A DNA stretch of 64,000 nt from the IMG/VR virus record IMGVR_UViG_3300005542_000007, positions 1-64,000 of that record; one strand, 5' to 3'. Below are positions 1-64,000 of this stretch, one piece after another; the stretch's first letter is position 1, and the number at the start of each line of letters is the position of its first letter. Both the position numbers and the translations under genes were made by a program. This stretch comes from a virus. The notes under the pieces are model-generated. The model was not told the origin of the DNA, ran no database searches, and was given only the letters and a program-made list of their open reading frames with translations.

Positions 1-430
1 CATCCTGAAAGAAGAACCGCTAGGGTTAGCTTTAGAGCCAGCAAATCTACCAGTAGGTAGACACCAGCGTAATATGCGTGTAAGTGGGCCACTCTTATAA
101 TTGAAGGCCCATTGAAAGGGATGAACTAGTTAAATTCCACAGGTGATATATCAATTTGATTCTGCGGTAGGAGTACGATCCATATACCGTTGCTAGACGT
201 GTAAAACAGGGAACTTTCGTACAAAGCAAAGACGTTTAATAAGCAGACGACCTGTTCAGAATCATTAATTCTCGACCAACTCAAAAGGGTCGTTCAGGGG
301 CATAGCTCACCCCGCCTATCAGTAATGGTAACGCATGATGAGCTACAATATCTGGTGAAGATGCGGCCTAATGACCCGCCCCTCGTCCATGACTTGGGTA
401 GTTCAAGAATCATAGAACGTCACTAACAAT
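1..430 (+). ncRNA. Hairpin-dense gene-free stretch, probably a large structured RNA cut by the window edge
   Basis: No convincing reading frame crosses this stretch. Perfect short stems occur one after another: 46-51 with 56-61 (tetraloop AGTA), 85-90 with 106-111 (TGGGCC/GGCCCA), 205-210 with 251-256 (AACAGG/CCTGTT, long range), 258-262 with 268-272, 273-277 with 288-292, and a multibranch element in which 297-300 pairs with 379-382 and encloses 303-309/339-345 (TAGCTCA/TGAGCTA) and 350-353/359-362. This density of nested stems is what large phage RNAs such as GOLLD or ROOL show, but I cannot assign a family. The strand is assumed from the genes around it. Confidence 0.45.
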
Positions 431-446
431 TTAGAAAGGATTACAA

Positions 447-788
447 ATGAATAAATTTATTCGAATAGCTATCTGGGCATTCATCGTAAGTATCTTGGCT
501 TCTGGCATTGCTCTAACTAAAAGGGCATTTGCTGAGGATGTCAACGTTCTGTCACGTCAGTACAATCTTCTATTCACTGAGCTTCTTGTTAAGAAAGTAA
601 AAACCATTGACAAGGGTTCTCCGGTTGTGATATATTTTAAAGATGGTTCAGAGGTAGCTGGCATTTACAAGGGTTACAGTGGATACGATGATTCTCTTTG
701 GATAAAAGTTTATGGGGACTGGTTGCAGAGTGGATACGATTTGAATGAGTTGCAGGATGTAAGAGTGAAAGCAAAGGAGCCAGTGTGA
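447..788 (+). CDS. Exported small protein with possible Sm/SH3-like barrel
   Basis: 113 aa. The N-terminus has a basic start, a hydrophobic core at about residues 7-24 and an A-F-A cleavage-type sequence near residue 29, so it looks like a signal peptide. The mature part (about residues 52-108) is rich in alternating hydrophobic and Gly residues, with a KDG turn and a repeated Gly-Tyr pattern, which resembles an SH3 or LSm-like small barrel. This is a weak structural guess. An AGAAAGGA ribosome site precedes the ATG. It is the first gene after the structured non-coding stretch and heads the small-gene cluster. Function unknown. Confidence 0.6.
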   Translation: MNKFIRIAIWAFIVSILASGIALTKRAFAEDVNVLSRQYNLLFTELLVKKVKTIDKGSPVVIYFKDGSEVAGIYKGYSGYDDSLWIKVYGDWLQSGYDLNELQDVRVKAKEPV

Positions 789-898
789 TAAATTTTTTAA
801 TTGTTATTAATCTATTTTTTGGATGCTTGGATATTTATTTTCATAATTACAGTTTAGCCGCATTTAATCTTGGTGCATTCCTGTGGTTAATTTCATGA
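785..898 (+). CDS. 37-aa hydrophobic membrane peptide
   Basis: A GTG start at 785 overlaps the TGA of the preceding gene (GTGTGA), and its own stop at 896-898 overlaps the next ATG (ATGA at 895). The 37 residues are almost wholly hydrophobic (Ile/Leu/Phe/Asn), one long or two short membrane segments. No family is recognised. Support is the tight translational coupling on both sides, as found throughout this cluster. Confidence 0.45.
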   Translation: MINFLIVINLFFGCLDIYFHNYSLAAFNLGAFLWLIS

Positions 899-1098
899 AC
901 AACCCTTGCGAATTCATTAAAGGTATTCACGACGACCCTTTCAGGCTTGTTAAGAATTTGACAGTGAAAGAGTATTACGCTTTGAAGGAACATGTAACTG
1001 GCTGTTCCGAATGCACAAGGCTCCTGGATGATTTGGATGAGAAGTACAAAGACACTGCTCCAGGTAGCAGTGAATGGGACCAAACGAGGTACAATTAA
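895..1098 (+). CDS. Small protein with anti-sigma-type HxxxCxxC zinc motif
   Basis: 67 aa. I chose the ATG at 895 because it overlaps the previous stop (ATGA). Residues around 38-45 read H-V-T-G-C-S-E-C, the HxxxCxxC pattern of zinc-binding anti-sigma domains (zf-HC2, ZAS), placed between two predicted helices as in that family. The usual family has a longer N-terminal helix and a C-terminal effector region; here only the core is present. A role in binding a host sigma factor is an inference from the motif alone. Confidence 0.6.
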   Translation: MNNPCEFIKGIHDDPFRLVKNLTVKEYYALKEHVTGCSECTRLLDDLDEKYKDTAPGSSEWDQTRYN

Positions 1099-1099
1099 A

Positions 1100-1315
1100 A
1101 TGGCTGACATGCAAAAGGTGGCAAGCTCAAACATCGGGTCAATTGGTTACGACAAATCCTCTTGTACCCTTTACGTTCAATTCACATCTGGTGGATTATA
1201 CAAAGTGGCTGATGTCGATGAGGGTGTGTTCGACCGATTTAAGTTGGCTAAGAGTAAGGGAAAGTTTTTCAACCAAGAAATAAAGCCGAGCTATAAAGTA
1301 GAAAAGGTATCGTGA
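1100..1315 (+). CDS. KTSC domain protein
   Basis: 71 aa. Nearly the whole protein fits the KTSC domain pattern: S-S-N-I near the start, then a Gly-Tyr-Asp turn, an L-x-V-x-F-x-x-G-G strand pair, Y-K-V-A-D-V, a helix with F-x-x-A-K-S-K-G, and K-F-F-N-x-x-I near the end. KTSC domains are small beta-rich modules found alone in phages and fused to lysyl-tRNA synthetase in bacteria; their role in phages is unknown. The ATG at 1100 is chosen because the longer upstream extension lies inside the preceding gene. Confidence 0.75.
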   Translation: MADMQKVASSNIGSIGYDKSSCTLYVQFTSGGLYKVADVDEGVFDRFKLAKSKGKFFNQEIKPSYKVEKVS

Positions 1316-1494
1316 ACACGGAACTCGCTTGTACAAAAAAGCGCAAGTATAAAACTAAAGAACTTGCTACAATCGCTGGAGCATACCAGGAACTAAGGAC
1401 GCCAAACAAGCTAAGGGTATATCAGTGCCCACGTTGCAATCAGTGGCACTTGACAAAGACTGATCACGCATTTAAGAAGGCAGGTATATTGTGA
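1312..1494 (+). CDS. Small zinc-finger-like protein
   Basis: 60 aa, GTG start overlapping the preceding TGA (GTGA). A basic helical N-terminal half is followed by Y-Q-C-P-R-C-N-Q-W-H-L, a CxxC knuckle followed by W-H, seen in many small phage and bacterial proteins of unknown role. A second metal-ligand pair is not obvious (H46 and H52 are candidates). Stop overlaps the next GTG. Confidence 0.6.
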   Translation: MNTELACTKKRKYKTKELATIAGAYQELRTPNKLRVYQCPRCNQWHLTKTDHAFKKAGIL

Positions 1495-1661
1495 CGCCCT
1501 GCATAATGTGCCACAAAGAATTTGAAAAAGCTCAATTAGATTTTCTGGAACGCTGTGATGATTGTTTTAAATTGTACATGACGATGCCCGAAGCAGACAG
1601 ACCAAAGCTGGGCGTTCCATTCGTGCCTATTTATAACGGTAAAGACAAATACGGATTTTAG
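1491..1661 (+). CDS. 56-aa double CxxC protein
   Basis: GTG start at 1491, overlapping the preceding stop (GTGA), ending TAG at 1659-1661. It has C-x-x-C at residues 4-7 and again at 22-25, enough to hold one zinc ion in a knuckle. The C-terminal half is Pro/Gly-rich without cysteines. Function unknown; one of many small Cys-rich proteins here. Confidence 0.55.
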   Translation: MTPCIMCHKEFEKAQLDFLERCDDCFKLYMTMPEADRPKLGVPFVPIYNGKDKYGF

Positions 1662-1669
1662 AGAATAAC

Positions 1670-2800
1670 ATGCAAGATCCTCGCAGCTATTTTTCAGACA
1701 ATCAATTATTTGATTTGGAAACGCTTAAGCAACATTGTGAACATCATGGTGTTTGGTCCAACACGTCCGAACGATTTCCCAATCTTACTCTGCTCAAGTA
1801 TAAAGACGAAGTGCAATGGGGGGACAAACCCTGGACCTCGTTTGCCAGAATGTCCAGGGGGCTTGTAGTTGATATGAAGAATCAAACTATTTTAGCGCAT
1901 GGATTTAACAAATTCTTCAATATAAATCAGCAGCCAGAAACCAATTACGAAATCCTGAAAGACCAGAAGGGATTCGAAGTGTCAGAAAAGCTAGATGGTT
2001 CGTGTCTTGTATCATTTTTGAATCCGAATGACAACCAGTTTTACCTCACCACAACTGGTTCTTTTGATTCTGAGCATGGGAAGGTAGGCACCGAGCTTTT
2101 CAGGCAAATGCTGTGTTGCCCTAAAATAGCCGCTTATGCGGCCATGGGAACGTTCATCTTTGAATTAATCGATGCGAGATTTCGTATCGTTATTAATTAT
2201 CGAGCCAAAGGATACGAAGACGGCCTGTATCTCATTGGGTACAGGACCAGGGAAGGTCGCTTGCTTACCTACGCTGAGGTGCAGGAATTAGCCACCCAGC
2301 TTGCCCTACCTTGCATGAACACCTACGCTTTCGAGTCCTTGGACCAACTCATAGAAAAGACGAAGGAATTGCCTTTATCGGAGGAGGGTTACGTTTTGCG
2401 TTATCCTGATGGGTTAATGGTTAAAATTAAGGGAACTGCCTACCTCCAGGCTCACAGGTTTGTTAGCCAACTCTCTGACAAGCACCTTCTTGAATCTTTG
2501 ATAGAGGGCGTTGAAGACCCCTTAATTGAAATCTGCCCAGATGAATTCCGCCAGGAAGTAGTTGAGAAGATCACTTATTTTAAATTACGCAAGCTCGACA
2601 TTTTGAATCAGTGTTACAAATACTTTGCTGAAGCTCCAAAAGAAGATAGAAAGACATTTGCCCTGTGGGTAATTAAAAATGTGAAGCCGAGTTTGAAGGG
2701 CTGCTTATTTCAATTGATTGATTGCAAGCCGTTGAAAGATAAGGACTTGTATGGTATAATTGAAAGAACGGAGAAGCCGAGTACGGTGACAAGAATATGA
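1670..2800 (+). CDS. rnlA: RNA ligase, T4 Rnl1 type
   Basis: 376 aa, about the length of T4 RnlA (374). It would join 5'-phosphate and 3'-OH RNA ends using ATP through a lysyl-AMP intermediate. The nucleotidyltransferase motifs are visible in order: motif I E-K-L-D-G-S with K107 as the likely adenylated lysine, motif IIIa F-I-F-E-L-I-D, motif IV S-E-E-G-Y-V-L-R-Y, and motif V M-V-K-I-K-G. An upstream G-L-V-V-D and an F-N-K-F-F-N segment are also typical. The C-terminal helical part (from about residue 255) matches the tRNA-recognising end of Rnl1. Probably works with the HD-Pnk enzyme at 8875 to repair host nuclease cuts in tRNA. Assignment is firm; substrate is inferred. Confidence 0.9.
   Translation: MQDPRSYFSDNQLFDLETLKQHCEHHGVWSNTSERFPNLTLLKYKDEVQWGDKPWTSFARMSRGLVVDMKNQTILAHGFNKFFNINQQPETNYEILKDQKGFEVSEKLDGSCLVSFLNPNDNQFYLTTTGSFDSEHGKVGTELFRQMLCCPKIAAYAAMGTFIFELIDARFRIVINYRAKGYEDGLYLIGYRTREGRLLTYAEVQELATQLALPCMNTYAFESLDQLIEKTKELPLSEEGYVLRYPDGLMVKIKGTAYLQAHRFVSQLSDKHLLESLIEGVEDPLIEICPDEFRQEVVEKITYFKLRKLDILNQCYKYFAEAPKEDRKTFALWVIKNVKPSLKGCLFQLIDCKPLKDKDLYGIIERTEKPSTVTRI
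2732..2760 (+). promoter_or_regulatory. Sigma70-type promoter inside the RNA ligase 3' end
   Basis: TTGAAA at 2732-2737, a 17-base spacer, then TATAAT at 2755-2760 preceded by TGG (extended -10). It would start transcription near 2767, about 30 bases before the secreted protein gene at 2797. Confidence 0.6.
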
Positions 2801-3207
2801 AAAAACAATTATTGTTGGGGTTGGTTTTAATTCAGATAAGCAGCAATGCTTTTCCTTTTTGTCTGCGGTCCCCCGAAGGAAGAGAAGAATGTACTCCAGA
2901 GCCAGTTACCGTTTTGCCCGCTAAAAAAGCAAGGGACATTATAATGAACACTGTGTACAAGAAACACGAAAAGGCAATTGATTGGTGGGTTACAGAAATA
3001 AATAAGAAAATTATACATGAGTCCGATTTCCCAAGTGCCAGTGTTACAGTTGATATCACAGCAGCAAGCGATGAAGTTCAGAGATATTTACAGATGGCGT
3101 ATGAACGTGAAGGGTACACTGCCCAAATAATGGGAAACCATTGGCGTCACCATCCATACTACGATAAGAATGTGGAGCCGCACTATTATTTGGGATTGTC
3201 GTGGTAA
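2797..3207 (+). CDS. Secreted protein of unknown function
   Basis: 136 aa, ATG overlapping the RNA ligase stop (ATGA). Residues 1-18 form a clear signal peptide (Lys-Lys, then a Leu-rich core ending near S-N-A). The mature protein has three cysteines early, a Lys-rich helix, and an aromatic/His-rich C-terminus. No family recognised. It would act in the periplasm or envelope. The consensus promoter at 2732 suggests it can be made independently of the ligase. Confidence 0.6.
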   Translation: MKKQLLLGLVLIQISSNAFPFCLRSPEGREECTPEPVTVLPAKKARDIIMNTVYKKHEKAIDWWVTEINKKIIHESDFPSASVTVDITAASDEVQRYLQMAYEREGYTAQIMGNHWRHHPYYDKNVEPHYYLGLSW

Positions 3208-3208
3208 T

Positions 3209-3418
3209 ATGAAAGCGATAAATAAAAAACAATTTTCCCACAAAGATATGAATTCTGCCAGGAAGCGCGGTGTTGTGGCTGGATTGGTATTGGCAACCGA
3301 CCTTGTGTATGCAGAACAAAAGAAAGCTGCGAGGAAAGGATTGCAAACAAACGCTTTAGATATTTTGGACGCTATTCAAAAAGCTCTGGATGAAACACGA
3401 GGACCGATAAAGTTATGA
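3209..3418 (+). CDS. Small basic helical protein
   Basis: 69 aa from the ATG at 3209, two bases after the previous stop. Rich in Lys/Ala, with two predicted helices and no Cys or membrane segment. Stop overlaps the next ATG (ATGA). Function not recognised. Confidence 0.5.
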   Translation: MKAINKKQFSHKDMNSARKRGVVAGLVLATDLVYAEQKKAARKGLQTNALDILDAIQKALDETRGPIKL

Positions 3419-3522
3419 AAATAGTTCCAGAGATAGCTTGTCCAGACCACGGTAGGAAATGGAAGCCGGAGATTTGTGAAAATTGTGCTGTGATCGTTAA
3501 ATATTTTAGGGAGAGTAGATGA
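3415..3522 (+). CDS. 35-aa zinc-knuckle peptide
   Basis: ATG at 3415 and TGA at 3520-3522, both in ATGA overlaps with neighbours. The sequence has C9-x2-H12 and later C22-x2-C25, four possible metal ligands in 35 residues. Too short for a confident family; supported by the overlaps and the ligand spacing. Confidence 0.45.
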   Translation: MKIVPEIACPDHGRKWKPEICENCAVIVKYFRESR

Positions 3523-4004
3523 CAACAGCTTGGGGACAGTTTAGAAATTTTATAAACTCCAAAGAGGTTGGATACACTTTTACCCGTCAGAAGTTGTTTG
3601 ATTCCCTTCGCGCACTCAATCCCGCAACAATAGATGGGTACCGCTGTCTAGCACAGCAAGCCAAGTTTGTTGAGCGCGTTGGCCGTGGGCGATATAAAAT
3701 TGCAAATCATTTACCTGAAGGTTTAACAATGGGTTCCTTGTTTGCATTGTTGAGAGGTGACAATCTCACGTACATAGAAGAGATTCAAAAGCAAAAAGAG
3801 TTAAACGTAATTAAACAACAATTTAATAAAGACCGTAGAGAAGTGTTGAAGCATTTAATTGTTCAAATCTCACAGCACATTCCATATGCCGAAGCCATAG
3901 AATCTTCTGCGTTTGGTTTGAAACAACTAATCCGTAGCTGGAAATGGGAATTGAGTAAAGAAAAGAATCCAACAAAAAATTGGAGTGAAAGGAGAAATAA
4001 ATGA
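3519..4004 (+). CDS. Winged-helix-like protein with an internal copy of the DNL tail motif
   Basis: 161 aa. The N-terminal 70 residues look like a winged-helix fold: helix, T-F-T-R-Q-K-L helix, then a V-G-R-G-R-Y-K wing. At about residues 86-101 it has D-N-L-T-Y-I-E-E-I-Q-K-Q-K-E-L, the same motif that forms the extreme C-terminus of about twenty other proteins here, but followed by a further 60 residues of basic helix. It may be a read-on or fusion derivative of a tailed protein. DNA binding is inferred from fold resemblance only. Confidence 0.6.
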   Translation: MTTAWGQFRNFINSKEVGYTFTRQKLFDSLRALNPATIDGYRCLAQQAKFVERVGRGRYKIANHLPEGLTMGSLFALLRGDNLTYIEEIQKQKELNVIKQQFNKDRREVLKHLIVQISQHIPYAEAIESSAFGLKQLIRSWKWELSKEKNPTKNWSERRNK

Positions 4005-4117
4005 TAAACTTGTTACTGTCTTCTAATGTGCTCTTGCTGCTCTCTACCCTCGTATTGTTGAGGCGCGATAGATTGGTAAGGGTAGCGCGTAAACAACACA
4101 AACGATTGCCGAGATAA
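4001..4117 (+). CDS. 38-aa membrane peptide with basic tail
   Basis: ATG at 4001 overlaps the preceding stop (ATGA); TAA at 4115-4117. A Leu/Val-rich segment of about 18 residues is followed by an Arg/Lys-rich tail, the N-out/C-in arrangement of small single-pass phage membrane proteins. Function unknown. Confidence 0.45.
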   Translation: MINLLLSSNVLLLLSTLVLLRRDRLVRVARKQHKRLPR

Positions 4118-4120
4118 ATA

Positions 4121-4276
4121 ATGGAAACATCTGCGATCAATTTAACTGGAACTCCGGGTTTCTGGACATTTGTTTTTGTTCACCCCTGTCTATCATTCTT
4201 CGCTTTTTGTTTTTTAGTATGGGCTTTCTTTGGCACCATCACAGATATTTTAATTGCATGGAGCAAAAGGAAATAA
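4121..4276 (+). CDS. 51-aa membrane protein
   Basis: ATG at 4121, TAA sharing its last A with the next ATG (4276). One or two very hydrophobic, Phe-rich segments at about residues 14-45 end in a positively charged tail. No family recognised; may be a partner of the membrane peptide just upstream. Confidence 0.45.
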   Translation: METSAINLTGTPGFWTFVFVHPCLSFFAFCFLVWAFFGTITDILIAWSKRK

Positions 4277-4461
4277 TGGACAAAGTAGAAAGAGCAATTT
4301 TTCTTAAGTTTTTGAATTACAGTATTGTTACAATGAACTGGTTTGTTAGGCGCGTTGAAAAGAAATACGCCAGTGAGCTTGACCCCGAACAAGTTGCAGA
4401 GGTTAAAGAATTATTGAAAAAGTTAGAGGTAGAAAGAGACGGACTGGAGCACGAAGAGTGA
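4276..4461 (+). CDS. Small acidic coiled-coil protein
   Basis: 61 aa from the ATG at 4276, which shares one base with the preceding stop. Charged throughout, with a C-terminal heptad-like helix (Glu-Leu-Leu-Lys-Lys-Leu-Glu). Stop overlaps the next ATG. No function recognised. Confidence 0.5.
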   Translation: MDKVERAIFLKFLNYSIVTMNWFVRRVEKKYASELDPEQVAEVKELLKKLEVERDGLEHEE

Positions 4462-4892
4462 AGCTTTTCATTGACGACTATCGCTCCGAACCAGAAGGTT
4501 GGCACTTAGCCAAGACGATTACGGAAGCAGTTCGTATTCTTTCTGGGCCTATTTATGCCGAGGCGATATCTTTGGACCACGACATCATATTTCGTGAAGG
4601 CAAGCACGGCTTTTCTGAAGAGACCTTTGCCACAGTTGCTCGTTATATTGCTGTCATGCCAAAAGAAAAATTACCTAAGATTGTGTATGTACACACAGCA
4701 AATCCGAAAGGTGCAAACAACATTTTGGAAATTCTTAAGGATGTTGTTCCCACTGTGAATATTGAAAATGATGGACATTTCAATACAACTGGCGACTACT
4801 CTGGTGATATTAATTACAAGGGGATATTGATAAAATTAGAGCAGGAACGTGAGAAGCAAGAACAGGAACATAAATTTGAAGGGGAGTTTTAA
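4458..4892 (+). CDS. Cyclic-phosphate processing receiver-like (cREC) protein
   Basis: 144 aa. The sequence follows the cREC pattern of REC-like domains: L-F-I-D-D-Y-R near the start (the acidic pair), S-L-D-H-D after strand 3, and V-H-T-A-N-P-K-G-A-N-N with the conserved His and Asn. These domains are linked in the literature to RNA with 2',3'-cyclic phosphate ends, as adaptors or processors in RNA repair. That fits the RNA ligase at 1670 and HD-Pnk at 8875 in the same gene block. A Glu/Lys-rich C-terminal helix follows. Family assignment is fairly secure; activity is not shown. Confidence 0.7.
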   Translation: MKLFIDDYRSEPEGWHLAKTITEAVRILSGPIYAEAISLDHDIIFREGKHGFSEETFATVARYIAVMPKEKLPKIVYVHTANPKGANNILEILKDVVPTVNIENDGHFNTTGDYSGDINYKGILIKLEQEREKQEQEHKFEGEF

Positions 4893-4915
4893 AAGTAGCT
4901 GAAGTCTGGTATACT
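4887..4915 (+). promoter_or_regulatory. Extended -10 promoter-like site
   Basis: TATACT at 4910-4915 preceded by TGG, with a weak TTTTAA -35 match 17 bases upstream. It lies in the short gap before the membrane protein gene at 4931. Confidence 0.4.
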
Positions 4916-4930
4916 TAATATTGGAGAATC

Positions 4931-5341
4931 ATGAGCCTGTTCGAAACACTATTTGAAACATTTATTTGGGGAGTGTTTGGAACAACCTTTATTGTGGGAA
5001 TTGGGGCAGCTATTTTTACTTTGTTTAAATACCCACTCATCTTCTTGGGTCTGGTTGGGTTCTTCACATTCGTTTTATTTGTAGGTTGGTGCATCCTTCA
5101 CTACAATAACTTTTGCGAGTTGTTCAGCAGGAGAGCGGATAAAAATGCTCCCGTTCCGTCTTATGGGAATACAACGCTCGGTAAGTTGAGCAGACTCGAA
5201 AACAAATATCGAATAACCACCGTAGAATTTATGAGCTTTGCTTCGCGGGATTTGATGCCGTATGGGATGGACAACTTGGATTACTTGGAATGGGTTTCGC
5301 TCGTAAACGAATTGCCCTCTATAATCCAATGGGAGGCGTAA
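4931..5341 (+). CDS. Two-pass membrane protein with a divergent DNL-type C-terminus
   Basis: 136 aa with two hydrophobic segments at about residues 10-32 and 36-57, then a soluble C-terminal region. Near the end it reads M-D-N-L-D-Y-L-E-W, which resembles the shared tail motif but runs on for a further 15 residues. Ribosome site TTGGAGA before the ATG. Function unknown. Stop shares an A with the next ATG. Confidence 0.55.
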   Translation: MSLFETLFETFIWGVFGTTFIVGIGAAIFTLFKYPLIFLGLVGFFTFVLFVGWCILHYNNFCELFSRRADKNAPVPSYGNTTLGKLSRLENKYRITTVEFMSFASRDLMPYGMDNLDYLEWVSLVNELPSIIQWEA

Positions 5342-5718
5342 TGAATAAAATTACGGTATTTGTTCTCGGTGCTATGTTTGGTGAAATTACAATGCTTCCC
5401 GCTATCGCACACATTATAAACACGCCAGTGGTAAGAGCAGAAATAGTACCCAATTGTTATGAGCTTGTACAGCAAACGTTTGTACACGAAATTAAGAACG
5501 TCAAGAATTTTCAGGGGAAGGTCAGCACTTTAAAGATTCATTTAGTTAATCCACAATCCCTTCAAAAGATTTACGAGGATAGGTTTGGAGAAGATGATAG
5601 TGTTGGTACAATTATGGGTTTCTACGATGACAAAACAAACGAGATATTTTGCGTCTACGACGCTAATGTCCTTTCACACGAGTTGAAACACGTATTCGAA
5701 GGTTCTTGGCACAGATAG
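5341..5718 (+). CDS. Exported protein with HExxH zinc-protease signature
   Basis: 125 aa from the ATG at 5341, which shares a base with the preceding stop. The N-terminal 35 residues are a signal peptide or membrane anchor. Near the C-terminus it reads S-H-E-L-K-H-V-F-E, an HExxH zinc-peptidase motif, with a nearby Glu as possible third ligand. The protein is short for a metalloprotease, so it may be a minimal or degraded form. It would act outside the cytoplasm. Confidence 0.5.
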   Translation: MNKITVFVLGAMFGEITMLPAIAHIINTPVVRAEIVPNCYELVQQTFVHEIKNVKNFQGKVSTLKIHLVNPQSLQKIYEDRFGEDDSVGTIMGFYDDKTNEIFCVYDANVLSHELKHVFEGSWHR

Positions 5719-5727
5719 GAGAAAACG

Positions 5728-5994
5728 ATGAGTGAAGATACAGACCAGGATTTGGCTTGCGCTGGAATTGACGACGGTTATGAAAGTGTATTCGAAGAAC
5801 GGTTTAAACCCAGGCAGCAGTTCTTTTATGTTGTGTTGCAAGACAACACAGGAAAGATTGTAGATATTGGACACTACAACGATTATGAAGTAGCTTTGAT
5901 GCGCGGAATGGACAAAGCTAAAGAGACTGGAACTCAGTGGAGTATATTTTCACTGGCAGGGAAATTTGTTGATGGAAATTTTGTTGGAAAATAA
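5728..5994 (+). CDS. Small acidic protein of unknown function
   Basis: 88 aa with good ribosome site (AGGAGAAAACG). The acidic N-terminus is followed by an alternating strand/helix pattern ending in F-V-D-G-N-F. Two halves look like a small alpha/beta fold (F-F-Y-V-V-L-Q-D strand). No family recognised. Confidence 0.5.
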   Translation: MSEDTDQDLACAGIDDGYESVFEERFKPRQQFFYVVLQDNTGKIVDIGHYNDYEVALMRGMDKAKETGTQWSIFSLAGKFVDGNFVGK

Positions 5995-6012
5995 AAATAA
6001 AGGAGAATTAAA

Positions 6013-6360
6013 ATGCCTGAAAGACCGTTAGGACCAGCAGACTGGCTAAAGAAAACAGTTACAGACTTTGACAAAGCAAACGCACCAGCAGTTGAAGAAG
6101 TAAAGAAAGAGTTGGTTGAGGAAGTTGTAAGGCTTGACCCAGCAGCACCAAAGGTTGAAGAGCCAGTTAAGGTTGAAGAGCCAGTTAAGGTTGAAGAAAA
6201 AGCTACGCCTGTTCCTCCAGCCGCTGAGGTTGCCCCAGAACTTAACAACGCTCCCACTTCAACAGTGCCGCCAGCCGTTGCTTCACCAGCACCAGTTGTG
6301 ACGCCAGCACCAACAGTTCCACCAGTTGCTTCAGTTTCACCGACAACGCCACTGAAGTAA
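6013..6360 (+). CDS. Pro/Ala/Val-rich low-complexity protein
   Basis: 115 aa. A charged helical N-terminus of about 40 residues leads into tandem V-E-E-P-V-K repeats and then a Pro/Ala/Val/Thr stretch with no folded character. Ribosome site AAGGAGAATTAAA. Such extended tails are typical of linkers or surface spacers. No enzymatic features. Partner unknown. Confidence 0.55.
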   Translation: MPERPLGPADWLKKTVTDFDKANAPAVEEVKKELVEEVVRLDPAAPKVEEPVKVEEPVKVEEKATPVPPAAEVAPELNNAPTSTVPPAVASPAPVVTPAPTVPPVASVSPTTPLK

Positions 6361-6371
6361 GGGAAGTAAAC

Positions 6372-6491
6372 ATGCATGATGTGTGGTTGGCTGTTTGGGA
6401 CCTGCTTAAAACAACCCTCATAGCTACGCCATTAATTATCGTAGGTGCTTTGGTAATGACTGCCATTTGTTCGTGGCCGCTCGATGATTGA
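6372..6491 (+). CDS. 39-aa single-pass membrane peptide
   Basis: ATG at 6372, TGA at 6489-6491, overlapping the next gene by 8 bases. One hydrophobic segment of about 20 residues (Leu/Ile/Val/Ala). Not recognised. Confidence 0.4.
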   Translation: MHDVWLAVWDLLKTTLIATPLIIVGALVMTAICSWPLDD

Positions 6492-6675
6492 TATTATTTG
6501 TAGGTGTGGACATAGTAAAAATGTTCATCAGCGCTTAGGTAATGAAGAGTATGGTGCCACAATGTGTCTTGCGGCAGGACCTGATACATTGGTTCAAGAT
6601 TGTCCATGTTATGAATATACACCAGACAATCTTCTTCACATTGAGCAAATGGCAAAGGAACGAAAGTTGACATGA
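6484..6675 (+). CDS. Mini zinc-finger protein with DNL tail (copy 1)
   Basis: 63 aa. The N-terminus carries C-R-C-G-H-x4-H, then a second Cys group C-P-C, and the protein ends D-N-L-L-H-I-E-Q-M-A-K-E-R-K-L. The first half is the family signature CxCGHx4H, which should bind one or two zinc ions; the second half is the tail shared with unrelated proteins here. First of eleven such paralogues. Cytoplasmic, function unknown. Its stop overlaps the next ATG. Confidence 0.75.
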   Translation: MIDIICRCGHSKNVHQRLGNEEYGATMCLAAGPDTLVQDCPCYEYTPDNLLHIEQMAKERKLT

Positions 6676-6848
6676 TTGATATTCCTTGCACATGTAAGCA
6701 CAAAAATACGGAGCATTATAAACCGCCAAAAGCTACAACTTATTCGTCTTGTTGGTTTTGTGCGTTAGCGGGTAACTGGTGTGCTCAGTATGTACCAGAC
6801 AACTTATCTTACGTAGAACAACTGGCAAAGGAGAAGAATTTGATATGA
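6672..6848 (+). CDS. Mini zinc-finger protein with DNL tail (copy 2)
   Basis: 58 aa, ATG at 6672 overlapping the previous TGA, stop TGA at 6846-6848 overlapping the next ATG. It reads C-T-C-K-H-x4-H, then C-x2-C and one more Cys, and ends in P-D-N-L-S-Y-V-E-Q-L-A-K-E-K-N-L-I. The Gly of CxCGH is Lys here. Adjacent to copy 1, so a tandem duplication is likely. Confidence 0.7.
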   Translation: MIDIPCTCKHKNTEHYKPPKATTYSSCWFCALAGNWCAQYVPDNLSYVEQLAKEKNLI

Positions 6849-7144
6849 AGATTGATTATTCAAAATGGTATTTTACCCCAACATCAAATGGGCAGTATTT
6901 TTCTGGGCTACTTAAAATATTCAACCCGGCAGAAAATATTGAACTGAGCCACTACGTTTATGGAAGTAAGGGCTCTTTGGACCCAACTGATGACCCATTA
7001 AAACATATCAAAGAAGTATGTAAGCTAGAAATAAGAAACTGGTACCTTAATCGAGAATACGATAAACTGGTTGACCAAAAGATACCAATTGAAGATAATC
7101 TGGATTACGTTGAGAATGAAGCAGAGAAACGAGGGTTGATTTGA
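6845..7144 (+). CDS. Unknown protein carrying the DNL tail
   Basis: 99 aa from the ATG at 6845 (ATGA overlap; the longer upstream extension would cover copy 2). The N-terminal 80 residues have no cysteines and no resemblance to the zinc-finger family; they read like a small mixed alpha/beta domain. The last 16 residues are D-N-L-D-Y-V-E-N-E-A-E-K-R-G-L-I, the shared tail. This is one of the clearest cases of the tail on an unrelated body. Confidence 0.65.
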   Translation: MKIDYSKWYFTPTSNGQYFSGLLKIFNPAENIELSHYVYGSKGSLDPTDDPLKHIKEVCKLEIRNWYLNREYDKLVDQKIPIEDNLDYVENEAEKRGLI

Positions 7145-7317
7145 CAGAACCTTTCCATCTCGACCTTAAAGGTTGTGTGAAAAGCAAAGGAGTTATTTGC
7201 ATTCCTTTGCCAGAGCTTATTAAATTGTTTGAGAAGTTCCCGTATCACATGGGCAAACAATACAAAGAGTTTCTGGAACAGGCGAACGTATCGGATAAAA
7301 TTGAGGAGACAAAATGA
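7141..7317 (+). CDS. 58-aa hypothetical protein with TTG start
   Basis: TTG at 7141 overlaps the preceding stop, and TGA at 7315-7317 overlaps the next ATG (ATGA at 7314), so the frame fills the gap exactly. Mostly helical, with two cysteines. No family recognised. The TTG start is inferred from coupling. Confidence 0.4.
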   Translation: MTEPFHLDLKGCVKSKGVICIPLPELIKLFEKFPYHMGKQYKEFLEQANVSDKIEETK

Positions 7318-7622
7318 AAAGATTAATTTTAATATTGGCGATGTTTGGACTACCTACATTGGTACACGCAAATATGACAGGACAAGAATTACATTGGCAA
7401 CTTTCTGTGCCTCTGGACGGGATGCCGTGGGTTATTGGACATGCAGAAGGATACATTGATGGAGTAATTTCTGCTGCTTTAGGATGTCCTTCTGGAAAAC
7501 ATTTAACATCAGGACAAGCATGGCAGATAGTTCAAAACTATTTGGAAGCACATCCAGAAGAGTGGCATAAAGAAGCAGCCCTTCTTATTAAAGAAGCTTT
7601 AGATCCACTATGTAAATATTAG
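7314..7622 (+). CDS. Secreted Rap1a/Tai-like protein
   Basis: 102 aa. Residues 1-19 are a signal peptide ending V-H-A. The mature part follows the Rap1a/Tai pattern: an early G-x-x-L, a G-Y-I-D-G-V-I-S-A segment, one central Cys, a T-S-G-Q-A-W-Q-I-V helix, Y-L-E-A-H-P-E-E-W-H-K and a terminal A-L-D-P-L-C. In bacteria this fold includes periplasmic immunity proteins against type VI amidase effectors; many relatives have no known role. A phage copy could protect the envelope or be simple cargo. Confidence 0.6.
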   Translation: MKRLILILAMFGLPTLVHANMTGQELHWQLSVPLDGMPWVIGHAEGYIDGVISAALGCPSGKHLTSGQAWQIVQNYLEAHPEEWHKEAALLIKEALDPLCKY

Positions 7623-7634
7623 GAGGTAATTAGA

Positions 7635-8165
7635 ATGCGAGCATATCTTTCGGGCAGTATGGCCGGACGATTTACCCAGGAAGTCCAGGCAGAACGCGCT
7701 GAAGCTTCTGCTGCCTTGGCAAAGATTGGTGTACGCGCTGCCGATCCTGCTGCGGCTGAATCACAGCTTTGGGGCCGACACGTAAAGTCTCGTGTCTCCA
7801 CAAAGTTCAAATATAAAATTATAGAAGCAATGGTGAAACGCGATCTTTGGTTGATTCGCCGTTGCGATATTGTGTTGGTTCTTACTGGCGATCAAGTAAG
7901 TGATGGAACGTGGCAAGAATGGTGTTACGCTAACATGATGGGCATCCCTGTTGTTATGATTGCCCCCAAACGGCACAAAGGAGAGCTTTCGGGTTGGGCC
8001 AATGTTACGATACCAAGGGGAAATATTGTACCGAATCTCAAAGCTGCTTGCAACCTGATTAAACGCAGGTATCTAAAAGAAGATGCACAATTCAAAGCGT
8101 ATTTCAATGCTTCAATCAAAAACGCCAACAGAAACATTAAGAACGGGAAGCGAAAAAAGCATTGA
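7635..8165 (+). CDS. Nucleoside 2-deoxyribosyltransferase-like protein
   Basis: 176 aa with a strong ribosome site (AGGAGG). The pattern is that of the deoxyribosyltransferase/DUF4406 Rossmann-like fold: Y-L-S-G-S-M at the first strand, R-D-L-W-L-I-R-R-C-D-I-V-L-V for the central strand, then S-D-G-T-W-Q-E-W with the candidate catalytic Glu, and G-I-P-V-V-M-I. The family moves deoxyribose between bases; some phage relatives act on modified nucleotides. A basic C-terminal tail is added. May connect with the deoxyribose-phosphate aldolase at 31833. Specificity cannot be read. Confidence 0.6.
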   Translation: MRAYLSGSMAGRFTQEVQAERAEASAALAKIGVRAADPAAAESQLWGRHVKSRVSTKFKYKIIEAMVKRDLWLIRRCDIVLVLTGDQVSDGTWQEWCYANMMGIPVVMIAPKRHKGELSGWANVTIPRGNIVPNLKAACNLIKRRYLKEDAQFKAYFNASIKNANRNIKNGKRKKH

Positions 8166-8190
8166 CAATTGGCAGCAAATCTGTTATAAT
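8162..8190 (+). promoter_or_regulatory. Perfect sigma70 consensus promoter
   Basis: TTGACA at 8162-8167, a 17-base spacer, TATAAT at 8185-8190. The -35 box overlaps the stop of the upstream gene. Transcription should start near 8197, only about two bases before the ATG at 8199, so this mRNA would be almost leaderless. Confidence 0.85.
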
Positions 8191-8198
8191 TAAAGTGT

Positions 8199-8420
8199 AT
8201 GAAGATTAAAGCCACACACCTCTGTCGTTGTGGACACGCTGCGTGGAACCATACCCATGGGGTTTTTAATGGGGAAGAGTGCGTTGCTGATTTTAGAAAA
8301 GTTAGAAATAACGATAAAAATCCAAAAGGTTGTAGCAAATGTTATATAAGCTGTAAAAAGTTTCAATTGCCCAACTTCGACCTTGTTGAATATTTAGCTG
8401 AGAAGAGGGGATTAGTGTGA
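8199..8420 (+). CDS. Mini zinc-finger protein with DNL-type tail (copy 3)
   Basis: 73 aa. N-terminal C-R-C-G-H-x4-H-x-H, later C-x2-C and C, ending N-F-D-L-V-E-Y-L-A-E-K-R-G-L-V, a slightly diverged tail in which D-N-L is N-F-D-L. It is the only member with its own consensus promoter directly in front, so it may be among the first made after infection. Confidence 0.7.
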   Translation: MKIKATHLCRCGHAAWNHTHGVFNGEECVADFRKVRNNDKNPKGCSKCYISCKKFQLPNFDLVEYLAEKRGLV

Positions 8421-8878
8421 GTGACGATAAAGATAACATTCGCGTTGACCTCTTAAAATTCCGCCGCAAGGCGTACCTCACTTATCCTGTGGGAAGTGAG
8501 GAACGGAAGATTTTCTTGAAAGCCGTCCTCAAACACGAATTGATGTTAACGGAAAGGGACGTTCCCCAGGACCTCATCAACCTTATTATCGAAGGTGGAC
8601 AGGTTGTGTTCTGGGATTCAATGAAGCATTTTCTTCTTTGGCTTGGAGCATCTACTGTGTGTGGCGGTATTTTTGCTTGGCTGTATACTCTGCGTATATT
8701 TATGGGGTTCGGCTTTCTTTTTTTCGGAGTGGGGTGCCTCACTATCGCAGTCCAATACCTTTACGAGTATTGGCGGTATTGCAAGAGTTTAAAGACAGTC
8801 AAAAAGTATTCGAATGATATGCAACAATATATAAATAAAATATCGAATGACATTAAGAGATTGGAAGGACCACGATGA
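8417..8878 (+). CDS. Two-pass membrane protein
   Basis: 153 aa, GTG start overlapping the previous stop (GTGA). A charged N-terminal domain of about 65 residues precedes two membrane segments at about residues 73-92 and 97-116, followed by a basic, coiled C-terminus. No family recognised. Confidence 0.55.
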   Translation: MSDDKDNIRVDLLKFRRKAYLTYPVGSEERKIFLKAVLKHELMLTERDVPQDLINLIIEGGQVVFWDSMKHFLLWLGASTVCGGIFAWLYTLRIFMGFGFLFFGVGCLTIAVQYLYEYWRYCKSLKTVKKYSNDMQQYINKISNDIKRLEGPR

Positions 8879-10092
8879 ATACCGTTGAACAGTTTACGCA
8901 ACTCATACTTGATTGTCAACCAATTGACCTTTACGACTTTAAAGAAGTCGTAGGCGAACTTTTACCGTTAGAAGATTGTCAACAAGATCCGCAGTGGCAC
9001 GGAGAAAAATCGGTCCTGGCACATACCAATCTTGTGATGAAAGAGACGCTTGAGCAGATGCAAAACCTCCGCCAAGGTTTCCCAAGGATTGCTTTGTATA
9101 TTGCAGCTTTGTTACACGATGTGGGGAAACCAGATACGGCCAAGTTAAAAACCAATGGACATAATTCGTTCCATGGGCACGAGAAAGCGGGTGTGTGGAG
9201 AGCAAAAGAATTCCTGAAGAAATATTTCCCACAATTTAATTTTAGACAGCGGGACTTGATTCTGAATCTCGTTGAGTATCACGGCCACCCCAAGAGAATG
9301 ATTGAGGATGGTTCACAGGATGATAGGTTCAAGCGCCTGTCCCTTGAAGTGCCAACTCATCTTGTTTACAACCTGGAGATTGCCGACTTCAAAGGTCGAA
9401 TCGCCAACGATATTCCAAAGTCCTTGATTGTCCTTGACCAATTCAAGAAAAAGTGTGAGGACCTTGATATTTATGGGAAAGCGTACCAGATTCCCAATTC
9501 GAAGGAATTAACAAACCTCCAGTATTCTATTTTCAGATGGAACATTCTAATGCACCACGATGAAGATACTAATCAAAAAGAGATTGACAGAGTTATCAAA
9601 TTGACTGATAGACCGAATCCTTTGGAGCTTACTTTATTGGTTGGTTGCCCCGGTTCCGGGAAGACAACCTATCGAAACACATTGACAAATAGCAACGTTA
9701 TTTCTATGGATGACGAAAGGCAACGTCTTTGTGGCACCCCCAACGATATGTCTAGAAATCAAGAGGTTTTTAATAACTGCTTCAGAGAACTTAACAAGAA
9801 TATGAAGGCAGGTGAAAATGTCGTTTGGGACGCAACCTCTTACAGCCGCAAAGCCCGTAAACCCCTCCTAGAATCGGCTAGGAACCACGGAGCCAAGGTC
9901 AACCTCATCTACTGGGACCTCGCCATAGAAACCCTCTTAAAACGAAACGCTGAGCGTGAGAAGGTGGTTCCAGAGGACATTGTGTGGCGGTTTTATAAAA
10001 CAATTGAAACCCCGGCATCTTACGAGTACGATCAGCTTTTCGTATTTGATGACAAAGAGCAGGATTATGAAAAAGGAGAAAAAGCAACCTGA
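8875..10092 (+). CDS. HD-Pnk: HD phosphoesterase plus 5'-OH polynucleotide kinase
   Basis: 405 aa, two domains. Residues about 40-200 form an HD phosphohydrolase (H50, then L-L-H81-D82-V-G-K and a downstream H-G-H). Residues about 250-400 are a P-loop kinase of the T4 Pnk type: G-C-P-G-S-G-K263-T, then V-I-S-M-D-D-E-R, V-W-D-A-T and R-N-A-E-R. This order is that of Runella HD-Pnk, whose HD part removes 2',3'-cyclic or 3' phosphates and whose kinase part phosphorylates 5'-OH ends. It thus prepares RNA ends for the ligase at 1670. Together they form an end-healing and sealing pair. Confidence 0.85.
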   Translation: MNTVEQFTQLILDCQPIDLYDFKEVVGELLPLEDCQQDPQWHGEKSVLAHTNLVMKETLEQMQNLRQGFPRIALYIAALLHDVGKPDTAKLKTNGHNSFHGHEKAGVWRAKEFLKKYFPQFNFRQRDLILNLVEYHGHPKRMIEDGSQDDRFKRLSLEVPTHLVYNLEIADFKGRIANDIPKSLIVLDQFKKKCEDLDIYGKAYQIPNSKELTNLQYSIFRWNILMHHDEDTNQKEIDRVIKLTDRPNPLELTLLVGCPGSGKTTYRNTLTNSNVISMDDERQRLCGTPNDMSRNQEVFNNCFRELNKNMKAGENVVWDATSYSRKARKPLLESARNHGAKVNLIYWDLAIETLLKRNAEREKVVPEDIVWRFYKTIETPASYEYDQLFVFDDKEQDYEKGEKAT

Positions 10093-10387
10093 AGTAGTCG
10101 AGTGGAGCGATTTGAAGGTGGGAGATTTTATTGAAAGCAACTTCAATAGAATGTTTTGCTTTACACGAAATAGTTCAGGGCCTTCTTGTTTGGGTAACAG
10201 CAAATGGAGAGAAGAAAAGCCTCCAATTGCTTATGTAGGTAGTGGCATTGTAGAATATACACGAATGAAACCCACTAAACCTTTTATAAAATTGTGCAAA
10301 CGGCTGTTGGATTTGAATCTGAAAGAATACCATTTGGACAATCTCTCTTACGTTGAAGCTCTTGCAGCGCTAAAGAAATATGATTGA
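10067..10387 (+). CDS. Unknown protein with a DNL-type tail
   Basis: 106 aa from the ATG at 10067, inside the end of HD-Pnk (26-base overlap); an earlier start would overlap that gene further. A Lys-rich start leads into a strand-rich region (L-K-V-G-D-F-I-E) that resembles a small SH3-like fold. It ends L-D-N-L-S-Y-V-E-A-L-A-A-L-K-K-Y-D, a variant of the shared tail in which the last six residues differ. The genes at 10559 and 10836 share this A-[AI]-L-K variant. Confidence 0.55.
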   Translation: MKKEKKQPEVVEWSDLKVGDFIESNFNRMFCFTRNSSGPSCLGNSKWREEKPPIAYVGSGIVEYTRMKPTKPFIKLCKRLLDLNLKEYHLDNLSYVEALAALKKYD

Positions 10388-10562
10388 GTATTGTTATTGT
10401 GGGCACAACATAAATGAACATGACGGGTGGGAGGGAGAACCAACGGGTTGTACGTATAGTGTTGAGATTGCTCACGGTACTCAATGTTGTTATTGCTCAG
10501 AATTCAAATTAGATAATCTTAAATTCGTAGAAGACCTTGCCAAACAAAAGCATCTATTATGA
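10380..10562 (+). CDS. Mini zinc-finger protein with DNL tail (copy 4)
   Basis: 60 aa. C-Y-C-G-H-x4-H at the N-terminus, a C-C-Y-C cluster in the middle, and the end L-D-N-L-K-F-V-E-D-L-A-K-Q-K-H-L-L. Overlaps both neighbours. Confidence 0.7.
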   Translation: MIEYCYCGHNINEHDGWEGEPTGCTYSVEIAHGTQCCYCSEFKLDNLKFVEDLAKQKHLL

Positions 10563-10846
10563 CACCAATCAATGAAGTGCCAGTAGGAAAGTTTTGTAGA
10601 TTTGACGGGAATGTTGTTTATGTCCACAAGAATAATTTTAAGGATACTTACGCATTGATTCCCATAGTAGGATCAGTCCCACGAGATAAAAATTGGGATC
10701 ATCGTGTGTATGTTTACAAACGGATACAGAAGTCATGGGTAGAAGATGCAAAGAAATGGATGGATGAGTTACTTGAATATGGGCAAAGAATAGACAACCT
10801 CACCTACATCGAGAACCTAGCTATTTTAAAATCGTATGGAATTTAA
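10559..10846 (+). CDS. Unknown protein with DNL tail variant
   Basis: 95 aa with an ATGA overlap at its start. The body is strand-rich (V-P-V-G-K-F-C-R-F-D-G-N-V-V-Y-V-H) and looks like a small beta-barrel, related in pattern to the proteins at 10067 and 10836. It ends D-N-L-T-Y-I-E-N-L-A-I-L-K-S-Y-G-I. Function unknown. Confidence 0.55.
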   Translation: MTPINEVPVGKFCRFDGNVVYVHKNNFKDTYALIPIVGSVPRDKNWDHRVYVYKRIQKSWVEDAKKWMDELLEYGQRIDNLTYIENLAILKSYGI

Positions 10847-11219
10847 ACCAGGAGATATTTTATACCGTAAGTATTCAGATAAGAACGATTTGTATTGCGT
10901 TCTTGCGATTACGAAAGGGCCGTTTAACATCGGTCCCAATGTTAAATTAATTCGCATGGTTGGATATTATTCAATTACTCGCACACCTACCGTCATTGAC
11001 AGTGAAGTAAGCACCTCTATTGAAGAATGGTACATAAAGGCGGATTTGAATAATTACGACATTAAAGATAAATTTTTGAAGAAGATAAAAGAGTACTTAA
11101 TCGATAACCTTGGCAAGACAATTCATTACGATTTAATACTGGACAACTTGTTGTACATTGAAATCCTAGTAGCGTTGAAAAAGTACGAAACAAGTGATAT
11201 AGTTGAATCTGAAGAGTAA
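10836..11219 (+). CDS. Unknown protein with an extended DNL tail
   Basis: 127 aa, start overlapping the previous gene by 11 bases. The N-terminus reads F-K-P-G-D-I-L-Y-R-K-Y, again a beta-barrel-like start resembling its two upstream neighbours. The motif D-N-L-L-Y-I-E-I-L-V-A-L-K-K-Y-E is followed by ten more acidic residues. Likely the third paralogue of a local triplication. Confidence 0.55.
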   Translation: MEFKPGDILYRKYSDKNDLYCVLAITKGPFNIGPNVKLIRMVGYYSITRTPTVIDSEVSTSIEEWYIKADLNNYDIKDKFLKKIKEYLIDNLGKTIHYDLILDNLLYIEILVALKKYETSDIVESEE

Positions 11220-11239
11220 TTTGTCCTTAACCGTAAGCC

Positions 11240-11262
11240 GTTGACGTTTCTTATACACTACT
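11240..11262 (+). promoter_or_regulatory. Short conserved intergenic element
   Basis: GTTGACG followed after a few bases by TATACACTAC. A near copy, GTTGACG-N6-TATACTGC, lies at 53128-53148 before the capsid genes. The 105-base gap holding it ends with an AGGAG site for the gene at 11325. The spacing does not fit sigma70, so if it is a promoter it is another class. Confidence 0.3.
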
Positions 11263-11324
11263 TAAGTTTCTTTTCTTTAAATTATTTTAGGGTAGATTAC
11301 GGTCAAGACTAGCAGGAGACAATT

Positions 11325-11819
11325 TTGTTTCACAAGCCGTCTTACATGAAATCGTACAACAATTTTTATTACAAGAACAACAAAAGACGAATTTTGGTTA
11401 ACAAACAGTTGAAACGAATGCAAGGGTATTTTACCTTAAATGGGCACCTGGAACCTATCCATGATGCTATCAGGCGTTATGCTTCCCAGTGGAAGATTCC
11501 AATTGATACGCTCAAAAAGTTTAGGCGTTGGGCTTTGATGGATTCTGCATACGAAGAATTATTTAAAGCTTGGGAAGAGGCTTCCTTTCCCAAGGAGCTT
11601 ACCCCAATCGTAATGCGTCGAGTTAAGAAGCAAGGGTTTGTAATTGATAATTTGTATTGGTCCACGAAGAAGCAACATAGTTGGTGGTCTGGTGAAATTG
11701 ATAAGCTGAATGTTTTGCGTAAAGAGATGGAGAAGAGACAGATTAAAAATAACGAAGCAGATGAAGATGAACAGCAAGAGATGCTTGGCAGGTTGAAGGC
11801 CAAGAGGAAAAGTAAGTGA
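11325..11819 (+). CDS. Basic hypothetical protein upstream of the helicase loader
   Basis: 164 aa. TTG start at 11325 is favoured by the AGGAG eight bases upstream; the ATG at 11347 is an alternative. Aromatic and Lys/Arg-rich N-terminus, a helical middle with repeated W, and a Glu/Lys-rich coiled C-terminus. Its place one gene before the DnaC-like ATPase would suit a replication accessory protein, but this is only context. Confidence 0.5.
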   Translation: MFHKPSYMKSYNNFYYKNNKRRILVNKQLKRMQGYFTLNGHLEPIHDAIRRYASQWKIPIDTLKKFRRWALMDSAYEELFKAWEEASFPKELTPIVMRRVKKQGFVIDNLYWSTKKQHSWWSGEIDKLNVLRKEMEKRQIKNNEADEDEQQEMLGRLKAKRKSK

Positions 11820-12016
11820 ACATCCCGCTCGATACAAAGTGTGGAAAATGTTTACATACAAAATCATGCCATCAATTTTCTCTTGGAGGGAAAATAATTA
11901 TTTCAAGTTGCTACAAATGTGTAAATCCACATACACTATTTGAAAATTGCCCAAAATTTATTTTAGATAATTTAACTTTAGTAGAACTTTTAGCAAAAGA
12001 AAAGAACCTTATATGA
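11816..12016 (+). CDS. Mini zinc-finger protein with DNL tail (copy 5)
   Basis: 66 aa, GTG start overlapping the previous stop. The motif is C-G-K-C-L-H-x4-H, with one extra residue between the first cysteines than the other copies, then C-x2-C and C. Ends L-D-N-L-T-L-V-E-L-L-A-K-E-K-N-L-I. Codon choice is markedly A/T-rich compared with neighbours. Confidence 0.65.
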   Translation: MNIPLDTKCGKCLHTKSCHQFSLGGKIIISSCYKCVNPHTLFENCPKFILDNLTLVELLAKEKNLI

Positions 12017-12642
12017 TCCGCGCTAGAATCAACGAAGAGCCATTTGAATATAAAAATGCTTCTTTAAATTCCTACGCTTTCTCTCAAGAATCTGTAAAGA
12101 TTTTACCAGTACTTAAGACCTTCTCCAATCGTGTAGAATCGATGTCCAAGGGCCTTAATATCTTCCTTTGGTCGTCTAATAACGGAGCGGGTAAGACATA
12201 CCTCTCTTATGCAATTCTCAGGCAGGTTAGAGAATTCGATCAACCCCTATGGCAAAGAGAGAATGGAAACATCCTACCCTTTGGCAATGTCAAAACTATG
12301 GCGATTAATTTCAAACATTTCGTAGATCTCTGCAAGACATTCGACGACGGTGCAAAGAAATACCAGGAAGCTCTTTACAATGCCGACTATCTTTTGATTG
12401 ATGAAGTATCCTCGAATATGCTTTCACAGAATCCCCATGAGGATAAACGGCAACTATTGGTCGTATTGGATGATAGGTTGTCTGAGTTTCGTCCAACGAT
12501 TATCACAAGCAACAATTCACCTGAAGAGTTTCTAAATGCTTTTGGTCCTAATATTTATTCCAGGCTGCAATCCCGAACAGAATTTATTGAGGTTCCAGGA
12601 AAGGATATGAGGCCAATTTTAAAGATGGTAGAAGATGAATAA
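12013..12642 (+). CDS. DnaC/IstB-type AAA+ ATPase, probable helicase loader
   Basis: 209 aa. Walker A is N-N-G-A-G-K61-T62 and Walker B is L-L-I-D130-E131, followed by a sensor-1 type I-I-T-S-N-N and a late arginine R-L-Q-S-R typical of DnaC/DnaA-like AAA+ proteins. Phage members load the replicative helicase onto DNA. The family is usually 200-260 aa, so it is full length. No helicase gene is in the window. It is embedded in the small zinc-finger cluster. Confidence 0.8.
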   Translation: MIRARINEEPFEYKNASLNSYAFSQESVKILPVLKTFSNRVESMSKGLNIFLWSSNNGAGKTYLSYAILRQVREFDQPLWQRENGNILPFGNVKTMAINFKHFVDLCKTFDDGAKKYQEALYNADYLLIDEVSSNMLSQNPHEDKRQLLVVLDDRLSEFRPTIITSNNSPEEFLNAFGPNIYSRLQSRTEFIEVPGKDMRPILKMVEDE

Positions 12643-12826
12643 TGCAGATATTTTGTGTAAGTGTGGTCATGTACAACGCATTCATACGCATTGGAATATG
12701 AATAATCTTGAGTGCGATGGTTGGATTAACGATGGGTTAGAAATGTGTGAATGTGAATGTAAGGAATTTGATCAGGACAATCTCTCCTATATTGAAGCTC
12801 TGGCAAAACAAAAAGATTTAGTGTGA
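12635..12826 (+). CDS. Mini zinc-finger protein with DNL tail (copy 6)
   Basis: 63 aa. C-K-C-G-H-x4-H-x-H, then M-C-E-C-E-C, ending D-Q-D-N-L-S-Y-I-E-A-L-A-K-Q-K-D-L-V. It is the closest relative of the copy at 18191: 30 bases (12752-12781) are identical, so a fairly recent duplication or gene conversion is likely. Overlaps the ATPase gene by 8 bases. Confidence 0.75.
   Translation: MNNADILCKCGHVQRIHTHWNMNNLECDGWINDGLEMCECECKEFDQDNLSYIEALAKQKDLV
12752..12781 (+). repeat. 30-base exact repeat shared with 18299-18328
   Basis: Both copies code for C-E-C-K-E-F-D-Q-D-N, the junction between the zinc-binding part and the C-terminal tail of two mini zinc-finger genes 5.5 kb apart. Confidence 0.8.
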
Positions 12827-13023
12827 AGAACGATATTATTTGTCAATGTGGACACGAAAAGAAATACCATGGTAAAGTGGATGCACCGATATGGGATGAA
12901 TGGTGTAATGGTGGTAGAGTAAATGCAAGTCCGACGGATGATGGCGTATGTGTTTGTTGTTCGTACATTCCAGACAACCTCCTACACATTGAAATGATGG
13001 CAAAGAAAAAAGGACTGGTATGA
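12823..13023 (+). CDS. Mini zinc-finger protein with DNL tail (copy 7)
   Basis: 66 aa, GTG start overlapping the previous stop. C-Q-C-G-H-x4-H, later C-V-C-C, ending P-D-N-L-L-H-I-E-M-M-A-K-K-K-G-L-V. Its tail is most like copy 1 (L-H-I-E-x-M-A). Directly follows copy 6. Confidence 0.75.
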   Translation: MKNDIICQCGHEKKYHGKVDAPIWDEWCNGGRVNASPTDDGVCVCCSYIPDNLLHIEMMAKKKGLV

Positions 13024-13322
13024 ACCTACATAAGCTTTTCCGTCAATTATTTGAACTCCCAGATAAAGATAGCTACGAAGTTTTTGAATTCCTTGAGAAA
13101 GTAAGGGATGCTCGAACTGAGTTTGAAAACACAGGTACAGAATTTACATACGAACGATTCAAGCAATGGTTCCAAAAAGTGTACATAAATCGTTACAATC
13201 CACCTCATCCTCCATACGTTAAATTGTTGAAGATTATTGAGGGCGACAATTTGGATATTATCGAAGATGCTGCTGAAGAGAAAGGACTGATTCCAAAGGA
13301 ACAGGATGAAGAACCCAAGTAA
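13020..13322 (+). CDS. NLHKLF-type protein with DNL tail
   Basis: 100 aa, ATGA overlap. Begins M-N-L-H-K-L-F-R-Q-L, a helical body, and D-N-L-D-I-I-E-D-A-A-E-E-K-G-L-I near the end, followed by ten acidic residues. The gene at 18845 is a clear paralogue (M-S-N-L-H-K-L-F-K-E-L start, same tail). No cysteines. Function unknown. Confidence 0.6.
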   Translation: MNLHKLFRQLFELPDKDSYEVFEFLEKVRDARTEFENTGTEFTYERFKQWFQKVYINRYNPPHPPYVKLLKIIEGDNLDIIEDAAEEKGLIPKEQDEEPK

Positions 13323-13743
13323 TTACGGGGAACTTATCGCAAGCTACCTGTGTGGAACCTTGTGGTCGTATGCTGAATACGGAGACTACCAGGGCGATTA
13401 CGTAGCTTTGATTTACAAAGATTCCAACCTTCTAATTTATAAAGGTTCGTTTGGTTCTTGTAGCGGGTGTGATTGGCTGTCGGATTATTACGATAAAGAA
13501 ATCCCGGATAAAGACGCGCAGGAATACATGAAAGATATGAAACCCTTTCTAACCATTCCATCCGACTCCCTCCCAAAGACAGAAGGGGATTTAATCGCTT
13601 TGCTGCCAGCTAATACACGAGTTTGGCTGGACGACGAATGGACTGAATTTAAAGTGCATGATATTTTAAAGCAGATAAGTAGCCCGACGTGCGACAACCT
13701 GGATATTATAGAAACAGAAGCTAAAAGCAAAGGATTTATATGA
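13306..13743 (+). CDS. Unknown acidic protein with DNL tail
   Basis: 145 aa, overlapping the previous gene by 17 bases. An alpha/beta body with Y-G-D-Y-Q-G-D-Y and a C-S-G-C-D-W segment resembles SMI1/KNR4-like small acidic proteins only vaguely. Ends D-N-L-D-I-I-E-T-E-A-K-S-K-G-F-I. Its stop overlaps the next ATG. Confidence 0.55.
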   Translation: MKNPSNYGELIASYLCGTLWSYAEYGDYQGDYVALIYKDSNLLIYKGSFGSCSGCDWLSDYYDKEIPDKDAQEYMKDMKPFLTIPSDSLPKTEGDLIALLPANTRVWLDDEWTEFKVHDILKQISSPTCDNLDIIETEAKSKGFI

Positions 13744-14363
13744 AGCGTATTTTAATTTCTGGCTACATCAAGAAGATTGATTCAAATGGTACGGACAATA
13801 TTCTTGTAGAAACGATTAAGGACCTTCATCCAACATACCGAGATTTGAAGTTGCCCCTACAACAATTCTTTAACGATGGTATGATTGATGCTTTCGAACA
13901 CTACAATTTTACATTTAAGCTGAAAATCCCAAGCTCTCTTCTTTATATTTTCAGGTATTACCGCATTGCCGTTCTTACAGAACTCCCAGAGATTGAACAG
14001 CTTGCCTACGTTCCACCTACGTTTCTTAAAGGTGGGCAGAAAATGCCAGATGCTGAAAGCAGTGAGATGAATACCAAATACCAGAACTTCTACAAATTCC
14101 TATTTAACTTTTTTAACAAACTGATTAAGCAAAACGTATCGGTTCATCAACTCGAATTCATCTTACCAGGGGGAAGATTCACTGAATTGTACCTCACCAT
14201 GAATTTGAATGATTTGATGCCCTTTTTAAATACAAATTTAAGAAGTGAAATGCCAGAAGTGAAAGAGATAGCGCAAGCGATGCTAGAATATTTTAAAGAG
14301 GAATTTCCGTTGACGGCTTCAGTGTTTTTGGCTCACAATTTTCCTCGTCAGAGCCCGACGTAA
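13740..14363 (+). CDS. Hypothetical protein
   Basis: 207 aa, ATGA overlap with the preceding tailed gene. Mixed helix and strand, no cysteines apart from none in any motif, no tail motif, no membrane segment. The family is not recognised. It ends the first run of coupled genes, just before a promoter-like element. Confidence 0.5.
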   Translation: MKRILISGYIKKIDSNGTDNILVETIKDLHPTYRDLKLPLQQFFNDGMIDAFEHYNFTFKLKIPSSLLYIFRYYRIAVLTELPEIEQLAYVPPTFLKGGQKMPDAESSEMNTKYQNFYKFLFNFFNKLIKQNVSVHQLEFILPGGRFTELYLTMNLNDLMPFLNTNLRSEMPEVKEIAQAMLEYFKEEFPLTASVFLAHNFPRQSPT

Positions 14364-14394
14364 AAACGTAATAAAATCAGGTATTAGTAAGGGA
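14360..14394 (+). promoter_or_regulatory. Recurrent phage promoter-like element (copy 1)
   Basis: GTAAAA at 14360, 16-base spacer containing ATAAAATCAGG, TATTAG at 14382-14387, then TAAGGG. Matches four other copies (21993, 38764, 48819, 55395), each before a new gene block. It precedes the gene at 14409. Confidence 0.55.
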
Positions 14395-14408
14395 CAACTA
14401 AAAATTTT

Positions 14409-15026
14409 ATGAATAATGTAACCATAGCTTCAAATACTTCTTTCACAAGTATAGGCACAAATCCATGCCCAATTCATGGATGGCAACCTTGTAACTGTGC
14501 TGGGATTTACCAATCTTGTTGTTCCTCATGTGGACAATATTATAATGGACTTTCCCATATTTGTGGAACCTCTTACAATTACATTCAATGTAGTTTTTGT
14601 AATCAATTTTATACTCCACAGGCTGGGCATTATTGTCCAAATGTAATTGCCCCCCAGACTTGGAGCACCACTGGAACATTTCAGTTAACGGGAGTCTCTT
14701 TGAAAGAAGTGAAAGAGATTACTACTGATAATGAGTTAACATACGAATGGAATGGCGGTTCGTTTGATATGAAACTCCCATCAAAATTTAATGATTGTTT
14801 TCTTAAAGTTGGATATACATGGGCTCCTTTGTACCCTTTAATTTTCTCCGCTTTAGAGAATGACGAGAAAACTATTTCATTTCATATGGTTGTGGGAATT
14901 ACTGATAAAGTATTTGAGGGAGAGAAAGTAATTTTGAAAGCGGTTACAACGACTAAGATTGAAGACAATTTAACATTGGTGCAACTTTTGGAACGCGCTA
15001 GAGCATATTTAAAAAAGGACGCATGA
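14409..15026 (+). CDS. Cys-rich protein with DNL tail variant
   Basis: 205 aa. The first 80 residues hold about ten cysteines in repeated C-x2-C pairs with His (C-x2-H, C-S-S-C-G, C-S-F-C, H-Y-C), suggesting two or three zinc knuckles. A strand-rich domain follows. The C-terminus is E-D-N-L-T-L-V-Q-L-L-E-R-A-R-A-Y-L, a diverged form of the shared tail. First gene after the promoter-like element. Function unknown. Confidence 0.6.
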   Translation: MNNVTIASNTSFTSIGTNPCPIHGWQPCNCAGIYQSCCSSCGQYYNGLSHICGTSYNYIQCSFCNQFYTPQAGHYCPNVIAPQTWSTTGTFQLTGVSLKEVKEITTDNELTYEWNGGSFDMKLPSKFNDCFLKVGYTWAPLYPLIFSALENDEKTISFHMVVGITDKVFEGEKVILKAVTTTKIEDNLTLVQLLERARAYLKKDA

Positions 15027-15487
15027 TTCTTCCCGTTAGACTTTACACCGAAGCCGTCCTCAATGCGCCTTGTAAGCCAGTAACTGACTTCAACGACCCG
15101 GTGCTTGAACAATTGATTCAGGATCTTTTAGAATCTTGTGCTGCTTACAATGGGGTTGGGCTTGCAGCAAACCAAGTTGGAATAGATAAATCCATTTGTG
15201 TTTTGGATGTTGAAGAACGAACAAAGAAAATGGTTTTGATTAATCCCACTATTGCAATGTATAGTAAAAAGAAGCTTGTTATGCTAGAAGCTTGCTTGTC
15301 GTGTCCAGGGCTTACAGTCCAAATGAAACGTCCAGAGACTCTAGTTGTAGACGCGAATTTGCTTACTGGAGAAAAAGTTAGGTACCAGTTTACAGGATAT
15401 GACGCGAAAATAGCAGGACATGAAATCGACCATTTGTTTGGAAAAACGATTGGCAGCACTGTTAAATCTTTGCGCCCCATGGTATAG
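15023..15487 (+). CDS. def: Peptide deformylase
   Basis: 154 aa. Removes the formyl group from the N-terminal fMet of nascent proteins. All three motifs are present: G44-V-G-L-A-A-N-Q51, E89-A-C91-L-S (usual EGCLS), and H133-E134-I-D-H137, giving the Cys and two His metal ligands and the catalytic Glu. The C-terminus stops soon after motif 3, as in the short deformylases of marine phages. Overlaps its upstream neighbour (ATGA). Should be active. An initiator-like tRNA gene at 55148 makes a link to translation start plausible. Confidence 0.92.
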   Translation: MILPVRLYTEAVLNAPCKPVTDFNDPVLEQLIQDLLESCAAYNGVGLAANQVGIDKSICVLDVEERTKKMVLINPTIAMYSKKKLVMLEACLSCPGLTVQMKRPETLVVDANLLTGEKVRYQFTGYDAKIAGHEIDHLFGKTIGSTVKSLRPMV

Positions 15488-15489
15488 TT

Positions 15490-15651
15490 ATGGAAGAGTA
15501 TTGTATTTGTGGACATAGTAAATGGATTCATGAATACTTGAACGTAAGAGATATTCCAATTCATGATTTTAGTTGTTCATGTGAAATCTTCAAACTCGAT
15601 AATTTACGATTGGTAGAAGATATTGCAAAGCAAAGAAACTTAACAAACTAA
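15490..15651 (+). CDS. Mini zinc-finger protein with DNL tail (copy 8)
   Basis: 53 aa, ATG at 15490, TAA at 15649-15651. C-I-C-G-H-x4-H, then C-S-C, ending L-D-N-L-R-L-V-E-D-I-A-K-Q-R-N-L-T-N. The shortest member, and one of the few whose stop does not overlap the next start. Confidence 0.7.
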   Translation: MEEYCICGHSKWIHEYLNVRDIPIHDFSCSCEIFKLDNLRLVEDIAKQRNLTN

Positions 15652-15664
15652 GAGGAGATAAGAC

Positions 15665-15961
15665 ATGCGTGATACAACATTGTGGGGTCATTTACAAACT
15701 TTAGGAAGCTATATTCAACAGGTTGAGCAGTCAGCACGATTGGGAATTACAGGCGAAGCAGTTAGGAACGCGGCTCTGCAAGCCCTGATGATTAAAAAAG
15801 GTTTGATTACAGAAGCTGAATTAACCGAAGCTATTGGCGAAGTGATTAAAAAAGCAAACGAACCTAAGCCAGCAGAGGAAGCTCCAAAGGTTGAGCTTGC
15901 AACGCCGTCACCGGAACAAGTTCAGGCAGTAGAGAAGAGTGTCACTGAGGAACCAAAGTAA
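15665..15961 (+). CDS. Helical protein with Pro/Glu-rich end
   Basis: 98 aa with AGGAG ribosome site. Two helical segments (residues 1-60) followed by a charged Pro/Glu/Ala linker. Similar low-complexity ends occur at 6013 and 17289. No family recognised. The last base is shared with the next ATG. Confidence 0.5.
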   Translation: MRDTTLWGHLQTLGSYIQQVEQSARLGITGEAVRNAALQALMIKKGLITEAELTEAIGEVIKKANEPKPAEEAPKVELATPSPEQVQAVEKSVTEEPK

Positions 15962-16089
15962 TGGATGAACATCCGTTAGTAATTACAGTTGATGATGCAT
16001 GTTCACGATTGTATATCAACCTTTCTGATGAACAGTTAAAAGAAGTAGCACGACAAGTTGCTGAAATTTTAAAGGGGTCAAAGAAATGA
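15961..16089 (+). CDS. 42-aa hypothetical protein
   Basis: ATG sharing a base with the previous stop; TGA overlapping the next ATG (16086). A strand then an amphipathic helix (L-S-D-E-Q-L-K-E-V). Not recognised. Confidence 0.4.
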   Translation: MDEHPLVITVDDACSRLYINLSDEQLKEVARQVAEILKGSKK

Positions 16090-16610
16090 ACTGGAACCCA
16101 GAATGCTACCGTTGCCAAAATGAAGGTTGGGTAATTAATACCCTTGGAGTTTATATAGATTGCCCAGTTTGCCGCGACAGCAGGTTAGTTAGAATTTTAA
16201 AGCAAACTACCTTCAATTTAATTTTAAAGCTTTTTAAAATTTCTTCCGACTATTTGAAAAAACTCAATTGGGCTTCAGAACAAGAAATCCGGTTCGCACG
16301 ACTCTATAACGTAGAATTGGAAGGAAAGATAGAAAAAGCACAGAAGCCGCCGTTTGAAAGTTATGAAACCGTCTTTGAAACTGGTAACACGGTATTTAAA
16401 AATAAGGTGGCGTACAAGCTCATCGGTGACTACCTTGTTGGCTACACAGTTAACTTGGACCTACTACGACTTGCGATAAAAGAGCTTGTAATTCCTGAAA
16501 AGATTGAGGCTGTGTGTGTTTCACTAGAACAGGCACATGGAGCAGCGTTAATGGGAAAAGATAGGTCAGAAGATTTTTACAAAGAGTTGAACAATAATTT
16601 AAAGAATTAG
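16086..16610 (+). CDS. Zinc-knuckle helical protein
   Basis: 174 aa. The N-terminus has C8-x2-C11 and C-x2-C about 15 residues later, a DnaJ-like or rubredoxin-like zinc knuckle (C-Y-R-C ... C-P-V-C). The rest is helical and charged. No catalytic motif is visible. ATGA overlap at the start. Confidence 0.5.
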   Translation: MNWNPECYRCQNEGWVINTLGVYIDCPVCRDSRLVRILKQTTFNLILKLFKISSDYLKKLNWASEQEIRFARLYNVELEGKIEKAQKPPFESYETVFETGNTVFKNKVAYKLIGDYLVGYTVNLDLLRLAIKELVIPEKIEAVCVSLEQAHGAALMGKDRSEDFYKELNNNLKN

Positions 16611-16619
16611 GATTATTTT

Positions 16620-17276
16620 ATGTTATTTAAAAATCTAAAAAAACAAATTTGTAAGCATGGCCACGATACTTTTGTTTGTGGACGAAACAAATGGCGTGAG
16701 TGCAATGAATGTAAAAAATCTAAAAATCGTATTGATCCCAATAAAGATTCTAGAAGTAGACCCATCTGTATAAATGGTCACGACATTTCTGTTGTTGGTA
16801 GAGATGAGTGGGGAAATTGCAACACTTGTGTTATTATTCGAAAAAATATATGGGATGAAAATAACAGACATAAAATTTCTGAGGATAACAAGAAATGGAA
16901 AGAAGCACACCCAGATTATTTTAAGCAGTGGAGGGCTAAACACAGGCCCGAAAGTAATGAAAAACATAAAGAATGGATAAAAAAGCATCCAGAAGTTTTA
17001 CGAATTGCTAGGATGAAATGTAAAACAAATCGTAATATCCGCATTGTTGCTTGGACGGATTGGAAAAGTATATTAGAATTTGAAAAGAAGAAACCAACTG
17101 GCATGACAACGGACCATATTATTCCGCTTCAAAATGAGTTAGTTTGGGGTTTGCATGTTTCTTGGAATATGCAGTATTTAACTAAATCAGAAAATTCTAA
17201 GAAACATAATAAAGTAAATTTAATTGAAGTATCAGAATGGTACGGTAAGATTTTAGAAAAGGAAGGATTAAAATAA
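16620..17276 (+). CDS. HNH endonuclease, homing type (family 1, copy A)
   Basis: 218 aa. The C-terminal third has T-T-D-H-I-I-P-L, V-S-W-N-M-Q-Y-L-T and N-S-K-K-H-N, the HNH fold with the catalytic His in D-H. N-terminal C-x-H and C-x2-C groups could bind zinc. It closely resembles the gene at 22247 through the final W/Q-Y-G-K-I-L-x-K-x-G-L-K. The A/T-rich codon use and lack of overlap with neighbours fit a free-standing mobile endonuclease. Confidence 0.75.
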   Translation: MLFKNLKKQICKHGHDTFVCGRNKWRECNECKKSKNRIDPNKDSRSRPICINGHDISVVGRDEWGNCNTCVIIRKNIWDENNRHKISEDNKKWKEAHPDYFKQWRAKHRPESNEKHKEWIKKHPEVLRIARMKCKTNRNIRIVAWTDWKSILEFEKKKPTGMTTDHIIPLQNELVWGLHVSWNMQYLTKSENSKKHNKVNLIEVSEWYGKILEKEGLK

Positions 17277-17288
17277 AGGAGCTTTTAA

Positions 17289-17816
17289 ATGAATGAAGAC
17301 TTATCAAAGGGCGTAGATATTAGAGAAGAGGTAGAACAAGTTACGATCTCAAAGGCCGACTTGCAAAAAATGCAAGAAACAATAACGCTTCTTTCTCAAC
17401 AGTTTCAGAAAGAAGTGGTTCATCCAGCCGCGCCAGCCATCCAGCCAGCCCAAGCTGTTATCACAGCAGATTCCAATGCTGCCAAACCAGAAGCAGCCAA
17501 AGAAGTTATTTTAGAAGAGGTTGATGCCGCTACGCTGTTTAACCAGAATCCTTGGAGAATTGGTGCTAAAGTGCGCGTATCTGAAAAGTACCCGCAGATT
17601 CAAGGTGGAGTAAATTGGAAAGGCCGTGTGGGAACTGTTACAAAGATTACCAAAGCACCTTCAGGCGTTAAGGTTGTGGAAGTAGCTTTCGGTGATGTTC
17701 AGATTCCATTCCAGAAAGCCCACCCAACAAAGCCTGGGATTATTCAAAAGGGTTATCGCATTCAGAAAGCTATTCAGACATTCGATGACAGTTGCTTGGA
17801 ACCAGTGTACGAATAA
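17289..17816 (+). CDS. Protein with SH3/KOW-like C-terminal domain
   Basis: 175 aa. A coiled N-terminus and a Pro/Ala linker (residues about 40-75) precede a strand-rich domain with I-G-A-K-V-R-V-S ... W-K-G-R-V-G-T-V-T-K-I, the pattern of SH3-like/KOW barrels that often bind nucleic acid or protein. Ribosome site AGGAG. A related barrel sits in the giant protein at 24328. Function unknown. Confidence 0.55.
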   Translation: MNEDLSKGVDIREEVEQVTISKADLQKMQETITLLSQQFQKEVVHPAAPAIQPAQAVITADSNAAKPEAAKEVILEEVDAATLFNQNPWRIGAKVRVSEKYPQIQGGVNWKGRVGTVTKITKAPSGVKVVEVAFGDVQIPFQKAHPTKPGIIQKGYRIQKAIQTFDDSCLEPVYE

Positions 17817-18018
17817 GCCGTGGAAAGTACGTCCAGATAGTGCGGAAGATCTTTATTTTTGCATTTGTGGACACGAATTAATTCACCATTATTTAACTGG
17901 TGATGGTTGTAATTCTTGCTTTTTTGAAAGCAAGCCACAAGATAAATGGCAACACAGGTTTCAACTGGACAACTTATTTTACATCGAAGAACTTGCCAAA
18001 AAACGAGGATTGGTGTGA
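17785..18018 (+). CDS. Mini zinc-finger protein with DNL tail (copy 9)
   Basis: 77 aa from the ATG at 17785, which lies inside the preceding gene (32-base overlap); no better start is seen downstream, so the N-terminus is uncertain. C-I-C-G-H-x4-H follows about 28 residues in, then C and C, ending L-D-N-L-F-Y-I-E-E-L-A-K-K-R-G-L-V. Stop overlaps the next GTG. Confidence 0.65.
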   Translation: MTVAWNQCTNKPWKVRPDSAEDLYFCICGHELIHHYLTGDGCNSCFFESKPQDKWQHRFQLDNLFYIEELAKKRGLV

Positions 18019-18194
18019 GACTGGATTTGGATAACGTATGCATCTGTTCACACAAATTACGTTTTCATGTTGACCACGAAATTATTGGTATTGTAAAGTA
18101 TTGCGTAGGCGATGATATTTGTGTATGTCAGGATTTTAAATTGGACAATTTATCCTACATTGAAGACTTGGCGGAAGAACGAGGACTTGTGTGA
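18015..18194 (+). CDS. Mini zinc-finger protein with DNL tail (copy 10)
   Basis: 59 aa from a GTG at 18015 overlapping the previous TGA (GTGA). C-I-C-S-H-x4-H (Ser replaces Gly), then C and C-V-C, ending L-D-N-L-S-Y-I-E-D-L-A-E-E-R-G-L-V. Confidence 0.7.
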   Translation: MRLDLDNVCICSHKLRFHVDHEIIGIVKYCVGDDICVCQDFKLDNLSYIEDLAEERGLV

Positions 18195-18373
18195 TGGATG
18201 TTCTTTGTAAATGCGGGCACACACAATCCATTCATTTTCCCGAACTCAAACACTACAAGTGTGCCGGATCTTTTAATGACGGTCTAGAAATGTTAGATTG
18301 TGAATGTAAGGAATTTGATCAGGACAATTTAAGTTACGTTGAGCAGCTTGCAAAGAAAAGGAATTTGATATGA
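18191..18373 (+). CDS. Mini zinc-finger protein with DNL tail (copy 11)
   Basis: 60 aa from GTG 18191 (overlapping the stop) or ATG 18194. C-K-C-G-H-x4-H, then C-E-C, ending D-N-L-S-Y-V-E-Q-L-A-K-K-R-N-L-I. Shares 30 identical bases with copy 6. Third in a tandem run of three. Confidence 0.72.
   Translation: MMDVLCKCGHTQSIHFPELKHYKCAGSFNDGLEMLDCECKEFDQDNLSYVEQLAKKRNLI
18299..18328 (+). repeat. 30-base exact repeat shared with 12752-12781
   Basis: Second copy of the repeat described at 12752, at the same place in the paralogous gene. Confidence 0.8.
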
Positions 18374-18843
18374 TACAATGGAAACGAGAGAATATTTTTA
18401 ATTTGCTTTGTCTTTTTGGTGACGACAAACCCCATGGTTGGATGGAGTCGGTGAACTTAGGCACTCGCCTTTTCGTTCACATCCCAATTCAAAACTGCAA
18501 ATTTAAAACCCATCAAGCCAAGTTTGAAGCCTTCTTTCAAAAAGCCATTGAGTATGGTATAATTGAAATGGTCCCCACTGAATACATCGTAAAAGCGAGG
18601 ACAAAGAACAACTACATGATTTCCAAAGAGGATTACAATTACAAGCTTTCAGAAAAGGGTGATGGACTTCTTCGACAGGAACAAGCTGAAAGAGAAGAAG
18701 ACCGCGCTTTCTACTATAACATGTTCGACCGCTCTGTTGATGGAAAGTTTGGTGTTGACGCATTTGCTCCACTGACGCCAACAAACCTGAACATAAAAGA
18801 CAAGCAAGTTTATAAAGCAAAAGATTTGAAAAGGGGAATTTGA
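18370..18843 (+). CDS. Hypothetical protein, possibly winged-helix
   Basis: 157 aa, ATGA overlap. The first 110 residues have a helix-helix-helix-strand order (F-F-Q-K-A-I-E-Y-G-I-I-E-M-V-P) that resembles a winged-helix DNA-binding domain; the end is charged and unstructured. No tail motif. Internal TGGTATAAT at 18555-18563 could serve the genes downstream. Confidence 0.45.
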   Translation: MIQWKRENIFNLLCLFGDDKPHGWMESVNLGTRLFVHIPIQNCKFKTHQAKFEAFFQKAIEYGIIEMVPTEYIVKARTKNNYMISKEDYNYKLSEKGDGLLRQEQAEREEDRAFYYNMFDRSVDGKFGVDAFAPLTPTNLNIKDKQVYKAKDLKRGI

Positions 18844-18844
18844 C

Positions 18845-19156
18845 ATGAGCAACCTACATAAGTTGTTTAAAGAGTTACAAAAGTTGGATTACGATGATTT
18901 TGATTTGTTGTGTGATGCTTGGCGTGAATCTACACAAGTAAAAAACCAGTGTAAAAATATGGGAATTAAGTACAACGATAAATATTTAATTAATGCCGTG
19001 ACGAAGAGAGCAACTTCCAAATTAAATTACCCAGGAGCGGCACCCCCAATAAATCCCCCCGGACAAAATAATCGGGATAAAAAGATTCATCAGATAATTG
19101 TGGGTGACAATCTGGACATTATTGAAGAGGCCGCAAAAAAGAAAGGATTGATATGA
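18845..19156 (+). CDS. NLHKLF-type protein with DNL tail (second copy)
   Basis: 103 aa, paralogue of the gene at 13020: same S-N-L-H-K-L-F-K-E-L start and D-N-L-D-I-I-E-E-A-A-K-K-K-G-L-I end, with a different middle. In both places the copy lies a few genes after a run of mini zinc-finger genes, so the block itself may have been duplicated. Stop overlaps the protease start. Confidence 0.6.
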   Translation: MSNLHKLFKELQKLDYDDFDLLCDAWRESTQVKNQCKNMGIKYNDKYLINAVTKRATSKLNYPGAAPPINPPGQNNRDKKIHQIIVGDNLDIIEEAAKKKGLI

Positions 19157-19911
19157 TTTTAAATATACTTGCTGTCATCTTAGGAATTGCTGCGGTTATT
19201 GGAATCCACGAAGCTTCCCACATGCTTGTTTCCAAACTGTTTGGTGTAAAGGTTTTAAAATTCTCCCTGGGGTTTGGTCCAGTTATTTTCTCCAAAAAGA
19301 TTGGAGATACGCAGTACCAACTCTCCGCTCTCCCTTTGGGTGGGTACGTCCAGTGCGCTGGCGAGGACCCAGAAAGTAACGTACAGAATGGGTTTTTCAG
19401 TCTACCATGGTACAAACGTTCCCTGATAGCCCTAGCTGGCCCTGTGGCTAACCTTATCCTTGGATTTGGACTAATCTTTGCCCTCCTCGTTTTGTTCAAA
19501 GGATGGCCTATTTTAGCGGGACTGGGACAAGCGTTTAAATTGTGCTCGTTCGTTATTACAACCAGCTTAAAATGGATATTTGGAATGTTACCAGCAGCCA
19601 AAGATGCAGCACAAGGGTCTGGATTATCGGGCCCGATAATGGTGACAAAAATTCTGATGTCCTCAGCCAAAGAGGGAGCGGCACAATTTTTATTTGTCTT
19701 GTCTCTTATTTCTTTAAGCTTGGGGTTGTTTAATCTTTTCCCCATACCTGCACTTGATGGAGGCCACGTCTTTCTGTACACGCTTGAAGGTATTAGGGGC
19801 AAAAAGTTTTCGAACAAAGTGTATTTGGTATGGAATTTTGTAGGGATGCTTTTGCTGGCCAGCTTAATGTTGTACACTTGTTTTTCCGACATAACTACCC
19901 TGCTTAAATAA
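19153..19911 (+). CDS. Site-2 protease-like M50 membrane metallopeptidase
   Basis: 252 aa, five or so membrane segments. The first carries H19-E20-A-S-H23 (HExxH zinc site); a later one carries N-L-F-P-I-P-A-L-D202-G-G-H, the third zinc ligand in the LDG motif. F-S-L-G-F-G-P and L-P-L-G-G-Y-V are the conserved loops of the RseP family. It lacks the PDZ insert of RseP (about 450 aa), so it is a minimal form like SpoIVFB-type enzymes. The family cuts proteins within membranes, often anti-sigma factors. Rare in phages. Both metal motifs are intact. Confidence 0.85.
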   Translation: MILNILAVILGIAAVIGIHEASHMLVSKLFGVKVLKFSLGFGPVIFSKKIGDTQYQLSALPLGGYVQCAGEDPESNVQNGFFSLPWYKRSLIALAGPVANLILGFGLIFALLVLFKGWPILAGLGQAFKLCSFVITTSLKWIFGMLPAAKDAAQGSGLSGPIMVTKILMSSAKEGAAQFLFVLSLISLSLGLFNLFPIPALDGGHVFLYTLEGIRGKKFSNKVYLVWNFVGMLLLASLMLYTCFSDITTLLK

Positions 19912-20255
19912 TGGACCCAAAGATTATAAACGACACATTCGAAAAAGATCCACATATTTGTTCGATGTGCGAATGTGGGTCTGGAAATCATTTAATTTTC
20001 TATTCATGCCCGTTATTCAGTGGACACCCAATCTGCCAGGATTGTTGCATGGTGGATATGATGAAAGACGATATAGATACAAAAGTATCCGCGAAGTTGG
20101 GCAACCCAATAGATAAAGCAACAATCAATTCCATTTGTCGTAGCTGTGGTATGAATAACGCCTGTCAAAATCAAAAGTTGGCTGAGGATTTAGAACGAGG
20201 AGCACTAGGAGAACCCAATGGCCCAGAACAAGACGGACCTAGAAAAACGCGCTGA
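19911..20255 (+). CDS. Cys-rich zinc-binding protein
   Basis: 114 aa, ATG sharing one base with the protease stop. Contains about ten cysteines: C-S-M-C-E-C-G, C-x8-C-x2-C-C and a late C-R-S-C-G-M-N-N-A-C. Likely two zinc sites. The end overlaps the ClpP-like gene by 38 bases. Not recognised. Confidence 0.5.
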   Translation: MDPKIINDTFEKDPHICSMCECGSGNHLIFYSCPLFSGHPICQDCCMVDMMKDDIDTKVSAKLGNPIDKATINSICRSCGMNNACQNQKLAEDLERGALGEPNGPEQDGPRKTR

Positions 20256-20880
20256 CGAGGGAGAAGAAAACGCAACACCTCCTTCACCATCTCATCCTTT
20301 CGATGAGTATGCCCACAGCACGTATGAAGAACTTCTCGAAGAGAGAATCATATTGCTCAATGGTGACATTCGAGAGAATGTAATCGAGAAGGCCGCAATT
20401 CCCCTTATGAAATTGGCTCAAGAAAAAGGCCCAATACAGATTTACGTTAACAGTTATGGCGGTTCAATCAATGACAGCCAAGCCGTTGTGGACATCATTT
20501 CCACAATAGATAACCCAGTAATCACAATGGCTTTTGGGAAGGCTATGAGTGCGGCGTTTGATATTTTCGTCGCAGGGGATTATAGAATCTCATATCCCAA
20601 TACTGTATTCATGTGTCACAGTGGTGCAGCTTCTTTAGGGCTTCAAACTCTCTCCGCTATCAATGTTGAAGCGAAGCTTCATCTCCAATATTTCGAGCGT
20701 TGGGCAAAATTTTACGCTTCCCGAACCAAAGTGTCTGAGAAAGAATGGATGGAAATTCTTAATAATTCATTAAATCGATATTACTTCCCGGACGAGGCGT
20801 TGGCTAAAGGAATAGTTCACCACATAGTTAGTCCAGGAAACAAACCTCCTATGAAAAGCATTTTAAAAATGAAGTGGTAA
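20218..20880 (+). CDS. ClpP-like serine protease
   Basis: 220 aa with AGGAG site. Conserved segments: Y-V-N-S-Y-G-G-S (oxyanion loop), G-K-A-M-S111-A-A (nucleophile) and F-M-C-H134-S-G-A (histidine). The position of the third triad residue (Asp in ClpP, before R-D-x-F-x-S-x-x-E-A) reads N-N-S-L-N-R-Y-Y-F-P-D-E-A, so Asp appears replaced by Asn. It could be a Clp partner, a modifier of host ClpP, or, as in many phages, a capsid protease of the same superfamily; a separate head protease candidate exists at 49511. Confidence 0.75.
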   Translation: MAQNKTDLEKRADEGEENATPPSPSHPFDEYAHSTYEELLEERIILLNGDIRENVIEKAAIPLMKLAQEKGPIQIYVNSYGGSINDSQAVVDIISTIDNPVITMAFGKAMSAAFDIFVAGDYRISYPNTVFMCHSGAASLGLQTLSAINVEAKLHLQYFERWAKFYASRTKVSEKEWMEILNNSLNRYYFPDEALAKGIVHHIVSPGNKPPMKSILKMKW

Positions 20881-20886
20881 AAAATT

Positions 20887-21708
20887 ATGCGAAAGCCCTT
20901 AGAATTAATAAACAAAAGATTTGGTAGAATTTTAATTACTAAAAGAGTGGGTACGGATAAATGGAATCAATCTATTTGGTTGGGACAATGCGACTGTGGA
21001 AATTCTAAGATTTTTATAGGAAATAATTTAGTAAAAGGCAGATCCAACTCATGTGGGTGTTTACGAAAAGAATTAATAACTACGCACGGCATGTCCCACA
21101 CTAAATTTTATACGACATGGGAAGGTATTATTAATAGATGCACCAATCCGCGAAGCAAATGGTTTAATGATTACGGAGGTAGAAACATTCTAGTGTGCGG
21201 ATCTTGGCTTAAGTTTGAAAATTTTATGAAAGATATGTATGAATCCTATCTTTCCCACATTAAAGAGTTTGGTGAAAATAACACTTCCATTGATCGTATT
21301 GATGTTGATGGTAACTACGAGCCAAATAATTGTAAATGGTCCACTAATAGAGAGCAACAACGTAACAAAAGAGATTCTGCTAAAACCTTTAACTATGATC
21401 TTCATCTCAAGAATAAAAATAAATTAGCCTCTTTTCTGACATTATGTGTCCGGCGGATACGAAATTATCCAAGCTTTGAAATTAAGTTTGGTATTGATGT
21501 TATTGGGTTTCGAAAATATATTGAATCCCAATTTGAATCCTGGATGAATTGGGATAATTATGGAAGTGGGAAAGGTAAGTGGAACCTAGGGCATAAAGTT
21601 CCAGTTTTTAAATTCGATTTGTCCGATCCCGATGATTGTAAAAGATGCTATCATTATACAAATTTCAAACCACAGAAATGGGAAGAAAATATTCGATGGA
21701 AGAATTAA
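20887..21708 (+). CDS. HNH-like homing endonuclease (family 2, copy A)
   Basis: 273 aa. The middle has R-C-T-N-P ... Y-G-G-R-N-I-L-V-C-x3-L-K-F-E-N-F, S-I-D-R-I-D-V-D-G-N-Y-E-P-N-N-C-K-W, a frequent phage endonuclease/AP2-type module; the end has W-N-L-G-H and H-Y-T-N-F-K-P. The gene at 40036 is the same family with W-E-I-D-H, so the D of DH is changed to G here and activity may be lost. C-x2-C near the start. AT-rich and independent of neighbours. Confidence 0.65.
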   Translation: MRKPLELINKRFGRILITKRVGTDKWNQSIWLGQCDCGNSKIFIGNNLVKGRSNSCGCLRKELITTHGMSHTKFYTTWEGIINRCTNPRSKWFNDYGGRNILVCGSWLKFENFMKDMYESYLSHIKEFGENNTSIDRIDVDGNYEPNNCKWSTNREQQRNKRDSAKTFNYDLHLKNKNKLASFLTLCVRRIRNYPSFEIKFGIDVIGFRKYIESQFESWMNWDNYGSGKGKWNLGHKVPVFKFDLSDPDDCKRCYHYTNFKPQKWEENIRWKN

Positions 21709-21720
21709 AATGGTAATTTT

Positions 21721-21978
21721 ATGAAGCTCTACATTGTAACCCTCTTTGACCCTAACGGACTTTCAGATAAAATTATTAAAGTATTTTCCACAAAAGAAAA
21801 TACAGAGAAGTGGATGCGTTCTGCCAAACTAATGCACCAGGAATTGTTTGGGGATAAGACCTTTGATATTACCCAGCAATACAAGGTTAAAGAGGCAGAT
21901 TTGGACAATCTTGATTTTGTGGACCTCCTTGCCGAAGCAAGGGGTCTTGGTGCTCAAGTTAAACCTTCCCAGCCCTAG
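21721..21978 (+). CDS. Unknown protein with DNL tail and extension
   Basis: 85 aa. An alpha/beta body (M-K-L-Y-I-V-T-L-F-D-P-N) without cysteines is followed by L-D-N-L-D-F-V-D-L-L-A-E-A-R-G-L and nine extra residues. Last tailed gene of the main cluster, followed by a promoter-like element. Confidence 0.55.
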   Translation: MKLYIVTLFDPNGLSDKIIKVFSTKENTEKWMRSAKLMHQELFGDKTFDITQQYKVKEADLDNLDFVDLLAEARGLGAQVKPSQP

Positions 21979-21992
21979 TGACGAAAAACCCC

Positions 21993-22020
21993 TTAAAAAT
22001 ATAATAAAAACTGGTATTAT
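21993..22020 (+). promoter_or_regulatory. Recurrent phage promoter-like element (copy 2)
   Basis: TTAAAA at 21993-21998, 16-base spacer with ATAATAAAA and a final CTGG, TATTAT at 22015-22020, then TAGGA. It separates the small-gene region from the virion-protein region and would start transcription near 22027. Confidence 0.6.
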
Positions 22021-22082
22021 TAGGATGTATGCTGCGTTTATATATTTTAATTTAATTTTAGGAGAACAAGAAGAGAAACAAT

Positions 22083-22250
22083 ATGGGTAAAGAAGAAATA
22101 AAGATTCGGCTAACTTGGCCGTCCGATATGGACCCGTCTACAAAAGTCCACAGAGTTAAGACAGGCTACAACAAAAAGCATGTCAAGAAAGAAATCGAAG
22201 ACGCTTTGCTAGAAGCGGAAGACGAAAACGCAGACTTGGATTGGCCATGA
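22083..22250 (+). CDS. 55-aa charged protein
   Basis: ATG at 22083, TGA at 22248-22250 overlapping the HNH start. Basic middle, acidic end; no motif recognised. First gene after the promoter-like element, with AGGAGAA upstream. Confidence 0.45.
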   Translation: MGKEEIKIRLTWPSDMDPSTKVHRVKTGYNKKHVKKEIEDALLEAEDENADLDWP

Positions 22251-22921
22251 AAAAACGCAAGTGCAGAACATGCGAAACGTTCAAAAATATTATTGAATTT
22301 GGAAAATTAAAAGCGTCTTCAGATGGTCTTAATACAATTTGTAAGTCCTGTAATGCTGCGGCGGCTCTTGCAAGTTATTACAGGCACCTCAAACGAAATA
22401 GAATTACTCACAAGAAAAGTGCCATACGATGGAGAAAAAATAACAAATCTCATATTTCAAAACACATGAAAGAATATTATGGGACAAATTCTAATAGAAT
22501 AAAAAGACGACAAAAGAGGCGTATTAAAGCCAAGCCAGAAAATAGAAAACGATCCTTACAAAAATACTATAATAAAAATAAAGAGAAGTGCAGACGTAAT
22601 CTTCGAGATTGGAGAAGAAAAAATCCTAAAAAAGCGAAAGCGCAGTCAAATGTTAGAAGGCATAAAGTACGAAAAGCAACTCCAAAGTGGTTATCCAAAA
22701 AATTATTTGTTAAAGTTGTTAACTTTTATGAAAGATGCCCGACAAAATTAACCGTTGATCATATCGTACCCATAAATGGAGAAAAAGTTTCTGGTTTAAA
22801 TGTTCCGTGGAATCTTCAATATTTAACTCCATCAAGGAACAGCAGTAAAGGCAATAGAATAAATCTTTTAGAAGCTTCCGAACAATACGGGAAAATATTG
22901 AAAAAAGTTGGATTAAAGTAG
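22247..22921 (+). CDS. HNH endonuclease, homing type (family 1, copy B)
   Basis: 224 aa from the ATG at 22247 (ATGA overlap). N-terminal C-x2-C and C-x2-C zinc group, an extremely Lys/Arg-rich middle, then L-T-V-D-H-I-V-P-I, V-P-W-N-L-Q-Y-L-T and N-S-S-K-G-N. Paralogue of the gene at 16620. The insertion lies at the border of the virion-protein block. Confidence 0.75.
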   Translation: MKKRKCRTCETFKNIIEFGKLKASSDGLNTICKSCNAAAALASYYRHLKRNRITHKKSAIRWRKNNKSHISKHMKEYYGTNSNRIKRRQKRRIKAKPENRKRSLQKYYNKNKEKCRRNLRDWRRKNPKKAKAQSNVRRHKVRKATPKWLSKKLFVKVVNFYERCPTKLTVDHIVPINGEKVSGLNVPWNLQYLTPSRNSSKGNRINLLEASEQYGKILKKVGLK

Positions 22922-22943
22922 ATTTTATTTAAGGAGAATTACA

Positions 22944-24116
22944 ATGGCAAAATGGATTGACCAGTTGTTCAGTTTGAACAAAGAAGCATCCACGGATGCC
23001 CAACAGGAATTTACGAAGAAAGTAAAAGCTTCTGGATGGGTTGATGGAGTGATGGGAATTGACGAACCAGCTTTAGTTAAAGAAGCTGACCAGAAGATAG
23101 AAGCCGAGCTTGCTGTTCGTGATGAAATTACGAAGGAAGCGGCTTATGAACCATTTCAGACAACTGAAGAAACTCTTAAGCATGACTACCGCAGAGACGT
23201 TTCTATCCTCAGTGACTTTACGCTTGCTTCAATGATTGCTGAAATGCGCGGCCATGCTAAGCAGGATTTTCCTGAGAACGCTACCGAATATTTTGAAGCC
23301 GCAAAGAAAGACGTTAAATCTGACCGTAAAGCAGTTGAAAAGGAACTCTTGGAAGGTACTGGAATGTCAGCACAACTTGATACATTTAAAGCTTTTGCTG
23401 ACTACAAGAAAGATGAAACTCCTAAACAAGCTACGGAGAAAGAGCTTTACAAGCCGCAGCTAAAAGATGTCAACGATGACCTTTCCAAAGGTGGAAAGGT
23501 TGACGCTTACGCCGAGACTGATGAACAACATGCGAAAACTATGTTGGGTGTTGGCCGCGAAGAGTCTGAAAGAACAGATGTAACCGCGCAGCCTGGGGAA
23601 GTTCATAAAAATGCCGCTTTGGTTCGTGATCCAGACACCGAGCTTCATATTGGTACGATTGTTCGTTTAGCGCGAACCATAATGACAAAAGAAGGCTTTC
23701 TACTTCCAGAAGGTTCTAGTTGGGAAGTGACTGAATTGGACGGATACCATTACACAATTAGCGCCAATGGCAAGAGCCACACAATCAGTGGACACGACAG
23801 CCCAAAGTTCAATAAGCTTGCATCACAGAAAGAAGCTGGATCTCCTCCATGTGCAAAATGTGGAAACAGCAAATACGAACATCCCACAGATGATGGGCAT
23901 TGTTCACAATACGTTCCTCCCACATCTGAGGAGCCTAAAAAGGCTTCACAAGAGATTGAGAACCGAGCAACCAAGGAGCAGATTTTTATTAAAATTGCAG
24001 AAATTAAATCTCCGTGGGCTGTAGTAGAAAAAGACGGACAAGAAGTAATTGCCAGGATTTCAGACGAACAAGTTTCCAAAGAATCAGTAGAGGAAAAAGA
24101 GAATTTAAATAAGTAA
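22944..24116 (+). CDS. Probable virion protein with cleavage-type motifs and a zinc module
   Basis: 390 aa, strong ribosome site (AAGGAGAATTACA). It starts with a 15-residue leader ending L11-N-K-E-A15, the motif seen at domain borders across the virion proteins. Further copies: L-V-K-E-A, I-T-K-E-A and a Q-K-E-A before a zinc module C-A-K-C-G-x5-H ... C-S-Q-Y-V-P-P. That module resembles the mini zinc-finger proteins upstream. The centre is acidic helix; residues about 225-290 look like a small barrel. I infer an internal head or packaged protein cut by the maturation protease. Confidence 0.55.
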   Translation: MAKWIDQLFSLNKEASTDAQQEFTKKVKASGWVDGVMGIDEPALVKEADQKIEAELAVRDEITKEAAYEPFQTTEETLKHDYRRDVSILSDFTLASMIAEMRGHAKQDFPENATEYFEAAKKDVKSDRKAVEKELLEGTGMSAQLDTFKAFADYKKDETPKQATEKELYKPQLKDVNDDLSKGGKVDAYAETDEQHAKTMLGVGREESERTDVTAQPGEVHKNAALVRDPDTELHIGTIVRLARTIMTKEGFLLPEGSSWEVTELDGYHYTISANGKSHTISGHDSPKFNKLASQKEAGSPPCAKCGNSKYEHPTDDGHCSQYVPPTSEEPKKASQEIENRATKEQIFIKIAEIKSPWAVVEKDGQEVIARISDEQVSKESVEEKENLNK

Positions 24117-24131
24117 TAGAGGTCGTCAGCC

Positions 24132-24314
24132 ATGTTTAAAGATGCCTATGAAATCCCTATAAACGTGGGAGACACGGTGCTTCTTAAAGATGGCTGTATT
24201 TGTTTCATAAGAGATTTTGTTGTATACGAAATGGCCGTTGAGACACTTTTAGAGGACAAACTTACACACAATTTTAGGACAGAGCAACCAAGAAACATAA
24301 TGAAAATTTCGTAA
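24132..24314 (+). CDS. Small barrel-like protein
   Basis: 60 aa. I-N-V-G-D-T-V-L-L-K-D-G looks like the first strands of an SH3-like barrel. It sits between two large virion-type genes. Function unknown. Confidence 0.5.
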   Translation: MFKDAYEIPINVGDTVLLKDGCICFIRDFVVYEMAVETLLEDKLTHNFRTEQPRNIMKIS

Positions 24315-24327
24315 CGAGGACACCACT

Positions 24328-27300
24328 ATGCTAGAAAAATTCGCAGGATACAAAACCCAGATTCGTGTACTTGAGAAAAAACTCAAGGAGATGGACCATT
24401 CTAAACTTTCACCAGCTAAAGTTAAAGAGGTGACGGAAGCTATCCAAAATCTCAAGAGTCTTGTCAAAGAGAAAGAAGATAAGAGAATTGAGCGCAAAAA
24501 GAAGAAAGAAGAAGCTGCTGCATCTAAACCCGTCGAAACTCCCAAAGTGGAAGCTGTTGCACAACCAGCCGAAGTTGTCAAGGAATCTTCCCCAGCACCC
24601 ACCGAAGTAACCAAAGAATCTACCGTCGAGAAATTTGCAGTTGATAGTAAAGTGGAACCCATTCGTGGTACTCCTGGAAGTTGGGGTACTGTTATCCGCG
24701 AAGCTGGAGTTAATGGTGATCCTTTAATTTACGTTAAGTGGAATGAAGGACATTTGAAAACCGCCCATGGCGATTACGGTGCGTATTATCCTTCCGATTT
24801 GCGTCTCAAAGTGGAAGCAAAGTCTCCAACCGATTATGTTCCCCGCGAACAGGTGTACAACCTCGAAGCTGATTACAAAGGTAAACTTTCAGCGATGATT
24901 AAGGATTTGGAAGAGGAAATTAAAACGGCTTATGATAAAGGTGAGGCAGTTTGGGCCCATCGTTTAGAACAGAAATTGTCTGATGCAAAGAAAGCCCTTG
25001 AAGAAAAATCTGAGAAAGAAGCTGCTGGTGTCCACGAGGGCTGGGATGTTATTCTTAACGGTAAAGTTATAAATAAAGTTTTTTATGTTCCAGGCGTATC
25101 GGCTGATGAAGTTAAAAGAGGTTTGGTTGAGCATGATGGATTTGACCCAGGAATTACAGTACGCAAAGAAAAACGCGCAGAAGATGAAAATGGAAGTGGT
25201 GGAACCAATAAACTTAAAGTGATTGATTTAACGCCAGCGCATGATAAAGACCCACAGGAGAAAGCCACAGGCTATGGTGGAGATCGTTCTATGGGAGCTT
25301 TGGTAGCACCTAACAGCGATGAGAATTCTTTGCCTTTAGAATCTTCTTTGGATAAAGATGCGAAGCACACTTTGAAGATTAAAAGCCTTGACGATGCTAT
25401 GGCAGATTGTTCAGAAGGTGACTGGCATTTTAGCGGTACCGGAGCCAGAACAAAAGAAGAAATTGAAGAACAATTTAAAAAGCATGTTCACGCCTCCCTC
25501 AATAAAAATTCCATAAATATTACAGTAGCTGAAAAGCTTTTCGTTGTTAATCCTTTAGCCAAGACAGCAGAGAATGAATACGTTTACGATGTATCTTTGT
25601 CCAATGGCGATAAGTTTTGTAAAATTACCTCCGAAGCCGAAATGGGTCAGGAGCATCTTTCTTATGCCATTGAGAAAGCTATTTTGAATCACAAAGAAGC
25701 ATCAAACAAGTGTGCAATCTGCAATATGGAATTTAAATCGTGGGAAGAATATGACGCACATAAAAAAGAAAAACACGGCCCCAAAATGGCCAAGCTTGTA
25801 AGCAACCTCGCCTTCTTGAAGAAAGGCTCGTTTGTCTCTATTTTAAATGTTGATAAAACAAAGAAACAAGTTAAGTTTGCATCATTAGATGGAACTCTTC
25901 GAGGTTGGGCACCAATACAGAAGTTTGCAGCATTTGCCGCTCCAGAAACCAATCTCGTTCCACATGAAAATCATCAAGATGAAGTGTTGGCTGAAAGTGG
26001 GCATGAGCTTCTAGTATCCTGTCCGGCCAACAGCACAAACGTTATTTGGAGAGCGGTTGAAGCTCCTCCGGCCACACCAGAAAGTTTGAATGATTTAGAA
26101 AGTAAGAAAATAGTTCCACACACGAAAGAATGTAATGAAGCAAATGACAGACATGTTGGGCCAACTGAAATTTGTATTTGTGATAGTAAGAAAGAAGCAG
26201 CCAAAGATTGTCCAGACTGTCATGGAAACTTTGTAGGGAAAGAAGATGAGAAATGCCCTACATGTGGAAGGTTTGCTGTAGAAGCACATTGTGGAATGCC
26301 TCATGGAGAGAAAAAAGAAGCTCGTGGATGCGATCAATGCAATGCAGCTATGATTAACGGTGTGTTTTGTCATGAAACTGGTTGTCCCAATAAACGCAAA
26401 GAACGTGAGCAGGAAGATATGGAGATGGAAAGCTCTTTAAATAAAGATTCCCACATTCGCCACGAAGATGGGAAATGGGTTATTTACAGTCACGATTACA
26501 AAAAGAAGCTTGGAACTTATGACACTGAAGAAGAAGCTAAAAAGCGTTTGGGACAAATTGAATATTTTAAGCATCAAGGTTCATTGCATCCATTATCCAA
26601 GAAAGAGGCTGCTGAAAAACTTAAACGTTGTGATTGCGGAAATTTAGTTTACCCAAATCATAAAGAACGATATGGGCATGAGTATATTACCCCAACAGAA
26701 TCCAAGAAAGAAGCTGGTGCAATGGATACAAAATGTGAAGAATGTGGTGAACCTTTGGGTCCTGAAGCATTCCTTTCCAAATGGCCAGTTTGTGGTAAAT
26801 GCACAAAGAAACGCCATGAGAAAGCAGTAGGAAAGAGAGCAGACCAGAATATTTCTCTAGAGCAACAGATACAAGGGTTTAAAGATCGCATGAGCGCAGT
26901 GACTGAAAGACTTTCAAATCCTCCAGTTAAAACAGCCGCTGAAACTTCAGAGCAAGCTCAAGAAGGTGAGAAGGTTATCGCCACTCCAGAGCTTATTGAA
27001 TCCATCGAGCGTGGAATTGACCTGCTCGAACAAAGGGTTGGAGAGGAAATTGCTCCAGAACAACAAACTAAATTAGAAGAGATGGAAAATCTTCTCTGGT
27101 CTGTTGAAGACTCTTTAGGACTTTCTCATCCATTACCTGAACACGAGAGGGTTGAACCAGAACATGCAACCGAAGTTGAAAAGCGCGAAGACGTTGAGAA
27201 AGAATCTGACATGTCCAACGTGCCTCCCCCCACCCCCGCGCCCCAGGGCTTTAGATATGCTTGGGAACCTATTAATAAAGAATGGATAATGGTAGCTGAC

Positions 27301-27339
27301 CCTAACGCAACTGGCACAGGAACAGGTGGAACGTACTAA
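24328..27339 (+). CDS. Giant multidomain virion-type polyprotein with zinc fingers
   Basis: 1003 aa. Order seen: coiled-coil start; SH3-like barrel (about 110-170); helical hairpin; strand-rich pieces; a classical C2H2 finger C462-x2-C465-x12-H478-x4-H483; at least three further CxxC/CxxC ribbons (about 630-665, 675-695, 760-775 and 800-820); an H-x2-H-E-D-G-K-W ... K-R-L-G-Q-I-E domain common in phage proteins; a helical domain; and a Pro-rich end. K-K-E-A or L-N-K-D motifs precede nearly every module. I read this as an array of independent domains joined by protease sites. No enzyme motif is visible. Confidence 0.6.
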   Translation: MLEKFAGYKTQIRVLEKKLKEMDHSKLSPAKVKEVTEAIQNLKSLVKEKEDKRIERKKKKEEAAASKPVETPKVEAVAQPAEVVKESSPAPTEVTKESTVEKFAVDSKVEPIRGTPGSWGTVIREAGVNGDPLIYVKWNEGHLKTAHGDYGAYYPSDLRLKVEAKSPTDYVPREQVYNLEADYKGKLSAMIKDLEEEIKTAYDKGEAVWAHRLEQKLSDAKKALEEKSEKEAAGVHEGWDVILNGKVINKVFYVPGVSADEVKRGLVEHDGFDPGITVRKEKRAEDENGSGGTNKLKVIDLTPAHDKDPQEKATGYGGDRSMGALVAPNSDENSLPLESSLDKDAKHTLKIKSLDDAMADCSEGDWHFSGTGARTKEEIEEQFKKHVHASLNKNSINITVAEKLFVVNPLAKTAENEYVYDVSLSNGDKFCKITSEAEMGQEHLSYAIEKAILNHKEASNKCAICNMEFKSWEEYDAHKKEKHGPKMAKLVSNLAFLKKGSFVSILNVDKTKKQVKFASLDGTLRGWAPIQKFAAFAAPETNLVPHENHQDEVLAESGHELLVSCPANSTNVIWRAVEAPPATPESLNDLESKKIVPHTKECNEANDRHVGPTEICICDSKKEAAKDCPDCHGNFVGKEDEKCPTCGRFAVEAHCGMPHGEKKEARGCDQCNAAMINGVFCHETGCPNKRKEREQEDMEMESSLNKDSHIRHEDGKWVIYSHDYKKKLGTYDTEEEAKKRLGQIEYFKHQGSLHPLSKKEAAEKLKRCDCGNLVYPNHKERYGHEYITPTESKKEAGAMDTKCEECGEPLGPEAFLSKWPVCGKCTKKRHEKAVGKRADQNISLEQQIQGFKDRMSAVTERLSNPPVKTAAETSEQAQEGEKVIATPELIESIERGIDLLEQRVGEEIAPEQQTKLEEMENLLWSVEDSLGLSHPLPEHERVEPEHATEVEKREDVEKESDMSNVPPPTPAPQGFRYAWEPINKEWIMVADPNATGTGTGGTY

Positions 27340-27351
27340 AAAGAGCTTGAT

Positions 27352-30300
27352 ATGAAAAAGATGCCCACCGCAGTTTTGCCAGCGGATTCTGAGTATGTCT
27401 ACGTACCTGATACGGACAGTTGGATTGTTCAGAAAAAGTCAGGTAATAAAGTACTGTCTAAAAAAGAAGCTTCTTTAATTATCCTCGCCCGTTTAGAAGA
27501 GATACATTCTAACTTGTTGAAGCAAGCTATTCAGCAGCAGGATGTTGTAGATTTTTATCTCCTTTCCCTCCTACCTCCAGACTACCTACAAGGTGATGAA
27601 ATAGGCACCGAACATTACGACGCCCTTTCTATTTTTAAATCGATTATTATGTCCCTCCGCGATGAATACATTGAGCGCGGTATGGATGAGTTAAAGGATG
27701 AAGCTAAAACTACAAGATGGGTTAAAGCTATTCCTGAAGAAGACATGCCAGAGGATTTGAAACCGTATTATAAATATCACGACGAACCATTTAGAAGTCG
27801 TCATGAATTTTATGAGGACGATGATAGATCATGGACTTATACGTGTTATAATTGTCAGAAAGGTTTGGAAGAAGGTGACGCTTATATTTTTAATGACGAA
27901 ACATATTGTGAAGATTGTGAAGGCGAAGCTATCAATGACGCAATAAAAGACAATGTTGCTTATTGCACAACTCACAATGTGTTTGTAACGGACGACGAGG
28001 GAATAAAGGAGTACATGTACGATTATCCAGTATCTGATGCGGAAAGCCATCCGGTAGGTCCAGAACATCAATTGGTTCGTTACAAAGAAGGAGTTCCAAT
28101 TTGGGATGAGATTCAAGAAAATGCAAAGAAACAATTACAATTAGAATTTGCGAAACGAAGAAAGAAGAGAGAACAAAAACAACCCAAACAATTAAATCTT
28201 CCCCAACCCACTTCCATGGCGTTCCCCGAAGCTTCTTTAAAGCAAGCTGGTGAAGGCGGTAGCAGCGGTCAAATTCACAGTGAAGATGGATGGTGGGAAG
28301 CACCACATAATTTTGACGATTATTCTTCCACAGATTTCTACAAGATTTTTGCATTAGCCCCTTGGAAATCCATGTATGGTGGTCCTTTGTGGGCTGAAGT
28401 AGCCAAAACCATTACTCAGATGGAGGGCACAACCGATTGGCAAAAGCTTATGGTTCTTATCGACCATTTTCATGACTTGGGCCACAATACAGGTAAGCTC
28501 TTAGACAAGTTTTCAGAGTGGCATAAATGGTTTAAAGAATTCTTAGACGAGAAAGCAAAAAAGAATTCTCTTCGATATCTTCTTCAAAGAGCTTCTGGTC
28601 CAGTTAAAAACCTCGTTACGGATTATTTACGAACATATGGAAAAACCTGGGTGGAGGAAGAAGAGGAACGTGAGTCTGCTGAAAGTAAATTGGAAGTTGG
28701 CGATGAAGCTATTTTTAATGGCCAAGTAGTTACGATTTTAAAAATATTTGAACCATCACATGTAGCTGATGTTCAATACACCGATGGTAAAAAAGACAGA
28801 GTTGTGATTGAAGATTTGAAAGAAATAGACATGCCAGCAGCCGTTTCAAGTCAGAAAGTACAATTACGAAAACTATCTAAAAAGCACGAAGAAGAAGCCA
28901 TTTGTCCATCTTGTGGGGAATGGAAACCAACTGATTTCTCTCCAGAACAATTGAAAGAGATGGACTGGGAATGTCTAGATTGTTCAACCAAACGAGCCCT
29001 TAATCCACAGGACCTTCCCGAGAATAGAGGACAGAAAGAAATTACAACTTTTGATCCTGAATATCAGTGGCTCCTTAAACTCATAAACGTTGTAACGAAG
29101 GCAGGAGTTCCTGCCCACGAAATAAAAGCCTTGAGTACGCAACATCCATTTGTTACAATTGATGACGCAGGTGATTTGGCCGCACAGATTTGGACATTGG
29201 CAACTGAAAGGTACCACATTCCACGAGAATGGTTGATGAAGAAATTGCCTGAAAAAAAAGCTAGTTTAAAAAAACAAGCAGAGATTATAGAGATTGGACT
29301 TACAAGCACCTCCCCACTTTTTCCTATTTTTATAAATCCAACTCCCAATGAAGCTTTGGGGTTATTGGCACGATCTCAAACAGGCGAACTAAGATATTTA
29401 TTTGGTGAGGATGGAAATACTTATCTGTGGGATGGGTATCATGGCGTTCATTTTGATGTGATAAATGAATTACATGCGTTGGGTTTTGATGTAGATGCTC
29501 ACACACCACAAGGAGAAGTTGTAGGTGAAAAAGCAGTTAGACAAATTTTTGGCACTTTAAATACAAAAGCTTACGAAGGCGGATATCCAACCGAGGAAGA
29601 CGCTACTTATATGGGTGGCGGTCCACAGGGTACCGTTGCTTATGAACCTGCTAAGCATGATTCTCAAACAGGTAGACGTGAAAGGGATGATGGAGAACCA
29701 ATAGTTATTTGTCCCAAATGCAAATCAAATAAAGTAGCAAAAGAAGGCGAACAAGTTAAGTGTCAAGCTTGCGGAACTAATTTTATTCCAGAACCAGATA
29801 GAGGTTCAGACGACCCAACAGTAAACGATTATAGCCAGAACTATTTTTTCGGACCTAGGGATCTCGGAACGGTGCCTAATAAGCAGCCAGGAGATTCCTT
29901 TTGGCAACCTTGGGGAACTGAGAACTCCGACGGAGTTTCTTCCAATGTTATGATGAGTAGTTTCAAATCCTTTATGCGTAAGCAATCCAATTTAAACAAA
30001 GTAGCTCACTGCGGCCCTTGTTCAGTCCTTAAGATGGAAGCTCTTCACATTCTCATCGATCTTTATTACAAAGATAATGATTTATTCCCCGAAGAAGTTA
30101 TAGAAGAACTTTCTGTTGCTACAACCGAGCTTGAGGTTGATAATTTTAACGACATTTTAGAAAGTGTTATTGAAGAATATTTAGAAGAGAAAGCTGAAGA
30201 GGTCGGAGATAAACTTCCAAAGCTTAAGAACCTTTTGATTGCTCTTAAAGATATTGCGCCTAAGCTTGGGAATGAAATTGAGATTGTGGATAAGCAAGCA

Positions 30301-31791
30301 ATGCTCAAACAAGCCTTTGGCACCGTTAAAAACGTTTTGATTATCTGTTCTGGTAATACATGCCGCAGCCCAATGGCCGAGAATATTTTACGTTCCATCC
30401 GTCCAGACTTGAATGTTGTTTCCAGAGGTCTTTACGTTTCCAAGGGAGGACCTATGAGCCCTCCCGCAGAAGTCGCTTTGAAAGAGAAAGGCATTCCCTA
30501 TCAGCCTCACACATCCAAGCAAGTAGACGCTAATGATGTAAACGCCGCTGACTTAATCCTTACAATGGAACAATGGCAGAAAGAAGAAGTTGTAAAACAA
30601 TTTCCACAAGCTAAGAGTAAAACGTTCCTGCTCGGTAGCAAAGAGATTCAAGACCCAGTTGGTGGGAAGGCAGAAGACTACCAAAGAATTAGGGATGAGA
30701 TTGCCCAGGAGTTGGGCAAGATGGGCTCTTTGGATAAACAGGCAAAAGAAGTTCCAACCCCCTCAAACAAAGAAGAATATCCTAAAATTTCAAAACCTAA
30801 ATCAGGGTATGTAGATAATGGCATAGGTTATACATGCGGTCGTTGCGAATATTTTAATCCCGAAAGAGAAAAATGTAAAAAAGTAGAAGGAACTATTAAA
30901 TCGTTTGGTTGTTGTAATTTTTGGGATGGTGAAGGTAAATTCAAAGAAAAAAATAAAACAGCAGAAAAAGCATTAGAGACGGATAAAAGAGCGTTAACAA
31001 AAGAAGAAGCAGTTTATGTTCAATATCCAAATGTTGATTATCGTTGTGATGAGTGTGCATTTTTTAATGCAGAAGCTAAAACGTGTACCAAAGTAGACGG
31101 AGAAATCTCACCAACAGCTTCTTGTAATTTTTGGCAACCAATAAAGAATAAACAAGCTAATTTAATAAAACAAGCCAACCCTCCCAGTAGATTCTGGATT
31201 GCCCCAGATGGGAAAGAGTTTGAAGTATTCTCAGCAGGGCACGGCAAATGGATACAACAAAATCTAAAAACATTAAAACAATATGGCATTAATCCGTCTG
31301 AAGATTTAGATAAAATGAATAAAGAAATGTATGATCGGGGATGGTCCAGAATATCTAATGAACCAGCAGGATCTGGATTTCAAATTCAAGTGGCAGATGT
31401 AAATAAAGTTCCTTCCTACCTAGACGATTTTATAGCAAAACATTTCAAGAAAGGCGAGACAATTTTAGTTGGAGATATAGATGGAGAAGGAATAGAAATA
31501 ACTGATCCCTTTCCTACTCTTCAAAAAGCTATAAATAAAAAGCCAAAATTTTGGGCATCTCAAAAGCAAGCTTCTCTTCTCGATGAAGTATTGGACCAGA
31601 CAACCCAAGATGCAATTGCAAGTGAGTACGGTCCAGCAATGCTAATCGCGTTAAGGTTCTACAACGACGGTATAAGATACGGGCAAAATCCTCAGCGTTC
31701 CATGGCTTACGCACTTGATGAAATTAAGAAGATGGGAAGACCAATAAATCAAAAAGATTTCTTGGAAGTGTTGGATACTTATTTTCAGTAA
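27352..31791 (+). CDS. Giant virion-type polyprotein containing a low-molecular-weight tyrosine phosphatase
   Basis: 1479 aa. Candidate cleavage motifs divide it: A299 (S-L-K-Q-A), A643 (L-K-K-Q-A), A885 (L-N-K-V-A), A988 (L-K-Q-A), A1131 (L-D-K-Q-A), A1275 (L-I-K-Q-A), A1407. Between 988 and 1131 lies a complete low-molecular-weight phosphatase: C999-S-G-N-T-C-R1005-S and the catalytic D1101-P. Segment 1132-1275 holds two similar six-Cys groups like HiPIP-type clusters; 1276-1407 is a domain also present in the protein at 33920; a second shared domain lies at about 650-740. Zinc ribbons occur near 165-190, 520-545 and 785-810. The motifs fall on domain borders, which argues for processing. 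Confidence 0.65.
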   Translation: MKKMPTAVLPADSEYVYVPDTDSWIVQKKSGNKVLSKKEASLIILARLEEIHSNLLKQAIQQQDVVDFYLLSLLPPDYLQGDEIGTEHYDALSIFKSIIMSLRDEYIERGMDELKDEAKTTRWVKAIPEEDMPEDLKPYYKYHDEPFRSRHEFYEDDDRSWTYTCYNCQKGLEEGDAYIFNDETYCEDCEGEAINDAIKDNVAYCTTHNVFVTDDEGIKEYMYDYPVSDAESHPVGPEHQLVRYKEGVPIWDEIQENAKKQLQLEFAKRRKKREQKQPKQLNLPQPTSMAFPEASLKQAGEGGSSGQIHSEDGWWEAPHNFDDYSSTDFYKIFALAPWKSMYGGPLWAEVAKTITQMEGTTDWQKLMVLIDHFHDLGHNTGKLLDKFSEWHKWFKEFLDEKAKKNSLRYLLQRASGPVKNLVTDYLRTYGKTWVEEEEERESAESKLEVGDEAIFNGQVVTILKIFEPSHVADVQYTDGKKDRVVIEDLKEIDMPAAVSSQKVQLRKLSKKHEEEAICPSCGEWKPTDFSPEQLKEMDWECLDCSTKRALNPQDLPENRGQKEITTFDPEYQWLLKLINVVTKAGVPAHEIKALSTQHPFVTIDDAGDLAAQIWTLATERYHIPREWLMKKLPEKKASLKKQAEIIEIGLTSTSPLFPIFINPTPNEALGLLARSQTGELRYLFGEDGNTYLWDGYHGVHFDVINELHALGFDVDAHTPQGEVVGEKAVRQIFGTLNTKAYEGGYPTEEDATYMGGGPQGTVAYEPAKHDSQTGRRERDDGEPIVICPKCKSNKVAKEGEQVKCQACGTNFIPEPDRGSDDPTVNDYSQNYFFGPRDLGTVPNKQPGDSFWQPWGTENSDGVSSNVMMSSFKSFMRKQSNLNKVAHCGPCSVLKMEALHILIDLYYKDNDLFPEEVIEELSVATTELEVDNFNDILESVIEEYLEEKAEEVGDKLPKLKNLLIALKDIAPKLGNEIEIVDKQAMLKQAFGTVKNVLIICSGNTCRSPMAENILRSIRPDLNVVSRGLYVSKGGPMSPPAEVALKEKGIPYQPHTSKQVDANDVNAADLILTMEQWQKEEVVKQFPQAKSKTFLLGSKEIQDPVGGKAEDYQRIRDEIAQELGKMGSLDKQAKEVPTPSNKEEYPKISKPKSGYVDNGIGYTCGRCEYFNPEREKCKKVEGTIKSFGCCNFWDGEGKFKEKNKTAEKALETDKRALTKEEAVYVQYPNVDYRCDECAFFNAEAKTCTKVDGEISPTASCNFWQPIKNKQANLIKQANPPSRFWIAPDGKEFEVFSAGHGKWIQQNLKTLKQYGINPSEDLDKMNKEMYDRGWSRISNEPAGSGFQIQVADVNKVPSYLDDFIAKHFKKGETILVGDIDGEGIEITDPFPTLQKAINKKPKFWASQKQASLLDEVLDQTTQDAIASEYGPAMLIALRFYNDGIRYGQNPQRSMAYALDEIKKMGRPINQKDFLEVLDTYFQ

Positions 31792-31794
31792 GGG

Positions 31795-31823
31795 TTGACG
31801 ATAGGGGCGATTGGTGGTATAAT
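31795..31823 (+). promoter_or_regulatory. Sigma70 promoter for deoC
   Basis: TTGACG at 31795-31800, 17-base spacer ending in TGG, TATAAT at 31818-31823. The predicted start, near 31830, is three bases before the deoC ATG at 31833, so this transcript would also be nearly leaderless. Confidence 0.8.
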
Positions 31824-31832
31824 AGAAAGAGA

Positions 31833-32546
31833 ATGGATATAGCAAAGGTTATTGATTACACTCTTCTCAAACCCCAGGAACCTCTAGGCAGTTATACAGA
31901 GCTAGTCCGTAACGCAATTAAATATCAGGTTGGTACAGTTTGTGTCAATTCCTTTCATGTTCCTCTAGTTTCTAGTTTGCTTCATTCCTACATCCACACA
32001 GATACAAATTTGAATATAAATGTAGCTTCAACTATCGGCTTTCCATTTGGCACATCAAGTATTGAATCAAAAGTGGCAGAAATGCAGCAAGCGTTCAATG
32101 ATGGGGCCGTTGAGTTCGATGTCGTAATCAATTTGAGTGCCGTAAAAACCCACGACTGGTTGAGGGTGAAACATGAATTAGAAGCTCTACGATCAGCAGT
32201 TCCAGATTTTATAAATAAATTTCATCCCACCCTTAAGATAATTTTAGAAGTGGGAATGCTTACAGATGACGAAATCAAAAAAGCATCTGAATTATGCATT
32301 GAAACTAATTGCGACTTTTTGAAAACGAGCACAGGAATCAATGTAGAATTGGCACCAGCCAAGACAGCCGAGTATGTCAGAATGCTCAAAGATTTCTCAA
32401 AGGGTTCTAAAATTAAGGTGAAGGCCAGCGGATATATAAAAACGCTTAGTGATTTCAACATGATGTTGGATGCAGGAGCAGATAGGATTGGAGTATCAAG
32501 AACAGTGCAAATTTTAGAGGAGTTTTTAAAAGGAGAGAAACGATGA
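31833..32546 (+). CDS. deoC: Deoxyribose-phosphate aldolase
   Basis: 237 aa, normal length for short DERA enzymes. It splits 2-deoxyribose-5-phosphate to glyceraldehyde-3-phosphate and acetaldehyde. Catalytic residues are present: D96 in E-F-D-V-V, Schiff-base K164 in F-L-K-T-S-T, and K197 in K-V-K-A-S-G. The final G-A-D-R-I-G-V-S phosphate-binding loop is intact. It has its own promoter and is placed among virion genes rather than nucleotide genes. It may feed on deoxynucleosides from host DNA breakdown, or be cargo; regulation by its own promoter suggests separate timing. Confidence 0.93.
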   Translation: MDIAKVIDYTLLKPQEPLGSYTELVRNAIKYQVGTVCVNSFHVPLVSSLLHSYIHTDTNLNINVASTIGFPFGTSSIESKVAEMQQAFNDGAVEFDVVINLSAVKTHDWLRVKHELEALRSAVPDFINKFHPTLKIILEVGMLTDDEIKKASELCIETNCDFLKTSTGINVELAPAKTAEYVRMLKDFSKGSKIKVKASGYIKTLSDFNMMLDAGADRIGVSRTVQILEEFLKGEKR

Positions 32547-32980
32547 GTGAGAAATATTACGTGAGTGATGGAAATGGCGGTAAGGAAGTGTCAATCCCAG
32601 TTCGTGAGGACCCATTTAAAGCGATTTTAGCGAAGCCAGAGGCCCCAAAGAGCGAAGAAAAGGCCCCAGAGCCTGTCCAAGTAGCTGGTGACGATTTAGC
32701 CCAGGAATCAAAAGCTGCATTTAGTGGAAAAGAAGAAGGAATGGTTCCCGAGCAGCCAAAAGAAGTTGTTTACGGCCATTGCAATAATTGTCGTTTGGAA
32801 TTGACAGAAGATAAAGTAGTGAAAACTCCAATCGATTATATACGCGCTGAGGATGGAACCTTAACGAAAGCGGCTTCTCGTTTCAGTATTTTCTGCAAAA
32901 ATTGTATGAAGTTTGTTACGATTATTGACCGGGACGCGCAAAAGCTTTTGAACGATATGATACGTAAGAATGTTCGCTAA
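32543..32980 (+). CDS. Zinc-ribbon protein with Pro/Glu linker
   Basis: 145 aa, ATGA overlap with deoC. A disordered Pro/Glu/Ala half precedes H-C-N-N-C and, about 40 residues on, F-C-K-N-C, a four-Cys zinc ribbon. K-A-A-S between the pairs resembles the motif in the giant proteins. Function unknown; possibly virion. Confidence 0.5.
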   Translation: MSEKYYVSDGNGGKEVSIPVREDPFKAILAKPEAPKSEEKAPEPVQVAGDDLAQESKAAFSGKEEGMVPEQPKEVVYGHCNNCRLELTEDKVVKTPIDYIRAEDGTLTKAASRFSIFCKNCMKFVTIIDRDAQKLLNDMIRKNVR

Positions 32981-33005
32981 GACCAGGAGAAATAGGTAAA
33001 CTAAA

Positions 33006-33224
33006 ATGATCGCTACTGCCGAGGTTCCAATGATCAAATTCACTGAAAATAGAATTTTATGTCCTAATTGTCAACGCAATAACAATTTTGAAATTGTTAT
33101 TAAGCAAGAGGATTCTAAATACTATTTGGGTGAGAAGTGCCCCAAGTGCGACCATTTTGAAGATTTTAGAGAAGTGACGAAACGAGAAGCTTTAAAGTAT
33201 TTAGTTTTGGAAGACCTTCAGTAA
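33006..33224 (+). CDS. Small zinc-ribbon protein
   Basis: 72 aa; ATG 33030 is an alternative start. C-P-N-C and C-P-K-C-D about 27 residues apart form a classic zinc ribbon like those in transcription or primase-linked proteins. No other domain. Confidence 0.6.
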   Translation: MIATAEVPMIKFTENRILCPNCQRNNNFEIVIKQEDSKYYLGEKCPKCDHFEDFREVTKREALKYLVLEDLQ

Positions 33225-33261
33225 CCCCGCCGTATAAATCTGCCGCATAAGGAATCCCGTT

Positions 33262-33912
33262 ATGAAAAAGTTTTTATTGGGGCTTGTCGCCCTTTCTTTG
33301 TTGTTTTCTGCCTGTACGCCCCATGATGTTGCCGTTGCCAAGAGAATTTCCAAATCCACTGTTCTAGTTCACATTCGTTTAAGAAAAGGTGAAAGAACAG
33401 GCGGAGCACTTTGTAGTGGTGTTGTAGTCTCTCCCAATGAAATTCTTTTAGCGGCCCATTGCGTCAATCCCCCAGAAGGGATTTCAATAGATAAAATTTG
33501 GGTTCGTGATTTTAATGACAGGGTACAAGAAGCAACAGTAGAAAGAAAAGAACCACAGCAAGATTTGGCAATCCTCAAAGTTAAGAAGCGGGAAATACCT
33601 GCAAGAATTGGTAGTGAGGTTCGTGTAGGACAGCCTGTAATTGTTGTTGGGATGCCGCTTGGCGTTGAGTGGTGTGTCACAAAGGGAATAGTTTCTAAAA
33701 CAGATGTGAAAGTGGAGACGGTTCCTTACGCCATATTTTTCATTACAGATGCAACAGTGCTTCCAGGAAACAGTGGTGGTGGAGTTTGGAATGAACGTGG
33801 AGAGCTTGTAGGAATTGTTAGTATGAGCACTTCTATTCTTGGGGGATTTGGAGCAGCGGGATTGGGAATTATTGTTGATACTGAAACTGTAAGAGGATTT
33901 TTGGACAGATAA
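33262..33912 (+). CDS. Trypsin-like serine protease lipoprotein
   Basis: 216 aa. The N-terminus is a lipoprotein signal (basic, Leu-rich, L-F-S-A-C with Cys19 as lipidated residue). The mature part is an S1 (HtrA/DegP type without PDZ) protease with H66 in A-A-H-C, D101 in Q-D-L-A-I-L and S171 in G-N-S-G-G-G. It should be anchored in the envelope and cut periplasmic or outer-membrane proteins. It could be made late for host envelope control or superinfection exclusion; that is inference. All catalytic residues are intact. Confidence 0.88.
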   Translation: MKKFLLGLVALSLLFSACTPHDVAVAKRISKSTVLVHIRLRKGERTGGALCSGVVVSPNEILLAAHCVNPPEGISIDKIWVRDFNDRVQEATVERKEPQQDLAILKVKKREIPARIGSEVRVGQPVIVVGMPLGVEWCVTKGIVSKTDVKVETVPYAIFFITDATVLPGNSGGGVWNERGELVGIVSMSTSILGGFGAAGLGIIVDTETVRGFLDR

Positions 33913-33919
33913 ATTAAAA

Positions 33920-36900
33920 ATGAAAAAGATTGTAGCTAATATTCTCGATTGGCCTAAGCCGTCACTTGAGCCAGCTATATGGAGTGAAGATAATACCCTG
34001 AAACCAGAGGTAAAGAAATTTATCCTCGATTTCATTTCTTCGTTTGCCCAAGCGAATAATTTTAAAGCAACAGACCAATGGATTACTGAAGTGAAGTTTG
34101 TGGGGTCTTTGACAACCAATTGTTGGAATTCCAATTCTGATATGGATATTCACATTGGGGTGGACCTTCCCAAGTTTGTTGAAGTAGAACGACCCGAGAT
34201 GTCTGATAAAGAAGCCAGTAATTACTTGGACGAGATTCGTAAACAGGTTGACCAAGTAAAAGCAAAGGTACCAGGAACAGAACATCCCACTGAAATTTAT
34301 TTTGAAACTGAATTTACAACTCATGCCAGTCAAGCATTCTCTGGTACCTATTCTGTTTTAGAAGATAAATGGTTGGTTGAGCCACATATTGTTGGGCAGG
34401 ATTTTGACATCTCCACATTACATCCAGACCTATTAAATTTAGCTAAAGAAACGGCCTCCGAGCTTGATGCTGCTTTCGGTGAAATTAAACGCGATGTGGC
34501 AGATATTAAAGAGCTTAACGAAACCATTAATGATTGGCCAGCCGAACAACGATCCCTTTTTGAGAAAAAACTCCAAAAACGATTAGAGGACCTCGAATCA
34601 GAAATTAAAGAGCTTGTTGTTATTCGTGAAGATGTAGCAGAGAAGCGCAAACATTATGATGCAGTATCGGAGCAAGAGGTCCGATTTAAGTACCTCCAGA
34701 AGTATTTTTACATGCACGTTCTCACCGACCTTAAAACCCTCCTAAAACAATCCCCCGAACTATCTGTGAAAGATATTCCAGTTGTTGAGAATATTATGCA
34801 ACAAGCTAATCTAAAACTCGCCTATCATGAAGATGAAAATAGAATCCTTGTAGATATGGATGACACTATTTGTCATGAAACTTCCGATAATGAATGTGGT
34901 GAACCAATGGAAGGAGTTAAAGAAGCCCTTACGAAGCTTAAAGAACAGGGTTTTGAGATTGTTATTTTTAGTCACCGCGCAGATGAGAAGCACGGCGAAG
35001 ATGAGATTAAAAAATATTTAGAGGTTCATGAAATTCCCTACGATTCTATATTCCAAGGGGAGAAGCCACTAGCTAAATTTTATGTAGACGACCGAGCAAT
35101 TCATTTTGATAATTGGAACAGTGTATTAAAGCAGATTGAGAAATCTGCATCCCTTCCCAACGGATACTGGATTGATCCTTCTGGAAAAAGATACCCTGTA
35201 ACTGGATTATCTGGCGGCATGTCCCACGTTGATTTTATTTATAAGCATTTTGGGGTAGGCCGAAAAGACTTCGATAAAAAAGAAAAGGAGATGTTTAAAG
35301 AGGGTTGGTCTAGAATTTCACACGACTATACAAGTGAGCAACAATTTTTTATTCAAGTTGGAAATTTAAGAAACCTACCACCGTATTTAGATGGTTTTAT
35401 CGCTGAATTTTATAAACCAAACGATCCTGTTAAAGGCATTTTAATGGAAGATGGAAAGGAATATATTACTGTAAATGATCCTTTCCCCTCTCTACAAGAA
35501 GCTGTTAACGAAGAATTGAAAAGGCCCAAAATAGAATCCTCAATCGATCTTCCAATTATCGACCCCAAGACTTTTCAACGTAAAGAACCATATGCCCTTT
35601 TCATTGGCACAGGTGATTATGGCAGTGCTGGTAAAATTGATATGTTCAATGTGTATGGCAAGCATCCCATGATTACAGAATCTAATGCCGTGCCTACAGT
35701 TACATTGGATACATTGGTTAAAGAGAATATTCCAGTGATTGGCAAGGAACCTCGTGCAGGAGATAAGCAGCCAGTGCAGGATATCTCAGGGTTGGTTAAA
35801 CAAGCTCAATTAGGCTCTAAATACGATTATTCTTCTACCCATTTTCTTCTACCAACCAATATTGCCGAAAAGATTATTAGGTGGGGAGTGGAAAATATTC
35901 CAGAGGAGGAGATTGTTCACGACCCAGATGGAACAAAGGGAATCCAAGTTGAGAGTCACGTTACGCTGAAATACGGATTGCTAACCGATGACTTTGAAGA
36001 GGTAAAGAGAGTATTGGATGGTGAAAAAGCGCCTCATATTAAATTTGGAAAGACTTCTTTCTTCGAACCAGAAGGCAAGGATTACGATGTAGTAGTTATT
36101 GAGGTTGAAAGTGAAGATTTACAGGATTTAAGCAAAAAGCTTTGCTCTCAGGTCAAATGCAATGATGAGCATGATGGATACAATCCGCATGTAACTGTTG
36201 CTTATGTGAAGAAAGGACTTGGGAAGAAGTATGAAGGTAAGGACATCATAACCGGAGAGGAAATTTATCTAGATACTTTAACCTTTTCGCCCAAGGAAGG
36301 CGAACCAAGACAATTGGAACTGAAGAATAAAGTGAAAAAAAATGCGTCCGATTATGTGCATCGAGCGTATAACCCACAAAATCCTACCGCACCAGATATA
36401 TTTATTTATAAAAATCCATCCTTAGAGAAATTTAAGCAGCTATATATTGAATCTGGTATGGGCCTTAGATACTTTATAACTAACAGCGGTGATATGTGGG
36501 TTTGGGATTCTTTAGAACTTATACATCAAGACGTAGCAGAACAATTGGGTTATGATTACAACACAGCCTTTGAAGATTTGGGACAAGTAGAAGACGACAA
36601 AACTTTTAATAAATTTATAAAATTTTATTTTTCTAAGCCACAAAAAGAATCATCCTTCATGCCAAGTAATACCGATCTAGCTCCAAGTAATGATTGGAGT
36701 GGAGATGTAGGATGGCCTGGGAATGAAGAGATGGACCCCGTATGGCCCAGAGGTGACGGAGAAAATTATTATTCGCCAATGGATGATCGTCCACGAGAGA
36801 AAAGTGTTTGGTGGAAGCTTTTAAATATGTTTAAGAAACAACAGCCAATGAGTAAGAAAGATGTTGTGCCTGTGAAAGAGGCTTCTTCCAATGTTTTTAT

Positions 36901-38755
36901 GTTAGAAACAGATTCTGGATTGCAAACCAAAGCATTAAGAGATCCCACTCCAGAACAAGCTGGAAATTTATTTAATAGTACTCGTGGAGAGGTTCACCAG
37001 CTTCGTTGGTTTATCCCAATTGATGGACACCTTTATATGTGGGATGCCTATGATTTAACCCATTGGGATGCCATAAAGCAAATAGGAATTCCAGCTACTA
37101 AATTAGCTGAAGATATAAATACTGGAGTTGCACGTACAGATCAGGAAGCCGAAATAATTGCTGAAGAATTTAAAGAATTTGGTTTTGTTAATATGAATAA
37201 ACAAGCAAAACAATGGACAACACCTAAAGAACCAGTTAACCAACCAGGAATGTCTTGGCAATGGGCTGATTATATTTACGATTACATAGCTGAAATGTGG
37301 AGAGATTTGTTGCATGACTGGCTTGGACTTGATCCAGATAATTATGTGAAACCTGTTATTTTAATCCAAGAGATTTACGAAGACGAAGGCGTTGTATCAG
37401 CCTGGGTCCATTTGGAATTCATCAATAAAGCTGGCACTTCGGATGCCTTTATGAAGTTTGTTATTTCGGCCAAGATTGAAGGTGAAGAGAATGTTGAACC
37501 AGAAGGCAGGGAATACTACGAACACTTAACGGATTGGGAAATGGAAGTGGTGGATTATGGGAAGAGTGACGAACTAGAGAAGAGTTCTAGTTATGGTCCA
37601 ACAAATTACAAAGGGCCTTCTGTAGCTGATGAACTTTACCAAGATTCCCCATATCGCATGAATGTCACGTATTCGCCCGAAGAGGATGAAGAGTTGATGG
37701 ATCAAAACGGGAAAGGTGGATACCCCAATCGCTGGATGAGTAGGCACCGTGGACCTTACTACACGAACGAAGGCAAAGTAGTAAAGATGCTTGAAGAGAC
37801 GAGCGCCCTAGAAACTTTACCAGAACAACAGCCAATGCCAGAGCAAGCTAATACTGCTGTTATGACGGATGACGGATCTATTTATTATAGTAACGATCCA
37901 TACATGATTCATGTTAAGTTGATTAGAGAATTTGGCATTCCTGTTGAAAGAATTATCAGTGGTGGACATATAGTAGATGGAGTTTATTATGATACTGGTT
38001 CTAGGTCAGATACGATGCGATACGTTGAAAGGGAACTTGCTAAAAAAAGAGTTGAACAAAAGCACAAAGCATTAGGAAGGAAAGATATTAAAGCAGACAT
38101 TTCAGGTCAAGTAATTAACAATATTTTGAAGCTCATCCAACAAACTGGCGGAGCTACGTACAATTTAAGCAAAGGAAATCTCGTCGGAACAAATGCTTTT
38201 GCTGTGGCTATTTATCCTGACCGAGAGCAGATAGTTGAGGGCATTGATTTTGATACGTTGGAAGGATACGTTGCACAGAACGAAGATTTGCTTTCTAATT
38301 CCAATAATTCTTTTGGTGCGTGGGTTTCAAATGGGAAAGTATATCTGGATGTGGTTGCTACCGTACCAACGAAAGAACAAGCGATGGAGTTGGGTTACAG
38401 GCATAAGCAGCTTGCAATCTTTGACCTCAAGAATTTAGTTGAGATTCCATTGCAGAGAGTGGCAAAATTAGCTGCTGCTGTAAGCGATAAAGAGCAACAG
38501 GCATACTATGATAAAATATTTTCAGATAGGTGGCGCGATTCATCCGATCCCATAGATGGCGGTAATGAATACAACAAGGGTTGGAGTGAACTTAATGGCA
38601 ATGATTTTCCAGGGCCAAAAGATTTGGATAAAGAAAGAGCATTGCTTGACCAACTTGAAAAGCCTGTTAATCGTAATAATCCGGTTGGTTTGGGTGAATA
38701 TGCAATCACTTATTATGATGCTTTTCCCGACCAGGGTGACCAGGGCGGTATCTAA
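33920..38755 (+). CDS. Giant polyprotein: nucleotidyltransferase, HAD phosphatase, 2H phosphoesterase and repeated domains
   Basis: 1611 aa. Order: a polymerase-beta-type nucleotidyltransferase (G62-S63 ... D74-x-D76); coiled coil; a HAD phosphatase (D312-M-D314-D-T; later K-F-Y-V-D-D); motif I-E-K-S-A410; a domain shared with 27352 (412-530); motif L-V-K-Q-A629; a 2H phosphoesterase with H680-V-T682 and H757-V-T759; motif V-K-K-N-A809; two copies of a W-D-containing domain (about 810-905 and 989-1090, separated by V-K-E-A988); motif M-N-K-Q-A1096; an acidic domain; further domains; and A-K-L-A1518. Enzyme modules sit between motifs. A nucleotide-end-processing toolkit delivered with the DNA is my inference. 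Confidence 0.65.
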   Translation: MKKIVANILDWPKPSLEPAIWSEDNTLKPEVKKFILDFISSFAQANNFKATDQWITEVKFVGSLTTNCWNSNSDMDIHIGVDLPKFVEVERPEMSDKEASNYLDEIRKQVDQVKAKVPGTEHPTEIYFETEFTTHASQAFSGTYSVLEDKWLVEPHIVGQDFDISTLHPDLLNLAKETASELDAAFGEIKRDVADIKELNETINDWPAEQRSLFEKKLQKRLEDLESEIKELVVIREDVAEKRKHYDAVSEQEVRFKYLQKYFYMHVLTDLKTLLKQSPELSVKDIPVVENIMQQANLKLAYHEDENRILVDMDDTICHETSDNECGEPMEGVKEALTKLKEQGFEIVIFSHRADEKHGEDEIKKYLEVHEIPYDSIFQGEKPLAKFYVDDRAIHFDNWNSVLKQIEKSASLPNGYWIDPSGKRYPVTGLSGGMSHVDFIYKHFGVGRKDFDKKEKEMFKEGWSRISHDYTSEQQFFIQVGNLRNLPPYLDGFIAEFYKPNDPVKGILMEDGKEYITVNDPFPSLQEAVNEELKRPKIESSIDLPIIDPKTFQRKEPYALFIGTGDYGSAGKIDMFNVYGKHPMITESNAVPTVTLDTLVKENIPVIGKEPRAGDKQPVQDISGLVKQAQLGSKYDYSSTHFLLPTNIAEKIIRWGVENIPEEEIVHDPDGTKGIQVESHVTLKYGLLTDDFEEVKRVLDGEKAPHIKFGKTSFFEPEGKDYDVVVIEVESEDLQDLSKKLCSQVKCNDEHDGYNPHVTVAYVKKGLGKKYEGKDIITGEEIYLDTLTFSPKEGEPRQLELKNKVKKNASDYVHRAYNPQNPTAPDIFIYKNPSLEKFKQLYIESGMGLRYFITNSGDMWVWDSLELIHQDVAEQLGYDYNTAFEDLGQVEDDKTFNKFIKFYFSKPQKESSFMPSNTDLAPSNDWSGDVGWPGNEEMDPVWPRGDGENYYSPMDDRPREKSVWWKLLNMFKKQQPMSKKDVVPVKEASSNVFMLETDSGLQTKALRDPTPEQAGNLFNSTRGEVHQLRWFIPIDGHLYMWDAYDLTHWDAIKQIGIPATKLAEDINTGVARTDQEAEIIAEEFKEFGFVNMNKQAKQWTTPKEPVNQPGMSWQWADYIYDYIAEMWRDLLHDWLGLDPDNYVKPVILIQEIYEDEGVVSAWVHLEFINKAGTSDAFMKFVISAKIEGEENVEPEGREYYEHLTDWEMEVVDYGKSDELEKSSSYGPTNYKGPSVADELYQDSPYRMNVTYSPEEDEELMDQNGKGGYPNRWMSRHRGPYYTNEGKVVKMLEETSALETLPEQQPMPEQANTAVMTDDGSIYYSNDPYMIHVKLIREFGIPVERIISGGHIVDGVYYDTGSRSDTMRYVERELAKKRVEQKHKALGRKDIKADISGQVINNILKLIQQTGGATYNLSKGNLVGTNAFAVAIYPDREQIVEGIDFDTLEGYVAQNEDLLSNSNNSFGAWVSNGKVYLDVVATVPTKEQAMELGYRHKQLAIFDLKNLVEIPLQRVAKLAAAVSDKEQQAYYDKIFSDRWRDSSDPIDGGNEYNKGWSELNGNDFPGPKDLDKERALLDQLEKPVNRNNPVGLGEYAITYYDAFPDQGDQGGI

Positions 38756-38763
38756 AACCCCCC

Positions 38764-38791
38764 TTAAAAATATAATAAAATCAGGTATTAT
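38764..38791 (+). promoter_or_regulatory. Recurrent phage promoter-like element (copy 3)
   Basis: TTAAAA at 38764-38769, 16-base spacer with ATAATAAAATCAGG, TATTAT at 38786-38791, then TAGGG. CCCC upstream and GGG downstream make an imperfect inverted repeat that could also act as a weak terminator for the giant gene just upstream. Confidence 0.6.
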
Positions 38792-38865
38792 TAGGGAATG
38801 CTGTACCTACGCCCACAATTTTTATTTTAGAAGTAATTTTAATTAGACGTTTTTGGAGGTATCAA

Positions 38866-40029
38866 ATGAAAGATGTAACTCGTGAAAATTTCGAACGTGC
38901 TGAAAAAGAATTAAAGAAACAAGCTGAAGAGCTTGTTAATAAAGTTGAGCCCACTCCTACTATCCCAGAGATACAGGAAGTAGAGGCCGACCTCAAGGAT
39001 TTTTCTCTTACTGATAATGGAGCTTATTTGTCAGTCGCTCATCCAGCATTGCATGATGCTATGATTGGCGTGGTATCCAAGAACGAATACTCCAATGGCA
39101 ATAAAGAAGCTATTTTACGATCTGTTTTAGAAAATAAATTCGCTGATTACGTTTCAACGCACTCCCTTAAAATTGTTGGTTCTTTCACAGAACCCACAAT
39201 CAATCCCGCCCCTAAAGAAGAGGTGGTTGTAATTCCTGTCGAAAAGAAAGCTTCTGAAGAAAAACAAATTGAACCCGCCAAAGAAATAACCTCCGACCTT
39301 CCTCTACTCCGGTCTGCTGATTCTTTTCGCCAGAGCGTAGAAACGGTCGCTTTCCGATCCTCAGAAAAGCTTAATCGTTTTGTTACTGCTGCTACCAACG
39401 GCCTTGTTGAACATCTCAAGGGATTGCGTTATGACATGCCAAAGGTAACAGAAATCGATGCTGCTAATTTGTCAGAAAATGGTGAGAGTTTCAACGGTTT
39501 CATTACTGCTTCTGTTTCCTTAGAAAATGCAACAGGACCCAAATATTTAAACCTTCCAATTACAATCTCCGCTTCTAAAGTTGTTTATCCCAACGAGAAA
39601 GAAACAGCAGATTTTGTTTCTAAAGGCATTGATCTTCGCTCTAAACTTGAAGAAACTCTTGCTCTCGAAACTCTTACAGCAATGGCCAAGGTTGACGCTG
39701 AACAAGAATGGATTGACGAAAATGTATCGAACATCCTTTCTGAACGAACGGCTGAAATAAAGAAACAGGCTTCGGATTACACCGACGGAATCGCGTCGGT
39801 AAATCCAGGTTCACACATAAAAATGCAGAAACACCTGCTTCCAGGAGAATTAGAATCATGGGATGTAGGCGATTGTATTTACTCCGACGGGAAGAAATTT
39901 AAATTGGTTAGTAAGGGTGACGGCATAGACAGCAATGATAAGAACGCTGGAAGTGCGAGTCTTTGGGATTTCGTAGAATGTCTTCCTGATGAAGCTAGTA
40001 AAGAAACAAAGGCTGATATTCCCCGCTAA
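38866..40029 (+). CDS. Probable virion protein with KxA motifs
   Basis: 387 aa, strong TTTTGGAGG ribosome site. Acidic, helical N-terminus with L-K-K-Q-A near residue 25; two globular parts; I-K-K-Q-A-S at about residue 303 before a small C-terminal barrel (W-D-V-G-D-C-I-Y-S-D-G-K-K-F-K-L). Same style as the giant proteins and in the same block. No family recognised. Confidence 0.5.
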   Translation: MKDVTRENFERAEKELKKQAEELVNKVEPTPTIPEIQEVEADLKDFSLTDNGAYLSVAHPALHDAMIGVVSKNEYSNGNKEAILRSVLENKFADYVSTHSLKIVGSFTEPTINPAPKEEVVVIPVEKKASEEKQIEPAKEITSDLPLLRSADSFRQSVETVAFRSSEKLNRFVTAATNGLVEHLKGLRYDMPKVTEIDAANLSENGESFNGFITASVSLENATGPKYLNLPITISASKVVYPNEKETADFVSKGIDLRSKLEETLALETLTAMAKVDAEQEWIDENVSNILSERTAEIKKQASDYTDGIASVNPGSHIKMQKHLLPGELESWDVGDCIYSDGKKFKLVSKGDGIDSNDKNAGSASLWDFVECLPDEASKETKADIPR

Positions 40030-40035
40030 ATAAAA

Positions 40036-40908
40036 ATGAAACATGCACACAACTTTGTTGATTTAACAGGACAAGTATTTAACTTACTTACAGTTATTAA
40101 ATATCTTTATACTAAAAATAAAAAGGCCCATTGGCTTTGCAAATGTGCATGTGGAGATTCAAAATACGTTATTGCTTGTACACAGACCCTCAAGGAGAAT
40201 CGTACCAAATCTTGTGGTTGTTGGAAACAGGAGTCTTTCCGCAAAAGATCCACAACTCATGGTTTTAAATCCTCCGGCATATTTGAAAGCAATTTTTATG
40301 ATTTGTGGGGCGGTATGAAGGCGCGTTGTTTTAATCCCAATCATAAATCTTATCCCGACTATGGCGGTCGCGGAATAACTGTTTGCGATAGGTGGCTAAA
40401 ATTTGAAAACTTTCGAGATGATATGTGGAAAGAGTATTTACAAAGACGACAAGCTGGTGAAATTATTTCTCTGGATCGTCTTGAAGTAATGGGAAACTAC
40501 AAACTCTCTAATTGTAAATGGGCCACGGATATAGAGCAGGGTAAAAATACAAGAGCCTACGCGCAGTCAGAAAATCATAAAGAGCATGTTTATTGGAAAA
40601 ACTACATTGGCTCTTCTCTCAGCAGGTTGATTGCCCACCGCTGTAAAAGATCTAAAGTTATTGAGCCTTACTTAGGCTGTTCATTTTTAGAATTTAAACA
40701 ACACATTGATAGCCAGTTTCAACCAGGAATGTCCTGGGATAATTATGGCCGGGGTGTTGGAAAGTGGGAAATCGACCATATTTTAGGTTGTAACAATTTC
40801 GATCTTTCCAAAGAAATAGATCGTTTAAAATGTTTTAACTACACAAATCTCCGACCTTTTTGGAGTAGTGCAAATAGGCAAAAGAGTAGAATTTTAGTAT
40901 CTCGTTAG
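40036..40908 (+). CDS. HNH-like homing endonuclease (family 2, copy B)
   Basis: 290 aa. Y-G-G-R-G-I-T-V-C-D-R-W, S-L-D-R-L-E-V-M-G-N-Y, C-K-W-A-T and the final W-E-I-D-H-I-L-G ... N-Y-T-N-L-R-P define the family; the catalytic D-H pair is intact here, unlike in the copy at 20887. C-x-C-x-C-G near the start. Inserted between two virion-type genes. Confidence 0.75.
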   Translation: MKHAHNFVDLTGQVFNLLTVIKYLYTKNKKAHWLCKCACGDSKYVIACTQTLKENRTKSCGCWKQESFRKRSTTHGFKSSGIFESNFYDLWGGMKARCFNPNHKSYPDYGGRGITVCDRWLKFENFRDDMWKEYLQRRQAGEIISLDRLEVMGNYKLSNCKWATDIEQGKNTRAYAQSENHKEHVYWKNYIGSSLSRLIAHRCKRSKVIEPYLGCSFLEFKQHIDSQFQPGMSWDNYGRGVGKWEIDHILGCNNFDLSKEIDRLKCFNYTNLRPFWSSANRQKSRILVSR

Positions 40909-40920
40909 GAGCCTCACAAA

Positions 40921-43900
40921 ATGAAAAATTTACTAGCTTCTTGGTTTCGCAATTTAACCGCCTTCGACGAAGGACCTGTTGAACAGTCCTTCAGTATTGT
41001 AGACCCTACTGCGGCTCAAGCAGATGGATTGAACACGGTTATACTTTCTGTGAATCCTTCTGATGAGAATTCTCCTACTATTGTGTCATTAAGGTTTGAC
41101 CCAAGCGGGGTTAAATTATTTGAGAAGAAATATCAGAATGACGCCGAAGCACAAACCGAGATGGCTGCAATGGCTACAGATTTAAATGAAGCTTCTTCTC
41201 TTTCTAAGGCAGGAAAAACCGAGGAGGCCAAGAAATTGGCCGAAGCACTATTTGAAAAATATAAAAGACATTCAGAGCCAGTTGTGAATGAACAGCCAAC
41301 ATCTACAATGACTCAAGCTTCTCAAGACTCTTTACAATATAAGGGTTGGGCCATTCATAAGCGTCCCGAAGGTGACTGGATGGCAGAACACGATGTAATT
41401 AGTTTTCGTGCCGACAGTGTTGATACTTTGAAAGCAAAGATTGATAACGCTACACGCAAAGCTATAGGCCGTAAGCTCAAAGCGGGCATTACAATGCAGA
41501 ATCTGTTTTTTGATACCGTTGATGAGGCTATGGAATTCCAAGAGAAAACAAAAGCTCTCCAAGGTCCAGAAGGTTCTGAGGAAGGCAAGCCATTATGGGA
41601 ACAGATGGGTGCAGGAGAAGAGCAAGTAGCTCCTTCTAATGAAACAGAACCTGAAGAAGATACTGAGCTTGCTCCTCCAAGCTTAAGCTTTGATCGCATT
41701 GAGAAAGATAAAGCTAAAACTGATAAAGACATCGGCAAGCGTATTAAAGAGCAGGTTAAAACTGAAGTGGAATCCGCTTTGGAACAAAAGAGTGCATCCG
41801 TGTTTGGTCCAGACCAAGAAGAGCTTGTTGAAGCTCTTCGTAAGAATGGCCGCAACTGGGATGAAATTAAAAAGATTTTTACGAAAGAACTTTCTTATAA
41901 TGAAGATGACACAACTGTATTTTTAGACAGCATTCGACAGAAGGAAGAGGGCGGTCCCGCAGAAGGATTACCCATGGCTCCCAAGCCACCCGAAGATTTA
42001 GTATCGCCTGAAACCCATGATAAATTGGTTAAAGAGATTGAAGATAAATCTGAACCAAAGCCAGAGCCTTTGCCTTTAGCTGATGAAATCGCTCGTGCAG
42101 ATAATGCTGAAATTAGAAAGGTTGCAGATGTTACAGATTCTAGCCGAGGTCGTAATTGGAAAGTTACTTATTATGATAAGAATGATAAAGTAATTTCTTC
42201 TCATACAATTAAAGATCGCACAGAAGCAGAAGCTTCTAAAGAAGCACAGGGAGATATGCCTTCAGGTTGTGAAGATTGGTCCATGATGCCAGTTAAAAAC
42301 AAAAAGTCTTCACAAGAGAAAGTAGCACTCAACCCACTCCAAGAGCCTCCAGCCGTTGGACAAGCTCCTGGTCAGCCTTTGGCTGCTCCAGTAGAAGAAA
42401 ATCCAACATTTGATTCTCCAGTTCCTCCATCGCAAGACTCTAATCCAGAACCTGAATTTCTAGAAGCACCTCAAGCAGGTGACAGAGTTTATGTTATGGG
42501 AGATTATGAAACTGGTGAAGATGGATACGAAGGAACGATGGTTTCTGATTATACAAGCAAAGGCGATGAGTATGCTGTTATTTCTAAAGATAATGGAGAG
42601 AATGCAGAAGTTGCTTTGCATCGTGTTGTAAAGGCTTCCCAGAAGAAAGTAGCTCAGGTTTATTATGAAAAAGTAGCTTCTGAAATTTATTGTAAAAATC
42701 CCGATTGTAAACGCAAAGCTACAGTTCGTAGGCCGGATGGAAATTGGTGTGAAAAACATGCTCCCACCTATGAGAAGAAAGCTGCTAAAACATGCCCTAA
42801 TTGCGGAAAAGAAATTTGGGATGTTTCAACTGTAGATCAGCGTTTAAATAAATGCTGGAATTGTGGCATACGTTTTGATAATCCAGAGGAAGAATCAATT
42901 GAATCAGAAGCCGATCTAGAAGTTGAAGGTAAAGGCAACGAAGATGTAATTAGAATGTTCATTTCAGATTCTTTCCCAAAGGATAAGATGCCTGTTTGGG
43001 GAACAAACAATCTTAAAATTACTAAATACCCCAATGGTTGGGCTTTGGTTAATTATCAAACGCCCATTCTTTATAGAGGCAATGACAATCCCGATGTAAT
43101 TGTATTTAATGCACATAAGTATTCAGTTACTACAAGTAAGATTCAGACTCAGATTCGACGTATGTTTACTGGACAGTCTGTTAAAGAAACAGACGAATCT
43201 GGAATCTATGCCGCAATCGACCAGTCTAATTTAGCCGTTCCAGAACCAGAGTTTACTACAGAGCTTAAAAATGCCAGTTTAGCCGGACAGGATAGAATTG
43301 TAACAATGGTTTCTCAAATTATGGGTAGAGAAAAGAATCTCAATCAAGAAACCGTAGCCGATCTCGGTTATATAAAAATGTACGCGGAAGATGAACTTAA
43401 AACCACTTATGGTACTGATCTTCAATCTCTTCATGAATCTGCTTTAAAATTACAGGCTGAATTGGAACATGAAGGTGAAATTGCTATTTATTTTCATAAA
43501 GAAGGGATTGAAAAGAAAGCCGATATTTATGATGATTCTGCATTTGAAGCCAACGGATGGTGCAGGGTTTGGATTCAAGAACTTGCCATTACCTCAGATG
43601 CAAAATATCCAGAAATTTTAAAAATAGCTGATGAAAATGCTCGTATTACAGCTTTGAAAGAATTTGCAAGAGAGTTAGCTCACGAGGCATTGAGAGATGC
43701 TGATAGTGCTGCTAGTAAGGTTGGAGTACAATCTTGGTTTGAATCCTTGCAACCTTCCAACCATGATAGGATTGATTGGGTTTCTTTGGCTAACCCAACA
43801 CAAGAGAATGTGGAATCTTCTCTTAAAACAGCAGCCGATTCAGTTCCAGAAGTATCTAAAGAAGTTCCCACACAATTTAAAAATTTAGAAAGAGCCCCCG

Positions 43901-44454
43901 CTAAAACAGAGCGTGAGAAAGCTCAACCCGCTACCGAAGAACAAGCTAAGTTGGTTCAGGAAATGCAGAGTTCTTTAAGCAGCCTTGAATCTATCAAATC
44001 AATGGTAGCTCAAGCTAAAGCCAAATTAAATGAAGAAATTAAAAATATCGAACAGTCAGGTGGAAGAGTTAACCTTGAAGCAGGACTTAAAGAAAAAATG
44101 GAACGTCTTGCCAAGCTCGTCGAAGCTACAGAAAACCAGATGATTAATGCTGGAGATACCGTAGTTCGTTTAGTGCAAGAAACCAAAGAGAAACCTTTTA
44201 AACCCTCAGATGCTTGGAAGGTACAGAAGCTTGTTGAGAAATTCGCAGGTGCCCAGGAGTATCTAGATAAGGCAATTGCTGGTGCTCAGAGTTTGGCCAC
44301 AACCGAACAAGTTAGGGACTTGGTATTCTTTCCTCGCAAAGTAAGTAAACTTCACAAATCGGCTGGATTTGTAGAAACCCTTGACGCTGTATATAACGAT
44401 GTTCTTGAAGCACTAAAACTTATTATTGGAAGTGACGAACCAGCGGTGGCGTAA
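40921..44454 (+). CDS. Giant multidomain virion-type polyprotein
   Basis: 1177 aa. N-terminal helical domain; G-W-A-I-H-K-R domain (about 140-185); acidic linkers; a small barrel (about 520-560); two zinc ribbons (about 585-605 and 622-645, C-P-N-C and C-W-N-C); a strand-rich domain with W-A-L-V-N-Y-x-T (about 680-745); helical modules; and a long coiled C-terminus. Motifs S-Q-K-K-V-A, E-K-V-A, E-K-K-A-A, I-E-K-K-A and L-H-K-S-A separate modules. Stop is followed directly by the GTG of a membrane protein. Likely an internal or packaged protein. Confidence 0.55.
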   Translation: MKNLLASWFRNLTAFDEGPVEQSFSIVDPTAAQADGLNTVILSVNPSDENSPTIVSLRFDPSGVKLFEKKYQNDAEAQTEMAAMATDLNEASSLSKAGKTEEAKKLAEALFEKYKRHSEPVVNEQPTSTMTQASQDSLQYKGWAIHKRPEGDWMAEHDVISFRADSVDTLKAKIDNATRKAIGRKLKAGITMQNLFFDTVDEAMEFQEKTKALQGPEGSEEGKPLWEQMGAGEEQVAPSNETEPEEDTELAPPSLSFDRIEKDKAKTDKDIGKRIKEQVKTEVESALEQKSASVFGPDQEELVEALRKNGRNWDEIKKIFTKELSYNEDDTTVFLDSIRQKEEGGPAEGLPMAPKPPEDLVSPETHDKLVKEIEDKSEPKPEPLPLADEIARADNAEIRKVADVTDSSRGRNWKVTYYDKNDKVISSHTIKDRTEAEASKEAQGDMPSGCEDWSMMPVKNKKSSQEKVALNPLQEPPAVGQAPGQPLAAPVEENPTFDSPVPPSQDSNPEPEFLEAPQAGDRVYVMGDYETGEDGYEGTMVSDYTSKGDEYAVISKDNGENAEVALHRVVKASQKKVAQVYYEKVASEIYCKNPDCKRKATVRRPDGNWCEKHAPTYEKKAAKTCPNCGKEIWDVSTVDQRLNKCWNCGIRFDNPEEESIESEADLEVEGKGNEDVIRMFISDSFPKDKMPVWGTNNLKITKYPNGWALVNYQTPILYRGNDNPDVIVFNAHKYSVTTSKIQTQIRRMFTGQSVKETDESGIYAAIDQSNLAVPEPEFTTELKNASLAGQDRIVTMVSQIMGREKNLNQETVADLGYIKMYAEDELKTTYGTDLQSLHESALKLQAELEHEGEIAIYFHKEGIEKKADIYDDSAFEANGWCRVWIQELAITSDAKYPEILKIADENARITALKEFARELAHEALRDADSAASKVGVQSWFESLQPSNHDRIDWVSLANPTQENVESSLKTAADSVPEVSKEVPTQFKNLERAPAKTEREKAQPATEEQAKLVQEMQSSLSSLESIKSMVAQAKAKLNEEIKNIEQSGGRVNLEAGLKEKMERLAKLVEATENQMINAGDTVVRLVQETKEKPFKPSDAWKVQKLVEKFAGAQEYLDKAIAGAQSLATTEQVRDLVFFPRKVSKLHKSAGFVETLDAVYNDVLEALKLIIGSDEPAVA

Positions 44455-44456
44455 CT

Positions 44457-44711
44457 GTGGACACATTATTAGAATTGCTCGGAAGTATTAAAGTAATCGG
44501 GCCCATAGGAGTTATTGCTCTTATAGAGATGTGGGCCATCTACTCTTTGTTCAATCGTCTACAGGACCTTCAAGACAAAAGACTGCAAGACTATGAAAAA
44601 ATGAAGGACGAGTACACGCAGCTATCGCAGGATATTAATCGCACTTTAGACACTGTTTTAAAAGTTATGGGCAAAAAAAATGGTAACGGGAATGGTACTA
44701 CAAATGGATAA
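44457..44711 (+). CDS. Single-pass membrane protein with coiled tail
   Basis: 84 aa, GTG start two bases after the previous stop. One membrane segment (about residues 11-30), then a coiled coil and a Gly/Asn-rich end. The layout is holin-like or tail-anchor-like; a holin candidate also exists at 58295. Confidence 0.5.
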   Translation: MDTLLELLGSIKVIGPIGVIALIEMWAIYSLFNRLQDLQDKRLQDYEKMKDEYTQLSQDINRTLDTVLKVMGKKNGNGNGTTNG

Positions 44712-44850
44712 AAATGAATTGCTCGTAGGTAAAATTAAAGAACAAATTTCTCTAGCTGGTGTACAGGTAAAGCAACGAATGCAAAAGATTCAGCTAGAAC
44801 TATTGGAAGAACTGAACAATGAGAACGGAAACGGGGTTGATTTGCATTAA
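44704..44850 (+). CDS. 48-aa helical protein
   Basis: ATG at 44704 overlapping the preceding gene by 8 bases, TAA at 44848-44850. One long Lys/Gln/Leu-rich helix. No family; position suggests an accessory of the packaging genes. Confidence 0.4.
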   Translation: MDKNELLVGKIKEQISLAGVQVKQRMQKIQLELLEELNNENGNGVDLH

Positions 44851-44983
44851 TTGTGGTAATGAGTATTGGCACGTCTTATACGATTTTCATATGGGACATG
44901 GCGATGAAGAAACTCATTTGGAATTATTACGCTGCATGGATTGTGGCGTCATAAGAACAGAAAGATTTGAAACGATAAGGTAA
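44819..44983 (+). CDS. 54-aa zinc-ribbon protein
   Basis: ATG at 44819, overlapping the upstream gene by 32 bases; TAA at 44981-44983. C-I-N-C-G and C-M-D-C-G 31 residues apart give a four-Cys ribbon. It directly precedes the terminase gene. Function unknown; a small terminase subunit has not been recognised. Confidence 0.5.
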   Translation: MRTETGLICINCGNEYWHVLYDFHMGHGDEETHLELLRCMDCGVIRTERFETIR

Positions 44984-44991
44984 AAAACTAC

Positions 44992-46620
44992 ATGTATGAT
45001 TTCTCTACTTTAGTTTCGTCCAATTATGACGAAGCCAAAATCACCAATTTATCTAAAGCTGCCTATGACCCTAGCTTTTGGGCTTTACAAAATTTGGGTG
45101 TAGACCTTTACGACAACCAAGTGGATATCATTGAAGCTTCCTGTGATATCGGTGTTAAATATCTGGCTATCCTTTGTGCTCGTGGTACTGGGAAGTCTCA
45201 CGCAGTAGCGGTGGCTATCGTTAAACTTTGTTTGGATTATCCAGGTCTTGCCGTAGGTATATTTGCCCCAAAAGAAGAACAGGCCAATCGCATTATTAAA
45301 GAAGAACTTATTGGGCACCTCCTTCTTCCATCCTCTCCTTGTTACAATTTTATTGACTGGAGCAACACGTCCCATTCCCACGTTCGTTTTAAGAATGGGT
45401 CAGACGTTTTAGCTCTTTCAGCTTCAGAACAAAGTCAGCAGGAAGGATATCACTTTTCAGTTGTAATTGTAGACGAAGCCCATGCCGTAAGCGACGCAAG
45501 TATTGCTACTCGTATTTCAGGAATGCTTGGGTCGTTTAAAATCTCTAAGCTCATTAAACTTGGAGTGGCAGTGGGCAGAAACCATTTTTGGAAAAGCTGT
45601 GCCGCTCCTAATACCGCTTTCAAAGTTATCGTAAAAGATTGGACACAGTGCCCAATTCTTCTTAATCAGGGTTCTCTCACTTATCAGGGAATGGAACTTC
45701 CAAAAGAAGTAATTGATAAGATGCCCATCACTTTGAAAAAGCAATATTTTCCTGATAGGCCTGACCTTCATTATGATTCTGTTGTAGGCATGACGGAATT
45801 GGATTTTAATTCCCACTATGCGATGATTTGGGAAAATGATGCCAATTTGGTTCTTAATGAAGAGAATCAAATTAGATTGGTTTCTGGAGATTTTGAACCA
45901 CTTGAGAGAGCTAATAAAGCAAGGATGGATAAGTACTTCTTTGGACTTGATACAGCATCGGGCTCAATCCTTCCAGGTAGGAAGGACCGAGATTTTAACA
46001 ACTTGGCTATTTGGCGTAAGACCCACGATAATATCTGTCAGAAAGTGGCTGTGTTTGAGTGGCAGGATGTTCCACCTTCAGATTTGATGGAAGATATAAA
46101 AGCAATCATTCATCCAGAAACTGGTTTGTTCCCTTGCGTATTTGGACTGGCCGACTTCAGTAATATTGCGATTAGTATGGTGGATTTTTTTAAGAAAGAG
46201 AAGATTCCAATAGACGGAATCCAGTACCAAGCTACTGAACCAACAACTCATAAAAATTATAAAAACGCGATGTTCGATCAGTTTGTATTTGAACTTGAAT
46301 GTGGAAGGGTGCAATATCCGAAGCTTGAGAAATTTCAGCAGGATAGAGTTTTCAATAAATCCTACCAGGAATGGTGTTTTATTGAGAGGCATCAGAAGCA
46401 AGGAATCAATGCAATTATTGAAGCGCCCTCTGCGGATTTTCACGATGATGCTCCTAACGCAGATGTTCTCGCAGTGTGGGCGGCAACACGAGTAGAAAAT
46501 TACCAAGGAACTTTTGCAACTCGTCCAATGATACAACCTTTGAGCGGTCCTGGTTCTATAGCGTCCCGAGGAATCCCAAATCCCGCAGACACCACTTTGA
46601 AAAGTAGGTTTTTGAAATGA
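44992..46620 (+). CDS. terL: Terminase large subunit
   Basis: 542 aa, usual length. Packaging motor: Walker A A-R-G65-T-G-K68-S69, Walker B V-I-V-D161-E162-A-H, then a T-x-x-S region. The C-terminal nuclease of RNase H fold shows G-L-D320-T-A-S-G-S, a central G-L-A-D-F-S-N and a late H-D-D-A-P-N-A-D-V-L-A-V-W with the third acidic residue. It cuts and pumps DNA into the prohead through the portal at 46846. Confidence 0.93.
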   Translation: MYDFSTLVSSNYDEAKITNLSKAAYDPSFWALQNLGVDLYDNQVDIIEASCDIGVKYLAILCARGTGKSHAVAVAIVKLCLDYPGLAVGIFAPKEEQANRIIKEELIGHLLLPSSPCYNFIDWSNTSHSHVRFKNGSDVLALSASEQSQQEGYHFSVVIVDEAHAVSDASIATRISGMLGSFKISKLIKLGVAVGRNHFWKSCAAPNTAFKVIVKDWTQCPILLNQGSLTYQGMELPKEVIDKMPITLKKQYFPDRPDLHYDSVVGMTELDFNSHYAMIWENDANLVLNEENQIRLVSGDFEPLERANKARMDKYFFGLDTASGSILPGRKDRDFNNLAIWRKTHDNICQKVAVFEWQDVPPSDLMEDIKAIIHPETGLFPCVFGLADFSNIAISMVDFFKKEKIPIDGIQYQATEPTTHKNYKNAMFDQFVFELECGRVQYPKLEKFQQDRVFNKSYQEWCFIERHQKQGINAIIEAPSADFHDDAPNADVLAVWAATRVENYQGTFATRPMIQPLSGPGSIASRGIPNPADTTLKSRFLK

Positions 46621-46841
46621 GAAAAGAACGAGCATTGAGCGAATCAAAAAACTATCTAATTTCTGTACATGATACTCTTCGAAAAGTTTTTAGAGATGCT
46701 GCTCCAGAGGAACAAGTATTTATTACTGCTGCTTTAGAAGGCATAGAGAAAGATGTAAAACAATTAGAAATGTTAGAGGATATGATGAAGGTTTGGAAGG
46801 CAACTAAAGGAAAGAATCTAGAAACGATAACAGAGGAATAA
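46617..46841 (+). CDS. Small helical protein between terminase and portal
   Basis: 74 aa, ATGA overlap with the terminase gene. Fully helical and charged. Could be a head completion or packaging accessory by position only. Confidence 0.5.
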   Translation: MRKERALSESKNYLISVHDTLRKVFRDAAPEEQVFITAALEGIEKDVKQLEMLEDMMKVWKATKGKNLETITEE

Positions 46842-46845
46842 AATT

Positions 46846-48567
46846 ATGGGACGACCCAAGGGCTCAAAAAATATTACTAAAAGCGCTGAACAAGTAAAAG
46901 CACCCGTATCTATTGTTACAGGTGAAGGAATTACTGGCTCCACCACTTCTTTTGGTGTAGATGCAGGATTGATGAAAATTGGTTCTTTGAATAAGCAAGC
47001 CAATTATGGTGTATCACAAACTTCTTCATTTTTCTACAGTCCAGAATTAACCACAGAATCATGGCTCCTTCCTAAGTCCCGCCAAGAAACTTGCCGCTGG
47101 GCTCGTGTATTCTACAATTTAAATCCTATTGTGCATAGCGTTATTAACATGCATTCGAAGTATCCTTTTTCCAAATTTGAGCTTGTTTGTGGAGACCCAA
47201 CGGTAAAACAATTTTACGAGCAAATGTCATTTAATAAAAATTTCAATTTGTACGATTTTATGTTACAAGCTTCCCTTTCCTACGAAAAATTTGGTGAGGC
47301 CCTTTGCTTTGGTACGATGGAGAAAAAGGGTGACAAGGTTCAATGGACCAAGTTCGTTCTTCTTGAGCCAGAACTCATTGATGTAAAGTCGGATATGATG
47401 AGCGGAAAGCAAACCTTTGAGATGGTTCCAACATCTGAACTCAAACAACTTGTTACTTCCACTCGTCCTGAAGATTCTGAGGCTCAAAAGCAACTGGAAG
47501 AGTGGTCCCCAGAAATTGTAAAAGCCATTAAGGAAAATAGAAACATTCGTCTTTCAGATGAAAATGTTTCTATTATTGCAAATCTTACTGATCCTTCAGC
47601 CACTCGTGGGACAAGTCGTATTCAGTGTCTATTTAAAGATTTGATTCTAAATGACTTCATTCGTTTGGCGCAGATGGCGTATGCTCAACGTTATGTATTT
47701 CCAGTTGAAATGTGGTCCATTGGAGATATTGCAAACAACATCATTCCAAGCACGACCGATTTACAGAACTGGAAACAGCTTATCAATCAGTCTATTCAAC
47801 AGCCTCCATTTTCACTTGTTACACCTCCATATGTTAAGTATGAAGCTTTGAGTACAGCAGGAAAAACATTCCCGGTAAACACAGAATGGTATGAGTATAC
47901 GCTCAGCCAATTGATGATTGGGTTAGGTGTAAACAAGAATTTGATGACTGGTGATGGACCTTCATTCAGTGCAGGACTTAAAGGAATGTCCCTTCACCGT
48001 TTAATGATGGAATATAAAGCGGTTAGAGACAAATTTGAAGATTGGATTATTCATAAATTCTTTGAACCAATCGCAGAAAAGAACCAATTTTATACAGTTG
48101 AAAATGGAATGAAGAAGCTTATTCTTCCAGAACTTTCTTGGAAGAAATCCCTCGACATTGAAGATGCTGAAGCAGAACGCGAAATGTTCGTAAAAATGTG
48201 GGAAGCCGGAGTTATCAGCACGGAAACTCTCTTCACGAAATTCCCCACTCTTGACTTCAAGACGGAACAGAAGAAATTGGAACTTGAGCGTGGAACTATT
48301 TTTGATAAGGGTGATGGTGCTAGGTTGCCTGAGAAAATTCACAAGTCAGTTGTTAAGCCAGGAGGCGATACTGGATTTGGTGGAAAAGGCGGTGGCGGAG
48401 CAGCCCCAGGCGCTGTGAAACCAATAAAGCCAGTAAAACCCACCAAACCTGGAGAAGTTCCTGAAGGTGGAGAGCCAGCAGCCCCAGGCGCACCTGAAGG
48501 TGCTGCCCCAGCAGGTGGTGAAGCTCCAGCAGCAGCCGTTACACCAGCAACACCGACAGTGGAGTAA
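46846..48567 (+). CDS. Portal protein
   Basis: 573 aa. The middle has the portal pattern: W-A-R-V-F-Y-N-L-N-P-I-V-H-S-V-I-N-M-H, a V-E-M-W-S-I-G-D core, and M-I-G-L-G-V-N-K-N-L-M-T-G-D-G before a long helical stem. The N-terminal 52 residues end in S-L48-N-K-Q-A52, the same motif as in the capsid and giant proteins, so a short leader may be removed. The C-terminal 60 residues are a Pro/Gly/Ala linker. Confidence 0.88.
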   Translation: MGRPKGSKNITKSAEQVKAPVSIVTGEGITGSTTSFGVDAGLMKIGSLNKQANYGVSQTSSFFYSPELTTESWLLPKSRQETCRWARVFYNLNPIVHSVINMHSKYPFSKFELVCGDPTVKQFYEQMSFNKNFNLYDFMLQASLSYEKFGEALCFGTMEKKGDKVQWTKFVLLEPELIDVKSDMMSGKQTFEMVPTSELKQLVTSTRPEDSEAQKQLEEWSPEIVKAIKENRNIRLSDENVSIIANLTDPSATRGTSRIQCLFKDLILNDFIRLAQMAYAQRYVFPVEMWSIGDIANNIIPSTTDLQNWKQLINQSIQQPPFSLVTPPYVKYEALSTAGKTFPVNTEWYEYTLSQLMIGLGVNKNLMTGDGPSFSAGLKGMSLHRLMMEYKAVRDKFEDWIIHKFFEPIAEKNQFYTVENGMKKLILPELSWKKSLDIEDAEAEREMFVKMWEAGVISTETLFTKFPTLDFKTEQKKLELERGTIFDKGDGARLPEKIHKSVVKPGGDTGFGGKGGGGAAPGAVKPIKPVKPTKPGEVPEGGEPAAPGAPEGAAPAGGEAPAAAVTPATPTVE

Positions 48568-48569
48568 AC

Positions 48570-48812
48570 ATGGCACTCAATAAAACAGGCAGTCCAACCA
48601 AACTTACAGTTTTAAAGCAGAGCGCATTTGAGGTGGATTTAAACGTTCTAGCAAGTGTAATTTCTGACAAATACCCAGAAAAGAAACTCTCTATAAACGA
48701 TCTTCACGAAGTTCTTAAAACGCTTGGAGTTACTGATTACAAAGCCGAGGATATGCAGGAACTTGCTGGAAGGTTACATGCAGTAGGAATTACTGTTATA
48801 GGAAACGTCTAA
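48570..48812 (+). CDS. Small head-region protein
   Basis: 80 aa, two bases after the portal stop. A helical protein with L-S-I-N-D-L-H-E-V-L and a final strand. Not recognised; a head-tail connector or core protein would fit the position. Confidence 0.5.
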   Translation: MALNKTGSPTKLTVLKQSAFEVDLNVLASVISDKYPEKKLSINDLHEVLKTLGVTDYKAEDMQELAGRLHAVGITVIGNV

Positions 48813-48818
48813 AACCCC

Positions 48819-48846
48819 TTAAAAATATAATAAATTGTGGTATTAT
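48819..48846 (+). promoter_or_regulatory. Recurrent phage promoter-like element (copy 4)
   Basis: TTAAAA at 48819-48824, 16-base spacer, TATTAT at 48841-48846 preceded by TGG, then TAGGGG. Flanking CCCC/GGGG again form an inverted repeat. It lies just after the stop at 48812 and before the gene at 48905. Confidence 0.6.
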
Positions 48847-48904
48847 TAGGGGATATTGTCCCTAGGTAATTTTAAAACAAAGGAAAGAATAGATAGGAGA
48901 ATTT

Positions 48905-49168
48905 ATGCCAAACGAGAAACCAAGAAAAGAGATAAATTTCATCACTATTGATGAACATGGAAATGAGCATTTGAATCTGCATATTTTTATTGAAAGCTTG
49001 CTTACATTATCAATGGGCACAGCCCTAGATATGGGACGTTTGGCTATTCAGCACAAAGAAGCATTTGAACAATTTCAGCGAACTGTGAAAGACGATTCAT
49101 ACGACCGTATTGAATTTGCACACAAAATTTTAAAGAAGTATGGTTACGAAGACAACACTAGGATTTAA
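48905..49168 (+). CDS. Hypothetical head-region protein
   Basis: 87 aa with TAGGAGA site. Helical, acidic start; no motifs. First gene behind the promoter-like element, in front of the MuF stub. Confidence 0.5.
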   Translation: MPNEKPRKEINFITIDEHGNEHLNLHIFIESLLTLSMGTALDMGRLAIQHKEAFEQFQRTVKDDSYDRIEFAHKILKKYGYEDNTRI

Positions 49169-49171
49169 AAA

Positions 49172-49507
49172 ATGCAAGAAAGCAACGAGTGGTCAGCAAA
49201 CTTAGCTGAGAAGCACAGCATTTCGAAAATTGCTGTTGCAACAGAAGTGAGTTTGCCAACCTTCCAAAGATTATTGGGAGATGGATACACAATTGCTATT
49301 TGGAAAACTATTAATCCAGTGCCCTGTATGCGTTGTCAGGATTTAGAAGCACAACAATTTAACTTTGCTGATTTTGTAAACAGTACGACGCACGATGCCC
49401 CGATCTTCTCCAAATCTCATCCGAACTGCCGTTGTGTCATTATTTGTACCGGAGATGGGCTACCTACTCTTCAAATCGATTTTACAGGAAATCCTTCAGA
49501 GGCTTAA
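49172..49507 (+). CDS. MuF-type minor head protein, C-terminal stub
   Basis: 111 aa. W-K-T-x5-P-C-M-R-C-Q-D ... S-H-P-N-C-R-C is the signature of the C-terminal domain of Mu gpF/SPP1 gp7 minor head proteins. The usual protein is 250-500 aa; here only this domain is present, with a short helical start. Likely sits at the portal vertex. Confidence 0.75.
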   Translation: MQESNEWSANLAEKHSISKIAVATEVSLPTFQRLLGDGYTIAIWKTINPVPCMRCQDLEAQQFNFADFVNSTTHDAPIFSKSHPNCRCVIICTGDGLPTLQIDFTGNPSEA

Positions 49508-49510
49508 TTT

Positions 49511-52500
49511 ATGGCATTGACAAAACGTGGAACCATTTTAAGGATTACTAAGACTGCTGCATCTGCAACGGAGCTTCTTATTGACCGCCCTCTAATAGAA
49601 GAGACAAAAGTGGTTGAGGGAAAAAATCCTGAGTTTCTATACTTTGTTGCCAAAGCAATTGCAGCAGGGGATGAAGGTCCGATTGATAAAAATGGTTCTA
49701 GAGAGCCTAACTACAACGGAAATGCCGACTACTTCCCTAAGAAAGAAATTGAAGGCGCATATCAAACATTTATTGGCAAAGGTATTTACCTCGACCACAA
49801 CGCATCCAGCGTTATGTATTCTGTTGGTAAGATTATCGATGCTTTTCCCACGGTAGACCCAGATAATAAAGAGTGGAGCATTTCTTGTCTCGCCAAGATT
49901 GATAGAAAGCTCCATCCAGAAATTGCTCGTAAAGTAGAGACGGGTGAACTAAACACCGTTTCTATGGGTTGTTCTTGCGGTGAATCAAAGTGTTCTGTTT
50001 GTGGAACAGTCCTTAGAACTGACGATGATCCAAAATGCGCTCACCTTTCTCCTGGGAAATTGATGCATGATTTTGAAGCAGAGATTGACCTTCCAGAGTT
50101 TGGAATTCATAAGGGGCAGACCGTAAAGAGTTTTGCTATTAACTCTGAAATTAATTTTAATGAGCTTTCGCTTGTCGGCGTTCCTGCATGGCCACGAGCA
50201 TTTGTCACAACAATTTTAAGTAATCTTAAGAATACAATTAGTAAACAAGCTTCTCTTACGAAAGAGGAGCAACTCGATTTAGTAGCGCAGTTTGAAAAGC
50301 TTGTGGACACTTTAGATGCGAACACAAAAGAACAGGTCAAAGCCGAATTTTGCGGTTGCCCAATTGTTAAGGAGAACAACATGTCCGATACCCCCCAGAA
50401 ACAATCGAACGACGAAGTAACAGATTTATTGAAGAAAGTGAGTGCTTATGAGATGGAGAAGCTTGAGAATTATATCCAACATAAGACACGCAAAGCAGAA
50501 GCGACCGCTGCTGCTGATACAAAGACCAATGATTCCAATTGGATGAACGGCATCCTTGAGAAAGCAAAAAATACGGCTGCTGGGAAGGTATTTGCAAGAA
50601 CGATTCAGCGATTGGCTGAAGAGGAAAAAGTAACAAAAAAGGCAGATACCGATCCTGATAAATGTGCAATTTGTGAAAAAAAGCTTGGCGACAATGATGA
50701 TTATATATGTGCCAAATGCAAAGTTGAAGATGAAAAGAAAGATAAAAAATCATCCCTCACAGCTACATTTACAGTAAACAAAGCAGAACCAATGAAATCT
50801 TCTTGGACTCTCCTAGACGGTAATGACAAAGTTATTTTAGATGCTTCACTCCATGAGATTTGGGGAGACCAGTTTGAAGCAAATCAAGATTTTGCAATCA
50901 GTGAAGAATATGGCAGAGCAATTGCCGCACGATTTTTAGATCCTAAACTTGGAGGCGTTGAGAAACTTGCCGACCTTTGGGATGTTTCTTATAAATTAAA
51001 TAAAGAGGCTATTATGGACAAAACATCCGAACACGGCGAATTTTTCAAAGCTAAAGATTTCTTTGTACCTGGAAGTGATTCTTCTAATAAATACACTCCA
51101 GAGGAGATTAAACATATGCAAGAAAAAGAACACACAGAAGCGAAGGGTAAAAAGGTTGAGGCTGGGCATATTGACGAAAAATTTGATATTACGGAAGGTA
51201 AGGGCAAACTCTTTGATGCAAAGAATTTCTTTGAGCCCGGATCAGATTCCTCAAATAAGTGGAATGATAAACGAGTTAAAATTGAATACAATATTAAGTT
51301 CCCTGGGCAAGAGGAAGGTCAAAAAGGTCCAGCCGCTCCCAAGAGCAAAGATGTAAAGACAGAATACAATATTCCAGGTAAGGCTCCAGAGGCTGGTCAA
51401 AAAGGCCCTGCGGCCCCTAAGCACGAAGATGTTAAAACAACCTATGATTTTAAAAAGCCAGAAGGCGAGTTCGTTAATACAAATAAGAAAACCAAACTTG
51501 ACGAAGAACATGCTAAGTCGGAAGAGAAAGTCAAAACTGGTTACAAAGGCGATTTGATGTATGATGAAGAGAAAAAGTCCGAGAAAAAGGCTGCTAAAAC
51601 TGTAGGGGACGCTCCCGAAGGCGCAGTGGCAGAAAGCCAATATCCCAAGAAAGATGCCAAAACTTCTGGTGATGAACCAGATTCTTCTTATAATAAAACA
51701 GCAAAAACCGTTGGCGATGCTCCTGAAGGTTCTGTTGAAGAGAGCCAATATCCAAAAGCCTCCGAACCAAATAAAGATCCCGAAGCTTCAGTTGCTGAAA
51801 ACAATATGCCAAAGGGCACACCAAATCTAACAAAAACACCTGATAGTTCAGTTCAGGAAAAGATGCCAGCACCCGCTAAATCGGATAAAGATCCTGAAAC
51901 ATCCGTAAAGGATACAGAATTTAAAAAGCATCCAGACCTCACAAGTAAGCCTGAAACTTCTTCTAAGGAAGACCAGTATCCTACTCCAGCCAATCCAGAT
52001 AAGGACCCAGATTCTTCAGTACAAAAAGGTTCTAATCTTAAAGTTGCCAAAACCCCGGAAGGTTGGGAACATGCTGTTCGTGAAATGAAGAAAGAAAAGG
52101 ATATTGATAATCCTTGGGCAGTGGCGAACTGGATGAAAAATAAAGGTTATACGCCTCATAAGAAATCTGAGCTTGATTTGAAAGCCGATTCTGAGATGTG
52201 TGAGAAATGTTCCATGCCGCTACATGAATGTGCTTGCATGGCCGCTCAGGAAGACATGGGCCCAGCAATGGATGCTCCCAAGCCGGAAGTTGGCTCAGCT
52301 TTTGACAAGGTTGAAGACAAACTTACTATTGGTGATGGGTACGATGCTTCTAAGGACAAAGAAACCAAAGAGATAGTTATTTCCAAAGATGGCAAGGAAA
52401 TGAAGCGTCTTCCAGATGGTTTTGGTGCTGATGTTGCTTCTGTTACAAGTCTTCTAAAAGCCGTTCTTGGTCTTCCTGCAACGGAAGAGAAAAAAGATGA

Positions 52501-53089
52501 AAAACCAGGAGAAACCCTTTCCCCCGTAGATGAAGTTGTAGAGAAAGTTGAAGTTCATCCTGAAATGTCTTCTCCTTCCGAAACGCCTTCCCTCAAAGCC
52601 TCTGCTCTTGAAGTTGAGCTTGAAAAGAAAGCTGCCGAACTCAAGGTTAAGGAAGAGGAAATTGGTAAGAAAGAAGCTATTCTCATTGCCAAAGAAGCTG
52701 AAATTAAGGCTGAGAGGTTCCAAAAGGCTGTTGCTTCTCGCACAGATCGTTGCCGCAGAGTGATTGAAGCCATGCTTGAGAAAAATGTTTTGTCAATGGA
52801 TGACACGGTATTGAAAGAGAAATTGCAAGAAGGTACATATCTCTTGGATGCCCGTAAAGCTGCTCTCGATCACGCCATTTCAGCAAAGCTTAAGGAGCTT
52901 ATGGCTTCCGATGATGTAGCACTTGCAGCCATTGAGAAAACAGTCAATGATATCAAGCTTCCAGAAGCTGAAGTTTCTAAGAAAGCCAATCGCGTACCTT
53001 TTGTTAAATGGGATGCAATTCCAACAGAAGAAGATGAAATAAAAGGCATCTTTGATCAAATGGGCCGTAGGTCGCATTGGAATCAGTAA
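49511..53089 (+). CDS. Head maturation protease fused to a long scaffold
   Basis: 1192 aa. The first 240 residues fit a prohead protease: D-H96-N-A in Y-L-D-H and T-V-S151-M-G as probable His/Ser pair, ending N-E-L-S-L-V-G-V-P. A zinc-like Cys insertion (C-S-C-G-x3-C-x2-C, later C) follows S151. The N-terminus has I12-T-K-T-A16. The rest is a very long acidic region with repeats such as T-V-G-D-A-P-E-G and D-S-S-V/E-T-S-V, a G-W-E-H-A-V-R-E-M-K-K domain and a coiled C-terminus, as expected of a scaffold. Motifs I-S-K-Q-A, L-N-K-E-A and V-S-K-K-A mark possible self-cleavage. Confidence 0.7.
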   Translation: MALTKRGTILRITKTAASATELLIDRPLIEETKVVEGKNPEFLYFVAKAIAAGDEGPIDKNGSREPNYNGNADYFPKKEIEGAYQTFIGKGIYLDHNASSVMYSVGKIIDAFPTVDPDNKEWSISCLAKIDRKLHPEIARKVETGELNTVSMGCSCGESKCSVCGTVLRTDDDPKCAHLSPGKLMHDFEAEIDLPEFGIHKGQTVKSFAINSEINFNELSLVGVPAWPRAFVTTILSNLKNTISKQASLTKEEQLDLVAQFEKLVDTLDANTKEQVKAEFCGCPIVKENNMSDTPQKQSNDEVTDLLKKVSAYEMEKLENYIQHKTRKAEATAAADTKTNDSNWMNGILEKAKNTAAGKVFARTIQRLAEEEKVTKKADTDPDKCAICEKKLGDNDDYICAKCKVEDEKKDKKSSLTATFTVNKAEPMKSSWTLLDGNDKVILDASLHEIWGDQFEANQDFAISEEYGRAIAARFLDPKLGGVEKLADLWDVSYKLNKEAIMDKTSEHGEFFKAKDFFVPGSDSSNKYTPEEIKHMQEKEHTEAKGKKVEAGHIDEKFDITEGKGKLFDAKNFFEPGSDSSNKWNDKRVKIEYNIKFPGQEEGQKGPAAPKSKDVKTEYNIPGKAPEAGQKGPAAPKHEDVKTTYDFKKPEGEFVNTNKKTKLDEEHAKSEEKVKTGYKGDLMYDEEKKSEKKAAKTVGDAPEGAVAESQYPKKDAKTSGDEPDSSYNKTAKTVGDAPEGSVEESQYPKASEPNKDPEASVAENNMPKGTPNLTKTPDSSVQEKMPAPAKSDKDPETSVKDTEFKKHPDLTSKPETSSKEDQYPTPANPDKDPDSSVQKGSNLKVAKTPEGWEHAVREMKKEKDIDNPWAVANWMKNKGYTPHKKSELDLKADSEMCEKCSMPLHECACMAAQEDMGPAMDAPKPEVGSAFDKVEDKLTIGDGYDASKDKETKEIVISKDGKEMKRLPDGFGADVASVTSLLKAVLGLPATEEKKDEKPGETLSPVDEVVEKVEVHPEMSSPSETPSLKASALEVELEKKAAELKVKEEEIGKKEAILIAKEAEIKAERFQKAVASRTDRCRRVIEAMLEKNVLSMDDTVLKEKLQEGTYLLDARKAALDHAISAKLKELMASDDVALAAIEKTVNDIKLPEAEVSKKANRVPFVKWDAIPTEEDEIKGIFDQMGRRSHWNQ
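50381..53089 (+). CDS. Nested in-frame scaffold start
   Basis: An in-frame ATG at 50381 is preceded by TAAGGAGAACAAC, a near-perfect ribosome site at ideal spacing and identical in style to those of whole genes here. It would produce a 902-aa protein lacking the protease, starting just past the protease domain. This copies the lambda C/Nu3 arrangement, in which the scaffold is made in excess from an internal start. The site is seen; its use is inferred. Confidence 0.6.
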   Translation: MSDTPQKQSNDEVTDLLKKVSAYEMEKLENYIQHKTRKAEATAAADTKTNDSNWMNGILEKAKNTAAGKVFARTIQRLAEEEKVTKKADTDPDKCAICEKKLGDNDDYICAKCKVEDEKKDKKSSLTATFTVNKAEPMKSSWTLLDGNDKVILDASLHEIWGDQFEANQDFAISEEYGRAIAARFLDPKLGGVEKLADLWDVSYKLNKEAIMDKTSEHGEFFKAKDFFVPGSDSSNKYTPEEIKHMQEKEHTEAKGKKVEAGHIDEKFDITEGKGKLFDAKNFFEPGSDSSNKWNDKRVKIEYNIKFPGQEEGQKGPAAPKSKDVKTEYNIPGKAPEAGQKGPAAPKHEDVKTTYDFKKPEGEFVNTNKKTKLDEEHAKSEEKVKTGYKGDLMYDEEKKSEKKAAKTVGDAPEGAVAESQYPKKDAKTSGDEPDSSYNKTAKTVGDAPEGSVEESQYPKASEPNKDPEASVAENNMPKGTPNLTKTPDSSVQEKMPAPAKSDKDPETSVKDTEFKKHPDLTSKPETSSKEDQYPTPANPDKDPDSSVQKGSNLKVAKTPEGWEHAVREMKKEKDIDNPWAVANWMKNKGYTPHKKSELDLKADSEMCEKCSMPLHECACMAAQEDMGPAMDAPKPEVGSAFDKVEDKLTIGDGYDASKDKETKEIVISKDGKEMKRLPDGFGADVASVTSLLKAVLGLPATEEKKDEKPGETLSPVDEVVEKVEVHPEMSSPSETPSLKASALEVELEKKAAELKVKEEEIGKKEAILIAKEAEIKAERFQKAVASRTDRCRRVIEAMLEKNVLSMDDTVLKEKLQEGTYLLDARKAALDHAISAKLKELMASDDVALAAIEKTVNDIKLPEAEVSKKANRVPFVKWDAIPTEEDEIKGIFDQMGRRSHWNQ

Positions 53090-53295
53090 TTTAAGAAGTA
53101 AAATTTAAAAACCTCAATTCGAGGAAAGTTGACGGTTCGATATACTGCATAAAAGAATGAAAGCATAGATTTCCTCAGATGTCCTTTGGAAAAGTTGTTA
53201 AAGTAATGAGTCTCTGAACAACTCTCTCCTTGAAAAGAAAAGCAAAGAAAAGCCAAAACTAACTCATGTTGTTAAATTAATTAAGGAGTTACAAA
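53090..53295 (+). other. 206-base intergenic leader before the capsid genes
   Basis: Contains a CCTC-N5-GAGG hairpin at 53112-53124, the GTTGACG-N6-TATACT element at 53128-53146, and a strong AAGGAG site before 53296. Probably the leader for decoration and capsid protein expression. The promoter class is unclear. Confidence 0.35.
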
Positions 53296-53787
53296 ATGGC
53301 TATTACCATCTACAAAGAAGTAAATCGCTCACCAGGAGCACCAGTTCTTTCGGGAACTATCTCTGGTGGTACGGTTCTAGCTTGGGACCCAGCTAATACA
53401 GGTAAGGTTTTGCCTTTCGGTACAGGCACACCAACACCTCAACAGCCCTACGGTCTAGCCTGTGAATCCAACGTAATTCCTCCACTCCAACCCGCGTCCG
53501 GTCTAGTTGCTGGCCAGGGTTTTGACTACACCAACTTCAACCGCGACGGTTTGATGGGTGCATTCATTAATGGTGGAGAATTCCAGTTGTACGATGACGG
53601 TCTAGGAGCAGGAAAGCCTTACGAGAATGGCACATACGCAATCAATGATCTAGTTTATGCTGATTATTCAGCAACAGGCGCAGCTAACATCACGCCTACA
53701 TCTACATCTAACGTTGCAATTGGTGTTGTTACATTCTTCGATCAGGCCGTAAATCCCAATCAGCTAAGAATCAAATTGCTCATCTAA
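53296..53787 (+). CDS. Probable capsid decoration protein
   Basis: 163 aa. Gly/Pro/Thr-rich beta protein with G-T-I-S-G-G-T-V-L-A-W and a late A-I-G-V-V-T, like the small head decoration/stabilisation proteins that precede major capsid genes in many phages. Well-spaced ribosome site and G/C-richer codons, as in the capsid gene, suggest high expression. Confidence 0.6.
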   Translation: MAITIYKEVNRSPGAPVLSGTISGGTVLAWDPANTGKVLPFGTGTPTPQQPYGLACESNVIPPLQPASGLVAGQGFDYTNFNRDGLMGAFINGGEFQLYDDGLGAGKPYENGTYAINDLVYADYSATGAANITPTSTSNVAIGVVTFFDQAVNPNQLRIKLLI

Positions 53788-53860
53788 TAACAATTAGATA
53801 GTAAAGTTTTAACAAGATCGTCAGCAATGATGACTTGTATATTTTTCAAGGAGAATTATT

Positions 53861-54829
53861 ATGTCAGAACAAGTTACCAAAACCGCTTCTCCTGATGACA
53901 TTTATGCCGCTGGCCTAACTGCCGCTCAGGTTGAAGAAAAGCTAACTCGTCTGATGAACAGTCCTGGTGGATTGCAGAAGATCGCTCAGCAAATGTTGAG
54001 CCCTCTAAAGCGCGAACTTCTATACGAAGGTCGCATTCGCCAATTGTTCCAGACGTACAAACTCGCGCTAGGCGAGGAAGCTGTGTTTGACGCCGATCTA
54101 GACGTTCCAGCCGCATCCATTTCCGTTCATGGTTTGCCACAGGAACTACAGGTCGAAGCAGATCGTATCCGCGTCGAAACTGGCCCACTAGCAACCCGTC
54201 CCTTGATCCGTTGGAACGAATCAAACTTCCGCAAGTACGATGTTCTTAATCGTACCCAGGAACGTGCGAAGGCTTCCATTATGCTTCAAGAAGACACAAA
54301 AGGTTTTCAGCTTATCGACTTCGCTGCTGGTCTAACAAATCAGACCCCAGTGAACTCACTAGCAGGAACCTCTGCTGCAACCAATAACCCAACCGTTCTA
54401 ACAACGACTGGTAAGTTGGACATGCAGACACTAGTAACAGGTATTGTTACACTACGTTCAAAGTTGCTCGTAGCTTCAAAGATTTATTTGAACCCACTAC
54501 GAACTGCTGACCTCATGCTCTTCAACACAACCACATCAGGGACAGGCGGGGCCGGAATTTTCGCTCCCAATTTCCAGGATATGGCATTGAAAGCTGGTCG
54601 CGTAGGTGGAATCTGGGGCGTTGATGTCCTAGAGTCCGTAGTTGTTCCTACGGCTAACACATACGTTCTAGCCCCAGCAGATTATCTTGGCGTTCTCGCC
54701 GTTCGTACTGATATCTCTGTTGAGACGATGAAAGATGTAAACCAGATGGCAGACATTTTTGCAATTTGGGAAGATATTGGATTCTTGATCCGATACGCCA
54801 AAGGTATCGTCAAGATCGTAGTTAGCTAA
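53861..54829 (+). CDS. Major capsid protein
   Basis: 322 aa, AAGGAGAATT site. Position after scaffold and decoration genes, codon use of a highly expressed gene, a helical N-arm, then a strand-rich body with a late Y-V-L-A-P-A-D-Y-L-G-V-L and I-W-E-D-I-G-F, as in HK97-fold capsids. The start V5-T-K-T-A9-S matches the putative protease motif, so about nine residues might be removed. This fits better than any alternative in the window, but the fold is not proven. Confidence 0.8.
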   Translation: MSEQVTKTASPDDIYAAGLTAAQVEEKLTRLMNSPGGLQKIAQQMLSPLKRELLYEGRIRQLFQTYKLALGEEAVFDADLDVPAASISVHGLPQELQVEADRIRVETGPLATRPLIRWNESNFRKYDVLNRTQERAKASIMLQEDTKGFQLIDFAAGLTNQTPVNSLAGTSAATNNPTVLTTTGKLDMQTLVTGIVTLRSKLLVASKIYLNPLRTADLMLFNTTTSGTGGAGIFAPNFQDMALKAGRVGGIWGVDVLESVVVPTANTYVLAPADYLGVLAVRTDISVETMKDVNQMADIFAIWEDIGFLIRYAKGIVKIVVS

Positions 54830-54846
54830 AAGCTGTAGATTTACTG

Positions 54847-54868
54847 GAGAGGGAGTAAAATCCCTCTC
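54847..54868 (+). terminator. Hairpin after the capsid gene
   Basis: Perfect 8-bp stem GAGAGGGA/TCCCTCTC with a six-base loop, 18 bases after the capsid stop. The following T run is short, so it may act as an mRNA-stabilising hairpin or partial terminator. Confidence 0.65.
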
Positions 54869-54899
54869 TTGATAAATCTATAAAATTAAGGTTTCTTTT

Positions 54900-55400
54900 G
54901 TGGGCTTGTTCCCAATGGTAGGAGCAACTCTTGCAGGTGGAGCAACCGGAGGATGGTAATCTCCACACTCCACACAATTTTAATAATACGCCGAGGGACA
55001 AAAATAAGTATTGAGGCTAGATTATTTGATACGTGGAAAATGGGTCATGCCATTGGAAACGACGATTCAATCTCTCTTAGCCTTTACGGGCTGACCTCTG
55101 ATCCTCTTGGAATGGGCGTAAACCCGAAACCCCAAGAAGGATGATTTCGCACCCAAGTGTTCTGGTGAAAATTCCAGTCTCATAAGCTGGAGAGCTAGGT
55201 TCGATTCCTAGGGGCGCAACCATTTGCCTAAAGCTTTGCGCCTGATGAAGCCCTTTATTTTATAAAGGAAGAACTTGGAAGGGATACCCAAGTAGGCATT
55301 TAGATGTTACCGACCGTTATAGCGTAGTTGTCCTACTACGAGACCAAAAAGGATAGTTTAAGGTTACGTCCTGCCGTTTATTTTCAAAATCAAGAAAAGA
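54900..55400 (+). ncRNA. Gene-free structured region with embedded tRNA
   Basis: About 700 bases (54830-55527) lack a convincing gene. Stems seen: TGGG/CCCA at 54901-54914; GTGGAG/CTCCAC at 54937-54966; TCTTGG/CCAAGA at 55105-55137 enclosing GGG/CCC; after the tRNA, TGCCTA (55225-55230) with TAGGCA (55293-55298) enclosing CCTTTA/TAAAGG (55252-55267) and ACTTGG/CCAAGT; and GTAG/CTAC at 55324-55339. A long RNA with a tRNA inside is a feature of some GOLLD RNAs, but no family is assigned. Outer boundaries are uncertain. Confidence 0.45.
55148..55222 (+). tRNA. tRNA-Met (CAU), initiator-like
   Basis: 75 bases. Anticodon stem CCAGT/GCTGG with loop CTCATAA (anticodon CAT at 55181-55183); T arm CTAGG-TTCGATT-CCTAG; encoded CCA at 55220-55222. 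The acceptor pairs CGCACCC with GGGCGCA, leaving C1:A72 unpaired as in initiator tRNAs, plus one A:C mismatch at 4:69. The D stem is weak. It lacks the three G:C pairs of initiator anticodon stems. The anticodon loop equals that of bacterial tRNA-fMet. An Ile(k2C) identity is possible. Confidence 0.75.
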
Positions 55401-55430
55401 CTATAATAAAATCTGGTATATATGAGGGGA
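55395..55430 (+). promoter_or_regulatory. Recurrent phage promoter-like element (copy 5)
   Basis: CTATAATAAAATCTGG followed by TATATATGAGGGG. The spacer core is conserved with the other copies, while the -35 region is weak. It lies 100 bases before the ice-binding-type gene at 55528, with a further short hairpin CCCTCG-rich segment behind it. Confidence 0.5.
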
Positions 55431-55527
55431 CACCCTCGACGATAAATACACAAATTTGGCTAAAGAAAAGCTCCTAGAATAGATTAGGGCTGAAAAGCCA
55501 AAATTCAAACTAAGGAGATATAAAATA

Positions 55528-56508
55528 ATGAGTCTTTTAATACGTTCAGTTACAAATACAAGTGCAACAGTTCCACTACCACTTATGATTCCTGGATTTG
55601 ATCCAAAGAATCCAGTGGTTGTGGCTCCAAGTGCCACATTGGATATACTTTCTGTAACATCCAGTGATACGCTTCATGCTATGCAGGGACAGTTGACTGC
55701 TTTAGTAGCCGATGGTCATGTCACCGTGGCTGAGTCAATTGAATCAGTAATGCTGTTTGGTACGAGCATTCCATCAGTGTCTGTGGATTTCCTTCCAAGT
55801 CAAATGGATGCAGGACAGGTTTGGTATAATACTACAAGTGGTTTATTGAAATTGTTTAATGGTACTTCAATTCTAACTCTTTCATCTACCATTGTAAATC
55901 CACCCCTTAACTCAGCATCTACATTTGCCGTTCTAGGAGATACTGCCGTTACAAATACTGGAAACACAGTACTTACTGGAGACCTTGGTATTTATCCAGG
56001 TACTTCTATTACTGGATTTCCTCCAGGTACTTATTCTGGGTTTCTTCACAATGCCGATGCCACAGCACTTCAGGCGCATAATGATGCCACTTCAGCCGCA
56101 GTAGCTTTTCAAGCTATGGGCCCTGGAACTGATCTTTCTTCTACAGATCTAGGTGGACATACGGCTGTTCCTGGAGTTTATAGTACAACTGCTGCTGCCA
56201 CATGGTCTGCTGGAAACCTTACACTCAATGGTGCGGGTACCTATGTGTTCTTAATTGGAACCTCTCTTACAATGCCAGCAAGTGCAAACGTAGTGTTAAC
56301 AGGTGGTGCTTTGGCGAAGAATGTTTACTTCGTAACAGGCACAACATTCACCTTTGGTGCCAATGATACTGTTAATGGTACAATTCTAGCAGGTACATCC
56401 ATTACTTTTGCAGCTTCTAGCGTTCTTAATGGTAGAGCTATTTGTTATGGCTCTGCTGGAACAACAGTTACATTCCCAAGTGCAGGTACTGTAACGGTTC
56501 CTTCCTAA
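55528..56508 (+). CDS. Virion surface protein with ice-binding-like (DUF3494) domain
   Basis: 326 aa. Residues 1-125 match the start of the fibre at 56616 (L-I-I/L-R-S-V-T-N, V-V-x-A-P-x-A-T-L-D, L-V-A-x-G), so this is a shared attachment domain. Residues about 129-326 follow the DUF3494 ice-binding beta-solenoid: S-A-S-T-F-A-V-L-G, a G-D-L-G-I-Y-P-G-T-S-I-T-G-F-P-P-G stretch, a helix with A-H-N-D-A, and a long series of G-T/A-x-T steps ending T-V-T-V-P-S. Known members bind ice or act as adhesins. A virion role in adhesion or cold habitats is inference. Confidence 0.8.
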   Translation: MSLLIRSVTNTSATVPLPLMIPGFDPKNPVVVAPSATLDILSVTSSDTLHAMQGQLTALVADGHVTVAESIESVMLFGTSIPSVSVDFLPSQMDAGQVWYNTTSGLLKLFNGTSILTLSSTIVNPPLNSASTFAVLGDTAVTNTGNTVLTGDLGIYPGTSITGFPPGTYSGFLHNADATALQAHNDATSAAVAFQAMGPGTDLSSTDLGGHTAVPGVYSTTAAATWSAGNLTLNGAGTYVFLIGTSLTMPASANVVLTGGALAKNVYFVTGTTFTFGANDTVNGTILAGTSITFAASSVLNGRAICYGSAGTTVTFPSAGTVTVPS

Positions 56509-56532
56509 GCATAATAAGTTAGTTTTAAGAAT

Positions 56533-56575
56533 CTAAATTGGAGGGCTCGAAAGGGCCCTCTAAATTTAGGTTTTA
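56533..56575 (+). terminator. Strong intrinsic terminator
   Basis: Long near-perfect hairpin, CTAAATT-GGAGGGC pairing with GCCCTCT-AAATTTAG around a short loop, followed by GTTTTAT, 25 bases after the stop of the ice-binding-type gene. Confidence 0.8.
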
Positions 56576-56615
56576 TACTATGTAGTGAAAAGTAATAATC
56601 TAGGAGTCCTCTAAC

Positions 56616-58262
56616 ATGACATTGATTATTCGTAGCGTTACAAATTTACGTTCAGTAAATATTCCTTTTACTGTTCCAACTCTTTCGGCGGTTCTTCCTC
56701 CTGTAGTTTTAGCCCCGTTTGCTACCCTTGATCTCTTATCTACAATGACTGAGGATGATCTTATTGCACTACAACATTTGTTAAATCAGCTTGTAGCAGC
56801 AGGATCTATTTCGGTTTCCGCCACTATAGATACATCTGAGTTTGAATCTGGTTATACGGGAGGCGGTGGGTCTGTAGGTGCGGGTACTCAATTTCAATTA
56901 GCTTATTATGCTACTACTGGAAGTGCTGTTTCTGGGCTAACGACCCCTACGCCAAATAGTGCATTAGTTTCTGATGCTAATGGGCTACCAGTTGCTTCTT
57001 CTACGACAGCTACAGAATTAGGATTTGTGCATAGCGTAACATCCTCCATTCAAACACAATTGAATACAAAACTCTCGACAGCAGTAACAGCATTACATGC
57101 TGATTCACATACTAACTTAACAGGAGCAGTTCAATTAGTTTCAGGTACTAATGTTACTCTTTCCCAGGTTGGTCAAGCTATTACAATTAATGCCGCTAGT
57201 GGAAGTACACCTCCAGCAGGTTCAAATACAGATATTCAATTTAATAATAGTGGAGCATTTGGTGCAAGTGCTAATTTAACATGGGATGGAACTACATTCT
57301 CCGTTACTGGAATGACTCATGTAACAAATAATTTAACGGTAGATACACAAGTTGTGACAGATGCTGTACATGGACGAACTGGAGCTTTAACTCTCAGTCC
57401 ATTTTCTGATAGTGGGGCAGCAATAAAACTTACTACTGCTTCTGGCACATCTGTAATGGATATTGATACATCTAATTCAGATGTAATTATCCATGTGGTA
57501 ACAAATCCTGGTTTTCCAGTTCTTGTTTTACGTGGAAATAATGGTAATTTGGGTAACGGACAAGCTCTCGCATTCCAAAGCGCCACTACCAAAGAATGGT
57601 GGTTATTAGGCAATAGTACTTCTAATGGAAGTTCTAATGATGGTTTTGCACTTTTTGATAGAGACACAGCCACGAATGCATGGCACGTAAGTGACACACA
57701 TCAATTGTCAATCGATACTGGTGGAGCACATACAAATAAGTTAGATGTTAATGGAAATGCTGCTATTGGTTCTGGTTATGCTGGAATTTCTGGTGCTCCT
57801 ACAAATGGATTAATTGTTCAAGGAAATGTTAGTATTGGATTCCCCACTCCCGATGCAAGCGCGGTTCTTGAGGTTACATCAACAACTCAAGGTTTCCTTC
57901 CCCCAAGAATGACAACAACTCAGCGCAATGCTATTTCTTCTCCTGCTGAGGGGTTAATTGTTTATGATACAACTTTACATCAAACGTGGCAGTGGCAGAA
58001 TGGTGCATGGGCTGAAGTAGGTGGCGGTTCGACGCCTACAGTATCTGATTCTACTGCTACGGTTGGTGGTGCGGCTACTGAGTCTGTCGCTGTTGCAGGA
58101 TTGTTAACCACATCTACAATTTGGGCAGTGACTCAACGAACAGCAGGTGGAGCAGCCCTTCCACTCCTAGCTTGGACTAATACTACCAATGGACATCTAA
58201 ATATTATTTATTCTGCTGATATGGGTTCGGGTGCAGTAGTAAGAGTATTGTTCATACCGTAA
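56616..58262 (+). CDS. Fibre-like structural protein
   Basis: 548 aa. An N-terminal attachment domain shared with the gene at 55528 is followed by Ser/Thr/Gly-rich fibre strands (repeated T-x-x-A-L-V-S-D-A-N-G type steps) and, at about 440-490, the S-T-T-Q-G-F-L-P-P-R-M-T-T-T-Q-R motif with G-L-I-V-Y-D-T and W-Q-W-Q-N-G-A-W, common in phage and bacterial surface fibres. The C-terminal 70 residues are a compact beta domain, possibly the receptor tip. No chaperone gene is evident. Confidence 0.75.
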   Translation: MTLIIRSVTNLRSVNIPFTVPTLSAVLPPVVLAPFATLDLLSTMTEDDLIALQHLLNQLVAAGSISVSATIDTSEFESGYTGGGGSVGAGTQFQLAYYATTGSAVSGLTTPTPNSALVSDANGLPVASSTTATELGFVHSVTSSIQTQLNTKLSTAVTALHADSHTNLTGAVQLVSGTNVTLSQVGQAITINAASGSTPPAGSNTDIQFNNSGAFGASANLTWDGTTFSVTGMTHVTNNLTVDTQVVTDAVHGRTGALTLSPFSDSGAAIKLTTASGTSVMDIDTSNSDVIIHVVTNPGFPVLVLRGNNGNLGNGQALAFQSATTKEWWLLGNSTSNGSSNDGFALFDRDTATNAWHVSDTHQLSIDTGGAHTNKLDVNGNAAIGSGYAGISGAPTNGLIVQGNVSIGFPTPDASAVLEVTSTTQGFLPPRMTTTQRNAISSPAEGLIVYDTTLHQTWQWQNGAWAEVGGGSTPTVSDSTATVGGAATESVAVAGLLTTSTIWAVTQRTAGGAALPLLAWTNTTNGHLNIIYSADMGSGAVVRVLFIP

Positions 58263-58294
58263 TAGATTTTAAATAGATAAGAAAAGGATAGAAA

Positions 58295-58573
58295 ATGATA
58301 CGTAAAATAGCCATCTTTTTAACCAATTTATTGGATATTATTGATTTTCCTGGGTATACATTTTTAAACCTTTGGAGCTTAAGTTTATTGGTAGTGTGTT
58401 TGTGGGTATGCATTGAGACCAAAACCATACCAAATGCAGTAGCAGCCATATTTTCAAGTATTGTGTTGGCGTATAGTGCATCCAGTATTGGTAATAAGTA
58501 CATGTCTAAGAATGGCAACGACTCGATTAAGGAGAAGAAAAGCAATGATAACAATTCTGGCAATCCTAGCTAA
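58295..58573 (+). CDS. Holin-like membrane protein
   Basis: 92 aa with two or three membrane segments (about 8-25, 27-46, 50-68) and a short charged, Lys/Asn/Ser-rich tail, typical of class I/II holins. It lies directly before a spanin-like gene, with which it overlaps by 29 bases. No lysin is recognised in the window. Confidence 0.55.
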   Translation: MIRKIAIFLTNLLDIIDFPGYTFLNLWSLSLLVVCLWVCIETKTIPNAVAAIFSSIVLAYSASSIGNKYMSKNGNDSIKEKKSNDNNSGNPS

Positions 58574-59132
58574 AATTAAAAATTTTGTTGTTAAATATTG
58601 GAGACAGCTTTTACTGGTCAGCTTAGGGGCTTTTTTGATGCTTAAAGCTCAGGGATGTGCGAAGAAGCTATTTCCGCCTAAAACGCCAGTTTCAGGCCCT
58701 TCTAGCCCCACTGTACCAGTACTTCCCAAAGATGATAGGGAAATAATTAAAGTAGATACCCAGCATAATCAAACAACCGTTACAACTGAAAAGGGTACTA
58801 CGACGGTGACGGGCACACGAGATGTAACCGTAGAAGTTAAGAAAAATGGCCAAGTTGTTGTAAAAGAAAAAACAATTGGCTTTGAATGTCGTCCAGGTCT
58901 TGGTGCCCATATTGGCCCAGATGGTGGAAGATTGGACCTTACCGTGGATTGGGGCTATTGGAAGCGGGTAGATGGTTTGGTTGGTATTGGAACCGATTTT
59001 AAAAATGTACAAAATACGGATATTTTTATTGGTGCTGCGTACCAATTTTCTAATAAGTTGCCAAACACTTCTATTTTTGGTGGTATAAATCAGCACAAGA
59101 ACCCACTTATTGGTCTTCGTGTGAGGTTCTAA
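58545..59132 (+). CDS. Membrane-anchored protein, possibly spanin-like
   Basis: 195 aa from the ATG at 58545, preceded by AAGGAGAAGAAAAGC. One membrane segment at about residues 20-38, a Pro-rich linker, then a strand-rich periplasmic domain with T-V-T-T-E-K-G-T-T-T-V-T-G-T. The final 75 residues (D-W-G-Y-W-K-R-V-D, G-A-A-Y-Q-F) look like a beta-barrel-type repeat. It could be a lysis accessory; I do not recognise a family. Confidence 0.5.
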   Translation: MITILAILAKIKNFVVKYWRQLLLVSLGAFLMLKAQGCAKKLFPPKTPVSGPSSPTVPVLPKDDREIIKVDTQHNQTTVTTEKGTTTVTGTRDVTVEVKKNGQVVVKEKTIGFECRPGLGAHIGPDGGRLDLTVDWGYWKRVDGLVGIGTDFKNVQNTDIFIGAAYQFSNKLPNTSIFGGINQHKNPLIGLRVRF

Positions 59133-59134
59133 TC

Positions 59135-59257
59135 ATGGAATGCCCCGCTTGCGGCTCAAAACTTGTTTCTTTATTAAATTGTGGCTGTCCAGATCCAAAC
59201 TGTAAAAATTTGCTCGAATGTACAGAATGTCAAAGTGTGTTCAACATAGGTAAATAA
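59135..59257 (+). CDS. 40-aa zinc-ribbon peptide
   Basis: ATG at 59135, TAA at 59255-59257. C-P-A-C-G, then C-G-C-x3-C and C-x2-C: seven cysteines in 40 residues, enough for one or two zinc ions. Confidence 0.5.
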   Translation: MECPACGSKLVSLLNCGCPDPNCKNLLECTECQSVFNIGK

Positions 59258-59258
59258 A

Positions 59259-59723
59259 ATGGACCTTAATTCAATTCTTCAGTTCATTTTATCGCTTATT
59301 GGTCAAGCCAAGGTTGCCAATACATCGACAAATCAAACTCCAAGCGTAAATACAATTTCAATTCTTCGTGGTCCACTTGAGCCATCAGCGGGAATTTTTG
59401 GAGATGGAAGTTTAACGTGGGATTCTTTCAAATTTGTATCGCTAGAAAACGAAAAGCTTTTTATCCCCGCAGGTACATATAAGTTAGAATGGCATGAAAG
59501 TCCTCATTTGGGAAACGCAACAGTCCCCTTGTTGATCGGGGTTCCAGGAAGGACAGAAATTTTATTGCATTGGGGTAATTTCGAAGCTTGTAGCGACGGT
59601 TGTATTTTGTGTGGAACTGTTAGAGATGGAAATGATATTGATACAACCCAAACTGCTTGTAAAGAACTTTTTGCGAAGATTAACGCTGTTGGAATTGAGA
59701 ATTGTCAGATAACAATCTCATAA
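59259..59723 (+). CDS. DUF5675 family protein
   Basis: 154 aa. After a hydrophobic N-terminal helix, the sequence follows DUF5675: G-x-F-G-D-G, I-P-A-G-T-Y-K-L, V-P-G-R-T-E-I-L-L-H-W-G-N and S-D-G-C-I-L-C-G-T. These are frequent phage virion-associated domains near tail and lysis genes, proposed to be peptidoglycan-related by fold, but not shown to be enzymes. The N-terminal helix could export or anchor it. Confidence 0.8.
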   Translation: MDLNSILQFILSLIGQAKVANTSTNQTPSVNTISILRGPLEPSAGIFGDGSLTWDSFKFVSLENEKLFIPAGTYKLEWHESPHLGNATVPLLIGVPGRTEILLHWGNFEACSDGCILCGTVRDGNDIDTTQTACKELFAKINAVGIENCQITIS

Positions 59724-59744
59724 GATAAGACCCGAAGGAATATC

Positions 59745-59972
59745 ATGTACAAAGAACAGAACGAATGTAAACATGAAAAGTTAACATTTGGGAGCGGAGA
59801 TTTTTATATATTTTGTGTGGATTGTACAAGATCCTGGGTTCATAGGAATACGGCTGATGATACGACTTCCTACGAGCACAGTCCTTTAATTTTCAACAAT
59901 GAATATCGTGTCAAATTCCCAGATAATCTCACTTTCATAGAAACGAAAGCTCAAGAAAAGGGATTGGTATGA
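59745..59972 (+). CDS. Cys/His protein with DNL tail, outside the main cluster
   Basis: 75 aa. C8-x-H10 and, further on, C-x2-C form a zinc site; the end reads P-D-N-L-T-F-I-E-T-K-A-Q-E-K-G-L-V, the shared tail. It lies 38 kb from the other tailed genes, inside the virion region, and again overlaps the next ATG. This shows that the tail is not limited to one tandem array. Confidence 0.65.
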   Translation: MYKEQNECKHEKLTFGSGDFYIFCVDCTRSWVHRNTADDTTSYEHSPLIFNNEYRVKFPDNLTFIETKAQEKGLV

Positions 59973-60553
59973 GTGAAGAAAAGAAACGCTATCGCGTTAA
60001 AGTGAAGAATTCCAAAGACAATTTAACTTATGTTCCCTTCCCCGATTTGGTTGTGAAATATACAAATGGATGGGCAGAACCTCTTAAAATAAAAGAGGGA
60101 GACGAAATTCCTTTAGAAGCCTGTGATAAAGAAGATGTAAGAAAGTCGTGGTTAGCGGGTTCGTTAAAGCGTTATACTGATAGTGGTTGGATTGAAGAAT
60201 TTATTGTAAGGCCGGAACCAAAACCACTTACAGAAAAAGAATTAAAATTTTTAGAAGCAATCAAACCTATTCAGGGAACCGGAAGTATACAATCTTCGGA
60301 TATTCCCACCCCTCCTACAGTTTCTAATAAAGCGGAGGAAAAACAAGAAGTAAAACCAAATTTGCCAGAAGCACAAAGTACGTTGTCCAATTTCAGCCTC
60401 GTAAAAACTTTTGACGATTTTAGTAAACTTTCTTATTTTTTGAAGTTGCGCTTTATTAAGGAATCCAACAATAAAGAATTACTTAAAGAAATTTTAAGTA
60501 AAACTGATAGCCACCAATTTAAAAATAACATCCAAGTAAGACTTTCACACTAA
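59969..60553 (+). CDS. Hypothetical virion-region protein
   Basis: 194 aa, ATGA overlap. N-terminal strand-rich domain (about 1-85), Pro/Glu linker, C-terminal helical domain of about 50 residues (F-D-D-F-S-K-L-S-Y-F-L). No family recognised. Confidence 0.5.
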   Translation: MSEEKKRYRVKVKNSKDNLTYVPFPDLVVKYTNGWAEPLKIKEGDEIPLEACDKEDVRKSWLAGSLKRYTDSGWIEEFIVRPEPKPLTEKELKFLEAIKPIQGTGSIQSSDIPTPPTVSNKAEEKQEVKPNLPEAQSTLSNFSLVKTFDDFSKLSYFLKLRFIKESNNKELLKEILSKTDSHQFKNNIQVRLSH

Positions 60554-60563
60554 GAGGAAACCT

Positions 60564-61346
60564 ATGGGTTCAGTAATCCCCCCAGAATTTGGAGTTCCCC
60601 TTACAGCCGATGAATTGATGTCTACGATTCCCACGTCGGTTTTGTACGGCGTGACCCCTTCAAACGAATTTATTCCAATTCAAATTACCAGTACTGGTGA
60701 GCTTGTTGTTGAAGCTACCTTTTCTGGTTCTATTACCATAGGTGAAGTGGGTGTCGATGACAAATCTTCTTTTACATACGGCACATCGTTAGAGCAGCCA
60801 GTTGGAGGTGTGTATCAAGATACGTCACCAACATTAACTGCGGGGCAAACCGGAGCCGCAAGACTTACACAGTATAGAGCCTTTCATGTAAATTTAAGAG
60901 ATTCAAATGGTGTAGAAATAACTCCTGCTACTCAAGTAACGTCATTAGCTATTCTCTCAGATTTAAATAAGTTTCAGTTTAGTAGTGGAGCTTTGATTGT
61001 AACCACGACAGGCGCAGCAGGAACTCCTGTAAATGTTTTCGCAGAAAATACCACAGTTCCTTCATCCATTTTAACGGCTATTTTAAGTTACACAGTTCCT
61101 GCCGGAAAAACCTTAAGTATTACAGGGGTTTATGGTTGGGGACAAGCAGATGGAGAATTTGTAATCAAAGTAGACAGTGTTGTAGTTGGCGGTGGTTGGT
61201 CTTCTCCATCATTTCGTACTTTACATTTGGATTATATAGCTGCGCCAATACCTGCAACATCAGGACAAGTTGTAACAGTGAATGTTACACAATATCAAAC
61301 ATCAACACAAGATTTTAAAGCAAACTTATTGGGTACATTGAATTAA
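60564..61346 (+). CDS. Virion beta-sandwich protein
   Basis: 260 aa. After a short start, the middle holds V-G-G-V-Y-Q-D-T, G-Q-T-G-A-A-R-L-T-Q-Y-R-A-F-H-V-N-L-R, a pattern common in phage virion proteins linked to baseplates. The C-terminal 100 residues form a jelly-roll-like domain (Y-T-V-P-A-G-K-T-L) that resembles the ends of the next two long genes. Probably a fibre or appendage component. Confidence 0.6.
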   Translation: MGSVIPPEFGVPLTADELMSTIPTSVLYGVTPSNEFIPIQITSTGELVVEATFSGSITIGEVGVDDKSSFTYGTSLEQPVGGVYQDTSPTLTAGQTGAARLTQYRAFHVNLRDSNGVEITPATQVTSLAILSDLNKFQFSSGALIVTTTGAAGTPVNVFAENTTVPSSILTAILSYTVPAGKTLSITGVYGWGQADGEFVIKVDSVVVGGGWSSPSFRTLHLDYIAAPIPATSGQVVTVNVTQYQTSTQDFKANLLGTLN

Positions 61347-61364
61347 AGATAAGAGGAGAAGAAG

Positions 61365-61562
61365 ATGGCAGACATAATGCCGAATTTAGAATTGAACAAG
61401 AAACGTTTAAGTGTTCATGTAACAGAGATGAAACTTCAACTAGAACGTCTCGATTTGCGTAAATTAGAAATTGCAGAAGAACTTAGAAAGATTGACGAAA
61501 ACATTAAAGCAACCAATTTGGATATTCAGAATACTCAAGATTCTATAGCGAAGATGAAGTAA
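61365..61562 (+). CDS. Coiled-coil protein
   Basis: 65 aa, AGAGGAG site. Continuous heptad-like helix (L-E-R-L-D-L-R-K-L-E-I-A-E-E-L). Possibly a trimeric spacer or chaperone. No motif. Confidence 0.5.
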   Translation: MADIMPNLELNKKRLSVHVTEMKLQLERLDLRKLEIAEELRKIDENIKATNLDIQNTQDSIAKMK

Positions 61563-61575
61563 TAGGAGAATTACA

Positions 61576-62376
61576 ATGGCAGATTTTGATGCACAACAAC
61601 CAGTAAGAACTACCGCAACAGAGTTTACAACAGAAATAGCTAATGCTGCTGGAACAACTATTAATCCAGCCGAGGATTATGCTCAAGGTTCTACCACTTC
61701 TGGACAGAATGGTGTTTTAGATCAGACTGCTACTACAACAGCCGCACCAACCTATACAACAGGCACAACCAATCCACTTTCTACAACAACGTCTGGAGAT
61801 TTGAGAACTGTTTCTAAACTTGAGGATGGATCTGGAAATTCCATATCTTCCACCAGCAGTTCATTAAATGTCAATGTTACCAATTTTCCTACAGATGCTG
61901 ATGCATATGCACAAGGATCTACAACTTCCGGTCAAGTAGGTAATTTGCCTCTAGGTGCCGCAACTACCTCCGCACCTACATATGTTACTGGAACTTCTAA
62001 TCCCCTATCTCTTGATACAAATGGAAATCTTCGCGTAGCTGTTGAAAATACCTCACCGACGCCAACTCCAGTTCTTACTTATTTTACAGATTCTGCTGTG
62101 GCAAGCGGCGCTACGACAACGCATTCTGTTGCAGGTCCGGTTACGTTGGATAAGATTGATTTTACAGCATCAGGTGAGATGAAAGGTACCGTTGCTATTG
62201 GTGTTACAAGCAGTGAAGTGACATATTGGAATGGTTTTAATAGCGCGTCTCATCAAGATTTTAGTTTTGTTTTGAATTTTCCTTATGTTATTCCTACAGG
62301 ATCGTCTGTGAAAGTTACTCTTAAAAATAGAGACACACAAGCACAAGATCTTTACGTTACTTTCTTTACCCATTAA
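61576..62376 (+). CDS. Virion protein with QGSTTSGQ repeats
   Basis: 266 aa. Two copies of a repeat of about 75 residues starting A-Q-G-S-T-T-S-G-Q, with T-x-A-P-T-Y-x-T-G-T-x-N-P-L-S and G-D/N-L-R. A C-terminal jelly-roll-like domain (Y-F-T-D-S-A-V-A-S-G-A) ends the protein. Same family as the following gene; they probably form parts of one appendage. Confidence 0.65.
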   Translation: MADFDAQQPVRTTATEFTTEIANAAGTTINPAEDYAQGSTTSGQNGVLDQTATTTAAPTYTTGTTNPLSTTTSGDLRTVSKLEDGSGNSISSTSSSLNVNVTNFPTDADAYAQGSTTSGQVGNLPLGAATTSAPTYVTGTSNPLSLDTNGNLRVAVENTSPTPTPVLTYFTDSAVASGATTTHSVAGPVTLDKIDFTASGEMKGTVAIGVTSSEVTYWNGFNSASHQDFSFVLNFPYVIPTGSSVKVTLKNRDTQAQDLYVTFFTH

Positions 62377-63039
62377 TTAATTTAAGATAAGTTTTAAGCA
62401 AAGGATAAGAAATGGCTGATTTACCTATTACGAGCGATGCGGGTGCAACGCCCATTGTCGTTAATGATCCGACTACGACAGCGAATGTTGCTAATGTAAA
62501 AGCAGCTTCCACTGCCGCTGTTGTAGGCGATAATTCGTTAGTAGTAGCTCTTTCTCCAAATTCTCCGGTACCTACTGGAACTAACAATATAGGAGTTACG
62601 GGAGTTGCACAAGGGTCAACAACTTCTGGAGAGCATGGGGATTTGATTCAGGGCGCTGTTACGACAGCAGCACCTTCATATTCCACAGGACAAACCAGCC
62701 CGCTGTCTTTGACCATTGTTGGTAATCTACGAGTAGATGGAAGTTCAGTTACTCAACCAGTATCTGGAACTGTTACAGCTAATCAAGGAACTGCTAATAC
62801 AGCGGCCAATAAGTGGCCAATCGAGATTGTGGATTCGGGTGGCGTTAATATAGCTACGGTCAATGCAACGAATGAGTTGCTTGTTACTGATACTGATTTA
62901 ACGTTGACTCAAGGGTCTACTACGTCTGGTCAATTGGGTCCATTAATACAAGGGGCAGTTACAACATCGGCTCCTACGTATGTAACGGCCCAAACTAATC
63001 CCTTATCTTTAACTACATCGGGAGATTTGAGAGTTGTTT
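61681..63039 (+). repeat. Four QGSTTSGQ protein-repeat units across two genes
   Basis: Units start near 61681, 61909, 62607 and 62907. Each codes for a QGSTTSG turn, a conserved A-P-x-Y segment and N-P-L-S/S-P-L-S, then G-x-L-R. The two genes have two units each, so a duplication of a two-unit ancestor is likely. Confidence 0.7.
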
Positions 63040-63611
63040 CTAAAACCGAAGATGGTTCAGGAACCGCTATTACATCAACGGCACTAGATGCAAAGCAGGG
63101 AATAGATGTAAATTTAATTGCTTCTCCGAGCCAGTCTGCCGCGTCTTCCGGCCAGATTTATGTAACATCATTTGAATTTAATCTTCCAACAAATGGAACA
63201 GAATCTCCGGCAGTATATATTAAAAATCCAAGTGGGTCTGGAAAAACATTAATTTTAAAAATAATATCTGCTTCATGTGAAGATGCGACAAATGGAGCAG
63301 CAGTAATTCGTATATATGGAAATCCAACCACCTCCGCAAATGGAACATCGCAAACAATTTCATCAACAAGTATTGGTGGTGGAGCGGGTGCCTCAGCAAT
63401 GACAGCTTTTTCAGGACCTACAGCCTCCGCCAATGGTACAGTATTATTTGCAGTAAATACAGGATCTGGAAATGTAATTGAACCTGGGCATATGCCAATA
63501 GATTTCGATGGCTTAATTAGGGTAGCAGCAAATAACACTTTGTTAATTACTGGAGAACCACAAACTAATAACATGAACTATTCCTTTACAGTTATGTGGC
63601 AAGAGGTATAA
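62412..63611 (+). CDS. Virion protein with QGSTTSGQ repeats (longer paralogue)
   Basis: 399 aa. A short N-terminal domain, two QGSTTSG repeat units, and a C-terminal beta domain of about 150 residues (Y-V-T-S-F-E-F-N-L-P-T) rich in Gly/Ser. The spacer between repeats differs from the paralogue upstream. Likely virion surface or baseplate. Confidence 0.65.
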   Translation: MADLPITSDAGATPIVVNDPTTTANVANVKAASTAAVVGDNSLVVALSPNSPVPTGTNNIGVTGVAQGSTTSGEHGDLIQGAVTTAAPSYSTGQTSPLSLTIVGNLRVDGSSVTQPVSGTVTANQGTANTAANKWPIEIVDSGGVNIATVNATNELLVTDTDLTLTQGSTTSGQLGPLIQGAVTTSAPTYVTAQTNPLSLTTSGDLRVVSKTEDGSGTAITSTALDAKQGIDVNLIASPSQSAASSGQIYVTSFEFNLPTNGTESPAVYIKNPSGSGKTLILKIISASCEDATNGAAVIRIYGNPTTSANGTSQTISSTSIGGGAGASAMTAFSGPTASANGTVLFAVNTGSGNVIEPGHMPIDFDGLIRVAANNTLLITGEPQTNNMNYSFTVMWQEV

Positions 63612-63612
63612 T

Positions 63613-64000
63613 GTGGCGCAGAATTCATCTGGAATAATTACGGCATTAAATGGAACAATCGTTGTTCCAATAATTGGGGAAGCTTCCATAGTCTTTAATG
63701 TTACTGGAACATGGCAAGCAACATTAGGAGTTAAAGCTACTGTTGACGGCATAAATTGGTTTTCTATTCCAGGATTTATACTAGCTACACAATCCATTGC
63801 TTCGTCATTTTCTTCTAACCAAGCAGTAGCTATTAGTTGTTCTGGATTTTTGCAAGTACAATTGATTGCAACGTCTTTTACTTCTGGTACTATCAACGTA
63901 GCATGGGCAAGCAGTGGCGCAGGAACAAATGTTGTAAGTGTAACGGAAACTCTAAATATAGATGGTTCCCCAACAACCCAAATAGTTGATAATGATGGAA
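63613..64000 (+). CDS. Partial virion protein, runs off the window
   Basis: GTG at 63613, two bases past the previous stop; 129 codons are open to the window end. Strand-rich and Ser/Thr/Ala/Val-rich (I-V-V-P-I-I-G-E-A-S-I-V-F-N-V-T-G-T-W), the pattern of a fibre or baseplate beta domain. The 3' end is outside the window. Confidence 0.55.
   Translation, partial: MAQNSSGIITALNGTIVVPIIGEASIVFNVTGTWQATLGVKATVDGINWFSIPGFILATQSIASSFSSNQAVAISCSGFLQVQLIATSFTSGTINVAWASSGAGTNVVSVTETLNIDGSPTTQIVDNDG

What the first reader, a model, noticed from the sequence alone, without database searches (positions are those of the whole stretch)
22944..54829. Shared [LIVM]-x-K-x-A motif in capsid, portal, protease-scaffold and five giant proteins: a candidate maturation-protease polyprotein system
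Seen: L-N-K-E-A (22944 protein, residues 11-15), L-N-K-Q-A (portal, 48-52), I-T-K-T-A (protease, 12-16), V-T-K-T-A (capsid, 5-9), and many copies in the giant proteins such as S-L-K-Q-A, L-K-K-Q-A, L-N-K-V-A, L-D-K-Q-A, L-I-K-Q-A, L-V-K-Q-A, I-E-K-S-A, M-N-K-Q-A. In the 1479-aa and 1611-aa proteins they fall between recognisable domains. Known: T4-like and phiKZ-like phages cut head proteins at short consensus sites. Inference: here the site is hydrophobic-x-K-x-A and the giants are packaged polyproteins released as separate effectors.
Basis: partly seen in the sequence, partly recalled or inferred. Interest (0 to 1): 0.88.

Follow-up and report, generated by a model that had tools for sequence, protein, structure and literature searches.

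The report
Phage head polyproteins with protease sites
This virus of bacteria carries the same short protein motif, probably the cutting site of its head-building protease, in its capsid, portal and protease and between the enzyme domains of several giant proteins, which suggests that it makes sets of enzymes as cuttable chains, much as RNA viruses do.

Summary
In 12 head-cluster proteins [LIVM]xKxA occurs 44 times against 13.7±3.6 in locally shuffled proteins. The rest of the genome shows no excess (17 vs 19.8), and R, E, shifted and reversed controls are flat. In 38 giant proteins from six related phages it is the most over-represented of 6,270 comparable patterns (172 vs 55). The refined site is [hydrophobic]-x-K-x-A|[S/A] (KxAS 72 vs 14.6; RxAS and ExAS at chance).

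It sits where head-protease cut sites belong: in the N-terminal tails of portal, protease and capsid, just after the protease domain, and between modules of the giants. Half of the sites coincide with homology breakpoints (51% vs 29.5±3.4%). Copies of one module in different contexts keep a site directly upstream (12 of 21 vs 2.2 expected). Modules are swapped or inserted at these sites between sister phages. The excess recurs in the head cluster of cultured Bacillus phage G.

Best reading: the giants are modular head polyproteins cut in trans by the head maturation protease. Cleavage, packaging and injection are inferred, not shown. The closest known systems are T4/phiKZ/SPN3US head processing and polyvalent proteins; in the papers I could search, the combination was not described.

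The parts
49511..53089 (+). head maturation protease (N-terminal ~235 residues) fused to a long scaffold-like region, 1192 aa
   Evidence: phrog_18299 head maturation protease 2.5e-15; H96 and S151 invariant in 11 relatives; Foldseek best viral match Bacillus phage G Gp19, 6.6e-15
49544..49558 (+). site ITKTA|A in the protease N-tail
   Evidence: INKTA, ITKRA, ILKTA in relatives, LVKTA in phage G gp19
50237..50251 (+). site ISKQA|S directly after the protease domain
   Evidence: ISKKAS, FTKTAS, ISKNAS, MRKKAS, LTKKAS at the same place in five relatives
46846..48567 (+). portal protein, 573 aa
   Evidence: phrog_16240 1.2e-38
46873..46887 (+). site ITKSA|E in the portal N-tail
   Evidence: ISKQA|E in sister G004
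46987..47001 (+). site LNKQA|N in the portal N-tail
   Evidence: LAKTA|N, LNKTA|G, LNKTA|T, MQKTA|T in relatives; MAKQA|A in phage G gp14
49172..49507 (+). small head-cluster protein, 111 aa, with N-tail site ISKIA|V (49220-49234)
   Evidence: IHKIAV, LNKEAA, LNKEAA, LNKQAV at the same place in relatives with diverged flanks
53861..54829 (+). major capsid protein, 322 aa
   Evidence: phrog_2522 1.5e-35; NF042927 5e-36, above its cut-off
53873..53887 (+). site VTKTA|S in the capsid N-tail
   Evidence: INKEAS, IEKEAS, IVKEAD in relatives; others LNVEAS or KVTPAD without the Lys
27352..31791 (+). 1479-aa giant: zinc-ribbon-like parts, LMW-phosphatase module (995-1122), Cys-rich modules, WIDPxGK module (1281-1396), C-terminal module
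   Evidence: Pfam LMWPc 1.7e-25; modules recur in other orders in relatives
29266..29280 (+). site LKKQA|E (residue 639)
   Evidence: start of the MWDxxD module; HSPs begin at 632-640
29992..30006 (+). site LNKVA|H (881)
   Evidence: low-confidence N-terminal edge of the model
30286..30315 (+). tandem sites VDKQA|MLKQA|F (979-988) before the phosphatase module
   Evidence: G004 has a different module after VDKEA here; pLDDT <50 at 967-989
30730..30744 (+). site LDKQA|K (1127) after the phosphatase module
   Evidence: PHROG/Pfam phosphatase match ends at 1119-1122; pLDDT <50 from 1125
31162..31176 (+). site LIKQA|N (1271) before the WIDPxGK module
   Evidence: same place in LNKQAN, LNKKAN, FSKKAG copies
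31558..31572 (+). site SQKQA|S (1403) before the C-terminal module
   Evidence: LNKKA|K and IVKNA|E before its homologues
33920..38755 (+). 1611-aa giant: nucleotidyltransferase-like, HAD, WIDPxGK, 2H phosphodiesterase and MWDxxD modules and others
   Evidence: 2_5_RNA_ligase2 7.8e-10; five separate PHROG families match separate stretches
35135..35149 (+). site IEKSA|S (406)
   Evidence: between HAD (290-411) and WIDPxGK (416-530) modules
35792..35806 (+). site LVKQA|Q (625)
   Evidence: directly before the 2H module; HSPs to other phages start at 619-632
36332..36346 (+). site VKKNA|S (805)
   Evidence: between 2H and MWDxxD modules
37193..37207 (+). site MNKQA|K (1092)
   Evidence: conserved in G004
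38459..38473 (+). site VAKLA|A (1514)
   Evidence: sister G004 carries an extra WIDPxGK module inserted exactly here
24328..27339 (+). 1003-aa giant with 6 strict motif copies
40921..44454 (+). 1177-aa giant with 5 strict motif copies
22944..24116 (+). 390-aa protein with LNKEA|S, LVKEA|D, ITKEA|A, VHKNA|A and others
38866..40029 (+). 387-aa protein with LKKQA|E, VEKKA|S, IKKQA|S

Best explanation
[quoted passage not shown] The protease frees itself by cutting in its N-tail and just behind its domain. It trims the tails of portal and capsid and cuts the giant head-cluster proteins in their linkers, so that each giant is a polyprotein of independently folding modules (phosphatase, HAD, 2H phosphodiesterase, nucleotidyltransferase-like and unknown modules). 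Relatives reshuffle modules at these linkers. Shown here: the motif, its specificity profile, its placement and its coincidence with module borders. Inferred from T4/phiKZ/SPN3US precedent: that it is cut, by this enzyme, inside the prohead. Further inference: that the freed modules are packaged and ejected into the host as early effectors.
For: Enrichment in head-cluster proteins only, replicated in G002, G003, G004, G005, G008 and G010 with flat R and E controls and in phage G gp1-27 (25 vs 9.7, maximum of 300 shuffles 17; three other 50-kb stretches of phage G at chance). Top of 6,270 patterns in 38 giants. Preferences on both sides of the Ala: Ser 43 vs 17 and Ala 39 vs 19 after it, Asn at P4, Glu/Gln/Thr at P2; KxAS 72 vs 14.6, RxAS 4 vs 5.2, ExAS 14 vs 15. 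Between sister phages the P3 Lys is kept 30 of 30 and the P1 Ala 90%, while P4 and P2 are kept 67-70%. Same positions in protease N-tail, post-protease linker, portal tail, 111-aa protein tail and capsid tail across relatives. Sites at homology breakpoints 51% vs 29.5±3.4% random and 31.4% composition-matched. WIDPxGK module: strict site upstream in 12 of 21 copies vs 2.2 expected; MWDxxD 6 of 12 vs 1.3; 2H 4 of 6 vs 0.6; HAD 3 of 6 vs 0.6. Module replacement at VDKQA/VDKEA and insertions at VAKLA and LQKLAPVAKQA between G000 and G004. In the model of residues 876-1479, five of six sites lie in pLDDT<50 linkers and the sixth beside one. Catalytic motifs intact by inspection: CSGNTCRS, two HxT motifs, DMDDT, GS..DMD.
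Against: No cleavage was observed. About a third of strict matches are expected by chance. Half of the sites are not near a detected breakpoint. The capsid motif loses its Lys in several relatives, and phage G's capsid has none. The motif is also in TerL, normally not a virion protein, though at chance level. Low model confidence partly reflects a shallow alignment. HSP edges and orthologous copies are not independent. A ClpP-like protease encoded at 20218 could be the enzyme instead.
Confidence: 0.72

Rival explanations
1. The motif is a docking or packaging tag, not a cut site: each module carries a short peptide that binds scaffold or capsid so that it is taken into the prohead.
For: It would also give one copy per module and enrichment in head genes only. 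In T4, packaging signal and cleavage site lie together (own knowledge).
Against: A tag does not explain copies flanking the protease domain on both sides, copies in portal and capsid tails, or the Ser/Ala preference directly after the Ala.
Confidence: 0.1
2. The sites are real cut sites, but the giants are core or scaffold proteins that are shredded and lost, as T4 core proteins are, not effectors.
For: The scaffold part of the 1192-aa protein carries sites too; head-cluster location.
Against: In the giants sites are sparse (about one per 200 aa), lie at module borders, and the modules keep catalytic motifs.
Confidence: 0.1
3. The sites are cut by another protease: the ClpP-like enzyme (20218), the trypsin-like lipoprotein (33262), or a host protease after injection.
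For: Both genes lie in or next to the cluster and match their families; the ClpP-like protein carries three motif copies, and ClpP-like head proteases exist.
Against: The head maturation protease carries the best conserved sites around its own domain. In the distant clade G006/G007/G009 its own tail and the portal tails share the altered form x-[KR]-x-[AG]-S.
Confidence: 0.12
4. Composition artefact: Lys/Ala/Glu-rich linkers produce the pattern without function.
For: Linkers are rich in these residues, and a third of strict matches are expected by chance.
Against: Local shuffles, R, E, shifted and reversed controls, and composition-matched positions all leave the excess unexplained.
Confidence: 0.02

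Closest known systems
Head proteolysis by T4 gp21, phiKZ gp175 and SPN3US gp245 (PMC10052503, read in part; T4 and phiKZ details from own knowledge)
   Same: Protease in the head cluster; one short consensus cut in capsid, portal, the protease itself and internal proteins; Ser preferred after the cut in SPN3US.
   Different: Here P1 is Ala and P3 Lys, not xxE. SPN3US cuts, apart from the protease's own, remove N-terminal propeptides, whereas here sites lie between enzyme modules of 1000-2700-aa proteins.
Polyvalent proteins (Iyer et al. 2017, PMC5512222)
   Same: Large multidomain proteins with disparate enzymes next to virion genes, thought to be injected; the authors draw the analogy to RNA-virus polyproteins.
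   Different: There release is attributed to peptidase domains embedded in the protein. No peptidase was found in these giants by Pfam; the predicted cutter is the head protease acting in trans at a shared consensus.
Bacillus phage G head cluster (gp1-27)
   Same: Homologous portal, protease (gp19) and capsid; the same motif enriched, with MAKQA in the portal tail and LVKTA in the protease tail.
   Different: Capsid without the motif; relatives of these giants were not found in cultured phages beyond single modules.
Herpesvirus assemblin maturation site (own knowledge)
   Same: Ala before and Ser after the cut; head-assembly protease followed by scaffold.
   Different: P3 is aliphatic there, Lys here.

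Membership tests
Tailed-phage head maturation protease system | protease homologous to known head maturation proteases, encoded between portal and capsid | tested here: met
Tailed-phage head maturation protease system | conserved catalytic Ser and His | tested here: met
   H96 and S151 invariant among 11 sequences; their catalytic role is inferred
Tailed-phage head maturation protease system | common short site in tails of capsid, portal and protease | tested here: met
   weaker for the capsid, whose Lys is lost in some relatives
Tailed-phage head maturation protease system | resemblance to a solved protease structure | tested here: inconclusive
   no PDB match by sequence or fold; model mean pLDDT 74; predicted viral proteases match
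Tailed-phage head maturation protease system | cleavage seen in virions | not testable with these tools
   needs proteomics
Polyvalent proteins | several unrelated enzymatic domains in one polypeptide | tested here: met
Polyvalent proteins | encoded with virion genes | tested here: met
   same-strand cluster with TerL, portal, protease and capsid
Polyvalent proteins | embedded peptidase releasing the domains (in some members) | tested here: not met
   no peptidase family in the giants
Polyvalent proteins | packaged and injected | not testable with these tools
   needs virion proteomics and a host assay
RNA-virus-like polyprotein | consensus cut sites between folded domains | tested here: met
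RNA-virus-like polyprotein | protease is part of the same chain | tested here: not met
   protease is encoded separately at 49511; only the protease-scaffold would cut itself

The most novel reading that the evidence does not exclude
A family of phages stores its early-infection enzymes as modular head polyproteins that the head maturation protease dices at a shared site, so that the effector repertoire evolves by inserting and swapping cassettes that each carry their own cut site.
Probability: 0.55. Interest if true: 0.87.

Novelty: new variant of a known kind. Interest (0 to 1): 0.76.

Why it matters
It would tie two separate observations, prohead proteolysis and multidomain injected proteins, into one mechanism, and show that tailed phages use a trans-cleaved polyprotein strategy. 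It turns anonymous giant proteins into a parsed list of modules with predicted mature ends, explains how phages exchange effectors by domain, and gives exact predictions for a cultured phage (Bacillus phage G). It also shows how a protease specificity can be read from genome sequence alone.

Tried and rejected
Capsid LQKIA (38-42) as a second cut site: it lies in an invariant structural stretch, and phage G (RVALA) and Myrna (IQRLG) lack it at the corresponding place, so it is probably structural. TerL LSKAA: within chance. Lys/Ala composition as the cause: rejected by local shuffles, controls and composition matching. Variant [KR]-x-I-x-A, seen upstream of two or three modules: not enriched overall (17 vs 15.9). 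Tunturi_5 shows no KxA excess and Myrna only a weak one. PDB sequence and fold searches for the protease found nothing. Two viral-contig scans with whole giants returned only the near-identical contig and the sister, because modules are shuffled and diverged; the record-by-record search worked better. No paper on phage G head proteolysis was found in the library.
Full report
What the window is. The window is bases 1-64,000 of a 141,877-bp virus record, nearly all genes on one strand. The head cluster lies at about 22.9-54.8 kb: giants, TerL (44992), portal (46846), a 111-aa protein (49172), protease-scaffold (49511), a 163-aa protein (53296) and capsid (53861). PHROG matches: TerL 1.1e-17, portal 1.2e-38, head maturation protease 2.5e-15, major head protein 1.5e-35.

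Observation. In 12 head proteins (8,984 aa) there are 44 matches to [LIVM]xKxA; shuffling within 40-residue blocks gives 13.7±3.6 with a maximum of 26 in 300. In 69 other proteins with more than 6% Lys (15,367 aa) there are 17 against 19.8. Exchanging Lys for Arg or Glu, shifting by one residue or reversing the motif removes the excess.

Replication. Capsid relatives were fetched from viral contigs and long records examined through handles. The head cluster of each of six relatives shows the excess: G002 46/16.9, G004 47/16.3, G005 61/22.9, G008 33/16.7, G010 40/15.3, G003 14/6.4, while [LIVMF]xRxA and [LIVMF]xExA stay at chance. Among 6,270 hydrophobic-gap-residue-gap-residue patterns in 38 giants of six genomes, h.K.A ranks first (172 vs 55), ahead of the Cys-pair patterns of zinc ribbons. 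Orthologous copies in G000 and G004 are not independent; the single-genome test in G000 is.

Specificity. Positions not used for selection are non-random: Ser (43 vs 17) and Ala (39 vs 19) follow the Ala, Asn at P4 (33 vs 11), Glu, Gln or Thr at P2, Ser at P6. KxAS is enriched even without the hydrophobic residue (46 vs 11), and h.K.A even without Ser or Ala after it (123 vs 47.6); RxAS and ExAS are at chance. Several positions contribute independently, as in a protease subsite profile. Between G000 and G004 the Lys is kept in 30 of 30 sites and the Ala in 90%, against 81% and 74% for Lys and Ala elsewhere, while the neighbouring P4 and P2 are kept in 67-70%.

Placement in conserved head proteins. 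The protease has a site in its N-tail in most relatives of this clade (ITKTA, INKTA, ITKRA, ILKTA; LVKTA in phage G gp19) and one right after its domain in six genomes (ISKQAS, ISKKAS, FTKTAS, ISKNAS, MRKKAS, LTKKAS). Portal tails carry one or two sites before the conserved core, the 111-aa protein one, and capsid tails VTKTAS, INKEAS, IEKEAS or IVKEAD, though some have LNVEAS or KVTPAD. In the more distant G006/G007/G009 the protease tail reads IRKAG or IIRVG and the portal tails ITKNGS or IAKTGS; [h]x[KR]x[AG]S is enriched there (13 vs 4.8, maximum of 200 shuffles 11). That last test was chosen after seeing the tails, so it is weaker. It fits sites co-varying with their protease.

Placement in the giants. 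The giants are mosaics of modules that recur in other orders, up to a 2,693-aa protein in G002 with several WIDPxGK modules. Of 172 sites, 51% have a homology breakpoint within 12 residues, against 29.5±3.4% for random positions (maximum of 2,000 draws 40.7%) and 31.4% for composition-matched positions. For a given module in different contexts, the 35 residues around its start contain a strict site in 12 of 21 WIDPxGK copies (2.2 expected), 6 of 12 MWDxxD (1.3), 4 of 6 2H (0.6) and 3 of 6 HAD (0.6); a looser KxA is present in 19/21, 12/12, 5/6 and 6/6. In sister G004 the phosphatase module behind VDKQA-MLKQA is replaced by another module behind VDKEA, and extra WIDPxGK modules sit exactly behind VAKLA and before LQKLAPVAKQA. 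The AlphaFold model of residues 876-1479 places VDKQA, MLKQA, LDKQA, LIKQA and SQKQA in stretches with pLDDT below 50, and LNKVA beside one; the alignment was shallow, so this is supporting evidence only.

What the modules are. The 1479-aa protein holds a low-molecular-weight phosphatase (1.7e-25) with its CSGNTCRS loop. The 1611-aa protein holds a nucleotidyltransferase-like N-terminus (by inspection, GS..DMD), a HAD phosphatase (phrog_1238 4e-24; DMDDT), a 2H phosphodiesterase (7.8e-10, two HxT motifs; a sub-threshold Acb1 match at 9e-4) and other stretches that match stand-alone phage families. In cultured phages single modules, but no whole giant, were found.

Cultured relative. Bacillus phage G shares portal, capsid and protease homologues. 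Its gp1-27 stretch holds 25 motifs against 9.7 expected, while three other 50-kb stretches are at chance. Its portal begins ...MAKQA|ASK and its protease ...LVKTA|AKV. This is the quickest experimental test.

Mechanism. Shown: a head-cluster-specific, protease-like consensus placed in tails and module linkers. Inferred from T4, phiKZ and SPN3US precedent: the head maturation protease cuts it in the prohead. Inferred further: the freed modules stay in the head and enter the host. I give 0.72 to cleavage by this protease with release of modules and 0.55 to the whole effector-polyprotein picture.

Relation to known systems. Works like: T4/phiKZ/SPN3US head processing. Built like: polyvalent proteins, for which embedded peptidases are the proposed processing route and an analogy to RNA-virus polyproteins has been drawn. 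What differs is a shared trans site between modules and module shuffling at that site. The library searched holds only open-licence papers, so absence of a precedent there is not proof of novelty.

Noticed in passing
G008 protease ORF (record position 117530-122236) and G009 protease ORF (11736-15989, locus L112): The head maturation protease seems to be interrupted by an intein directly at the active-site Ser motif (VSMG|CFKEGTQILLSD...KVGDKVL). The portals of G008 and G009 also look intein-bearing.
   Followed up: no
L123 (Mycobacterium phage Myrna) and L131 (Gordonia phage Pupper): In head-cluster proteins of these actinophages K-x-[AS]-S-R occurs 7 times against 0.2 expected. It was found after looking, so it is only a lead that their protease site is a variant of the one here.
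   Followed up: partly
window 20218-20880: ClpP-like protein (Pfam 1e-26) upstream of the head cluster with three copies of the motif, one in its N-tail; a possible second head protease.
   Followed up: partly
window 33262-33912: Trypsin-like protease (Pfam Trypsin_2 2.4e-25) with a lipoprotein-like signal (LLFSAC) between two giants.
   Followed up: no
window 31833-32546: DeoC/LacD-family aldolase gene between the giants (Pfam 7.1e-10).
   Followed up: no
window 19153-19911: Membrane protein that by eye resembles an M50/site-2 protease (HEASH near the N-terminus); not searched.
   Followed up: no
window 20887-21708 and 40036-40908: Two similar proteins that look by eye like HNH-type homing endonucleases; the second lies between two giant genes.
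   Followed up: no
window 33920-38755, residues 632-795: 2H phosphodiesterase module with a sub-threshold match to anti-CBASS Acb1 (9e-4); could be an injected anti-defence enzyme.
   Followed up: no
window 55148-55222: Single tRNA-Met gene just downstream of the capsid gene.
   Followed up: no
G000 69189-69785: 198-aa protein among the tail genes with three motif copies (VEKVAS, IYKVAK, VNKVAE), unlike its neighbours.
   Followed up: no
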